Below, piece by piece: positions 1 through 64,000 of a DNA stretch of 64,000 bases. Under the pieces are notes generated by a model. That model was given only the letters and a program-made list of their open reading frames with translations, was not told the origin of the DNA and did not search any database. Positions within the stretch are counted from its first letter, which is position 1; every line of letters starts with the position of its first letter. Made by a program: the position numbers and the translations under genes. The DNA comes from Anadara kagoshimensis (taxonomy: Eukaryota > Mollusca > Bivalvia > Arcoida > Arcidae): NCBI GenBank assembly GCA_021292105.1, contig CM037860.1:12790698-12854697 (forward strand). Direction: 5' to 3'.

Positions 1-1094
1 TTTTTTTTTTTTTTTTTTGCAATCTTCTTTGATATTGTGACTAAATGTTTTTGTAAAAACTGTCATGGTAATGTGCTGATTTTAAATTCAAGTTTTCAAA
101 TTTACCAACAAAAAATTATGGATTGATTATGAAACTGGGGCCTTCAGCAGAACAAACATTTTATGCGTTCCTACAAATACCAGTTGACGCAGATAACTTC
201 TAATATTTCAATTATTTTTTTTATATATTTTGTCGCTCCATGTGCACGAAACACGGCGGAAATTTCTAAAATATGAGTACAAAAAACTACATGATGCAAA
301 AATAATACTCGTATACGAACCTTATGATTACCATAATGACGAGACTGTCCCTTCCCATGGAAAAATAACAAACAGAACAGCTGTACGCATCTTTCAAATC
401 CAAGTACATTTGATACGAAGACAACCCGATATAGAAAGTGAGAATGTTATTTATGTTTCTGTTTGTGAAATGAATGTATTATTAAGTATCGGATTTTACT
501 AGAAGCGGGCACACATAAAACCAACGATAATAAGTGACGCAATATATTTGGCAAGATTAGTAACACATTGGTGGTAAGTTGCCCAATGCACCAAATATTT
601 AAGATATTATTATTATCTTATCTCGACATAAAACTTAGTTCTTTTGACCTTAAAACGCACTTGTTCTGTGTTGAATATGCGCTTAACTTAACTAAATCTA
701 AATAAGCAAATCAGTTTCAATGATTTTTTTTTCGATTTAACGGCTGGCTTGCTGCTGTCGGTTCAAACGTCCTCTTCCAACTCCTTATAGATGGTAAACC
801 TAGAATGGATGGCTTCCAGCTTACGGTGTCATATTCACTCCTTAATCCAGACAAATGATTTAACACCGCACTCCGATATTGTTATGCAAACAGTAAATTA
901 ATAATTAAATTTAGTTCAAGTAATATAATATGGTAAATATCGATAATAAATTAAGCCCCTTTTAAGGCATTGAATTTCAATTTATATTCGATATCATTAA
1001 TTAATGTTGCATATTAAAAAGTCAAATTATTTAACCAAAGTCCAAACTGAATAAATACTGTCAAAATATCTTTATTACTCTATTCTTAGTTTAA
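1..1094. other. gene-free AT-rich stretch
   Basis: I see no supportable gene. The stretch opens with a poly(T) run. An open frame at 230-502 has no recognisable domain and no splice context. A weak copy of the repeat described at 1095-1725 may lie near 545-600, where a phrase like TTGGTGGTAAGTTGCCCAAT appears. Confidence 0.6.
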
Positions 1095-1725
1095 ATGACG
1101 ATAAGAACTGCCATGTTGTGGGGTAAAGTTTGAACCAAATTGTTGGTAAGTCCCTTAATACAGCAAGTAGCTATGGTATGCGATAGGAACCGGGATGTTA
1201 TAGGACAAAGATTAGTGCCAAATTGGTGGCAAAACTTACTTTTCTAAATCACCAAGAAGGTAATTTGACGGGTACTGACATATGAGACAAAGGTAGTGCC
1301 CAATCGCTGACATGTTTCTCAATGCATCAAGCAGCAAGGTATGCGATAGGAACTTGCATGTTTTTGGACAAAGGTAGTGCCAAATTGGTGGCAAAACTTA
1401 CTTGTCTAAATCATCAAGCGATAGGAACTTGCATTTTGTGGGTACAAAATAGGTGGTAAGTGCCTTATAATATCAAGCAGATAATACATATGATAGGAAC
1501 TGGCATGTTATGGGGCAATGCTATTACCCAATTAGTGGCAAGTCCCTCAATGCATTCAGCAGCTAATGAACACGAAAGAAAATGATTTGTTACTAGTATA
1601 AGGCAGTACCCAATTGGCGACAAGACTTGCTTCTTTACTTAATCTATCAGCTAGGGTATACGATATGAGCTGGCATGTTATGAAGCAAAGTTAGTACCCC
1701 TGGGTAACAAGTCCTTTAATGCTTA
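1095..1725. repeat. degenerate tandem repeat (minisatellite), unit roughly 80-95 bp
   Basis: Phrases recur in the same order about seven times: GGTATGCGATAGGAACT, GCATGTTATGGGACAAAG, TTAGTACCCAATTGGTGGC, AAGTCCCTCAATGCATCAAG. Units differ by many substitutions and small indels, so the array is old. No coding signal is visible in it. Confidence 0.75.
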
Positions 1726-4700
1726 AATATATACCAAGCAGGTTTACTTATACTATAATTTGTCTTAAAGTTCCATTTTGTTATAATTATTTCAAAATCT
1801 AAGGGCAATCACATCTCCCCTTCGGTGACAACCGGGTTACGAATCACAGTCCCGCTCAACACGTAAGTTTGATGCCTACTAGTATTGGACAGTTTGCCAA
1901 TTTGTTTGCCCAAACTCGTTGCTTTTCTCCGTGGTACTACTGTTTCCTTACACATTCAAGAACTGACAAGGGAAATACTCTTAACTGGACCGTAAATGGT
2001 CATTCCATTACTACCCCCTTTCTAAAAGCCTATTACATTATCTTTATAGTATTTCAACTACGTATCCAAATTACAATTACTAACTTAAGTATAGAAAATT
2101 AAATGATCAAATATTATATCAGCCATTTTATTTCTAGGAGCCTTTGGTAGTTTATTAATAGTTTCAATCCCTTTTATTTAATCCACGGGTGTCTTTCACC
2201 CGAGATTAATTCCAAATCCCTAAATCGTGAAGCAAATATCCGATTTATTTACCTTAAATAAGTCCATGCTCCAAACGTCAAAACTTAATCCCTAAGCTTG
2301 TATTTCTTCCACTTAATATATATTACACTATAGAACAGAAAGAAAATAAATTTAAAATCTATATCTTTTAACGAAGAAACGATAAAGTTGAAATCGATAT
2401 GATGCCTAAAACTTAACAGAGATAAAATTTATAATATATATTGACATTTTTGTTAAACTAAATGGATTTTATCTGATAGAACACATATCTTCAATCAACG
2501 TTCACCCAAAATGGCGGCGTACTTATTTCGTAATTTTCCTTCGCGTTAAGTTCTTTGGAACAGAAAATGATTTTGAAAAATGAACTTGCTCTATTCTGCC
2601 TTCAGATCGTGATCAATCGTGAACATCACAGCCCATTCGATAAAAACACATATTGAAAACCAAACCCATCATTGGCTCATCTATTGAATTCTATATCAAG
2701 CTGTAACTGACGTATTATGCTGTATAGCGGCAAGGGCCATCGAAAACATTAACGTGGTTTTAACACTTATGTTCTGACGAGTTACATCTAACTCCTGACA
2801 GCACTACGAGGCATAACAACTTACTTTGACTGCCTCGTGATGATTTTACAGTCCATCCTGCCTAAAATGTTTAAGACTACTTGCTAACTAAGGTCTGTAT
2901 ATTCAATGGAACTATCACCTCTCTCATAATGTTAGGCCAATGTGCTTATAAATGGCTATCTGCTCATAATCAAACATACTAATCGATGTCCAAATAATAA
3001 ATAATTAAAAAAGAGATTTTCAGAAACGTTAGCTAGACAAAAAAACATGGTTACCACTGTAAACATTTAGCCTATCATTGGCTTCCCCCTAAAACCTCTT
3101 CTACTGGTTACAATTGCGTGGCCGTAATAGATAGGTTGAAATAGCACATTCCATTTCACGTGATTTAAACTTCAATTAATTAATATGAGAGAAGTCATGA
3201 ACTGATGAATCTGATTGGGTATTCAACCTTGTAAAATCAAATGATTTATTTATTATATGGGAAATTTTACGTCGACCTTGCGGTATGGTATGTTGAGCAA
3301 TGTAATTAATGGTATGCCAGGATACAGTGGTGCAAGTCTGTGGTGGAACAAAAAATTGGTAAAGTTTAATGCCAAAACCCTTTGTCACATAATAACCGAA
3401 CTTGGTATCTAACCATGTAACAGTGTCAGTGATAAATCAAGCTGTTATCACCCCAGTCCGATTCGGTATTCAATCTTGTAGTATAAAAAATAAATTCATC
3501 AAACAAGGTGGCCGAAGGGAATGGTTCAATTTCTGTCAAATCGGCCATGGTGTCAAGGTATTCACATTTATATCCCACGATACAGAAGATTTTTAGACGT
3601 ATCCATTCAGTGTTGACATACTTTTTTGTTCAAAAGGTCATATTTCAATGCCCACAAAAAGGGTGTAATCAACCTATTCGGCTTCTTCATTGTAGCTATA
3701 TCGCTAAATATTTATCAACACTCTGAAGATATAATTAATCTTAATTCAGCGATCAAGTACAAATTTGAGACGTACAATTGCAATTTAAACCAATGGCATA
3801 TGCTTCTTTTTTTAATTAATCATAAAATACTTTTAAAAATGGTATATTGTCAACTTAAAGAAACTGTTATATGACAATATACCATTTTTAATGTATTTTA
3901 TGATTTAAAAAAAAAAAAAAAAAAAGGTATATGACACTAATACCACAAACATGATAACCAAAAATTAACCACACTACTGTTGACAATTCAATGTGAACTA
4001 CAAAGTACATCTTTATGTAGACGTAGCGGGATTGTCAAAATCCAAAAGAAATTATAATATCACATATTTCCGTTATGCTTTACTGTGTGATGTAATAACT
4101 TTTTCATATCCCCTATTTAAAACATAATAATGTTGCAATGTTTACCCAGTAAAGGTTTTGTGTTTGGGTATCCTTGACAGTTCCGGTAACTCGGTATATC
4201 TACTTCAATAAACAGGAAATTAAGTTGTAACAGTGTATTAATTTTTTAAAATTATCAAAAATTAATTCGTGTAAGTGAAATTGTATTGAGCCCGAGGTTG
4301 TCCTCGTCTTCATAAAACGCAAGTATACGAAATACACGTTGCAATGTCAATCTCAGACTTTGTATTTTTACATGCACACGACAATTTCCGTAGTTATCAA
4401 ATAAAAAAAAAATTAAAAATAATAAATAATGATAATAAATAAATAAAAATCGGTCAGACGTGTAAACTCGAATTTTATGCGTTCACAATAAGCAGGTAGT
4501 TTTTAAACATTATAAATGTTTTTCCAATATACCTGGTGATACTTATGTCACAAAGTAGGAAGACATTTAAATGATTTTTATAGGAATCAATAGACGGTCC
4601 TGACTGCGAACAGTGATTAAACAGTTTATACTCTTGTGTAAGAATATCGACAAAATAATAAAACTTAGGTATTTTATATTTATATAACTGAATGGAGACA

Positions 4701-5395
4701 TTTTGTTCAATATGGTGTATTCGTGAATCAAGTCATAACAAGTGACAGGTGCACTGATTAAAATATCAGGTAAATAAAATAAAACGAAATATTAAAATTT
4801 TACTTACTTGTCTGAAACTTAAATTTTGTATGTAAATAACCGTACATCCATTAATATCAAACAGAACCACATATATTATACAAAAATCATTTTACCATCG
4901 TATGTGGAATGCCTGGATGGGTTTTGATAACAATGTTTTGTTTAGGCAGGTAACGATCACGTGATTTAAACTGTAATGATTCTCAATCAAGCAAATACAA
5001 TAATCTCTAATCATTTACATCGATACATACCATAATGCTCTTAATGTTAACTAAGTAACCATGATCTATTAATCCAACATCGACTATTTGGCTTTAAATC
5101 AAGGCATATAATGCTATATGTATACCCATTAAATTGAAATAAATTTATTTTGTCTCACTTAAAACTCGAGTATGTAACACGAAATTACAATTTATTGTGG
5201 TCTGTTTAATATCTGGTTTGTTTGTTTAGATAATTATGCAATATTGGAGGATCATTCAATTGATGATAAAGCAAAAATAAATAAAACTAGAGCTCTTGAG
5301 AGATAAATACCCCGTCCCCATCATTTCTACTCACTGCTTTAACTGGTAAAAGGTCTTATGACCCACCTCTCCAGTATTATACTTGTTGACGACGT
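1726..5395. other. gene-free AT-rich stretch
   Basis: No exon with splice borders and no recognisable protein on either strand. It contains the inverted repeat at 3807-3919 and scattered poly(A) and AT-rich runs. Open frames near 3176-3874 are short, overlap each other in several frames and resemble nothing known to me. Confidence 0.55.
3807..3919. repeat. imperfect inverted repeat, arms about 42 bp, loop about 20 bp
   Basis: The left arm contains ATCATAAAATAC then AAAAATGGTATATTGTCA. The right arm contains GACAATATACCATTTTTA then GTATTTTATGAT. The arms pair with only a few mismatches and end in T-rich and A-rich tracts. This could be a small MITE or a hairpin end of a larger element. Confidence 0.75.
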
Positions 5396-5539
5396 CATCT
5401 AATGTGGGCTCATTAAAAACATATATACACGATGCAGGATAAAAATGTGAAAATGTCGTTTTTGGCTTGTATAATGAAGGAGGCTGAATTTGAAAACTTC
5501 ATACTCCTCTATATCTGGCAGATTTGATGGTAGTTCATT

Positions 5540-5755
5540 GCCGAGATCGACGGACGCATGGACACTAAATTTGGTATGCAACACACCGTCTCATTTTAGT
5601 TTACACTTCCAAGTTTGATAAAAATTCGTCCATAAATATGGAAGACATAGAGTGAACACGAAATTTGGACGGACAGTTAGATTGGGACAGACAGACGGAT
5701 AGAGTGATTCCTACATACCCCTAAACTTTGTTTGCAGGGTGTATAACTATGGAAT
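5540..5755 (+). repeat. dispersed repeat, family shared with 63740-63950
   Basis: The stretch from CCAAGTTTGATAAAAATTC through GGACAGACAGACGGATAGAG to GCAGGGTGTATAAC matches in order the sequence at 63800-63955 (AAGTTTGATCAAAATCTATC, GGACAGATGGATGGACGG, AAGTGATTCTTATA, TGTGGGGTATAA). Two diverged copies 58 kb apart in the same orientation indicate an interspersed repeat. Confidence 0.65.
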
Positions 5756-6225
5756 GAACTTTTGTAGACAAAAACGCTTTTTAAAAATATAAATATTATT
5801 TAGAGAACAGAATGTGTTTAAAAAAAAAAAAAAAAAAAACCACTTGCAAAGCGTGTTCAGTTCTATTTTTTAATTGCTGGTTGCAATTGTAATGTGGCAT
5901 TTTGTGCTACTAAAATTTTTTTTCATTTTGTTATTCAACTTAGATATGTTACTGGGTTTTAGTTCAGTTGTTACCACAATATACAATAATGAATATTGCT
6001 ATCAATTACAAACAACGTGATGCGATTGTTCTTCCAAATACTTAACTATTCTTGCATGAACACGGATTGAAGTCCCGCGTTTTCGTGGACAACTGGTAAT
6101 TTCCTACCAGTACACAGATTGATGATTTATATCTAGATTGATAGAATCAATAATCTAAATAATTCATTCCACATTTATCACGAATCCTTTATCTGGATTT
6201 TTTTCTGGCACATTAGTAAATAAGT

Positions 6226-6500
6226 AAGCAGTAAGTAAGAGATTGTAAGTAAGCAAGGGTAAGCACCACCGTTTAGCTAGCTACACCCGCCACGTGGGGA
6301 ATCAAAATTGAGAATGAACGCAACATGGAACTTTAGGACGGCAAATACATTCAAGATAATTTTGAATATAGAGACATCGTTAAACAATGTTGTTAACAAT
6401 ATTGTGATGACGGTCATAAAACTTTTTGAGAGCCCCGATAAACCTAAGCTCGTAATATCTCATTTGTAAGCAGTTTGCTTCAGTAAGTAAGCAAGTACAA
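6226..6500 (+). repeat. interspersed repeat family R1, partial copy
   Basis: Matches 8800-8885 and 10610-10990 in the same orientation: TAGCTACACCCGCCACGTG, AATCAAAATTGAGA, AACATGGAACT, then further on GTGATGACGGTCATAAAACT and a GATAAACCTAAGCTCG segment. The distal part is shared only with the 10.5-kb copy. Confidence 0.7.
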
Positions 6501-7143
6501 TTGTACACCATAAACTAGGATGACTGAATACCGAATGAATACACTCAAATAGTTATTAAGAATAAGAGTATACTGTTTACGTCACTATAGTTTCGATTAG
6601 TTAAGACAATCGTATGATAGATTTATTATCACAAAACATTTCTCTTAACTAAAAGTGTGGTAGATTTACGGTTCATCGATTTGATTCAACAGCCGTGACT
6701 GACGTACAGAAATATTGATTCCAAACATATAAACGAACTTCAAACGCAAATTACACAATTATTTCTTATCTAGTCATGGGTATTATGTGGTTCGGGTCTA
6801 GTAATTATATTACTAGTAATTAACGTGACATAACGATATATTATTACATTTCTACAGTTTTCGGATTGATTACAAAATGTTCTCTGGGATTATGACACAT
6901 AGTGAAATGGTTTATTTATTTATTTATTTTTGTTTAATGTGCCATTGAAAACAACCCGATAAGCGCTGCCATGTGCTACTTTTGATTTTGTAAGTGAGAG
7001 TGAGAGTTGTACATGACGGCGGGCACGTCAGCGTTTTCCATTGAAATGATTTCTTAATGTGCATTGGAAATAAAAAGATAATTGCAAATGTTAAAGTGCC
7101 ACAACAATATGCAGTGGGGTAAATTATCTGCCTTAACAATGGT

Positions 7144-7189
7144 ATGTTATTTTTTATATTGCTTCCATCACAATATAAAAATAACACAT
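7144..7189. repeat. short inverted repeat
   Basis: TGTTATTTTTTATATTG is followed after a short loop by CAATATAAAAATAACACA, giving a stem of about 16 bp. It may be a simple hairpin or the remains of a MITE. Confidence 0.55.
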
Positions 7190-7429
7190 CATCGTTACTG
7201 CAGATAATTCGGCCTGCATATGCATTATGTGATTACGTATTTTAAAGATAAGACCAGGATATGACGTACAATGTAGCATACAACTGGACAGTACATTAAC
7301 CCAACTGAAATGTTAAGTTTGAACTTCTAAATACACCTACAGGGTATTTCAAAATACAGGCCTCAACCTTTTATGTCAAAATTTTTATCCCAAATATCTC
7401 AAGAAATCAGAAATTATGGGGAATTGCGC

Positions 7430-7545
7430 TTTCCCATCTGGAGCACCCGACCTCACTTCCCTGTAGTTTATGTGTTTAACCTAATTTGTCAGTTTCGAAG
7501 TTTTTGCTTTGAGTTTGTAATTTGGTCATGAGTTGGTATGTATTG
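7430..7545 (-). repeat. R1 repeat, inverted terminal segment
   Basis: The reverse complement reads GACAAATTAGGTTAAACACA, then AGGGAAGTGAGGTCGGGTGC. This matches the left part of the copies at 8693 and 10498. Confidence 0.65.
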
Positions 7546-7620
7546 TTGTATGGGGATCTGTTTGACCAAATGTTATACATCAATATAATTGTATAGTGAT
7601 ACCCCTTCTTTATTTTAAAT

Positions 7621-7911
7621 TAAAAAGTTAAAGTCTGTCCCGAGCCATTAGGCCCATCAGGCCGGAACTTATCCCGGTTTCGGTGGCGTTAAGCGACTGA
7701 GAGTACAAGACTCTCCCCTGAATGGGACGCCGGTCCATCGCAGGGTTAACCCCCAGCATTTTGCTGGTACTCATTTATTTTTCAGCTGAGTGAACTGGAA
7801 CAACGTGAAATTACGTGTCTTGCTCAAGGACACAACACATCGCCCGGTCCAGGGATCGAACCCACGACCTTCGAATCATGAGTCCAACGCCTTAACCACT
7901 AGGCCACGCGC
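7621..7911 (-). mobile_element. tRNA-headed SINE, type I, full length
   Basis: On the minus strand the element starts AGCGCGTGGCCTAGTGGTTA (pol III A box) and carries GTGGGTTCGATCCCTGG (B box), then a GC-rich body ending near the phrase GACAGACTTTAAC. It is flanked by an 11-bp target duplication TTATTTTAAAT at 7610-7620 and 7912-7922. A second copy lies at 24046-24327. Confidence 0.88.
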
Positions 7912-8692
7912 TTATTTTAAATACTAGTAGCATGTTTCTACTACATTTATGATGATTCAAAGTTTGGAACCAAATTACAAGTATTTCTGTAGGGACTGCT
8001 GATTAATTGGCTAAACAAGGCTTATTCTTAATGGTTTAAAGTGCATATTTATCGACCACTGGTTGTTGAAAAAACCTGGTGTGGTTCGTGTCCTCTAAAA
8101 TGCCGCTTAAAATAATCACAAATTTTGATATATTAACTCTAATGCTCGTCCAAAGTCAGGAGTTGTTTTATCAATGGTCCCACTACCTGTTTATCTTTTC
8201 TTGACTTCGTGTAGATTGATCATGATAAGCAATATCATTTTAGCATTTATGTTTGTAAGCTTTTAACCTAGTTATTGATTACAATTAATTAGGCCTTGGT
8301 TTAGTTATTTATACAAGATCTATTGTTTCTATAATATTTTAAGCCTAATTAATGAAGCAATAAAGGACCCAAAAGGAATCAATAATGGTGGCATTTATAG
8401 ACAGGTGGCCCTTTAAAGAGCAAATAGGGTAAAATTTTACTGACCTTTAAAAGCAGGAGACCCTTATACAGAGACAGGATTGACTGTATACTCGAAGTAA
8501 ATATGTTTTGGAATGGTTGTTTATCAAGTGTTTTATGTACCGAAAAACATATTGGTGATATTGATCAGATTCAGATGAGATCAAGCAAATCAAAAAAACA
8601 AAACTCTTGTGCTACAAAAAGAGAGTGGAACAAAGAAGGAAAATATGAGAAATAGGAAACTACAAATGAACAGGTGTAACCATAAAAAAAAC

Positions 8693-9240
8693 AAACATAC
8701 ATTTGTACTAATCCATGTCTAAATCACAATCCCGAAGCAAAGTTAAAACTTTGAAGCTAACAAATTAGGTTAAACATGTGACTCCCACTAGGGAAGTGAG
8801 ACCGGGTGGGTAAGTACCTCCTGTTTAACTAACTACACCCGCCACGTGTGTAATCAAAATTGAGAGTGAAAGTAACGTGGAACTATGGAAGATACAATAC
8901 ACATAAAAGTACAACAAACCCATCTCCAACTGTGAATCATGCCTATTAACAAAGCAAGATGACTTCAGAAGTGATATTAGACAAGGCACTAGAGTATAGA
9001 AAACGAAGAAGAGACGAAGAACCAACATTGGTATACAATAGCTTCATGATTGTCATCAACAAATATAATAAAGAAAGGTAGGACAAACAGACAGAAATTA
9101 ATCAACAGAAAAGCATTACCCTTCCGGAGCATCCGACCTCATTTCCCTGTTGGAGGATCATGTTTTTAACTTAACTTGGTAGTTTTTATTTTCCAATGGT
9201 TTGTGATTTGGACATGGATTCGTGTGCTTGTTTTGGATTT
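8693..9240. mobile_element. R1 element with long terminal inverted repeats
   Basis: The left end (AAACAAACATAC, ATCCATGTCTAAATCACAAT, AATTAGGTTAAACATGTG, AGGGAAGTGAG) is answered by its diverged reverse complement at about 9120-9240 (CTCATTTCCCTGTTGG, TTGTGATTTGGACATGGATT). The arms are about 110-120 bp. No transposase is visible between them, so this looks like a non-autonomous foldback-type element. Confidence 0.6.
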
Positions 9241-9708
9241 GTCATATGCTACTTTTGAAATTTCAAACGTGTATTATGAAGACAGTGTTGGATAATATCG
9301 CCAAAGACAGAGACAAATAAATGGTACTACTTTCAGCATCGTGGACCAACAGAACATAATGAAGTAAAACAAAAATTCAAAACACTGATGACAGCATCGA
9401 CTTAATTCTCACATTATCATTATAACATAATGCACCAAAATCTGACAGTGCACTTTTAAACAACTACAATATTACCAAAGGTGCGTAAAAGTACGTGAAA
9501 ACTGTTAATGTAATTGCAATGTTTAAAACATGGGATAAAGGATTTAACTTTCTGACAATCACTATAGTTTTTGTAACTGACTATATGAAATTAAAAAAAT
9601 ATCGATCATATGTAAAAGTAAAACGAACTTGTAAAAAACTGTTGTTTCTGGTTACGCATTTTTATAGAGCATAAATATTTTTGTAACTGGCTTTAAATTA
9701 ACATCAAC

Positions 9709-9747
<39 letters not shown>
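9709..9747 (+). repeat. (AAAT)n microsatellite
   Basis: About nine to ten uninterrupted AAAT units. Confidence 0.9.
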
Positions 9748-10497
9748 CTTGATCACGTATTTGTAAGATTTCAAATGTCAAATGACAAATAGGAAGTAAA
9801 AATAACACCGATATATTAGAGTAAATCCAGTTTACTTACCTTGCATAAATATCCCGTGTTAATTTATCAAAACAAAATGATGTGTATTGCCTTCATTCAG
9901 GAAGATAAAACGATGGGTCGATATCGAAGGCCCGCGGTATGGGGCGGTGTGACGTATTTCGCTCTCTAACAATGAAACACTGCTATGGTGATTACACCTT
10001 GACAAAGCAACACATTCTCAAGTACCAAAGTGTTCATTTGTGTATGTTAAACGAAAACAAACGTGCTATTTTAAGTGTGTGTGTGTTTTATCTGATAACA
10101 GGAATATAGCGAATGGAATACTATATATTATCGAACAGTCTTTGGTATCGATCTGTTCGACTCTTTTAATAGTAACCTTGTCTGGAAGTTCGATATTCAA
10201 TATGATGTAAATATTATCAGAATAATAAGTTTTTTAACTTGCTTGATAATTCACAAGATTCATGTGAAGTTGCAGACACCAGTCTATGTTTATATGATAT
10301 TAACGCTCCACGTAAACGCTCTCTTTATTTAATTCATTCTATGGATTTTAACTTTTTAATGATAAGCCTTTTAAAGTTGATAAACACTGTAACTATTGAC
10401 TGGCACGAACTTGGTCTCGTTTGAAATATTTGATATCGCATCCGGATATGGTAGTGTTACCCGCAATCTATCAGAGGACATACGTTGTTGCAATCAA

Positions 10498-10990
10498 AAA
10501 CAAACATACTTATCCATGTCCTAATCACAATCCAAAAGCAAAGTAAAACTGACAAGTTAGGTTAGACACGTAAACTTTCACCAGGGAAGTGAGGCTGTAT
10601 GCTCCAGAGGGGCAAGAACATCCTGTTTAACTAGCTACACCTGCTACGTGTGTAATCAAAATTGTGTGAAAGTAACATGGAACTATGACCAAATGTAATT
10701 ATACAGAGCTGCCAACCCTATTTTATGTAATTGTGTGTCCGACCGAAATCCACCAAAAGGAGGGTGGAGGGTCTGGGTGCATTCCTTTCAAAAGAATTGA
10801 AAATTATATATACAAATATGGTGCATTGTCATATGGTACGTCAAATATATCTAGGGCAATCCTGGACGCAGAGACATCAAACTTATCAACAATACTGTGA
10901 TGACGGCCATAAAACTTTTTGGGGGCCTTGATAAGCCTAGGCTTGCAATATCCTTGAGTCAACAATTTATTTGCAAGCAGTCGGCTTTGT
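10498..10990 (+). repeat. R1 repeat, longest plus-strand copy
   Basis: Begins AACAAACATACTTATCCATG and proceeds through AGTTAGGTTAGACACG, CCAGGGAAGTGAGGC and CACCTGCTACGTGTGTAATC, then GTGATGACGGCCATAAAACT and CTTGATAAGCCTAGGC. It joins in one order the segments seen separately at 8693 and 6226. A small inverted R1 segment at 12830-12905 may be its distant other end. Confidence 0.65.
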
Positions 10991-11039
10991 TGTACAAAGT
11001 CGCCGTAGTGGGAACAAGCTCTACCATTATTATAGCGAG

Positions 11040-11238
11040 TGACGTCAAATGAATAATTAATTAGTGACGTCATCGTTGCGTTGTATTCTCCCAATTATTA
11101 TTATACCCGAAATTTTAACGAACGCGCAACCAGAGCAACCAATATCCATACCGCAACTAAGTAAGAATATGTACGTCTAATTCTACAATCTATAAATTTT
11201 CTATCCGTATATAGAGAATATACCACAATTTGACGTCA
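11040..11238. promoter_or_regulatory. cluster of three perfect CRE palindromes
   Basis: The octamer TGACGTCA occurs at 11040-11047, 11065-11072 and 11231-11238. It is the consensus site for CREB/ATF-type bZIP factors. No gene start is recognised next to it, so regulatory function is only an inference. Confidence 0.4.
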
Positions 11239-12083
11239 TAGAACATACGTACACTTTGAGTCCATTTCTACCAACGTCATACGAGTTAAGTGTAAGTAAT
11301 TAAATATAATATATATTTATTTAATTACATATTTACAAATTTTTATTTGGGAAAAACAAAACATTACACTATAAGGCCCGTTAAATCTCCCCGCTCAGTG
11401 TAATGATCATTATGGTCATTTTGTAAAGCCGCGTCAAGCTGGTTCCAATTTCTAAATTCAATGTTATCACAACCCTTCTCATGCATATATACTTTATATC
11501 AATTATCTAAGCGCCTGTTTACGATTTGGTGCTGCTACAGACTAGGATTGGTGTCCAGTCAGCAAATACTTGTCAGTTAGCTTACCAAGGATCAGAGTTT
11601 TTTTTTTCATTCATAGAACGTACCACCTTGATATACTAGCAAGTAAAAGAATTTTAACAGGGCGTAAAACACCATTCCAACCAATCAATTAGTTAATTTA
11701 TTTGTTTATAATGCAATTTTTTAAAAGTCTTTTATGAATACCAGAACTCTAACACGTGTACTAACCTCCATAAAAAATATCATACCGGGATCTCGGGGAG
11801 GATACTTATCTTTTATAAATGGTAAGACAAATATTTGGGGTAAAAAGTAGAAAGTAAAGGCACTTGTCAAAATTCAATTGATACTAAAAGGGAGATAAAC
11901 CCTACCGTACATTACTGTCATGTAAAGATTAGAAATTTAATCTTCTACGGAACTATCAAAAAAGTAATTATTTTCTATACGAGAATGAAAATTAGGATGC
12001 AAGCCATTTTTTTTTAAACTATGCTTATTTTTTCACTTTTGTATTCGTGTCCACTAACTTTCACACCTATGGATGGATTTTGA

Positions 12084-12530
12084 TCAAATTACATATTATA
12101 CCAGTTTTAATTTTACAGCACTAGACGGCCGTTTCGGAATACAATTCCTCATCAGTAGTGCTTGAACCAAAATTATGAAACCAAATTATTTTGAAGATGT
12201 TGAAAAGCTACCCAAAGGACCAAAATATATTTTACCAAATTAAGCTAAGGAAATACTTTGCATGAGGGAGTATACCTTAGTTTTTGAGAAATTTCAAATT
12301 TTATCTTGCAGGAAATTTTGACAATTAAAGTATATTTCTGACAATAATACGAAATTATTGCCTACTGAGTTGGTGATATCCTCGGGGCACCAGCCACCAG
12401 CAGAGACATCGGCTCAGGGGTTTAAATTACATATTATACCAGTTTTAATTTTACAGCACTAGACGGCCGTTTCGGAATACAATTCTTCATCAGTAGTGCT
12501 TGAACCAAAATTATGAAACCAAATATATTC
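12084..12530 (+). repeat. pair of near-identical direct repeats, about 105 bp, 335 bp apart
   Basis: The same segment (AAATTACATATTATACCAG, CAGCACTAGACGGCCGTTTC, CATCAGTAGTGCTTGAACC, AAAATTATGAAACCAAAT) appears at about 12087-12187 and 12423-12525 with very few differences. It may be a local duplication or two copies of one short element. Confidence 0.85.
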
Positions 12531-12829
12531 CAACATCAAACGGTGTGTCATGTAAAACATTAAGGTGTGTAGGTGAAAGGTAACGGTCATAAGGTCTAAT
12601 CATATTATCAGGGCGGGGGGCATATGTATTTGACTCGAGAGAGAAATTCATTTTTAATTGTCTTGCTTGTCTGATGTAATAGGGTACATGTTCTAATGGT
12701 TTCAATATGTGTACACTGTTTTTCTTCGTTATAACACTGTGTTTTGTTATGCTTTCACATTAATGTTCTTGGTGTTTGTTAGATACTTGTTTCCACATTT
12801 TATTTCTTACTAACCATACACCTTCATGG

Positions 12830-12905
12830 TGCAAGTTCGCATGTTTAACCTAATTTGTCAGTTTCAAAGTTGGGAATATAATTTGGACATGGGTTTTTAA
12901 GTTTT
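12830..12905 (-). repeat. R1 repeat fragment
   Basis: GCATGTTTAACCTAATTTGT followed by CAGTTTCAAAGTT and TTTGGACATGGG match the reverse complement of the R1 terminus. Confidence 0.55.
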
Positions 12906-13289
12906 ATTAATAAAACTATAATAAATTGTTCTTCACTAGTATAAGTTTTTTGTCTGAAGATCAATTCAAAGAAAGAGAAAGACATAAACTAAGCAGAATG
13001 CGTCACCAAAAATATCGATGAATTTTTTTTTCATCTTCGGTTTGATTGAAGATATTAATCTAATCAGTCATCATGAAGTCTTCAATATGGCAAAAGCAAA
13101 ATAAATCATGACTAGATTATCCTTCGTGCAACAAAAAGGCAATAAATTTACTTTCAAAATTCCAAAAGCACATTAACAAAACATGTGAAAAAACTCCATT
13201 TTCAACGCAAGTCTAAAGCATGTAGTTGACATCCCTTCTGTTCTCCACGAAGATGAGAAGAATAAAATACAGTTACAGTTAACGGTACC

Positions 13290-13870
13290 ATTAAGGTAAC
13301 CTAGTCGGTGTATGACTAGCTTTGTTTGGGGCAGGTCCGGGCTCGGGAAGTGGAGATGGGTTGGCCATGTGCTTAGGAAAGATCAGAGCGACATTACCAG
13401 GGAGAGCCTTTTCTGGACAGCCGACGGGAAAAGGAAGAGAGGCAGGCCAAAAACAACATGGCGAAGAACAGCCGAAAGCGAGCTGAAACAACTTGGGTGG
13501 TCCTGGAAGGAGATAGAGAAGAAAGCGAAAGATAGGACTGGATGGAGAGACTGTGTGGCTGCCTTATGTGCCGCATGGCACGAGGAGACCTAAGTAAGTA
13601 AGGTCCGGGCTCGAATCATTGTCGGGTCTGGTCTGACCAAGACTTATAAATAGGTAGTGACTGTTCCTTCGTCAGGCCCTCGGCTTGAAAATAAAAATTC
13701 ACAGGGACCTTCGGAGGTGACCTTCAAACCGATACAATATGCCACGGTAGGCACAGCACGCTTAAGAACCCTCCATGTACATTACCTTGGCGCAACGCAA
13801 AGGTAAAAATTTCTGCCACTTCACCTATAACTGGTGGCGTTCCAATATAAGTGAAATATTCTTGACTAAG
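13290..13870 (+). mobile_element. tRNA-headed SINE, type II, split by a LINE insertion
   Basis: The diverged head lies at about 13290-13345. The body resumes after the LINE at 13614 with the type II order: GGGTCTGGTCTGACCAAGAC, GTAGTGACTGTTCC, the AAGAACCCT region, and the tail ATATAAGTGAAATATTCTTG then ACTAAGACG. The SINE was therefore present before the LINE arrived. Confidence 0.75.
13346..13600 (+). mobile_element. 5'-truncated LINE stub (3' end of the reverse transcriptase ORF)
   Basis: A 255-bp insert bracketed by the 13-bp target duplication AGGTCCGGGCTCG (13333-13345 and 13601-13613). It encodes the extreme C-terminus of a LINE polyprotein in one open frame, with WRWVGHVLRKD, KRKRGRPKTTWRR and GWRDCVAALCAAWHEE followed by a stop, and ends in a TAAGTAAGTA tail. 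The RGRPKTTWRR block also occurs, as RGRPKETWRR, in the LINE at 18359-19380, so the two are related, though this is not the same copy. It is far too short to be mobile. Confidence 0.88.
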
Positions 13871-14503
13871 ACGCAAAACCCATTCAATCGATCATTCGTT
13901 ACGAACGATGCATAATATAACACAGTACATGTAAAATTAACTCTTTATAATGAACGTTCAATTTGTGTTTATAATCTTTTTAAGAATAAGAACTATTACA
14001 AGTGATATTATGTTGTTTATTATCGTCTCAATGATCGTGAAAAGAGATAAAATTCGAAAATGTAGATCTGTTATTTTAAAACTGATCTAAAAGTCCCTTG
14101 TTTCGTCTTGCATCTATCACGTCTCCTGTGTACCAATGGGCTCATTACAAATGGTGTTGATTCTAGAAACAGTCTTAGTGTCATCTTAATTGACTGGCGG
14201 TGTGAATCTGATGTTTATCCTATATTCTCTTTTACTATTAATTAGTATATTATCAAATACAAAAGTTCGATCACCATAGCATTACTTAAATCAAAATGTT
14301 GTAATTCTATTGATCGTAACGCTTCTAGACGTTGACTTTTCGCATCAGCGAGGGATTGGTGATGTTGCAGAACTTAAGGTCTATAGTCCCAGGCAGATAT
14401 GTTGTGCAGCGCCTTCTTCTTTTCTTACATCCTAGTTTATACCCGAAAGCTAGGTTTCACCGAACATGTCAACTGCTGGTTGGCTCCAGCATCTCGATTT
14501 GGC

Positions 14504-15867
14504 TCATCTGTTGTTGAATATAAAGTTGGCGTTGGTGGTAGTCACAAGCACGACAGTGTTAGCTCGTATCTCATTGGGTAAGGTATGGTACACTTTGGTT
14601 ATAGTGTTGGTTATATTGTTGGACTGAGCCCAGACGTGTAGAATTTGTTTGTTCCAGTTCTCCAGGGTGTTTCTGCTGGACTGAATGACGCCTGGAATGA
14701 TAAACAATGGTCAGTTTTTAAAATCAAATACTGGCATGTACAGTGTGGCTGGATCATAATGTTGATGATCATTTCAAATTTGACAATCCAATGCCATTCA
14801 TGTAATAACAATTTTCATTATGACTAACCGAGATTTGATCACGATGGCTTCGTAGTGCAATAGTTAACTATTAAAAAGGCACGTGGACAAAGTTGCTTTG
14901 TTTGCGTTGCATAAAACATGCTGCAGTCACTAACATTAACTAGATAAACATTTCCAATTAAGCGAGAGTTTGTATGCTATGCAATTAGCGCGGAGATGTT
15001 TAGGTATAAAAAATAACAAGTAAATGTGAAAATTTTATATTAAAAAGTTTCCACATACATACACAATTATAAATTTATATGTGACGACATTTTGGTTGTT
15101 TTCTCAAGTTCTGTTACAGAGCATTCCTCGTCTCTTAGTGTGTTTGGTAACCTGAAAGATGCATTTACCCATTTAGTATAAGATTCTTTAGTTGTTGTTT
15201 TTTTTTTTAGTTTGAAGATTAATGTTCATACCTTTTAATTTCTTCATCAGTAAATGTTCAGCGTCTTCCTCTGTATAATCACCTAGGTACTTCATAGCTC
15301 TGGTTACTGATACTCCAACTTTATGTCCAAATATTTCACATACATTATCTGTTATAGACCCTCCTTCTGGGAAGTAGGCGACTTCCATCTCTGTCTATAA
15401 TAAATAAACGAATACATTAGGAAACTAAACAAAAGTAAAGGTTGTTGTTGTTGTAGAAAATGTACTTGACAATAGGCAGGCAAACAAAAAACATGAAAGA
15501 AGCAATATCTCAGGAAAAACGTGTTACATGTACTTTGAAATGTCGCTCTCAAAAAATGTGTTGCTTTGAAAGGTCACATACCGACAAGCAATAAGGTACA
15601 AATGTTAATGCATTTCGCTACTTATTTCATAATCAGTGAAATCAATCTCTGGTGAAATATTTTAAATATTAAATTGGAACACTTAAGAAAAAATGTTTGA
15701 GCATTTAACCAGCTGGACAATAATTTATCAAAACTTACATGTTAAATAGTAATTATAATTTACTGTCACGTATCACACATGGTCGATCAACACGACTGAT
15801 TAACTGAACAATATAATTTGGTGCGAAATTGGGTAAAATCATATAAATCAAACTGGTTTGGTCAAGA

Positions 15868-15909
<42 letters not shown>

Positions 15910-16426
15910 TCTTACCTTTAATAGTCTAGCCTGGAAGCATTTTTTCAGTAACTCGCATGACACCACTTCTGATATGACGGAGTTACCTCCAGCATTTGGT
16001 ACAGTGAGGATCTTGACGGCATCAGCTGATAAGCTCATCTTGTTGATGTTTTTAAATGGATCAAAGCTACAATGGGCTATCCCACTTAAACAATTATTAT
16101 CGACTAATTTAGCGAAATGAAAATATTGAGGAACTCTAACCGAAAAATTCTCTCCTATGTACATATTACATGGTGACTGTGTTGGTGATCCATACTGATT
16201 TGATACACTTTTGTCGCAGATCGTCCTTGGTATAGTCACAAATAAATCCCTCGCCTTCTTCTTGTTGAGGCCGTGATTCAGGGGAGACCTGATACCCAGG
16301 CAACCGAGAGAAAAAACGGCGCCGGTGGCCGGTTGTGGACCCCCGGTGGTGTTGACTTTCACCCTGATAGTTATGGTGGCGGTTCGTAGTTGTGGTCATT
16401 TTTGTATTTGTATTGACTACTGTCAT
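14504..16426 (-). CDS. conserved spliced gene of unknown function
   Basis: I do not recognise a named family. Three coding exons are visible: 15916-about 16362 (5' end uncertain), 15232-15394 and 14504-14691. Their phases agree (0, then 1), the borders are consensus (AAG|GTAAGA; TATTATAG|ACAGAG; AAAAG|GTATGA; CATTCCAG|GCGTC), and the last exon ends in TGA. Exon-joined motifs include ILTVPNAGGNSVISEVVS, TEMEVAYFPEGGSITDNV, GVSVTRAMKYLGDYTEEDAE, HLLMKKLKG and a C-terminus ending NANFIFNNR. The E, TD and GVSVTR spacing loosely recalls a PD-(D/E)XK nuclease core, but the ExK motif is absent, so I do not claim that. The start is unclear. The conserved frame has its first ATG at 16164 (199 aa), whereas an ATG at 16426 opens a different frame that stops at 16166. 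A missed 5' exon or a frame break would explain this. An ATT microsatellite begins a few bases after the first donor. Confidence 0.7.
15866..15910. repeat. (AAT)n microsatellite at a splice donor
   Basis: About 14-15 AAT units. On the minus strand it begins seven bases after the exon end at 15916 (GTAAGA then ATT repeats), so it sits at the very start of that gene's first visible intron. Confidence 0.92.
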
Positions 16427-16429
16427 TTG

Positions 16430-17272
16430 AGAGGCTCGGGTGGCTCGTTAGTCTAGGGTTAATTCCCAAAAAATCCAAATTATTGTCTTGCTACATTCGT
16501 ATTCTAAATAAACTATTGCGTGCGAGTGTTGTTTATATACAACCGTGGGTTATCCTGTGACGCTATTTCTAATTTTATCTCACGGCTTTAAATATCGACC
16601 AATCAATGGTCTCGAAAGTGATATCATCTACGAATTTAAATTAATAATAGCATGAAAGGGGTTTCCTATAAATGATGAAATAGTTGGAAATTGGCAACCT
16701 AATAAACGTAATATTAATTAGAAAAAAGTATCCCATTTTAACAGCATTCCGTTCATTGTTGATTTTTACGAATATATGAAATTTGATAAGACTTCCTTTT
16801 GTACGGGTCCATTAAATTCTATGTTAAATTTATAATATTTTTCACAAAATGGCTTTATTCCGCCAAGTTTTAGGCCTTATAAATTTGAAAATTCACTTTA
16901 AGTGACGGGTACAAATGGAAGTCTTACCTTGTATTTTTATATCTAAAATAAATAAATAAATGAATAATATATGTTTTTCTCATGAGTAAAGTTGACTTGA
17001 AATGTTTAAAATCATTTACGATAGATATCAAGCTATCAGAATTATCTTTTACTTTGTGATAACCAGTGATTAAAAGAACACATCACGGTGACCAAAATTA
17101 ATTGCAGCTGCACCGTGATCATAATTAAGTTACTTATAAACAATGTACAGAGTCCATGATATAAATACTTTTTAATTTGTCATTGAACAAGTCACCGGTA
17201 AAAAAATTCAAGAAACTGCGGCAGCAATTTGGAATAAATACGATAAACCCTGTAACCGACGACATATAACAT
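16430..17272. other. AT-rich upstream region of the minus-strand gene
   Basis: No gene or clear repeat seen. It is presumably the promoter and 5' flank of the gene at 14504-16426; no TATA box can be assigned with confidence. Confidence 0.4.
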
Positions 17273-17277
17273 GATAA

Positions 17278-18029
17278 CATAGGCGTAGGAGGGTTTTTAA
17301 TATTGGGGGGGCCAAACCGAAGCCATGTCTATGTCGTGCCGCAGGAATGACCTCGTGCATATGGCGGGTAGAGCAAGAGAGAGGTGCTAAACCCCTCACA
17401 TAGGTGGGGGTCCGGGGAAAATTTTCAAAACTAAGTCCTGTGTAGACGCATTTTTCAATGTATTGCGCATCGTTTTGATAGGATAAAATACTGTGATATC
17501 AAGGCAAGATTATAATTATAAAATAACCGTATGACACAAGTTCCATAATCACCCCTCTCATTGGAGATGGATATCAGAGGCTGATGCAGAATTTTAGAAA
17601 GGGGGGCGTATAATGTGAGAGCCGAAGGCTCGAACCTCCTAGGGGGGTTCGGGGGCATGCTCCCCCGGAAAATTTTGAAAAAGTGGCGCAAAAATCCTGC
17701 ATTCTGGTGCAATCTGAACTGAACAATATGTAATACATGTACTAGTATTAGCGACATAAAGGGGGGCGTACGCCCCCCGCTGAACCCGCCACTGGATATG
17801 GGGGTACCCCGGAAAATTTTGACGCCCTTTTATAAGTATAATGACGAAATTGATAATTGACTGGATACCAGATGGACATTTCCTGTTAAAGTTCTTGGGG
17901 TTTTTTTTTCTCTTTTTTTAGCACGATACAAAATTTCACACAATATATTGCGGGGGCCTGGCCCCCCCTTCTCTGACATTGGGGGGGGGGGGCCGGCCCC
18001 CGCTGGCCCCCCCTGCTCCTACGCCTATG
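17278..18029. mobile_element. MITE-like TIR element, 752 bp, carrying a nested element
   Basis: Perfect 14-bp inverted ends CATAGGCGTAGGAG (17278-17291) and CTCCTACGCCTATG (18016-18029), flanked by a 5-bp duplication GATAA (17273-17277 and 18030-18034). G-rich and C-rich tracts lie inside both ends. No transposase ORF is visible, so it is non-autonomous. The element at 17575-17794 is inserted in it. Confidence 0.78.
17575..17794. mobile_element. nested hAT-like MITE, about 220 bp
   Basis: The ends read CAGAGGCTGATGCAGAATTT and, inverted, CAGTGGCGGGTTCAGCGGGG, which share a CAGNGGCNGNTNCAG pattern typical of non-autonomous hAT ends. GATAT flanks both sides, shorter than the 8-bp duplication expected for hAT, so the superfamily call is tentative. 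The interior has GGGGGGCG tracts and short palindromes such as GGGGGGCGTACGCCCCCC. Confidence 0.6.
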
Positions 18030-18358
18030 GATAATTATATTGTTGTAACGATATTCCGTGACGCTAGTTTAACTGACAATTCAATGGGTGCAAAGTTCGT
18101 ACTAAATATTTTGTTCAGTTTACGGAAAATAAATCTAACTTCGGAGAGACTTCCACACTCTGGACAAGATTCCAATTTTCAACGAATATGTGAGACCGGC
18201 TTCATATTTAAGGTGGGATCACTAGGGTCTTAACACCACTATTGGCACAACTCTTATTATGCGACATGCCAGTGCAAAGCCACGGTTAGATAACATTGAT
18301 GGCGCGGTATCAGGATCACAATCATATATTTATGAAACATGCCGGATTAAATTAATTT

Positions 18359-19380
18359 GACTTACTTGACTTATGTCCATCTCTCCTTGTGGAGAATTAG
18401 GCCAGATATCTTTCTCCTCCAAGAATCTCTGTTGGCAGCTATTTTAGCAGCTTCACTCCATGTCCAAAGTCCAAAATCCGATCTTTCCCTTTCAACAGTC
18501 CTGCGCCAGGTCTCCTTCGGCCGCCCTCTTCTTCTCTTTCCTTCTGCTGGTGTCCATTGCAGAGCAATCCTTGGATGTTCATCTGGCTTCTGTCTTAATA
18601 TGTGTCCAATCCATTTCCACCTCCGATGTTTAACAAGCTCGCTTATCTTTTTTGTTTGTGTTCTTCCTCTGATTTGCTCATTTGTAATTTTTAAAGGCCA
18701 GTATATTTTGAGGATTCTTCTGAGACATTTGTGGTGGAAAGTGTCCAATAACTTTTCATCCCTGGTGGTCATTCTTCATGTCTCGCAACCATATAATAGT
18801 ACAGATACTACATTGGACATGTATATTCTGCTCTTGGTTTTCCTGCCATACTGACTGCTTTTCCACACCTTGCCTAGCTTGTTGAATGTAACTCTTGCCT
18901 TCCCTATTCTTGCTTTGATGTCACAGTCTGTCCCTCCTTTGCTGTTAACTGTAGCTCCAAGGTAAACAAACTGGTCAACTTCCTCGACCTCCTCATTTCC
19001 GATTTTGAGCCTGCTTTCTCCCTTCTTATTATTACCCGCATTGAATTTCATTGTCTTAGTTTTCTTGACATTAATTTTTAGGCCTGTTGTTTTCCCAAAA
19101 TTGTTTACATTGTTCACCTTCTGTTGTATGTTGTTCAGATTGCAAGATATTAGAGCTAAATCATCAGCAAAGTCCAGATCTTCAAGAGTTTCCATCATTT
19201 TCCATCTGATACCAGTGTTGCCTTTCTCTGTTGCTTTTCTCATTATCCAGTCAATGATTAGTAGGAAGAGAAATCCGGACATCACACAACCTTGCTTAAC
19301 TCCAGATATTACTTCGATGTTCGATTCTGATGTTCCCGAGTCATCCAATACTGCACATTTGTAGTTAACATACATGGTTC
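18359..19380 (-). mobile_element. 5'-truncated LINE, about 1.02 kb, with 13-bp target duplication
   Basis: Bounded by the perfect duplication ATTAAATTAATTT at 18346-18358 and 19381-19393. It runs on the minus strand, with its 3' end at 18359 and a short AAGTCAAGTAAGTC tail. It encodes the distal part of a non-LTR reverse transcriptase: VKQGCVMSGFLF, the catalytic box as LDFADDLALIS, GLKINVKKTKTM, FVYLGATVNSKGG and SVLLYGCET, then RRWKWIGHILRQKP and KRRRGRPKETWRRTV. One in-frame stop lies after YGCET, where the family has YGCETW, so the copy needs only one change from an open frame. Endonuclease and 5' reverse-transcriptase parts are missing. Clade is not certain; it resembles RTE/Nimb-type invertebrate LINEs. 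Confidence 0.93.
18371..19375 (-). pseudogene. LINE reverse transcriptase C-terminal fragment
   Basis: Two open pieces, 18776-19375 (about 199 codons) and 18371-18772 (about 133 codons), are the same frame separated by a single TGA. The first carries the FADD polymerase motif. The second is the C-terminal domain with the RRGRPKETWRR block. There is no promoter, so this is a dead fragment. Confidence 0.9.
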
Positions 19381-19616
19381 ATTAAATTAATTTAGGGTAT
19401 CCTAAAATATTCGAGTTACGCATATGTTTAGTTGAGTTATATTTTAAGGTAGGCCCCTTATATTTTAGAGTCAGTACCCTAAAATATATATAATACTTAA
19501 GCACTTTACGAAAGGTATTCTAAAATCGTTTTCACGCGACATATGCATAAATATGTAATTTTGACTGAAGATAACATTGATTAATTTTATACGCATAAAC
19601 TTCTAAAATTATACTA

Positions 19617-20569
19617 TAGTCCGATCACATTTTCAGTGATGAAAAAACATGTTTTGAATGGATGGTGTGATTCAAACTTAGATATCTTACTTGATATAAC
19701 TTCAATAGACTTGAAATTTCACACGTGTTATTAGAACATATTTTTTCATATTTTGAATATTTTTTGCTAATATTCTCAGCTTTTTTCAATTTTTTGCTTT
19801 TAATTTATATGAATAATTTAAATAAACTTTTTGATAAAAGTTTGTTGAGAAATTAATACTTGTTCGTTTGCAGTCTTGTTTTAAAGATAAGTATTTAAAA
19901 ATACTATTTTTCTATTTCATGCTTAAATTATTAATATTCACTGTAATTTTTGAGTTTTCGGGAGTCAAGATTTAGCAATTAATTGAAAGGTAGCTGTTGT
20001 CCCTCTCATATGTTGATATGGCATATTCGACAGTTTCATTCATATACGTTATTCATAATTGGGTTCTGATTGGCTAATACCTTTTCATGCCATACGGGTT
20101 TATACAGGTGTTTCTATTTCTAACCAGTATACGTCACGGGCTAACCCATTGCACTTTTTATGAATGGACAACAGGTAAAACAACACAAACATCAAAATAA
20201 TGAATGATATTCATTTATTACACATGCTTGACCTAGAACGACGCAATTTTTTAATTTAATGTTTTGAAACTGCAAAACCTTCAAGCTCATCTAACTAAGC
20301 CACGATTTTTATCTCAAAAGATGAAGTTATTGGCGATAATGCATTTTACTACGTGATACGCATTACTATGATCTGAATTCAGATGCGCGTCGGATAAAAA
20401 CTGGTTTTATTTGATTTTTAGACTTAATATAAGGAACTTTATCAAACTATTTAAACACATGTTATAAAAATAACAGATCTACATATAGCATTAACAAAAT
20501 TTGAAGTAAGTAATCCACGATCTTTTTAAGGCCACATCGGTATTCATCACTGAATAAGTGATCGGACTA
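19617..20569. mobile_element. TA-flanked TIR element, 953 bp, non-autonomous
   Basis: The left end TAGTCCGATCACATTTTCAG and the right end, read inverted, TAGTCCGATCACTTATTCAG match over about 25 bp with two differences and continue with TGATGA/TGAATA. TA lies on each side (19615-19616, 20570-20571). The inside is AT-rich without an ORF. TA duplication suggests the Tc1/mariner or a similar superfamily. It ends about 160 bp before the ATG of the ankyrin/SOCS gene and so forms most of its proximal 5' flank. Confidence 0.8.
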
Positions 20570-20727
20570 TAAGTCAAGTTTAAAGTTTTTTAAACCTTGT
20601 CTTAAACCACTTGCTTTTCCGTTTTCAATTCCGTCCGTTTCCCATCCGCATTTTATTAACTCCAGGAAGGAACACTGCTGTCATCAACAACAAGATAGTT
20701 CAACTACCTGGGAATGGGAATGTGGCA

Positions 20728-21912
20728 ATGAATCAAATGGATGTCGACGAACCAGATTACACGTTAGAGGAACTGTGTTTAGCTGAAGCAAATGGAGAAA
20801 CGTGCGATGAAATATTACTTTTGAAAGCTATTGAAGAAAATGACATTGAAGCTGTCAACCGTTTGTTTACAGAAACTGATGTTTCTCCAAATTTCATTCT
20901 ACATGGTAGAAGTCCAATTTGTAGGGCTGCTCATAAAGGTAGAGACTTGATACTTGATATTTTGATAGAACGGGGATGTAGCCTGACAACCCCCGACTTT
21001 ACTGACAGCATGTGGCAAAGGCAGCCCATACACATAGCAGGTTCCAAAAGGCATCTGAGATTTGTTCAGAAACTAATTGAGAATGGAGTTGATGTTAACA
21101 GTCGCGATAGTGACGAGAGAACTGCTTTACACTGGGTAGCTATCTATGGCCACACCAATGTAGCCGAGTATTTAGTGTCAGCAGGTGGTTCTGTTAATAT
21201 AGCACAGACAGATGGCTTTACCCCACTCCATGCCGCTAGCTGTTTAGGACACAATGAGCTCTGTAAATTTTTGATATCAAATGATGTTGATTTAAATCGG
21301 ACAGACCGGGATGGATGGACCACCCTTCATACAGCAGTTTGTCATGGACACATAAATGTTGTTAAAGACCTTATTGATGCAGGGGCGTCTTTGACTCGGA
21401 CAACTTTTGATCATGAAAATGTTTTACATATAGCCGTTTGTAAAGGACATTTTGAGATTGTTCGGCTTCTAGTGGATAAAGGTGTTAAGATTAATAACAA
21501 GAATATGACTGGTCATACTGCATTCCATCTGTCAATATTTCATCACCAGTACAGAATCTCAAAGTATTTAGTGAAGATAGGTGCAGAAATTCAAACTGAA
21601 AATACTTCTGGCATTACACCATTATATTTAGCTGCAATGAGAACAGACGAAAGTTTTATGTTGTTGCTTTATAAAGCTGGATACAATTTTAGTAAAGAAA
21701 AATGGATACATGAAAACTCTTATCCTTCTGCAGTTGTTCAAAATGAAAAGCTATGTAACATGTTGAAATCTAATGCATCAAATCCTAGAAAACTCAAAGA
21801 TATTTGTTGCTTTAAAGTGAGGAAGTTAATGGGAAGGAGCTGTATTCAGACTGTGAATGATCTATCCATTCCAACAATTTTAAAGGATTTGATCTCTTTT
21901 AAATATTTATAA
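20728..21912 (+). CDS. ankyrin repeat and SOCS box protein (ASB-like)
   Basis: Predicted 394 aa from ATG at 20728; the frame is open to 20611 but has no earlier ATG. A likely splice acceptor (TTAACTCCAG) lies at about 20668, so a 5' untranslated or short coding exon may exist upstream. About eight ankyrin repeats fill residues 60-340, with clear cores such as RTALHWVAIYGHTNVAEYLV, FTPLHAASCLGHNELCKFLI and WTTLHTAVCHGHINVVKDLI. The C-terminal 40 residues fit a SOCS box: LKDICCFKVRKLMG as the BC box and LSIPTILKDLI as the Cul5 side. By family knowledge such proteins recruit Elongin B/C and Cullin 5 and present substrates for ubiquitination; the substrate cannot be told. The coding part is one exon. 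Which ASB member it corresponds to is uncertain. Confidence 0.9.
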   Translation: MNQMDVDEPDYTLEELCLAEANGETCDEILLLKAIEENDIEAVNRLFTETDVSPNFILHGRSPICRAAHKGRDLILDILIERGCSLTTPDFTDSMWQRQPIHIAGSKRHLRFVQKLIENGVDVNSRDSDERTALHWVAIYGHTNVAEYLVSAGGSVNIAQTDGFTPLHAASCLGHNELCKFLISNDVDLNRTDRDGWTTLHTAVCHGHINVVKDLIDAGASLTRTTFDHENVLHIAVCKGHFEIVRLLVDKGVKINNKNMTGHTAFHLSIFHHQYRISKYLVKIGAEIQTENTSGITPLYLAAMRTDESFMLLLYKAGYNFSKEKWIHENSYPSAVVQNEKLCNMLKSNASNPRKLKDICCFKVRKLMGRSCIQTVNDLSIPTILKDLISFKYL

Positions 21913-22182
21913 AAAGTTTGTGCGGTTCAGAATTTTTACTGGTTCAAAACATTTGTGTAAAATGCTACTTTTCTGACCAGTCAGTTAAGAAATACCGGTA
22001 CACTGAGTTTGGGCCAATGGGCTTTTGTGTAGAACCAATGGATTGCCAAAATTTCTGGTCCAGTATCAGCTAGTCAGAAATGAGTTTTTGAAACAGACAC
22101 AGTCCTAGCTTTATACCTGTTGTTAGCATTGACACTGCTATTTATGCTGTGCTTAATAGTGCTTGTTTTTGTTTTTCAATCA

Positions 22183-22188
22183 AATAAA
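22183..22188 (+). terminator. poly(A) signal AATAAA for the ankyrin/SOCS gene
   Basis: AATAAA about 270 bp after the stop codon, followed by a GT-rich stretch. Best candidate 3' end. Confidence 0.6.
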
Positions 22189-22454
22189 TTTTAAGTTGTT
22201 ATATTTTCATGTCATTCCACTCATGAACCATTTGCCAGTTCCATGAATGGCTGTGTAAGCTGGTTTACAAACAATGAGAAACTGGAACCAATTAAAGCAT
22301 CTGTTGATTCCCAATGCCTGTTGAATGGCAATGTCATTTACTCTCAACACATGGAGACCAAGTTACCATGAGCATATTGAGATTGCAGTATATTAACAAG
22401 TTTTCATATTCCGGTATTAAAGGACACATCTAAGTTAACACTTATGGGAACACC

Positions 22455-22690
22455 CAGTCAAGATTGATTAATTGATTGAATGGGGTACATCCCCGTCAAG
22501 AATATTTCACTTATTTCGAGATGTCATCAGCTATAAAGGTGACATGGCAGAAATTTTGAGCTTTGCAATATGCAGGGAGGGTTCTTTAACATACCATGAC
22601 ACAAGGCATTGCTGTTAAGGTCTGTTCCAAAGGAGTCTGTGACTTTCATTTCTAAATCCAGAGTGCTTGGTGTAAGAACAACACCCAGCC
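22455..22690 (-). mobile_element. SINE type II, diverged minus-strand copy
   Basis: The reverse complement gives the type II tail (AAGTGAAATATTCTTGACGG) and core (ATAGCTGATGACATCTCG form), then AAAGAACCCTCCCTGCATAT and the GACTTAG region. The tRNA-like head is eroded. Confidence 0.7.
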
Positions 22691-23004
22691 AGGAAATGAA
22701 CAGATTAAATACCACTGTACTTGTTCAACAATAACTAATGTCTACATATTGTATGTTTAAATCATCTCTAGATAGAGTACAAATCTGTAAATTTTATATA
22801 ATAGTGATCCCTATAGTTTCCTCATTTGAGACCTCGGTATAGTATATTCCTTTTATGGGTTCCCTAGCCAATATCATCAAATTTGGCTCTGTAGTTTAGG
22901 AGTAGATTAAAATTTTACATACAACGCATAACACAATGCCTGATGGACAACCTTTGGCCAAGGTGAGCTAAAACTATGTATATACAAAGATTTTAGAATG
23001 TATT

Positions 23005-23235
23005 TGACTGGAGTGGAGTAATAGGGTTTATGCCAAGTCAAGATTCTTTCACTTATATCAAGATGGTCATTTTACTGATGTTGGAGGAAACTGGAGTGTC
23101 CATAGAAAACTTCTAACCACCAGCAAGGAAACTGACAAACTTTCTCGCACTAGAATCTGTCTCGAGTGGGATTCAAACCTAAGTGGTGTGGTCTGTAAGC
23201 GCACAATTTAAACCACTTGGCCACCAAGCCCCCCT
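23005..23235 (-). mobile_element. SINE type III
   Basis: On the minus strand: head GGTGGCCAAGTGGTTTAAAT (A box) and TAGGTTTGAATCCCACTCGA (B box), middle AGTTTCCTCCAACATC, tail TGATATAAGTGAAAGAATCT then TGACTTGG. The tail is shared with type II apart from a few bases. Confidence 0.8.
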
Positions 23236-24045
23236 CCCCAGAACTTATTTGAAGCAGTGCAAGAGCAACAATTCTGTTGAAGTATTTAAACTTACAGTTG
23301 CCCTAAAAAATCAAATGTATGTGAATGTCATCTTCCAAAGTTGGACTTTGTTGTGATTTGTGCCACAACTACGGTACCCAGTTTCATATAGAGTGTACCT
23401 GAAATTTTTACCCCAAAACAATGCTATTTATTATATTTACAATTATTCTACTAATAGTATGAAAATATCATAATGCGGACCAAAATCTATTTTTTGGTAA
23501 TGTTTGAATCACTACTGGCTTCTATCAAGGTGTATTGTACAAGCTTGTCAGTTTAAGACAGTTAATTCTGCCTACCTTACTTCATTCATAGGGATGACAA
23601 CTGACTTACTCTATTTTAATCAGGAAAAAAGCATAAATAAATACAAAATAAATAATCCATGTGATTAAGCATTATTGTTTTATTAACAAAATTAAATCAA
23701 CAAATATATATATTTATCATTTAAAACTTCAATTTTATACAGGGAAAATTTGACAACAATCTTGATAAAATGTTCATTCAATTTCGTAAAGATGCTAAAC
23801 TGCTTTGCTTACAGTTTACATGCCTATGTGTAGAATTTTTTCATCGTCCGGCGATGTCAATGTCATGACAAGATGTCATGATACCTTGTATCAATAAATA
23901 CGGTATTTAAAGTATTTTCACATAGTAGATAGTAGATTAAGAACTGGTAGGCACTTTTGTAAATAAAGTAGCTTCCAAATTTGAAGTATACATACAATGT
24001 ATTACACTGTCTAATTTACCTCTTAAACTACAGTTGGTGAATAAT

Positions 24046-24327
24046 GTTAAAGTCTGTCTCGAGCCATTAGGCCCATCAGGCCGGAGCTTATTCCAGTTTC
24101 GGTGGCGTTAAGCGACTGAGAGTACAAGACTCTCCCCTGAATGGGACGCCGGTCCATCGTTAACCCCCAGCATTTTGCTGGTACTCATTTATTATTCAGC
24201 TGAGTGAACTGGAACAACGTGAAATTAAGTGTCTTGCTCAAGGACACAACACATCGCCCAGTCCAGAGATCGAACCCACGACCTTCGAATCATGAGTCCA
24301 ACGCCTTAACCACTAGGCCACGCGCTT
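24046..24327 (-). mobile_element. tRNA-headed SINE, type I, second copy
   Basis: Nearly identical to 7621-7911 along its whole length. Head AGCGCGTGGCCTAGTGGTTA and B box GTGGGTTCGATCTCTGGAC on the minus strand. A small deletion near GGTCCATCGTTAACCCC distinguishes it. Confidence 0.88.
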
Positions 24328-24802
24328 CCACGCATATAATAATAATGTACTGTAAATTAAAACATTTTTTGTCTTGTATTCATTTTAAAGAGAAACAATG
24401 CACAAAAATAAAACTATCCCCAAACTTAAAAGAAATAGACATTAAGAGACATAACAATTAAATAAGACTGCTGTATCTTAACTAAAAAAATAAAATACAG
24501 GCCTAGAGAATTGTCATTACTGTCAAAATTGGTAGAGTCCTTATCATTTTAGTCATAAACAATAAAATAAATTCAAAGAAGAAAAAATGGCACAAAATAA
24601 AACTATCCTCAAAAGTAAAACATAAGGTCATATAACAAATAAAATAGATGTATGTTATCTAAACAAAATTAAATGCAGATGTAGAATATCTGGTCATTGT
24701 TAATTTGTCATTGTGAGGGCGTAACTACAGTTTTTGATTAAACACAGCCAATTTCTAATAAATCACTTCTTTCTACAGAAACTAATGAATCTTTTCATGA
24801 CT

Positions 24803-30162
<5,360 letters not shown>

Positions 30163-30555
30163 TCCTCGAGTGCCCTCTTTCGGTGCCCCTAAGCAGTTCG
30201 CGAGTTATAACTTACATTTAAACAAGGTTTATGATATTTGCATGATACATACCTTTAAAGTATTCTTTTCTGGTCGTAATATATAAAATCTGTCATTATT
30301 ATTATGATTCAAGTCCATAAAAATCGTATTTTTCTGATGCACACAAAAACGCTGATAGTTGTTGTAAACGTCACCACTTTCGGTGCCCCTATTATGTAGG
30401 GGTCGTGTCCAAACTGTACAATACTGTTCAACTATAAATAACTGTAAAACGTGTCCAGGAACGAAAATAACTGGTAACAAGTCTAGATCAACATATTTAA
30501 CAAGTTCAAAGTCAACATATTTACAACGTAATTAATTTTCCTGCATTGCCATTGG

Positions 30556-30561
30556 TTTATT
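30556..30561 (-). terminator. poly(A) signal overlapping the transposase stop codon
   Basis: The end of the ORF reads GAG GAA TAA ACC, so AATAAA overlaps the TAA stop. This gives an extremely short 3' untranslated region unless a later signal is used. Confidence 0.55.
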
Positions 30562-32848
30562 CCTCAGTATGACAAGGACAGATGAACTTATCATGAAGCC
30601 TGATCACAGTTTGTTTGCAACAGTATTTTAGATGAGTCCAGTGTTTGCAATTGTCAAAATCACACTGTGCCCACTTAGTGAATATGATACTTGCACAGTG
30701 TTTAAGTTCATCTGGTTGAAATTTGTGACAAACACAGCATTTTTCTTCATCTGATATGTCTATGTCACTGTCAGTCAGATCTGAGTCGGTTTCAGATATG
30801 TTAATCCTTGAAGGTCCTGGTATTTGACTAGATTTACAAGAAGTAGAAGACTGCTGTTTTGGCATTGAAGACTGAGTTTTGAGTTTTTTCTGTTTTTGAG
30901 TTCCCTGTTTTAAAGTTGATGATTTACGTTTCTTATTAGATGGAGCTTGATATTCTTCTATCTTTTGTACTATCTCAGCTTCTGTAATAGGCTTCCCACT
31001 GACAACACCACTAATATTACGTCTGGATTTTGAAGCATGTTCTTGTTTCAGCTGAATAACATTATCAATTTTCTTCTGGAAGAAATCCTCAGGAGTTATA
31101 GTGTCATCATGGTTATCTGTTTGTTGGGCCTGCTCAGTCATTTCTACATCTGTGACAGTGTGACAAGAAGATTTTAAAGCAACTGAAGGTTTGAAGTTAA
31201 TTTCGTCAACTGCAGATGGATTATACGGATAAATTCCAGACTTTCTAAAGCTGGACTGAAGATTTGCTGGAGACAATGCATGTATATAAGAACGACAAGC
31301 TAATGAACATATGTTGTATCTAGTAATTGTTGATGATGGATTCTGGCGAATAAATTTGTGACATTCAGAGTTATATATCTTCTGGAATGGTCCAAAACAT
31401 CCAAGGTCGAGGGGTTGAAGTACATGGCTGGTATGTGCAGGAAGAACAAACAGTATAATATTATGCGATTTTGCCCAGTTGATAAGTCCAATGGAAATAT
31501 GGGAACGGTGACCATCATAGAGTAGAAGAATAGGTTGATTCTCATCTCTTCTTTGTATGTAACAAAGGAAATGTATGTCCAAATAATCTCGAAAAATATC
31601 TGAATTTGACCACCCACTTTCACTTACAGTTCCTCCAGTCCCTTCACTACAGCCATCCAATAGCTCTTGTCGCATCCTCTGGCCTTTAAAGACGAAGTAT
31701 GGAGGTAAACTTACCCCCAAAGCATTACCACAACCAATTACTGTTGTTGTGGTCGACTTTCCTGACGTTACAGCAGACACTGTTAAAACTCTTGGACCAA
31801 CAACATAGGGTGGTGAATGTTCTGTCTGCAACCCTTTTTCATCAACATTATAGATGCTCTCTGGCTTATCATGCAGTCCATATTTGTCCAATATTTCTTT
31901 GAGGGACTGAAAATATGTGTCCACTACTTCTTTTGATGTTGCTTTTGCTCTTGCTACTGAGAGAGATCTTGGCTTGTTCACACTTAGTTCTGGCCATCTA
32001 CCCATAAAGTTCCTAAACCATTTCAAACTGAAGGGATGTTCTCTGTCACGCTTTTGTAAAGTTACTGCATATTCTGATGCCATATGAACAACTTCTGTGC
32101 GTGTATAACCATACCCCATATTTGCCATAGCTTTCAGATGTTCTACAAAGACTGCTTCCTCTTCTTGTGATAAAATAGGGGGAGTACCAGAAGAAGTTGT
32201 ATCACAGCTGACCCTGCCTAAAATCCTCTGCCTTAGAGTTGTTTCTGGAACATTATATTGTCGAGAGGCTCTTTTTACAGACATATTCTGTTCCTTTACT
32301 GCTAAAAATGCATTGGTCATTGAAGAAGGTGAGTATACTCTATAGAGCTTCTTAATTTGTTGTGGATTAACCTGCAAAAAATAAATAAATTTTTTTTTTA
32401 AATTCCACTCTTATATAAATTTATATTATATATACAGAAAAATATATAAATAAAAAGTTATTATTATTTATAGACTATAATAATAATAACTTTTTATGTA
32501 TATATTTCTCTCTCTATTTTTATATTAATTTTATATTAAATAAAATCTTTTATATATATATATATAAATGGATTGTTAATTGAGAAAAAATATTTTAAAA
32601 ATATATAAGCAGATGCATATTTTGAGACGACCCCTACTAAACTTGTGTGTAACATGACCACATGACAATCACGTGACTAATAAAAACAGACGACAGCCTC
32701 TCCATCTACGGTGCACATTTCCCAGAAAACTGCATTTTTTCTTATTTTACGGGATATTTAAAAAATGCAAAAATAGGTGTTAGTTAAAAATAGACATTTT
32801 ATATGGTTGAAAATATATTTTGAGATTACTTACCTGTTTTTGACGCAT
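30557..32848 (-). CDS. pogo-family transposase with PHD-like C-terminal zinc finger, two exons
   Basis: Exon 1 is 32834-32848 (ATG CGT CAA AAA CAG) with donor CAG|GTAAGT. Exon 2 is 30557-32371 with acceptor TTTTTTGCAG. They join in phase 0 to 609 aa, and the 462-bp intron explains why exon 2 lacks its own ATG. Residues 1-60 form a pipsqueak-type HTH (NMSVKRASRQYNVPETTLRQ). About 70-150 is a CENP-B-like DNA-binding region. The DDE_1 catalytic core carries aspartates near 182 (YNVDEKGLQTE), 291 (LLLYDGHRSH) and 327 (HTSHVLQPLD), the DDD triad of pogo. The last 60 residues carry paired Cys/His (CCVCHKF, CDFDNCKHWTH, CPCHTEE), a PHD/zinc-knuckle-like fold. The region between is lysine/serine-rich. 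The frame is fully open and codon use looks normal. Domestication is possible but the intact TIRs argue for a recently active element. Confidence 0.94.
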
Positions 32849-32909
32849 TTTCCAAGACGAGCGAGAAGAACCTCTGAATCAATGTTTACAATCGCTACAC
32901 AACTTCTGA

Positions 32910-32917
32910 TGACGTCA
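32910..32917. promoter_or_regulatory. CRE palindrome in the transposase promoter
   Basis: TGACGTCA lies 62 bp upstream of the transposase ATG, between it and the right TIR. Confidence 0.4.
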
Positions 32918-33001
32918 AAACACCGTATATTTGTAGTACGCATGTCGGAAAAACTAGGGCACCGAAAGTGGACCCGCACCGAAACAGGGCACTCGACGAT
33001 A

Positions 33002-34332
33002 TATTCTAATGCTCTTCTCAATAAATTTAGACTGTAAGTCAGGATGCACTGAATGGTCTTAGCAAAACATTTAATTTTGCATAAGTTTCTCTAGTCCGCT
33101 CATTTTCCAAATAAATGGGTACTGACAAATATGATGTTAATTTTGTAATGCCGTTGGATAGCATCCCATCCCACAGAAACTTGTAGTGACAATCACAATG
33201 AGTCTGTAAAATTTCGACAAGTACCAGCCCAATGAGCCTTTATGCTCAGGACAAGTTAAACTATGATCCAGACCAGTTTCACAATCATTTTCTTTAACTG
33301 GATTTGTCTTTTACATCTATAGATATAATGTACGTTTTGTTTCTTACTGATTTATGACAAGTATAGCGTAAATGCTAGTTACAATGAAATAAGTTATAAA
33401 ATTCCCTCCCTCGAATATGGGTCTCTGTTTGTAAAGCGAGCGCTCTACCGTTTCATCTAAAAGGTACCCAATAGGCAAGACAACAGTAACGTCTCTTAAC
33501 CTGTACATAGTTCATACTATATATACCATGTAGCTATAGCACTACATTTACATCCCTCCCCTTAAGTCTTCACCCCATAAGACGTATCATAACACATACA
33601 TAGTAACATATTATTTTTAATTATATTTATTAATCTTATTGAGATTTTTCCTGCGGTTGCACTTTGGTGGGTGCCCCCATTCAAAGGCAGAGTCCCATTG
33701 TGGACGCCATTTGTAACGTAGTTGCTAGCTACAATGATATTAGTTATAATATTCCCTTCCTTGGGAATCAAACCCGGGTCGCCTGTTAGTAAAGCGAGCG
33801 AGTAGTTTAAATCATATTACCTTAAAACTCATTTTGTTAGTTTATGTTATTCATAGGACTATCTAGGTTTCCACAAATTTAAAATAATTAGTAGCCAAAT
33901 TTCCAAATAAGTATAAGATTTTAGTCTGAGTTGACAGAAACATTTTAGTTCCGGTTAACAAACACTATATTTTTGAATTTTTTCATTCGGGGCATGTAAA
34001 AATAACTCAACTTATCCGATAAATTCAAGATAGCTGAGTTCAAGATAACCAGACTTATTTTGTTTAAATAGAGTTACTCATTCCCAACATTTTTAAAAAG
34101 TTCAACTTATCCAAAAATTTGAGATATATCCATGTTCGAGATAATGAAATTCAACTTTACTGGAAATAAGATCTAAATTTTTGATTTAATTGGAAATATC
34201 TTGAATATAAATAAAGTGCTGTGCATACAGATTATTGTTCTGATTATTGAATGAATTATATTTTAAAATAAATGTCCGAAATTAGTGGATTAAACTGTGA
34301 TGAATTTAGATCATTTCAATTTATTTTTATAG
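33002..34332. other. 5' flank of PUM3 with repeat pair
   Basis: No coding exon seen. Two diverged copies of a tRNA-like repeat lie at about 33370-33480 and 33715-33815 on the minus strand, sharing GCTAGTTACAATGAAATAAG / GCTAGCTACAATGATATTAG and AGTAAAGCGAGCG / TGTAAAGCGAGCG. The 3' one has GGTTTGATTCCC as a B box. The stretch ends in a splice acceptor (TTATTTTTATAG) at 34332. Confidence 0.6.
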
Positions 34333-37300
34333 ATGCATATAAAAATGGATGACTCATCATTTGAAGTAAGCCCACCAATCACCAGAAAGCGTAGACCAGC
34401 CAGAGGCCGCCAGAGAAGTATGCGAGGTAATCCTGAAGGAAACAGTATATCACAGAAAGATGCTTGTAAATTAACAGCTCCACCAAATAGTGACAATGAT
34501 ATTAGTGACGACGCACCATCGCCAGTAAAAATCAGAAAAACAGGCAGAAGACCGTACAATGACGACATAAACCAGATGGAACGGCAATATTTAGTTCAGA
34601 AATCGCAGAAGGCTTATCCAAATTCAGAACTGTCCTTACTGGATGAAACAGATACTCCAGAGTCATTGAGTCAAATCAGTGAAATAACAACTGTGACAGA
34701 TGCATCCTTATACACTACATTTAGTCGCTTCAAACAGCCGAGAGGAAGAGCTGATGTCACGTGGGAAAAGGCAGTCCAGAGTGCTAGAGGTCAACCTGAT
34801 GGTGCTGAAAGGTCGTTTCATGCTAAGAAACTGAGTAAATCTTCAGTTAGAGATGTACAAGTGGTACAAAGACGACCTGTATCAGTGATGGAAGTAGCTG
34901 CTGAGGTTATATCTGATACCAGTTCACAGGACCAATCTGATCAAACCAAAACCCCAGAAAAACCATTACAGAGACGGAAATCAATAAAGGTATGTAGAAA
35001 AACATCAGTTTCATGGGATGGAAAAAATTTGTATGCTAAGCGACTAAAGCTACAAGCCAGCAGAGTTACAATTAATGATTAATTGGTTGTTGTGTACCAG
35101 TCCATTGATTTTCATGTGATCGATTCTGAAAACTTCCTGACTGTCCAGCCCTACCCATTCATTAATCAGCTGGGCGTACTTGAGTAATATGAAATCAAAC
35201 CTGAAAGACATACCATGTAGCTTGTTTGGGATTTGAACCCACAACACTTCTCTCATTAGTCTGCAACCATTACATGTCTCCACATATCAATTGCAAAGTG
35301 CTGATATAATGTAAAATTTGATAAGCTTTTATTATTATTTTACACAGGTGAAATTGAAAAGAGCAGCGAGTACAGCTGCCAGCAAATTAAAGGCCCTGAA
35401 AACCAAGCAGTCCTTAGATGATAGTAGAACTACTGGTCAACATCGTATCAAGCTAGAAGATTCTCAGGTTGATGTACCAGCTGAAGGTATAGTTAAAATC
35501 TACATATATAGTAGATGCGGTGTTGAATAATCCCATTTTCCCAAAAAGAACTTAAGTTGTGTGTCATCGTGGCTAGAATCAGGAAAAATTGGGACCATAT
35601 TTCAGAAAGAAATGACAGGATTATAACCTCTTGTATCTCTTTATCAATAAAAATGAAACAAGTCACTTGGCCTATATCTTGTTACAAACATGTCAAGAAA
35701 GAAATAAATAATAAGAAAGATGAAAAATTGATTTATTCTACTCTCAACCAATATTAAATCAAAGGGTAGAGTGAACTGACAGACCTCACATTAAGTAGTC
35801 TGTTCTTAGGATTCAAACCTAGCAATCACTGGGATCAAATAAATTGATTTGATGTTTAAAAGTTAAATGCTACATGTATAAGCAAGATATAGGACCAGTA
35901 AATATGACAGCAGTAATTACAGTATTTTATCGATACAAGTAGTAAGGAATGCCACGCACCCAATCTAGAATATGCATTTGACTTACATAAAAAGGGGCAA
36001 GAAAGTGATTTGTTTCACTTATGGGATATTGCAAATAAATTGGAAACCCTAATACAAGTATAAAGCTGTATACATGTGTTCTCTAACAACTTAATCTATT
36101 GCAGATGCTAAAAAACCACAGTTAAAAGAATTACCTTGGAAAGAAAGGAAGAAAGTAAGAAAGATGTTAAAGAATAATTATGATATGATACAGAGGTCAA
36201 AACAGATCTGGGAAGAATTAAGAAAGTAAGCTTAATGTTTTGTTATTGAAGGATAATGTACTTGATAATTTAGTTTCCTCCACTACACCAGAACTGCCTA
36301 AATGTAAAAGTTAACAATTTTGACTTGGTTTAAGCAGTATTACTACACTACATTCCTGTCATCTTAAACATGTACATGTAAATCTTAATGGTATACCTAC
36401 AAGCTACATTGCTATTAAACTTATTGATTTTATATATTTGTGTACATTTATTCTTTTATATTAATTCAGACATGAAATGACAGAAGAAAGAAGATTTGAA
36501 TTGTGTAAAGAATTAATGGCAATGGTGAAAGGAAAAATAAAAGAAGTAAGTTTTATACATGTATACTGTGATACTTACATGTACATTATTCTGGGATGAG
36601 ATCATAGAATTTACTATCCCAATTTATAACGGGCGCATTTATTGTTTCCTATCATTTGTTTTGACCATTGAGGCCACAGTGGCCAAATAGATATGACATC
36701 AGTCTACAAATCCAGGGTCTCTCACCGCTGTGAGTTCGAGTCCCGCTTAAACCACATGTGGGAAAGTGAATTCTCCTTGTTGTTGGCCTTTACTGATTAA
36801 CCTGGTGTCAGTATAATGGACTGAGGGAGTGGTATGCTTGTGTGTGGCATACTGACTCCTTGAGCTAGTACAAGGCAGACCAGAAAACATACTCGCACTT
36901 CACATGCATACACAAAATTGTTCATAGAGATTAATAAATTAGTTCTCGTTGTGAATAGCTGAAAAATTGCTAATGCCATGTTAAGCAACATTCAACCAAC
37001 TAACCAACCATTGTGACCATTGTCCTGTTCTGTCCAAAGTATTGGTCATGGTAATTGGGTCACTGCACTCCTAGGTTCAAATCTTATTTCTATTGTGAGA
37101 AAGTTGGTGATTACTTCTTTTGAAAGTCTGGTTTTTCTACAAGCATGTTTTTTTCCCAAAACTGACCTCCTTATAAGTAAGTGAAAATTTTTACCAAGGC
37201 CTAAAACAGCATTACTCCTCTCCACTCTTTATTGTGAGAAAACTATCAGTTCGCTTGGGAAAGGTCAATGATCAGGTCCTCAAATATTCAAAAACTGACT

Positions 37301-40300
37301 TCTGCCTTAAAAATGAAAGCTTCTTGACTGTGTCATTAATCACCACTGCTCTATTTCACTCCCAATTTGAATGTAACCATCTTTGAATATTCCATGATAA
37401 GATATCAGAAAGGTATTGAATTCACATGAAATTGAAAAACAAAATTGTGTCATGTGGATTGTTGTATGTGTAACTATATATCATTGACACCAGAATAAAA
37501 TAATTATTTATGATAATTATTATTTACTTGTTTACAGTTTGCATTTGCACATGACACAGCCCGGATCTTACAGTGTCTGATACAATATGGCAAGTTAGAC
37601 CAGAAAGAAATGATATTTGACGAATTAAAAGGTAAAGTTTTAGTGTCAAGTTAAAAGTATCAGTGTAATGCATTAGGCTCTGTATTGTGAGGTAGGCCTA
37701 AAGTTTGACCACTACCACACAAAACAGTACACATTGCAACACTGTAAGAAGGAAATTTTTGGGAGAATCGTCATTGTAATAAATTTGTGTATATTTCTGC
37801 ACTATTTGATGATGGCCAATGCAAAATATTAAATATTTTATTTGGGAAAGGTTATAGTTTTGTGTATTCTTACTCTGAAAATTTACTTAAAAATAAAAAT
37901 GAACACAAAATTTCCTGATTTACATCACATACATGTATCTAATTCTGTAGTCTTTAAAAAAAATGCTAAACAAAGTGTATGTACTGGTAGTTAATATAAA
38001 ATAAAAAGAATATATGTTAGTTAATTTTACAGAACATCTAGAATATGGTAAGACAACATCATAAAACACGAAAATGTTGCCACTTGGCTATCTGGATTTA
38101 GCTTCATTGATGTAAATATTAGATGTTATTGTTCAAAACTGAATCAAAATACATCTAGGAAACTTGTGATCCAAAAACATATACAATGAATTGATACTGC
38201 AGTGATATTTACATCCCTAACCAATGGCATATACATATTTTGTTAGTATGTGTGTAATAAATTAAGAGTATAAAAATGTCTGGTGGTGGTAAAATTTTTA
38301 TTACCAGTAATTCTAAATACATGTAGCAGGTCATTTATAACAGAAAGTTAAATATTTCTAAATTCAGCCCATATATTACTTATACTACATGTATAAGCAG
38401 TTTTTCTTTGTTTTCCATTTTAGATCAAATCTGTACAATGGCAAAGTCAAAGTATGGCAGATTTCTGGTTAAGAAGTTTTTGATGTATGGGTAAGTGTAT
38501 CACTTTAATACATGTCCATGTATGTATTTATAAGCACAGATTTACTTGGTCACTTGTATATGATGAAAATTCCTTCTTTGGTTTCTGAACTTATAGGTCC
38601 ATTTTTGGACATTATTAATAGGGGGAAGAGGGTCCATTTTGGACATTATTAATAGGGGGAAGAGGGTCCATTTTGGACATTATTAATAGGGGAAGAGGGT
38701 CCATTTTGGACATTATTAATAGGGGGAAGAGGTCCAAAAATAAAATGCTGTACATTGATTATCTCTTAAACTCCACTGTCATACTATCCCGGAACATGTG
38801 AAAACATAATTATTTCACTTGAGAAATATGGGATATCACAAAATGATGTTTTCTGCTTTAGCTTTGATATTTGTCCTCTAATGTGTTAAATCAGATGCAT
38901 TGATTGATGAGTGAATGGTTTTTACATCCTAGTCATTGATATCGCTTATGTTGAGACATCATCATCACCAGCTGTAGGTGAAGTGGCAGAAATTTTTACC
39001 TTTGCAGAGTGGTATGTGATAAATTGGAGCAAGCACATGTAATGATAAGACACCTGTATTGTTTGCAGCATATTTCAATTTTTTAGCTCACCTGAGCCAA
39101 AGGCTCAGATGAGCTATTGCAATCTATCACCGTCCGTCGTCCGTCGTCCGTCGTGCGTCGTCCGTCGTCCGTCGTGTGTAAACTTTACATTTTAATCTTC
39201 TCCTCCAAAACTACTGGGCCATATTTGATGAAACTTGGTGATTATCATGCCTGGGTAACAGCCTTTCAAAATTGTGTTCGGGGTTTGGCCACGCCCAACA
39301 AGATGGCGGCTGTTACTAAAAATAGCCAAAAGACAAAAAAATCTTCTTCTCTGAAACCAAAAGGTGCAGGCAAATTTTGATTGGATATTTGGATTCAGCA
39401 TACCTGGGAACATAAAAATTGTGTTTTTCATGAAAATTAGACGAAAAATAGGTTACGCGTTTTTGCGTAAAATTACCTAATTTTTAAAATGAGACATTTA
39501 TTGTTATAACTTCATAACGGCTGAAGATAATTGTATGGAGTTTTCACTGTTGATCTTGTCTTGCAATTTTCTTCCAATTGATGTCAAGGTCGAAGGTCAA
39601 GGTCATGTCCCAGTTTTTGACCTTTGATAAAAAATGCTATTTTTTTAACATTTCTTGTGATAATGGCACAGGATTTTCAGTTATTTGTAGGTATTGACAT
39701 GACGATCATTTTGATACATAGATCAGGGTCATGGGTTCAAAGGTCAAGGTCACAGATGTCCAAGAATACCAAAATAGTTAATTATCTGCAAAACTAAACT
39801 TTTTGTATAGGCATGTATATTGGAATATTGTAGGTATTGGCCTAATGATCATTTTGATATATGAATGAAGGTCATAGGTTCAAAGGTCAAGGTCATAGAA
39901 TTGAACAAATACTTAAATGGTTAGTTATCTCAAAAACTATAAACTTTTTGTATAGTCATGTATATTGGAATATTGTAGGTATTGGCCTAACAATCATTTT
40001 GATATATGAATGAAGGTCATAGGTTCAAAGGTCAAGGTCGTAGCTGTGAACGAATATTTAAATGGTTAATTATCTCAAAAACTATAAACTTTTTGTATAG
40101 GCATTTATTTTAGAATATTTTAGGCATTTGCACAACGATCATTTTGATATATGAATGAAGTTCATAGGTTCAAAGGTCAAGGTCATAGATGCAAACTAAT
40201 ACTTTAATGGTTAATTATCTCAAAAACTATAAACTTTTTGTATACGCATGTATATTGGAATAAGGTACGTATTGGCCTAACGAGCATTTTGATATATGAA

Positions 40301-43300
40301 TGAAGGTCATAGGTTCAAAGGTCAAGGTCATAGAGGCAAACAAATACTTAAATTGTTAATTATCTCAAAAACTATAAACTTTTTGTGTAGGCATGTATAT
40401 TGGAATATTGTAGGCATTTGCACAACAATCATTTTGATATATGAATGAAGGTCATAGGTTCAAAGGTCAAGGTCATAGATGCAAACAAATACTTAAATGG
40501 TTAATTATCTCAAAAACTATAAACTCTTTGTATAGGCATGTATATTGGAATATTGTAGGTATTGGCCTAATGCACATTTTAATATACAGATGTTTTAGCT
40601 ATTTATAAATAATATATTATAGCTAGACTTTAAATATGTTATATATAGCATACTTATATAATAATTATTATAATTAATTTGCAAAAATACTTGCATATTA
40701 TTGGCCCTTACTGCTGAAAATTTTGATTTCTCTTTTATTAATGTCATTGACCATTGAACCTCTGCACAAGATATGTACTCTTCCTCAGGTGAGCGTTAAG
40801 GCCCATGGGCCTCTTGTTTTATATTTTACAGCACCAAACATCACAGAAACTGTGTATTTAAGAGTTTCCATGGAGAAGTTAGGAAGTTAGTTAGACACAG
40901 AGTAAGTTAGCCCTTTCATTGTTTCTGGCTTAACTAAATATAAAAACAGATAATAGATCTTTCTGATTAGACACAGTAAATTAGCCATTAAAATTTGTAA
41001 CAGATGTACATGTAGCTTCTTATGGATGGTGGACATACAAAATAAGTTACTTTATATATCCTAAGTAAACCAAAATGACCAATAACCAATGAGTATTTTG
41101 GTTTTAATGAAAATGCAAAAAAGCAGTAAAACAACTGTATTTAGGTCCAAAAGATTGACGAAATAAGTATAAATATTAAAATGGTTTTGTATTTTGTTTA
41201 TAGGAAGCATCAGAAGTTGTAGAATTTGCTTATAATGAGTATGCTAATGCTTCACAGAGATTGTCATTATTAGAGGATTTCTATGGTCCAAGTTTTACAT
41301 TGTTTAAGGTAGGATGATATTACATACAACATGTTTGTGTACCAGAACCATTATGCCTTATTTATTTTTTTGTTTTAATATTACACACAGACTTTTTATC
41401 AAATAGCTGTAAAAAAAAACCTTTTTAAAATTAGAATTTTACTAGTTGGAAAACTGAATAATTGATCATTAAGAGATAATGCCAATTTCTATTAATTTAA
41501 AATCCCAGAGAATAGAGAATTTTCATTTCTATTTTAACAATCAGATTATTCTTTGAATAAATTTTCCAGACTAAATATCAGTAGATAGACACTTTTCACT
41601 GTTTTTATGCTTTATAACTACTGTGTACAGTGAAACATGTCCAATCTGAAATTTATCTAGACAAGTTTTTGTTAAAACTACATGTATAAAAGAACATATT
41701 TTTGTTTTTACAGTTTCATTTTCCAAGCAATGTTATATGTAAACCCTAATACATAAGTTAAGACATGTATTCAGTTTCAAAACTTGGGTATAGTTTAGAC
41801 AGATTTTGATGTACAATGTAATTTATCAGAAAATTTCATGTACATATGTTAATATGGATATGAAAATATTTAATATTTGTCTTAGACATCAGTTAGCAGT
41901 ATACACATATTATAAAAGGTGCTTATCTTTTTGAAAAACCCGACCTTACTTCCCTGGTGAAAGTTCACATGTTTAGCTAAAGTTATCAGTTTTCAAAGTT
42001 TCAACTTTGCATTTTGGATTGTGATTTGGACACAGATCGGTATGTTTGATTTTGATTATGATATATTTAATTTTTTTACTTTACAGACACCAGATATTAA
42101 GTCATTAGATCAGATGTTACAGATACAACCAGACAAGAGAGATATGATACTCAGTAATATGAAGGAAGCTTTGTTACCACTTATTGACAAGTATGTAGAA
42201 ACCTATGTTTTATTTCCTGGTACTCAAAATCGCCATTGGCCCCTAATTATTGAGAAAAACTTTCAAAAAGTAATCTTTTTAGAAAATTTGTGAAAAAAAT
42301 AAGAACTATATTGAACATTTGGCTACAAATCTGAAGTTTTAACACTTTTAAATCTTTTTAAAGAGAATGACATGGAATGAAATATTTTGAAACATACAAT
42401 GTGCATCTATCAATCATATTACATATAGATTTCACAGTATTTGTTGTTTTATTTAATGTCAAAATTTACAATTGAATCTTAGTATCTCTAATTCCACTTG
42501 GAAATGAAAACAGTTCAACTTATCTGATGTTCGAGAAAATTAGAGTTGTGAACAACAAACAAATTTGGAAGAGTCATCTTTGCAAGCCTTGTCGTTAATA
42601 ATTTTGACATAACCCTTGTCCAGTAAAACCAATCTCTCTCACTCCTAGTTCTAATTAGTATTAAATACTTCCTAACACTTAAGATGTTTAACTTTTGATA
42701 ATGGTATGGAGTACCAGGTAGTGGCGTTTTACACCTGGTCAAGATTCTTTCACTTATATTTAGGTGGTCATTTCTGAGATTTTAATTATATCTTGTCAGA
42801 AGATGAAACAACATCAAGGCAAATAACTACTGTATATTATAAAAGTTCTTGCAAATACATAAGTCAAGTCTTCTATTTCTTTGCGATAAGAAAAGTCTTT
42901 ATTTTGTGCAATAAATTATCACTTACATTTTTGTTTCAGATCAATATTAATACATTCCATGGTGCATAGAATTTTCTATGAATATTTTGTTCATGCCAAA
43001 GAGAAAAACAAAATTGTAAGTATATTCATAGTATCTTTAGCTTTGAACAAAACATTGGAAACAGTCTTTAGTTAGTGATTTAACTTGATACACATGCATG
43101 TCATTACTTTCCAATATCAAAGATGTTGTGTTTACAATTTCTTTCAATTGCTAAGTAAAATGTTCACCTTTTCAAATTCAATGTTAACGAGGCAAATATA
43201 TGATTGTAGACATTTTTCATAGCAAAGGGCACTTCTATGAAAATCCCCAGGTATATAAGGTATATTATAAATAAACACTCCTGGAAACAATAGTTAAAAG

Positions 43301-46300
43301 GTTAATTTACATGGTTTTGTGTTATTACAGTTCTCTGACAATATGTGTAATAATATATTTAACTTTGTGTTTCAGGAAATGGCAGAGTCTCTGAGAGAAA
43401 GTGTTGTACACATGGTTCACACACGAGATGGTTCCAGGGTTGGAATGTATTGTGTTTGGTATGGCACTGCAAAAGTAAGCTCAATTTTTTATCATAAAAG
43501 TTCTAAATACACATTACATTTTATTATTTATTAAAGCATCAGCCATGCTGAATGCTTTATAGCGATCGTTGGATTTTTTCGTATTTAGCGCCGCTCTCAT
43601 TTCACCTTGACAGCCAATCAAATCCTTCGTTTCGACTGTAATTACGGGAATTTCCATATACGGTATCCCAGGTATGTATAAACTCTAATCTGAGTGATTG
43701 GGTCTCCCGGAAAGTTACGAAAGCAATGTTTTCATCATGGACACATGTGCCTATCTGAAATGTATTCATATGCGTATTAGTCCGTAATTGATTTTGCTGG
43801 ATATATATTTTAATTCTTCACTTTTGTATGATAATTTTAAGATAAAAACCATAAAAATCCATAAAGTATACGCCCCTCGGAAAACCCAACAAAAATGACG
43901 ATCTTGTCAGTTCGCGCCGACGTTCTTCTTTTTGACCTACAGTGCTGTACATGTGGTTATTTTACAGTCGCCGCCATATTGGTTTTTTTTAATTTACGCA
44001 AAGTGACATCGATAAATAAACACAAAGTATGCTCATTAAACAATTTTTAAGTTAAATAACTTTAAACATGGATCACATTTGATGATAAATTATATATATT
44101 TATGAAAAATTGTTCGTGTTTGGGATATCCCGACCTGGTTCATTAATATGCATCATAACGTCACGAGGAATTTCCCGCTTTCATTGGGTATAATATTCAT
44201 TCCTGTCAGTTTGCCGGTAGCGAAATTATGCATAACAAAAAAGTAGAAATCAAAGATTATTCCAAAAAATGTGATACGAAACTGAAAGAAGAAGTTTATT
44301 TACAAGTTAATGGCTATGTTGATAAATCGTTTGTGACTCGTGAAGTTGTGTAGGATATCGATACCGTAGTTCGTATGCAAATTAGCCATGTGTTTGGGGG
44401 CATGGCATTTGACACCCGATGCCCCTGCTCAAATGTATTCACATAGCGTAGTGACTGACCTTTTTAGTCCAGTACACCCTTGCCCCTTTTAAAATGATCA
44501 TGACACCCTGTCCTTTTCAGTTATCAGTTTAATATAAAAACGACATGCTTTATTCTCGAATCTCTGCAAATACTTCCGATCTTCTGCACACACTCCACTT
44601 CTCACCATAATGTCTCCGAAGACAGACAATTTCATCATCAATGTTCATTTAAATACCTTTTCCAGTTGTTTATTTTGAATCAACAAAATAAATCGCGAGA
44701 AAAAACAACTTGAAATCAAAATCTAAACAAAACTGAAAAAACGATGTTTTAAAATTTTTTGATAACATTTATTTACCTTGTTACAAGTCCTTATTAGATC
44801 GTTTTTACAGTGGATATCCGATTAAAGTTGTTGTCAGTAGTTTAATCCATGGTTTTTACAACCTTTAATTTCTTTTCATGAAGCCACATTACGTTATTTC
44901 ACATAAAATGAACAAATATGATGGTGACCACTGGGCATGCAGGAAAACATTGTGCTTTCTTAAGTTCTTCCGATTTCTAGAGCACCGTTGGTGAAGTAGA
45001 ACAGAAACTAAGGGCGGGGAAAATAGGGTACCAATCTTGTGAACTCAACTCCTCTTACAGTTTTCAACCAAAAACCTTGAAACTTCACAAAATGTTTCTA
45101 TATATATTGAAGATGTGCACCTGACTTTATGGAAATATTTCAAGATTTTTTTCCCATTTTTCAAGACTTTGAAACTTAGTCACTTTTTAGCAAGTATTAG
45201 AATGGGGGTACCTACTTTGTGAACTCAACTCCTCTTACAGTTTCTCTTAAGTTCAAAGTAATTTTATTGTAACATTTTAGTTGTCTAAATAATAATCAAT
45301 TAATTTTCAATGAATCGTATTCAGAAATATTTCCCCCTTTTGTACACAATTCTTGTCAACAAACTTTTTTTGAAAGAGACAGTTGCCTGGACAACTTCTG
45401 TAACTGGGAGGTACAGATTATTAGCTTATTGTGTCAGGATGGTTTATACCAATTCAGGCTTTTGAAGCTCACTTGGACAATTTATATATATTCAACAATA
45501 ATTTTAAATACATTTAAATTATTTCTAAAACAAAGGTTTTATTTTTATTTTTTTTTTTTTTCAAATTAATTGTGAATTCAATGAATAAAATTAATGACTT
45601 CAACAATGGTTAATCTGTCAATTGCAAGTCAAGGGAAATAGCTGGTCATGGTGAAAGTTTTTTTTTTGTGATGATGACACTATGTCGATGATGATCTGGT
45701 GAAGATGATGATGACATTCAGTTCTGCTGCTGCCGATGATGATGTCACCATGATGATGATGATATGACATGAGGAGATATAATGATGATGATGATGATGA
45801 TGATGTGACATGAGGAGATATGATGATGTCACCATGATGATGATGTGACACGAGGAGATATGATAATGATGTTCTGTTGATGCCGATGGTGATAATGATT
45901 ATCGTGATGAAGAAGATGATAGTGATGGTGGTGATGAAAATAAGCTCTGCTGCTATGAATGGTGATGGTTATGATGACGATGTGACTTGACGAACTATGA
46001 TGATGATTATGATGGTGACATGAGTTCTGTTGCCGCCGATGATGATGATGGTGGCAATGATGACATTCAGTACTGCTGAGCACTGCCGATAGTATGATGA
46101 TGATGATGATGATGGTGGTGATGACATTCAGTTCTGCTGCTGTCGATGATAATAATAATTCACGATGATGATGATGATGACAAAGCCAATGTCTTCATGC
46201 TGATGATGTGACATGATGATGATAACATTCAGTACTGCTGCTGCTGATAATGATGATGATTATGTGACACGAAGAGCTATGATGATGATGTGACCATATT

Positions 46301-49300
46301 AAAGATGTAACATGAGGATTTCTGAAAATGATTGATATAATGGTGGTGGTGATTGTCATGGCATGGGTTCTACTGCTGCTGCTAATGACGACGATGATGA
46401 TGATGATGATCTTCATGTTGATGATCAAAATGTGATATGAGAAGTGATAATGATGATGATGGTGGTGATTACAGATCCAGTTTGGGTTTTCTTCCAGTCA
46501 ACTGCGTTTTAGTGGAGTTATGCCCCTTTCACTTTGTGAATTTTATCAAAATGATGGTTTCTCTGGACTTTTTTCCGTTACGCTTGAGATATTTCACTCA
46601 GATTTGGGGTCGGGTCTTTAGTAGCCTCTCTTGGTTTTTGAAAAATTGAAAATTTATATTTATGCTAATTACTTAGTTTACTCAATTGATAAACATTGCG
46701 TGGCATGTCCATTTTGACCATTGTAACATATCTATATGTTAGAACCTAACAACTTGCATAAAAAGCAGACTTGCCGATCACAGTATCCATTATTTGCATG
46801 ATTTTCATTTGTTACTGATTCATCAAACAAATCTCAGTTTCAAGTGCACATATTTTTTTTATCAAATTGCTCAGTTTAGCTGATGCTTCAGTACCTTCAG
46901 TACTTTGATTCTTAATATTCAGGAGTGAAGTACATCATTTAATTGTAATGTTAATTGCACAAAATGTTTCGACTCATTTCATAGTGATCAATTATATTTA
47001 GATATGTGTACTTGTAACTGATTGTAATTCATTCAATTTTATAAAGCTTTGACTTGGATTTGAATATGCTTATTTCATTTTTAATCACTTCCCCAAAAGA
47101 CTTATTATTTTTACTGACAAAAGAAATTTCCTTGGCACCATTTCGCTTCCTATTGATTATGTTATAATAAATCTGCTTTAACAACCAAAACTCTCAAATT
47201 AAAATTCAATCACAATACATATGTTTTAACATAAATACAAATACAGTTCTATCTTGCAATGATGTTCCTTGATAACTTTGCCTCCTTGCTTCTCAACCAC
47301 AGTTTTTTTAAGTCACAAAATCTGTCTCTTCTATGTTTTTCTTTATAAACCACCCTCAATTTATCACCAAACCCCTTTATTACATGTATATCCAAATTTG
47401 ACTGAAAAAGTAATGGTGATAAATCCAGGTATAATCATAAATGTGAGTAGGAGTTTCATTAAATGAATTATTATTTCGTTATTTTGTAGGACAGAAAGAT
47501 GTTGATAAAGAGTATAAAGACACACATTCTAAAGATTTGTAAAGAAGAGTACGGTCACTTAGTCTTACTGTCTATATTTGACAGTGTAGATGATACAAAA
47601 ATTGTACAGAAGGTTATACTAGAGGTAAATCTCATTCTACATCTACATGTACATATGTATTGCCTGACTAATAATTCTGATTTCTTTTGCATTGTTCAAT
47701 ATAGAAACGGCCATTGGTCCCTTATTTTGTCAAATGTCCCCATTGTTAAGGCCATATTTAACAATACATGAATGCAAAAATATTGATGTTATGTTGTTTT
47801 AGAGGGGAGCTTTTGAAAATGACCCCTTCTAAAAAATTCTAGATTGAACACTTTTGACTTAAAAAACAGATTTTTTGTGAAATGCTTCTTTGATAACTGT
47901 TCCTATGCTCTCTTTTGTTTTTTTAATTCTATGTTTCCATTCCTGGTAGCTTAAATCACCATTGGCTAATCGTTTCTGAGAAAATCTTTCAAGAAGCAAC
48001 CGTTTAAGTTGTTTTGTTAGACTTGATACACATGCAAGCTACACTTTTCCAACAACTCTTGTATAGCTTCCTTTATTAATATTTTACTTTGACAAATAAA
48101 CTGTTATAAGTTTTATTGTATATTTTTCCAGGAAATAGTGAAACATGTGTCGGAGTTAGCTCAGGATCAGTATGGTAGAAAAGTGTTATTGTATTTACTA
48201 AGTCCTAGAGACCCATTACACTTCCATCCAGATATTGTCAGAATCCTTCAAGAAGGGGATAAAAACCCTAACAGGTAACATTGATTTTATGTTGTCAAAA
48301 TTTAATGACTGAAGTAGAGTAAAGTAATGGAGTTTTACACCCCAGTCAAGATTCTCTATTTTATATTGAGATGATCAGTACATGCATGGTGGAGGAAACT
48401 GGGGTGCATGGAGAAACCACTGACCTTTGGCAAGCAAACTAGACAGGGAGAGGTATTAAATTCTGTAAGCACACACTTTAGACCACTCAGCAAACAAGAA
48501 TCCAGAAATTAAACAAGAAGCAAAATAAATACATACTAGGACATAACATTTCCGTTCGATATTTTTGTTGTAGTAAAGTTTATAAATTGTTTTCCCTGTA
48601 ATATTCATGTAAATGAGAATCAAGTTATCTAATGGTCTTGTCTTGAATTTGGAATTAAGTGGTTCAAGTCAAAATCTATATCACCACTGAAGTAACTCAG
48701 TTGATAGAATGCTCGCTCCCTATGTGGGAGGTCATGGGTTCGAACCCTGGCTGGGTCTGACTCAAGGCTTGAGGTTAGTGACTGTTCTTTTGCTAAGCAC
48801 TCGGCATAACGAAATGAAAATCACAACTCTTTCAGATGGGAACTTAAATAAATGGGGTCCTGTGTCGTGGTAGGTGTAGGAGGATAAAGAACCCTGCTGT
48901 ATAATGCCATCAGCGCATTGCAGAAGCAACATTTTTGCACCTTGGCCTATAGCTGGCAACATCTCGAAATAAGTGAAATATTCTTGAATGGGACCTTAAA
49001 CACATTACTTAACTCGGCTCAAAATCTATATCAAGCCTAATCTATAGGTTCACCAGGTTTGTCCCTCTGAGATTCTATTCTTTATAGTCAGAATGGCGAT
49101 TGAACCCATTGCATCATGATTTTGGTGTTAACCAATCAGCTACACATATAGTTACAAAAAATACACAAAGTTTAAAAATGAAAAAAAAACACAGGTTTCT
49201 TAGACACTCATATTTGGTTTGTAAAATAAAAGAAAAAAATTCAAATTTCCAAAAGTGTTTGTGATTTTACTAAATATAAACATTTTATTTGTTTGTAGTA

Positions 49301-51728
49301 AGAAGGACAGATTTGTAAGACAGCGGGAACTACTTGAGTATGCATCATCGCCATTTTTGAATTACATTTCTGAAAATGCTCGTAAATTAGTCATGGATAA
49401 TGCATCACTTTTGCTCATTCTGGCAATTATCACCCATGGTACAGGTCTGTATAACTATTTATCAAATGAAAAACTGTGACACATCTTTAAATTACATAAT
49501 GAGTGTCAGGGCAAACATGGTTCTTAATGTTTTCATCCCTAGTAGCTAAATTTGCATTGGCTGTACTAAGTTCTGAAAAAATCTTTCAAAAAGGAACCTA
49601 TTTTAGCAAATTGTGAAAAAATACTTCAAAAAGTATTATATTTTCGCAAATTTTGGAAATTTGACTACTACTAATTTTTTATTTCTGGAAACAGCTCTTC
49701 AAATGCATAGCTACTACTTAAGTATTTTATTAAGGTGTCATACATGTACATTTAGATTACTCTAAACAATTTGAGAAGTTACCGGTATATAGAAATAATT
49801 TATTATTTAATTAAAAAATTTTAAGTTTTATCAAAAACAGATCCTCATAATATGAATAAAATTATGATGTTACATATATTATTGGCCTACTTTGATTTGT
49901 TCAAGTCAGGTTAATCAAGTCTGTAGATTTTAAGTCGACTGTAAATCAAATGCCTCAAGTTAACTTGTGTTAAACTCTTGTCGACAAGTCCTGCAATTTA
50001 ATATTGCTTTCAGTATTTAAAAATATCAATTACGTCCTTTAAGAGATTTGATGTTTTCATACATTTCTTTTTTTTCAGTGAAGATTTGAAAAAACTTTGA
50101 CAGGGAATTATACATATTTTGGGATTTAAAGTGCTATTGCTAGGGCTTAATGTTTTTGCTTTTAAGAATATACCGGTATTACAGTTTGATATGCATGTGT
50201 GGCAGATACACATCTGTCAACACATCTGTATAAACTTGTCAAGACCTTCTATTCATTATTTCAGGTGATCCGTCAGAAGCAATGGCTGCTATGGCTAAAA
50301 TTGCATCAGAACCATTTGTAGCAGGAAGTCTAGAGAAAATGCACATTGTGGAGCATCCAGCTGGTCACATGACCTTAAAGAGACTGATACAGAATGATAA
50401 AGATAGAATACAGGCTGGCCAATCAGGTATATAAGTACAGTAGAACTTGTCTAAACTTAAATGTCTGGATTAAAGATTGGTTCCATTAAGACCAAGTATT
50501 CACTTTACACAGGTTTATTTAGTTCAGAATGTTAAGGGTTCATTCTAGTTAAATGCTTACTTAATTTATCATATGTCACAGAAAGAAAAACACAACATTT
50601 TACAGATTTTCAATAAATCATTTAATACCACGAGCAAAGTCATTGCTTCTTGTTATGTACTTGTGTTCCATACACATGTTTGTACTTATCTATTTAGTAA
50701 ATATTACAATTAAACGTCAAGCGGACAGGTCAATGTTGTTTGCCTATACACTCTTGTTAAGTCTAAAACTAGCCTACTATAGATGAAGAGTGAACACAAC
50801 TACTGCAGTACCTATTGCTATATCTAATTTATATGTTACCTGTTTCATGTTTCAGTGATATTTTCTAAAGTATTGTTAGACACATTACCAGATGGAGCAT
50901 TGAAGTCGTGGGCAGCATTTAACAGAGGGTGCTTTACACTTGTCTTGTAAGTTTGAAATTTTTAATCCAAATAATCAATTTTCCAGAGTATTTTGCATCA
51001 TGCTTGATGATATTGGTTTCATATATGATATAGTAATGCTATGACAAGATACAGGTCAAGTTCAAATTTCGTTTCTGTCTGATAATTTTAGTCGTGGTCC
51101 TTGGACTGAAAATTCATTGAAATATTTTTCCCTGACTTCTGTAAACCAACTTTTATTCATGGATTTTTACTTTTGCAATTATCTTGCCAAAATAGTTTCA
51201 CAACTACATGTATTAACTTTCATGATTTAGACTATAGCTGAATAATTTGCTTAAATATTATCATTTTTAAAAAAAATCCATTTATGCAAATGTAACAGAA
51301 AAAATCTGACCCATAAAAATGCTTTTAACAAATCAAATTGAATTATCCACACATGAATAAAAGCTCGTTTACAGTAATTCTTTCTTCATGCATGTTTCAT
51401 GCTACTTTTGAATGTGTTTTTTTTTATAAAAATTCAAAAGTAGCACATGACACATGTTATACTTGAATGTTTTGGTTTTATAAGCAACTTTAATGATAAT
51501 GTTTTTTGCTTAAGTCATAATAGATCTCATTTTTGCTCAATGTGTACATTTATTTTTTATGTGTATTGTCTCTTTTTTAGCTTACTGGAGTTAGATCATC
51601 CAGATATTACAGATATAGTGATATCACAGCTGACAGGAATCAGGAAATCACTAAAGAAGATGACACTTAAAGGAGCTCAGATACTGCTACAGAAACTTGA
51701 CAAACTCAATGGAGAATACAAGTTATAG
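34333..51728 (+). CDS. PUM3: Pumilio homology domain-containing protein 3 (Puf-A/Puf6 family)
   Basis: Seventeen coding exons: 34333-34989, 35348-35486, 36105-36225, 36470-36545, 37538-37631, 38424-38490, 40832-40901, 41204-41308, 42087-42190, 42940-43015, 43376-43474, 47490-47624, 48132-48274, 49299-49444, 50265-50426, 50856-50946, 51581-51728. All have GT/AG borders and agreeing phases, giving 1776 nt, 591 aa (human 648). The basic, low-complexity N-terminus covers about 1-265. Atypical Puf repeats follow (ELPWKERKKVRKML, FAFAHDTARILQCLIQYGK, KYGRFLVKKFLMYG, YGHLVLLSIFDSVDDTK, YGRKVLLYLLSPRDP). The C-terminal CPL region includes HIVEHPAGHMTLKRL and LKSWAAFNRGC. Family members are nucleolar, bind RNA/DNA without strong sequence preference and act in pre-rRNA processing. 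ATG 34333 follows an acceptor directly, so a 5' exon exists; ATG 34345 is an alternative start. No lesion is seen. Introns hold many repeats. Confidence 0.96.
35085..35285 (-). mobile_element. probable tRNA-headed SINE in PUM3 intron 1
   Basis: The reverse complement starts GGAGACATGTAATGGTTGCA and carries TTGTGGGTTCAAATCCC, a pol III B box. The rest is diverged and not clearly type I-III. Confidence 0.5.
36668..36995 (+). mobile_element. tRNA-headed SINE, type IV, in PUM3 intron 4
   Basis: Head AGTGGCCAAATAGATATGAC (A box) and TGTGAGTTCGAGTCCCGC (B box), a distinct body (GGTGTCAGTATAATGGACTG, GGTATGCTTGTGTGTGGC) and a tail TTAAGCAACATTCAACCAAC with CTAACCAACC repeats. Confidence 0.8.
38598..38742 (+). 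repeat. 34-35-bp minisatellite, about four units, PUM3 intron 6
   Basis: Unit GGTCCATTTTGGACATTATT plus AATAGGGGGAAGAG, almost identical between units, so recently expanded. Each unit holds the palindrome TCCATTTTGGA. Confidence 0.92.
38915..39015 (-). mobile_element. SINE type II 3' fragment, PUM3 intron 6
   Basis: TGTTGAGACATCATCATCAC, CAGCTGTAGGTGAAGTGGCA and GAAATTTTTACCTTTGCAG match the reverse-complement type II core (compare 55050-55100). Confidence 0.65.
39081..40818 (-). mobile_element. hairpin-ended tandem-core element, copy 1 (1738 bp), PUM3 intron 6
   Basis: In element orientation (minus) it runs from AACAAGAGGCCCATGGGCC at 40818 to AGCTAAAA at 39081. The far end is a hairpin AGCTCA(C/T)CTGAGCC-AAA-GGCTCAGGTGAGCT (39085-39115). 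Beside it lies a CCGTCGT microsatellite (39130-39178). The core holds about six tandem units with a 144-145-bp period (motif starts near 39733, 39877, 40021, 40166, 40311, 40456). Each unit contains AGGTTCAAAGGTCAAGGTCA. No ORF of note, so it is non-autonomous. Its end lies 13 nt before PUM3 exon 7. Confidence 0.88.
41938..42060 (-). repeat. R1 repeat fragment, PUM3 intron 8
   Basis: CCCGACCTTACTTCCCTGGT, CACATGTTTAGCTAAAGTTA and TTGTGATTTGGACACAGATC match the inverted R1 terminus at 9120-9240. It ends about 25 bp before exon 9. Confidence 0.7.
42712..42775 (-). mobile_element. SINE type III tail fragment, PUM3 intron 9
   Basis: GTAGTGGCGTTTTACACC then TGGTCAAGATTCTTTCACTT and AGGTGGTCATTTCTG match the 3' part of type III. 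Confidence 0.6.
43532..46886. mobile_element. possible large TIR/hairpin element filling PUM3 intron 11
   Basis: The left end is a hairpin, TAAAGCATCAGCCATGCTG then AATGCTTTA. The inverted right end reads ACTGAAGCATCAGCTAAACT. The shared core AAGCATCAGC and the repeat-rich content between them suggest one 3.3-kb insertion. The inside contains a direct repeat (TTGTGAACTCAACTCCTCTT at about 45037 and 45218) and the GAT-rich tract. Boundaries and family are uncertain. Confidence 0.4.
45660..46480. repeat. long degenerate GAT/ATG-rich satellite tract
   Basis: About 800 bp dominated by GATGATGATG with interspersed phrases GACATTCAGTTCTGCTGCTG and GATGTGACATGAGGAGATAT. On the minus strand this yields spurious His/Ser/Ile-rich open frames. 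It lies in PUM3 intron 11. Confidence 0.93.
48305..48500 (-). mobile_element. SINE type III, PUM3 intron 13
   Basis: TAATGGAGTTTTACACCCCA, GTCAAGATTCTCTATTTTAT, GGTGGAGGAAACTGGGGTGC, AGCACACACTTTAGACCACT: reverse-complement type III order. Confidence 0.78.
48684..49018 (+). mobile_element. SINE type II with perfect target duplication, PUM3 intron 13
   Basis: Head GAAGTAACTCAGTTGATAGA, B box ATGGGTTCGAACCCTGGC, body AAAGAACCCTGCTGTATAAT, tail AAATAAGTGAAATATTCTTG. Flanked by the 15-bp duplication TCAAAATCTATATCA (48669-48683, 49019-49033). Confidence 0.9.
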
Positions 51729-51860
51729 AAAGTTATAGGACTAACTTGACCAGAAATACAAGTTATAGGACAAACTTGACGGAAAACACAAGTTGTAGGA
51801 CAAACTTGACGGAAAATACAAGTTAAAGGACAAACTTGATGTAAATACAAGTTATAACAA
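51712..51860 (+). repeat. 30-bp minisatellite grown from the last PUM3 codons
   Basis: The coding end (CTT GAC AAA CTC AAT GGA, GAA TAC AAG TTA TAG) is followed by about four diverged units of a 30-bp repeat: CTTGACGGAAAATACAAGTT then ATAGGACAAA. The units keep the coding frame and most retain the TAG (one has AAG). They form the start of the 3' untranslated region. Confidence 0.88.
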
Positions 51861-51969
51861 CTTAACAGATAATACATTTTGGAAATGAAGTGCTGTAAAT
51901 CAGGAGATTTTTTGCCACAAAATGATAATATTTAATTGGTTTGCAGTTCTTATCATCCGTTGAAGCAAA

Positions 51970-51975
51970 AATAAA
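51970..51975 (+). terminator. candidate PUM3 poly(A) signal, proximal
   Basis: AATAAA about 240 bp after the stop. A second AATAAA at 52877-52882 could give a longer transcript. Confidence 0.45.
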
Positions 51976-52208
51976 AGTACCGGGTATGTGAATAATTTGA
52001 ACATTACTTATAACTGAAATTAACCGAAAATTTCTTGATTTACAGTATTTTATAGAAAAGTGTGGACATTTTAATTTTTTTATATAAGACTGATTTGAAG
52101 TTAATTCTAAGTGCAATAGACATAATTTGGTCATAAATGAGAAATAATTGACATTTGCTTTTGTAGAACTTATAGGGGATGTTGGAAGCTACATTTTTCC
52201 ATGAAAAG

Positions 52209-52402
52209 GAGTTTGCCATTGTACCACATGATCAACACCCCTTAACATTTTTGTGGGACATTTTGGAAGGCGTTTACATTGTGAATTCCCAGATTAACAC
52301 CATTTTGATGGGAAAATGTGAACTGATATGATTAAATATCCATTGGAAAAAATTGTTCTGCACACGCGTTAGAGGGGTATCACATGGTACAGCGGCAAAC
52401 TC
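52209..52402. mobile_element. MITE with 23-bp TIRs, copy A
   Basis: Left GAGTTTGCCATTGTACCACA then TGAT; right, inverted, GAGTTTGCCGCTGTACCATG then TGAT. The inside contains CATTTTGATGGGAAAATG. No ORF. Confidence 0.82.
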
Positions 52403-53149
52403 CATTATGTTAGATGGATAACACTCATTCATAAGTACATTGTACTTGTGCAGAAACACAGTTTCTACTTAGTATGGAACACAGTTGCTGCATTTTCCTG
52501 TAATAGGAAAACATTAAATTTTATAATACTGTATCCATGGTAACAGTGGTACATAAGTGTCATCTGTTGAGCAGCATGTTAGATGTTACATACAAGTGCA
52601 AGGAAAATGTAGTTTCTGGTATCTACAATCAGTCGGATAGATGTTAGTGAGTCAATAGCGACTGTCATTGTGAATTATTGCAAGTTTCTCATTCTTTGGA
52701 AGTATTAATAATTTTGAATGATGAATTTTCTTTGAATATTATGTGCTGTATAATTGATAGTTTTTAATTTTTTTGTAACCATGGTTTTAATTTCTTGGTT
52801 ACCATGGTTTATATCTATGTATCTAAACAAGTGTTGATTTGATTTTTAAATCTACTTTAGAAAATAGAATGTGAAAAATAAATTTTCAATTGGAGATCAC
52901 AGAACTTATATTTTTTAGGGAAGTCATGGAGCTAGCTCCAATTCCATTGACCTTGTTTTTGTAAATTGCTCATGGACATGAACAGACTTGCTCTATGCAA
53001 TCATAAACATAAGTTCTTATTTCAAATAATGGCTTGTTTCCATTGTTCTTCCAGGTATTGTATTACCATAAATATTCATTATTAGAAATTTTACATTGCT
53101 AAGCCATCTTGCAGGAATAAATTTTCTTGATTTTCACAATCTCTTTTTC

Positions 53150-53210
53150 CATTTTCTATGGGGTTCAACATTTTCTATGGAGTTCACAACATTTTCTATG
53201 GAGTTCACAT
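53150..53210 (+). repeat. short tandem repeat, about 21 bp x 3
   Basis: CATTTTCTATGGAGTTCACA repeated three times with small changes. Confidence 0.85.
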
Positions 53211-54161
53211 GCATGATTTTAAACATCTTAAATATTTATTCCCAGAGAATATTTCTGATTGTACAGTAACTTAAAATAGATTCAGTTTTGAATTAGAATT
53301 TAAAGACAAAAAGATTAAAAAGCATGGTCAATTAAATGTTGGTGTTTTTATATTGGTTAAATAATGAAACTTCTTTTCTGTCTACATTGACTGATGATAA
53401 AAAATTACCTCATTTAAATTTATTCATGACCCGTGTTCCACTTTTACAGATTTGTTGTATTTGTCAAAAAAGTCGGTGATATCCACCTGTGGTATCTATG
53501 TTATGGTAATCGCCCAAATGCTATATAAGGTATCTCCCTTACATCCAGACATGAGCACTGACTGGAATACAAATGCCATATCTAAATAATTTTAGTCATC
53601 TGCACACAAGTTTTGATTACGTCTCTCACCACTGTGTGTGGAGACTTACTGTCCTTATTCCATTTCTCCTCTATTTTTTTTTTAAATTTTTATTCTACTA
53701 TTTTCTTCCCTTTTTCTCTTGATGTTATCTTTCTTACTCCATTCAGAATGATATAAGTGTATAAACTTGTAAATTAACCATTTATCTGGAATGTGTATGT
53801 TTTTATTCAGCATCATTAAAGTTTTATGTTATTCCTTTCTTTTTCCAAAAACTATTTTTAATTTCTTCATTCCCTCAGTAGATTTTAATAACTGGTTGGA
53901 TTATTACCAACCATTTATGTGTGTTCATTTTGTTGCACAACTCCAAGTATGTATAATGTATTTAATATGAAAAAAAAATGTTTGACAGGCATTGGCATCA
54001 ACCCATCTTATTGATACAGTAGTGTATCAATTTGCCTGGAATTCAGTCTCGGTTCATTGTTTTTGCAGAGTTCCATTCTGATCCAACTAAAAGGGGGAGG
54101 CAGTGGGTGGGGGTTAACAAAATGCTGGTAATTGGCCCAGGTTTCTAAAGAAATTCAGAAT

Positions 54162-54323
54162 GGGTTTTGCCACTGTACCATGTGATAACAATCCCTTAAG
54201 GTTTGGAAAACGTTAACATCACAAATTCAGGGGATAATGTTGTTTTTTATGGGAAAACATATCCAATGGAAATGATAGTTTCGCACAAACGTTAGGAGGT
54301 ATCACATGGTACAGCAGCAAACC
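54162..54323. mobile_element. MITE with TIRs, copy B
   Basis: Left GGGTTTTGCCACTGTACCAT then GTGAT; right, inverted, GGGTTTGCTGCTGTACCATG then TGAT. Same family as copy A at 52209-52402; they share TATCACATGGTACAGC and the GGGAAAA interior. Confidence 0.8.
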
Positions 54324-55009
54324 CAATGGTTAGATTTTTTTCACCACTAATAATAATTTTTAGCAGGTTTTTATATCGTAATATATTTTCATAAATTAAG
54401 ATAAAAGTGAGAAATGTAAATTTTTTGGGGGAAAAAGTGTTTTGATATGGTCTTTTATATTTCTATAATTATAATCTATTTTGGATTTAAAGTTGTGCAA
54501 TGTTTTAATAATAAATCTTATGTTCTGTTTTCTGTCTTGAAGTGATTTCCTGGATGTGTGGTGAATAGTTAAAAACAACATAAAAATGACTGGCTATTTT
54601 GTTTAGCACACTCAGATCTTGTTTCACAATCATTCCTTAACTAAGATTTTCCTTTACTCAAATCTTATATATTGAAATCTGATAAGAAGTTGTTAGTTTT
54701 CAAGATATTCACGGATTAAAGCGGTGATTTTGAAGATCATTCTACTGTAGGAACCACTGTGGCTGTGACAGTGAAATTCTCTTTATATCCATAGAAAATC
54801 AAATAAATTTGAATAAAGATCGATATTTTTCACTTACTTGTACCTAGTCGTAACAGGAAATCTGTATGCTCATTTTATCATGGCAGGCATGGCACATAAG
54901 TAGCTCAACATTAAGTGCATTGTATACGAACACATTTCTCTATTTGTAACAACCATGTAAATCGGAATCCAAATGATGACATGCATGTAAATAAAACAAT
55001 CTTGGTTGA

Positions 55010-55300
55010 ATGGGGTTTTAACGTCCCAGTCAAGAATATTTAATTTATATCGAGACATCATCAGCTATAGGCGAAGTGGCAGAAATTTTACCTTTGCAGT
55101 GTGCTCAGGGCAATGTGTAGTGAGGGTTCTTTAACGTGACATGGAGCATTAGTTTTTAAGGTTTCTTCTGAAGGACATTGTGACTTCCATTTCTTAATCC
55201 TGAGTGTTTGGTGAAAGAACAGTCGCTATCTATTTTTAAGTCTTGGTCAGACCCGGATGGGGTTTGAACCCAAGTCCTCCCACATACAAAATCATGATTG
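55010..55300 (-). mobile_element. SINE type II, minus strand
   Basis: TTTTAACGTCCCAGTCAAGA, ATATCGAGACATCATCAGCT, ATAGGCGAAGTGGCAGAAAT, GAGGGTTCTTTAACGTGACA, TCAGACCCGGATGGGGTTTG and AACCCAAGTCCTCCCACATA: full reverse-complement type II order. It lies between the convergent 3' ends of PUM3 and the ABCA gene. Confidence 0.88.
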
Positions 55301-55467
55301 GGAATATTAGATCTTTTTAAGTCGAACCATAGTGGTAGCTATAGCTGGTTGTTAGGGAAGACAAAAAACAATATAATTTTTAAACATGTTTAATTTTTAT
55401 CTTTCATTTCAATAAATAAATAAACAATGAATATTTACAAAAACATGATTATGTATCTCAACCAAAA

Positions 55468-55493
55468 TCTCTCTCTCTCTCACACACACACAC
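55468..55493. repeat. (CT)n(CA)n compound microsatellite
   Basis: About six CT units then about six CA units, directly adjoining. Confidence 0.92.
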
Positions 55494-56072
55494 CATGATA
55501 CACATACACGTATCTCCATAGTAATACAAATGAGAGCACTTCACAAGAGTACAACCTTGATTTGTGTCTTATAACTTGTGTTCCATGTTTTTTAAATCTT
55601 TGTAGTTTGAGTATACATTACAATTTTATCGTTGAAAATTGTTACACAGACATTCTTATGATTTATAATTTAACTGACCCCAAAACATACCGTCAGTGGG
55701 CAAAAACTTGGCTGGTCTTTTCAATTTCAGTTTGGCATCGAGAAAATATTTTGCCACTCTTTGTCTTAAGATTTGACTTTCATTTTTTCTCTCAAAAACA
55801 TGTCACCGAATATCTGATCGAAGTATACGAATAAATACCAAATTACAAAACTGATTTTTCAAAAATAAAATGGATTGCTTTATATTATAATGTGGACACC
55901 TTTTTCAAAATATAGACACAATTTTCTCAATGACTGGGTCACAATGGTCCAACTAACCCATGGTTTAGATTGAACACTCTAACAACAAATGTAGGTCACT
56001 AGTGTTTCTCCTCTATTTTGTAGTAAGAAGGGTATTTTCCAGCATCTGTGAGGATTGATAACAAATGATGGA

Positions 56073-59000
56073 TCACAGAACTTTCAAGGCAGATTTAGCT
56101 GCTGATCTACTAAATGTGTCAACTCTGCTCCTGTTGTTATCATCTGGTGGTGTGATGCCTGTCTCTAAATCTGGCATGTCACTTAAAACTGAAAAATATA
56201 ATAAACATATACAATTCTATAGCCGACACATAATCGGCGAAAAAAGAATTAGTGAGATAATTTTGCTGAATATATACTACTGACAATTAGCAAAAAAAGA
56301 AATAAAGTTGCCAAGTAAATAAATGCATGTACTAAGAAAAATTAATTAATCTCGATTCATTATACCCGTTATTGATTAATTTAATTTATATTAGTATTAA
56401 ACATAGTCAGCCACCACAACTAAAATTTAAGCAAAAGCTGAAGCACCTAAGAAAAGCTAACAAATTCCCAAATCTTTTTTTAATTACATTTTAATGAGGT
56501 TTTTGATAAATATTTATTTAGTACTTTTGAACCTCTATCCATAGTAACTATGTATGATAGTATTTATATTTATATTTATCTTAATTAGAAATATTTTCTA
56601 GAGCAGTTAAAAGTAGCATCCGATTCAGAACCTTTCAAAATTCTGGCTAAGTTTGTTTCCAAATGCATGGATGGTTTGAAACACAACAAAAACTCCATAA
56701 CTTACGGTGGTCAATTTCATCTGAGTAATATCTTCTATGTTTTGAGAAATTACATCTGCATTTTTTCTTTGGAATACAGCATAATTTTTCACAGCAAAAC
56801 TTGTACAAAGAGCGTCTGGAATTAACTGCATAAATAAACAAATATATAGGTACATGTGTGATATTTCAAATAACAAGGAACTCAGAATTCTGGAAAAGTT
56901 TATCGTTTCTTAACTTATCTGAGCCACAAAAGCAGTTAGCACTTGCATGCACTTTTCAACTCGTGTTATATTCAACTAAAATAATGAACACTTTCATCTT
57001 CAAGTAATAACAACTTCAGATAATTACTATAACTATCTGCCTTTCAAAAATTAATTTATTCTGCTTTGTGACTTCAACAAGAGCATCCCTAATGTGGGAG
57101 GTGAGTTGCAGGTTTTAATTTGTAAAGGGTCTGGTTGAAAAACAATTATGAAATTATTTAAATCATAAATGATATTATATGAGCTTGACCTCATTGGAAG
57201 TCCAGTTGAAGAAAATATCAAAATAACAAGAGGCCCAATAGGGCCTGTACCGCTCACCTGGGCCGTAAACAGCACAAAAAACACAATATATACTACATTT
57301 AAGGAGCAATAACTCTGATGTGGATATTTAGATATTTATGAAACTTGCAACTTGCATCTGTGACCTTGACTTTCAAACCAATGACCATAATCTATATTAA
57401 AATGATCACTGCATCAATACCAACAATATTCTAATATACATGCCTATACAAAAAGTTGATAGTTTTCGAGATAATTAACCTTTTTGGTATTGTTTTGCTA
57501 CTGTGACCTTGACCTTTGGACCCTTGACCTTTTTCTATACATCAAAATGATCGTTGTATCAATACCTACAACATTCTAATATACATGCCTCTACAAAAAG
57601 TTCATAGTTTTCAAGATAATGAACCATTTCAGTATTCTTTCGCATCTTTGACCTTGACCTTTGAACCAATGACCTTAATCTATATATCAAAATGATTGTT
57701 ACATCAATACCAACAATATTCCAATATACATGCCTATACAAAAAGTTTATAGTTTTCAAGATAATTAACCTTTTTGGTATTGTTTTGCTACTGTGACCTT
57801 GACCTTTTGACCCATGACCCTTTTCTATACATCAAAATAATCGTTGTATCAATACCTACAACTTTCTCATATACATGCTTATACAAAAAGTTCATAGTTT
57901 TCAAGATAATGAACCATTTCAGTATTCTTTTGCATCTGTTACCTTGACCTTTGAACCAATGACCTTAATCTATATATCAAAATGATCGTTACATCAATAC
58001 CAACAATATTCCAATATACATGCCTATACAAAAAGTTTATAGTTTTCAAGATAATTAACCATTTTGGTATTGTTTTGCTACTGTGACCTTGACCTTTGGA
58101 CCCTTGACCTTTTTCTATACATCAAAATGATCGTTGTATCAATACCTACAACTTTCTCATATACATGCTTATACAAAAAGTTCATAGTTTTCAAGATAAT
58201 GAACCATTTCAGTATTCTTTCGCATCTGTGACCTTGACCTTTGAACCAATGACCTTAATCTATATATCAAAATGATCGTTACATCAATACCAACAATATT
58301 CCAATATACATGCCTATACAAAACGTTTATTGTTTTCGAGATAATTAGCCATTTTGGTATTGTTTTGCTACTATGACCTTGACCTTTTGACCCATGACCC
58401 TTTTCTATACATCAAAATAATTGTTGTATCAATACCTACAACTTTCTCATATACATGCTTATACAAAAAGTTTATAGTTTTCAAGATAATGAACCATTTC
58501 AGTATTCTTTTGCATCTGTGACCTTGACCTTTGAACCAATGACCTTAATCTATATATCAAAATGATCGTTACATCAATACCAACAATATTCCAATATACA
58601 TGCCTATACAAAAAGTTTATAGTTTTCGAGATAATTAACCATTTTGGTATTGTTTTGCTACTGTGACCTTGACCTTTGGACCCTTGACCTTTTTTCTATA
58701 CATCAAAATGATCGTTGTATCAATACCTACAACATTCTAATATACATGCTTATACAAAAAGTTCAAAGTTTTCAAGATAATGAACCATTTCAGTATTCTT
58801 TCGCATCTGTGACCTTGACCTTTGAACCAATGACCTTAATCTATATATCAAAATGATCGTTACATCAATACCAACAATATTCCAATATACATGCCTATAC
58901 AAAAAGTTGATAGTTTTCGAGATAATTAACCTTTTTGGTATTGTTTTGCTACTGTGACCTTGACCTTTGGACCCTTGACCTTTTTCTATACATCAAAATG

Positions 59001-60252
59001 ATCGTTGTATCAATACCTACAACATTCTAATATACATGCCTATACAAAAAGATAGTTTTCAAGATAATGAACCATTTCAGTATTCTTTCGCATCTGTGAC
59101 CTTGACCTTTGAACCAATGACCTTAATCTATATATCAAAATTATCGTTACATCAATACCAACAATATTCCAATATACATGCCTATACAAAAAGTTTATAG
59201 TTTTCGAGATAATTAACCTTTTTGGTATTGTTTTGCTACTGTGACCTTGACCTTTGGACCCTTGACCTTTTTCTATACATCAAAATGATCGTTGTATCAA
59301 TACCTACAACATTCTAGTATACATGCCTATACAAAAAGTTGATAGTTTTGCAAGATAATGAACCATTTCAGTATTCTTTCGCATCAGTGACCTTGACCTT
59401 TGAACTAATGACCTTAATCTATATATCAAAATTATCGTTACATCAATACCAACAATATTCCAATATACATGCTTATACAAAAAGTTTATAGTTTTCGAGA
59501 TAATTAACATTTTTGGTATTGTTTTGCTACTGTGACCTTGACCTTTGGACCCTTGACCTTTTTCTATACATCAAAATAATCGTTGTATCAATACCTACAA
59601 CTTTCTCATATACATGCTTATACAAAAAGTTCATAGTTTTCAAGATAATGAACCATTTCAGTATTCTTTCGCATCTGTGACCTTGACCTTTGAACCAATG
59701 ACCTTAATCTATACATCAAAATAATCGTTACATTAATACCAACAATATTCTAATATACATGCTTATATAAAAAGTTTATAGTTTTCGAGATAATAAATAA
59801 TATAAGAAAGGTAAAAAATTAGGTCATGACCTTCATAATTGACCTTAACACCATTTTGAAGATAATTGCAAGAATATGTCAAAACTGAAAACCCCATGTC
59901 ATTATCTGGTCGTATAGTCAAGTTATAACAATTTAAAAATATTTTACAATTTTTGCAAAATTAAACTCAAAAACGCGTAACCTATTTTTAAACCAAATTT
60001 CATGAAATGAACAAACTTAAAGGTTAAGACTATGTAGAATCCAAATATTACATCAGTTTTTGCCTCTAATGAGTGGTTCAAGAGAAGAAGATTTTTTTTA
60101 GGTTTTGTCTATTTTTAGTAACAGCGGCCATCTTGGATATTCGATCGCCATGATTTGAACAAACTATAGTTAGACTCTGTCAAGGACCTTCCATGGCAAA
60201 TTTGGTTTCAGTTGGCCCAGTAGTTTCAGAGGAGAAGATTAAAGTTTACTGA

Positions 60253-60283
<31 letters not shown>

Positions 60284-62341
60284 CTCGCCATGCCATAAGC
60301 TCACATGGCCTTTGGCCAGGTGAGCTAAAAACTCCCAAGTTGTTATCTTTATACAAAGTTAAGTTATAGCAATGTAAAGTTTGTTTTATAAAAAATGAAC
60401 TGTCACCATTGAGCTTAGCTACAGTACGTATTAAACAAAACAATGATGAAAAACACAAAAATTAAGAATTAGCTTTATATGTGGCATAATTGAAAAAGGT
60501 CATGACCTTAACCTTTTATCTTGGCCTAAATTTAAAAGTCGGTCAAACTGAAATCTTTACATTTAGTAAAGACATATCAATTCAATTAAGCTAACTCTGT
60601 TGACATTGCTTGAATTAAAGCATGCAAAATGCACCTCAGATCCAATGCTATAGCTTCAGTTCAAATCAATTCAAAACAAAAAAGTAAATGCCCCTTAACC
60701 ATGCAATTTGAACAAGAGGCCCAGGGGCCACATCGCTCACCTGAGCAACTTGCTAGGTAGAAGCCGAAATGAGTTCAGTATTGAAGTGAGTGCAGGGGAG
60801 GGAGGTTTTGTACAAACTGAAATCTATACTTCCTACCGATGCTTTTCACTAAACAATTTGTAAGTATTTCTATGTACCGTAAAAGGTTGATGTTTCGACA
60901 AGCCTCGGCTTATTCCGTTACCTTTTTCTTACAGCATTTCAACCAATGAAATAATTTTAAAAAAAATTTTCATCATGCAATCTACCAATCTCAAAAGAGA
61001 GAAAATGCATATGCCGAATACTGTAATCGGGAAATGGCAAATAGAAATTATAGAATACAGCAGGATTTACATTAAAAAATTAAAATTAGCTTTTAAATAC
61101 AAGTACAATTAATATATTTCTCATGAACAATATATTTAACTTTATATCAAAATACTTATATAAAAGAATACAGCATGGAAAATACACTATTATTTAACCA
61201 TGATTTGAACAAACTTGAATCTACACTACCTGAGGATGCTTCCATTTTAATTTGAGCTTTCCTGGCCTAATAGTTTTTGAGGAGAAGATTTTTAAAGATT
61301 CTCTCTATATATTCCTGTGTAAAACTTGACCCCCCTCTTGTGGCCCCACCCTACCCCCAGGGACTATGATTTGAACAAACTTGAATCTACACTACCTGAG
61401 GATGCTTCCATTTTAATTTGAGCTTTTCTGGCCTAATAGTTTTTGAGAAAAAGATTTTAAAAAATTTTCTTTATATTCCTATGTAAAACTTGATTCCCCT
61501 CTTGTGACCCCTCCCTACCCCCGGGGACCATGATTTGAACAAACTTGAATCTACACTACCTGAAGATGCTTCCATTTTAATTTGAGCTTTTCAGGCCTAA
61601 TAGTTTTTGAGAAGAAGATTTTTAAAGATTTTCTCTATATACTCCTATGTAAAACTTGATCCCCCTCTTGTGGCCCCTCCCTACCCCCGGGGACCATGAT
61701 TTGAACAAACTTGAATCTACACTACCTGAGGATGCTTCCATTTTAATTTGAGCTTTCCTGGCCTAATAGTTTTTGAGGAGAAGATTTTTAAAGATTCTCT
61801 CTATATATTCCTGTGTAAAACTTGACCCCCCTCTTGTGGCCCCACCCTACCCCCAGGGACTATGATTTGAACAAACTTGAATCTACACTACCTGAGGATG
61901 CTTCCATTTTAATTTGAGCTTTTCTGGCCTAATAGTTTTTGAGAAAAAGATTTTTGAAAATTTTCTTTATATATTCCTATGTAAAACTTGATCCCCCTCT
62001 TGTGACCCCTCCCTACCCCCGGGGACCATGATTTGAACAAACTTGAATCTACACTACCTCAGGATGCTTCCATTTTAATTTGAGCTTTTCAGGCCTAATA
62101 GTTTTTGAGAAGAAGATTTTTAAAGATTTTCTCTATATACTCCTATGTAAAACTTGATCCCCCTCTTGTGGCCCCTCCCTACCCCCGGGGACCATGATTT
62201 GAACAAACTTGAATCTACACTTCCTAAGGATGCCTCCACAAAAGTTTAAGCTTTACAGGCCGAATAGTTTTTGAGAAGAAGATTTTTGAAAAATACCAAC
62301 AAAGTTTCAATAATTCTCAATTATCTCCCCTTTAAAGAGGG

Positions 62342-62380
<39 letters not shown>

Positions 62381-62428
62381 TAGTGGTGCTTTGTGCCAAA
62401 TTTGGTTGAAATCTGCCCAGTGGTTCGT

Positions 62429-62467
<39 letters not shown>

Positions 62468-62496
62468 GACAACGACGACGACGACAGACAACGGAC

Positions 62497-62528
<32 letters not shown>

Positions 62529-64000
62529 TGGCTCAGGTGAGCTAAAAAGGTATACATAATGAAACAGAAAATGCTAGATACATTGTATAAGCAACAACAC
62601 CACACAAGGTTGATTTCAGCTATCACATGAGTGGAGTTACAGTGTTTTATGTCCCAGTCAAGATTCTTTCACTTATATTGAGATGGTCAGTTCTGGGAGG
62701 AAATAGTTCTCAGAGACAACCAACACCTATTGGCATGTAAAAACACAAACTTTCTCACAACAGAATCTGCCCATGTTGGATTAGAACGTAGGAGGGGACA
62801 GGCACTGTTATCTGTAAGCTAGCGATTTACCAATGCCCCTACCACATGAGTAATTTGTAAAGATGGACATATTACTTGATTATACAAGCACATGTGCAAT
62901 GTATCCATATAGGTACAAAACAAGTGGATTATTAGTTTGATTTGAAGCAATCCAAGGAAATTGTTAACATAATTAATCAGCATGCTTTAATTATATAAGC
63001 TATGTAAGCATCTTGATCGAAAGCAAAGTAGGCAGATATGCAGAGCTTCAAGCATTAATATACTTGTAAAAATAAATAAAGTATTAGTAAACAAACCTTT
63101 CTTTAAAGCCAGATTTTGTGTAGCATTATACTCATCATTAGGTAGATCTGACTGCTTTTTGGCAAAATTAATGAACACCTAGAAAAAAGAATGGAAATAC
63201 TAATACTGCATGTATGAAATTTAGACCATTTGAAATACTAGTAGATATTTTGATCTGAATTTTTTTATTGAGATAGAAATTTTTAAGCAAATTGTCCCAG
63301 TGCCTAGTAAACTAAAATGTTTAACAACCACTCAAAAATTAAACTCGTAACACATTTTTTTACACAAAAAGTTTACTCATACATGTAACTCAATATTTTG
63401 CCCAATTTTTTGCTAATACCGGTATACAGCAATGTTGGACTATTTTATCTTGGGTCTCTTACACAGAAAAAGGATTATTTTTACACTGCCGTGGGTGACT
63501 GAAAAAACCACTAATCCCAAAACAATTTTACTGGCTTAGATAAACGGAGTCTAAGATCTCAGCCCCTTGTTGGCTATATCTCGATACCTTTTTAACAGTG
63601 TCTAGCTGCTGAAAGATAGCTTTGCACCTTAGCCTCTAAACTTTAACTAAAATCAATATGTAGATGAAGATGAATTTTAGTGGAATGATACATTTAGTGC
63701 ATTTATCAGATTAAGCAATAAAAACTAAAACTTTGGTGATGCTGATTTATGCCCCTGCATAGGTCTGGTCGGTATGCAGCATGTCATCTCTTGTTGGTTT
63801 ACATTTGTGTCAAGTTTGATCAAAATCTATCCATAGAGAAGGAAGCTATAGAGAGACGTGGTATTGAGACAGTCAGCCAGGTGGACAGATGGATGGACGG
63901 AAAAAGTGATTCTTATATATGTATATCTCCTTAAAATTCATTCTTGTGGGGTATAAAAACACACATAATTTACCTGATCTAGCGTTGTCTGGGAGACAGA
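56073..64000 (-). CDS. ABCA-subfamily transporter, C-terminal exons (partial)
   Basis: The gene enters from the right edge. Exons: 63974-64000 (incomplete; SVSQTTLDQ), 63097-63178 (VFINFAKKQSDLPNDEYNAT) and 56073-56188 (LSDMPDLETGITPPDDNN, ending SAAKSALKVL and TGA). Phases agree (0, then 1). SVSQTTLDQVFINFAKKQS matches the segment after the second nucleotide-binding domain of ABCA1-type full transporters, including the VFVNFA motif (here VFINFA) known to be needed for lipid efflux in ABCA1. ABCA proteins are membrane lipid exporters or floppases. The tail after the motif is not conserved, so the exact member (ABCA1/4/7 or ABCA3-like) cannot be told. A 6.9-kb last intron carries two hairpin-ended elements. 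A possible extra exon lies at 56706-56825. Confidence 0.88.
56706..56825 (-). other. candidate cassette exon in the last ABCA intron
   Basis: A 120-bp stretch with good borders on the minus strand: TTTATTTATGCAG|TTAATTCC and GACCACC|GTAAGT. Its length is a multiple of three and phase 1 inclusion stays open, but would add a Cys/Lys-rich peptide (SLYKFCCEKLCCIPKKKCRC). A second, more protein-like frame (LIPDALCTSFAVKNYAVFQR) does not fit the flanking phases. It may be an alternative exon, part of another gene, or chance. Confidence 0.35.
57225..60330 (+). mobile_element. hairpin-ended tandem-core element, copy 2 (3106 bp)
   Basis: Starts AACAAGAGGCCCAATAGGGC (hairpin GGCCC-AATA-GGGCC) and CGCTCACCTG; ends with hairpin AGCTCACATGGCC-TTT-GGCCAGGTGAGCT (60298-60326) and AAAA. 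Next to it are a (GCAC)n microsatellite (60252-60285) and the conserved stretch AATTTGGTTTCAGTTGGCCC / AGTAGTTTCAGAGGAGAAGA. The core has about 17 units of about 145 bp from 57361 to 59790, in two alternating variants (GGACCCTTGACC and GAACCAATGACC). It is the same unit as copy 1, inverted. It lies in the last ABCA intron. Confidence 0.9.
60711..62547 (+). mobile_element. hairpin-ended tandem-core element, copy 3 (1837 bp)
   Basis: Starts AACAAGAGGCCCAGGGGCC and CGCTCACCTGAGC; ends AGCTCACTTGAGCC-TTT-GGCTCAGGTGAGCT (62513-62543) then AAAA. A GACGAC microsatellite (62458-62490) precedes the hairpin. The core is a different array: about seven units of about 166 bp (starts near 61201, 61368, 61531, 61698, 61863, 62029, 62195), with a three-unit block duplicated (61201-61698 and 61698-62195). 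The unit (TTTGAGCTTTTCTGGCC, TAATAGTTTTTGAGAAGAAG) resembles the element's own subterminal sequence (TCTGCCCAGTGGTTCGTGAG, AAGAAGAT). Confidence 0.9.
62630..62850 (-). mobile_element. SINE type III, diverged
   Basis: GTGGAGTTACAGTGTTTTAT, CCCAGTCAAGATTCTTTCAC, TTATATTGAGATGGTCAGTT, GGGAGGAAATAGTTC and ACAAACTTTCTCACAACAGA: reverse-complement type III; the tRNA head is eroded. Confidence 0.72.
63740..63955 (+). repeat. dispersed repeat, partner of 5540-5755
   Basis: Same order of phrases as the 5.5-kb copy (TCAAGTTTGATCAAAATCTA, GGACAGATGGATGGACGG, GTGATTCTTATATATG, TGTGGGGTATAA). It abuts the ABCA exon at 63974. Confidence 0.65.

What the first reader, a model, noticed from the sequence alone, without database searches (positions are those of the whole stretch)
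39081..62547. A hairpin-ended, tandem-core element family with one fixed plan and interchangeable cores
Three copies share both termini (AACAAGAGGCCC hairpin at one end; AGCTCACCTGAGCC stem-loop then AAAA at the other), a conserved subterminal phrase (GGCCCAGTAGTTT, GAGGAGAAGATT), and a GC-rich microsatellite placed just inside the stem-loop that is a different repeat in each copy (CCGTCGT, GCAC, GACGAC). The central array differs: about 145-bp units in copies 1 and 2, about 166-bp units in copy 3. This recalls bivalve pearl elements and Helentron-associated elements (tandem core plus microsatellite), but the double-hairpin plan and core swapping look distinctive. The replication mechanism is unknown to me.
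Basis: partly seen in the sequence, partly recalled or inferred. Interest (0 to 1): 0.8.

Follow-up and report, generated by a model that had tools for sequence, protein, structure and literature searches.

The report
Satellite-carrying Helentron copies with autonomous relative
The three odd repeats are stripped-down copies of a known kind of rolling-circle jumping gene (a Helentron) that carries satellite-like repeats around the genome, and this genome also holds a full-length relative with the same kind of ends, one of the same satellite repeats and an open enzyme gene.

Summary
Three copies with one plan lie at 39085-40818 (+), 57225-60326 (-) and 60711-62543 (-). Their end signatures are very common in this 1.1-Gb genome: 10,336 exact hairpin ends and 13,055 exact stem-loop ends, reversed-pattern controls 0. 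In the sample examined, 69 of 79 hairpin ends have a correctly oriented stem-loop within 15 kb; shifted controls average 5.1, maximum 12.

They are non-autonomous Helentrons (HINEs). An 18.0-kb relative has the same 5' stem-loop plan, microsatellite and subterminal phrase, the 145-bp core array, a 2,611-aa open frame (Rep, PIF1 helicase, C-terminal endonuclease) and the same 3' hairpin. Empty sites for two insertions show a T-run target and no target duplication. Four examined members of one class are 93-94% identical to it over 1.66 kb.

'Core swapping' is also real: copy 3's 5' tip is 99% identical to that of three 145-bp-core elements up to a sharp breakpoint, and the 166-bp monomer matches the 5' subterminal modules of copies 2 and 3. 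HINEs with exchangeable satellite cores are published in oyster, where the autonomous partner was called unresolved (PMC7492417).

The parts
39085..40818 (+). copy 1: non-autonomous Helentron (HINE), 1.73 kb, preceded by a T-run 39079-39084
   Evidence: 5' module aligned with autonomous A
39085..39115 (+). copy 1, 5' subTIR plus complementary IR (stem-loop)
39131..39175 (+). copy 1, CGTCCGT microsatellite
39194..39220 (+). copy 1, conserved subterminal phrase AATCTTCTCCTCCAAAACTACTGGGCC
   Evidence: alignment with A
39685..40586 (+). copy 1, 145-bp core array
   Evidence: 83% identical to the array of autonomous A in the longest alignment
40784..40818 (+). copy 1, 3' subTIR (CTCAGGTGAGCG), palindrome GGCCCATGGGCC (40800-40811) and terminus
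57225..60326 (-). copy 2: HINE, 3.10 kb
57225..57264 (-). copy 2, 3' terminus, palindrome (57232-57245) and 3' subTIR
57352..59794 (-). copy 2, 145-bp core array (also fitted as a 290-bp unit)
   Evidence: about 87-89% identical to A's array in the longest alignments
60148..60239 (-). copy 2, single 5' subterminal module homologous to copy 3's 166-bp monomer
   Evidence: E 4.4e-7; E 3.7e-8
60252..60283 (-). copy 2, ACGC microsatellite
60298..60326 (-). copy 2, 5' subTIR plus IR stem-loop
60711..62543 (-). copy 3: HINE, 1.83 kb
60711..60747 (-). copy 3, 3' terminus, palindrome (60718-60729) and 3' subTIR
61197..62287 (-). copy 3, 166-bp core array
62345..62439 (-). copy 3, 5' subterminal module homologous to its own 166-bp monomer
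   Evidence: E 2.2e-7; E 1.9e-8
62457..62486 (-). copy 3, ACG microsatellite
62513..62543 (-). copy 3, 5' subTIR plus IR stem-loop

Best explanation
The three copies are non-autonomous Helentrons (HINEs). The 5' end is the subTIR/IR stem-loop after a T-run; the 3' end is the GGCC palindrome and CTCTTGTT. A Helentron Rep/helicase/endonuclease made by autonomous copies such as element A recognises these ends. It nicks in or next to the flanking T-run, unwinds and copies one strand as a rolling circle, stops at the 3' palindrome, and joins the copy to a T-rich target without duplicating the target. The satellite-like cores ride along inside the element and sometimes change when 5' ends and bodies recombine at the conserved subterminal phrase. 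Shown here: ends, coding capacity of A, shared 145-bp core, deletion-derivative relation for four members of one class, empty sites without TSD for two insertions, T-run preference, breakpoint of one module exchange. Inferred: the enzymatic steps, the single-strand or circular intermediate, the order of the ends in replication, and that an A-like protein mobilises these particular three copies.
For: Paired ends: 69 of 79 in the sample. Autonomous element A, 17,989 bp, C9:18110526-18128514: 3' end compared on three copies and 5' end on two. A's 2,611-aa open frame matches Helitron_like_N (1e-26), PIF1 (2.4e-25) and Exo_endo_phos (1.2e-5, just over its cut-off). A carries the 145-bp array, 81-89% identical to copies 1 and 2 in alignments of 400 bp or more. 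Four HINEs with A's own stem-loop and linker are 93-94% identical to A over about 1,660 bp. Empty sites for two independent insertions, one of them of A itself, show no duplication beyond the T-run. 10,936 of 13,055 stem-loops follow TTTT. 91 of 100 listed core words lie within 6 kb inside a hairpin, 91 of 91 in one orientation.
Against: The end class of A (linker TGATAC, stem-loop ACCGAAGGTCATG) is not that of copies 1-3 (TTAAC, TGTACC, ACATC). No autonomous element with exactly those ends was found; 3' stretches next to Rep genes of element B and five other lineages, and three stretches at A's offsets around two further Rep copies, held no such end. In the 240- and 300-nt 3' stretches compared, A and copies 1-3 align only over the last ~36 nt. 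10 of 79 hairpins had no partner by exact pattern. Within the T-run a short duplication of T cannot be told apart. No transposition was observed.
Confidence: 0.95

Rival explanations
1. Foldback/MITE-like DNA transposons with hairpin ends moved by a DDE transposase (how bivalve 'pearl' elements were first classed).
For: Short inverted repeats near both ends. A DDE_1 transposase ORF lies in the window at 30560-32410.
Against: No duplication of non-T target bases at two independent insertions. Ends are asymmetric: stem-loop at one, palindrome at the other. Ends of the same kind bound a Rep/helicase/endonuclease element. No link between the DDE ORF and these ends was seen, though its own ends were not searched for.
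Confidence: 0.02
2. Canonical Helitron derivatives (5' TC, 3' CTRR, insertion between A and T) rather than Helentrons.
For: Shared Rep/PIF1 helicase core and no TSD.
Against: Target is a T-run, not A^T. The terminus is CTCTTGTT. A carries a C-terminal endonuclease match. SubTIR, IR and microsatellite are present. The canonical motifs are recalled.
Confidence: 0.03
3. For the cores only: each core was captured independently from free satellite DNA (filler model) rather than inherited from autonomous parents or amplified from the element's own sequence.
For: Different classes carry different cores. 9 of 100 listed 145-bp words had no exact hairpin nearby. The 145-bp unit had no significant match to the subterminal modules. 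The 166-bp profile did not reach E 0.01 in the 5' module of A or of the TTATAC elements, and only E 0.018 in copy 1.
Against: The autonomous element already has the 145-bp array in the same place and orientation. The 166-bp monomer matches the 5' subterminal module of copy 2, whose core is different.
Confidence: 0.25

Closest known systems
Cg_HINE elements of the Pacific oyster (PMC7492417)
   Same: 5' subTIR and complementary IR, microsatellite, satellite-like core with monomers averaging 140-180 bp in fixed orientation, 3' subTIR and palindrome, T-rich target, no TSD, related flanks with unrelated cores ('group 2')
   Different: Sequences not compared here. The oyster authors could not relate any of ten autonomous elements to the Cg_HINEs; here an autonomous relative with matching end plan and core was found.
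Helentrons/HINEs and DINE-1 (PMC4067079)
   Same: SubTIRs, 3' palindrome, IR nested with the 5' subTIR, microsatellite or tandem core, T-run target, no target modification, Rep/helicase with C-terminal endonuclease in autonomous partners
   Different: There, derivatives are given as >95% (Culex) or 98% (DINE-1) identical to their partners; here the closest class is 93-94% over 1.66 kb. The 3' subTIR lies about 23-27 nt from the end here against about 38-60 bp given for mite HINEs.
Pearl elements of bivalves (seen only as described in PMC7492417)
   Same: ~160-bp core repeats in an element once called a MITE and later re-classed as a non-autonomous Helentron
Helitron2 (as described in a passage of PMC4067079)
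   Same: Asymmetric inverted repeats and palindromic sequence at both ends
   Different: Helitron2 is described as lacking the endonuclease domain; A has one.

Membership tests
Helentron / HINE | Subterminal inverted repeats at both ends | tested here: met
   GCTCACCTG(A/G) at the 5' end and inverted near the 3' end in 9 of 9 elements listed (copies 1-3, A, five others)
Helentron / HINE | IR next to and complementary to the 5' subTIR | tested here: met
   stem-loops; 13,055 genome-wide, control 0
Helentron / HINE | Palindrome near the 3' end | tested here: met
   GGCCC-(2-4 nt)-GGGCC 7 nt from the terminus in copies 1-3 and in A's C14 copy; combined end pattern 10,336 genome-wide, control 0
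Helentron / HINE | Microsatellite in the left module, optional central tandem repeats | tested here: met
   in autonomous A, microsatellite, array
Helentron / HINE | Insertion in T-rich target without target duplication | tested here: met
   empty sites for two independent insertions; 10,936 of 13,055 stem-loops preceded by TTTT. A duplication of T alone cannot be excluded.
Helentron / HINE | Autonomous partner with Rep, helicase and C-terminal AP-type endonuclease sharing the ends | tested here: met
   element A; direct for the TGATAC class, by end homology only for copies 1-3
Helentron / HINE | Autonomous partner with exactly the end class of copies 1, 2 or 3 | tested here: inconclusive
   fetched 3' stretches of five other Rep lineages show no such end, but their true ends were not located
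Helentron / HINE | Helentron-type Rep motif 2 / Rep phylogeny | not tested
   no reference set aligned
MITE / foldback transposon | Target site duplication | tested here: not met
   (two insertions)
Canonical Helitron | 5' TC, 3' CTRR, A^T target (recalled) | tested here: not met
   termini and T-run target
Pearl | Sequence relation to CvA/CvE/CvG | not tested
   no pearl sequence was fetched

The most novel reading that the evidence does not exclude
Autonomous Helentrons, not free satellite arrays, are the source of the dispersed satellite monomers here. The 145-bp monomer is a standing part of a recently active autonomous element. The 166-bp monomer arose by amplifying the element's own 5' subterminal module. 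Cores are then traded between lineages by template switching at the conserved phrase that ends in GGGCAGATTTCAAC, so the element acts as a shuffling cassette that makes and spreads satellites.
Probability: 0.35. Interest if true: 0.65.

Novelty: new member of a known kind. Interest (0 to 1): 0.45.

Why it matters
The element kind is known, so the finding itself is not a new class. What is useful is the autonomous relative. In oyster, one group reported that it could not relate autonomous elements to the satellite-carrying HINEs (PMC7492417), and the chromosome-level oyster paper reported no evidence of autonomous copies and judged the elements likely inactive (PMC7992393, passages). Here, 15 fetched copies are at least 99.5% identical to the reference copy of A over the stretches that aligned, a further copy (L038) is 95% identical, and five of the 16 A-group matches (L022-L037) have frames of 2,489 aa or longer. 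At least one copy (C9) was read through with the satellite core and both ends, though its 3' terminus has a small change. That makes the question of how dispersed satellites are made and moved directly testable with a two-plasmid transposition assay. The breakpoint data give a concrete example of core exchange and of a monomer that looks home-made rather than captured.

Tried and rejected
Rejected: DDE/MITE origin (no TSD at two insertions); LINE or SINE origin (no TSD; DNA Rep/helicase partner); independent movement of ends (69 of 79 paired); chance similarity of ends (controls 0).

First wrong lead: a hairpin at C5:69017048 lies 10 kb from a Rep gene in the right orientation, and I took it for that element's 3' end. 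Fetching it showed a separate 734-bp HINE with a stem-loop of its own.

Element B (2,529-aa frame; 19 Rep matches of the same score; two copies compared) showed no such 3' end in the stretches fetched. 3' stretches of lineages C, D, E, G and H showed none either, nor did the stretches at A's offsets around the Rep copies at C5:14026146 and C14:17443494. These negatives are weak because the true ends of those elements were not located.

A paper search for the letters AGCTCACCTGAGC gave one paper, unrelated by its title. Rfam gave nothing in the copies. A relation of the 145-bp unit to the subterminal modules was sought and not found (0.083 in copy 1, 0.34 in A).

Rows left out before counts, and capped lists. 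One search used 79 of the 100 listed hairpins (those up to C1:9.05 Mb, out of 10,336) and 99 typed stem-loops (one listed row beyond 9.05 Mb dropped, out of 13,055). One search used the 100 listed core words (of 52,801) and 28 hairpins up to C1:2.51 Mb. In the listing, 145-bp hits in L052, L053, L055 and L056 (autonomous A) were left out of the print. The empty-site search scored only 40 of 2,501 candidates, and for four of the seven joints (copies 1-3 and A on C9) it listed not even the filled site, so it says nothing on those. L084 held no whole element and was left out.
Full report
WHAT IS THERE. Three copies with one plan are present: copy 1 at 39085-40818 (+), copy 2 at 57225-60326 (-), copy 3 at 60711-62543 (-). 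Read from the stem-loop end (the 5' end, see below), each has: a T-run; a stem-loop AGCTCACCTG...TGAGCT; a GC-rich microsatellite; a subterminal phrase around CTTCT(C/T)CTC...GGGC; a core array (145 bp in copies 1 and 2, 166 bp in copy 3); an inverted subterminal repeat CAGGTGAGC; a GGCCC...GGGCC palindrome; and the terminus CTCTTGTT.

HOW COMMON. The combined 3' end (AACAAGAGGCC, GGCC, GCTCACCTG with short gaps) has 10,336 exact matches in the genome and 0 when the pattern is read backwards. The 5' stem-loop pattern has 13,055 and 0. An exact 23-base word of the 145-bp unit (one position free) occurs 52,801 times, and an exact 30-base word of the 166-bp unit 2,799 times. Only the first ~100 places of each search are listed, so the pairing test used the start of contig C1: 69 of 79 hairpin ends up to 9.05 Mb have a stem-loop on the correct side and strand within 15 kb, against a mean of 5.1 and a maximum of 12 in 200 circular shifts. 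The same-side, same-strand count was 1; counts outside the element were 15 (opposite strand) and 10 (same strand). Lengths run from 678 to 8,321 bp, median 1,906; some long ones may be nested or mispaired. The linker class of the 3' end and the stem-loop class of the 5' end go together: TGATAC with ACCGAAGGTCATG 19 times; TTAAC with a ...CTCAGA stem-loop in 22 of 23 pairs; TTATAC with ...CTCAAG in 6 and ACCAAAGGTCATG in 3. The two ends therefore move as one unit in this sample. Of 100 listed 145-bp words, 91 lie within 6 kb inside a hairpin, all 91 in the same orientation; 9 had no exact hairpin nearby.

THE AUTONOMOUS RELATIVE. A six-frame search for the Helitron Rep domain (PF14214) gave 104 matches, in several groups of equal score. 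I fetched one group, element A. 15 fetched copies in it are 99.5% or more identical to the reference copy L028 over the stretches aligned, and L038 is 95% identical. Comparing copies on C9, C15 and C14 fixes the 3' end at ...TATCAGGTGAGCGTATCAGGCCCAATGGGCCTCTTGTT (letters of the C14 copy; the C15 and C9 copies carry small changes), after which the flanks differ. Comparing C9 and C15 fixes the 5' end at TTTTT|AGCTCACCTGACCGAAGGTCATGTGAGCT, followed by a TG/CG-rich microsatellite and CTTCTCCTCTGAAACTACTGG. The 5' end of the C14 copy was not fetched. Element A on C9 is 17,989 bp, C9:18110526-18128514. It contains a 145-bp array just inside the 5' module, in the same orientation as copies 1 and 2 and 81-89% identical to theirs in alignments of 400 bp or more. 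Its 2,611-aa open frame matches, over the family cut-offs, a herpes-tegument-type peptidase family near the N-terminus (PF04843, 3.7e-8), DUF6570, Helitron_like_N (1e-26), PIF1 helicase (2.4e-25) and Exo_endo_phos (1.2e-5; bits 25.6, cut-off 24.5). The HUH-type motif HIHML and a Walker A motif SGGAGVGKS can be read in the translation (motif names recalled). Of the 16 A-group matches L022-L037, five have frames of 2,489 aa or more.

DERIVATIVES. Four HINEs with A's own end class (L080-L083) align to A over about 1,660 bp at 93.0-94.2% identity, from the microsatellite into the core, and share its last ~35 bp with a different short 3' internal module. I read them as deletion derivatives of an A-like element. 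Copies 1-3 belong to sister end classes: the last ~36 nt of each align with A, and copy 1 aligns with A along the 5' module.

EMPTY SITES. A query of seven joined flank pairs was searched against the genome; 40 of 2,501 candidates were scored. Two insertions gave uninterrupted relatives. (a) The A copy on C15 has a 96%-identical empty site at C15:13241335: filled ACTTTGTTTTT|element|TTAATTGTG, empty ACTTTGTTTTTTGAATTGTG. (b) A HINE nested in another repeat: filled GGTCATTTTT|element|GTCATTTATGAC; six uninterrupted places were fetched, of which L061, L063 and L064 read GGTCATTTTTGTCATTTATGAC and L059, L060 and L062 are variants in and next to the T-run. The GTCATTT that flanks the element on both sides is already present in the empty site and is not a target duplication. 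So no non-T base is duplicated and the target is a T-run; within the T-run the exact cut, or a duplication of T alone, cannot be placed. Genome-wide, 10,936 of 13,055 stem-loops follow TTTT. The other five joints gave no uninterrupted relative, which is weak evidence: four of them did not list even their filled site.

CORE EXCHANGE. Three elements with 3' linker TTATAC (L075, L076, L079) carry the 145-bp core but have copy 3's stem-loop class. Up to and including GGGCAGATTTCAAC, their 5' tips are 99% identical to copy 3's (138/139, 137/139, 136/138). The next 150 nt are 64-67% alike, no better than shuffled sequence (mean 68, max 76). In that stretch they are instead 90-93% identical to autonomous A, to which they are only 74-77% alike before the breakpoint. 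Two other 166-bp-core elements (L077, L078) match copy 3 on both sides (99-100%). This is a clean chimera: a copy-3-type 5' tip on an A-type body, or the reverse.

ORIGIN OF THE 166-BP MONOMER. A profile of copy 3's units also hits the single 5' subterminal module of copy 3 (E 2.2e-7) and of copy 2 (E 4.4e-7), which has a different core; a weaker hit is at 60803-60845 (E 4e-4). Nothing else was hit at E below 0.05 among the loci held at that time. Copy 1's module reached only E 0.018 in a smaller search, and A and the TTATAC elements gave no hit at E 0.01. On balance this favours amplification of the element's own sequence over capture of foreign satellite, but capture of a unit into an ancestor is not excluded. 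For the 145-bp unit no such link was found, so its first origin stays open.

MECHANISM. The anatomy and the partner point to Helentron rolling-circle transposition: recognition of the paired subTIR ends, nicking next to the T-run, helicase-driven strand displacement, termination at the 3' palindrome, and joining to a T-rich target without duplication. Ends, coding capacity, target and lack of TSD are shown here; the enzymatic steps are inferred from the family. That this kind of protein mobilises copies 1-3 is inferred from end homology.

COMPARISON WITH WHAT IS KNOWN. I read passages (12 of 20 places shown) and section 8 of PMC4067079 (Helentrons, HINEs, DINE-1) and the abstract, introduction, start of results, sections 7 and 9, and the first part of the discussion of PMC7492417 (oyster Cg_HINEs). 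The plan, T-rich target, lack of TSD, microsatellite, satellite-like core and core exchange on related flanks are described there. PMC7492417 says that ten autonomous oyster elements could not be related to the Cg_HINEs; a passage of PMC7992393 says no autonomous elements were detected in that assembly. The passages I saw of PMC8268682, PMC11136912 (12 of 25 places), PMC10294476 and PMC12628747 did not report such a partner; I did not read those papers whole. My literature searches cover only the held open-access library, and the other papers they listed were seen as listings only; Repbase was not available. I therefore file the finding as a new member of a known kind, with a useful piece that I did not see in print: an autonomous Helentron that carries both the ends and the satellite core.

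LIMITS. The autonomous partner for the exact end classes of copies 1-3 was not found. Copy counts are exact-pattern counts and thus lower bounds. The pairing and core samples come from one end of one contig.

Noticed in passing
L041 (G000:C2:4612000-4621500): A ~2.3-kb unit that contains a 0.7-kb HINE is repeated head to tail: three hairpins 2307 and 2308 bp apart in L041, a fourth exact hairpin at C2:4626145. Flanks of the same HINE-bearing repeat recur at many other places, mostly 95-100% identical, so a HINE is being spread by another repeat.
   Followed up: partly
L066 (G000:C4:37228127-37232127), positions ~1581-2858: Downstream of another Rep lineage (H) the word TCTTGT recurs about every 159 bp, suggesting that this element also carries a satellite-sized array.
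   Followed up: no
L068 (G000:C17:39718064-39722064), ~746-1109: Diverged 145-bp-type units (E 1e-21 and 9.7e-19) lie downstream of Rep lineage D, so the 145-bp core may be older than element A's lineage, or this is a nested HINE.
   Followed up: no
L044 (G000:C1:30602000-30611900), 1602-2167 and 9459-9748: Element B has a 63-bp repeat array inside its frame and a 146-bp direct repeat 3' of it; its ends were not located.
   Followed up: no
window 30560-32410 (-): 617-aa open frame with DDE_1 transposase and Psq-type HTH domains, an apparently open pogo-like transposase (family name recalled).
   Followed up: partly
window 18776-19378 (-): Reverse-transcriptase fragment (RVT_1, 2.4e-13); probably of a non-LTR element (inference).
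   Followed up: partly
window 20584-21912 (+): 442-aa open frame with ankyrin repeats and a SOCS box, likely a host gene exon.
   Followed up: partly
window 7845-7908 (-): Weak tRNA match just above Rfam's threshold (30.3 bits, cut-off 29), possibly a tRNA-derived repeat.
   Followed up: no
window 38596-38736: 34-bp minisatellite, 4.2 copies, about 350 bp upstream of copy 1.
   Followed up: no
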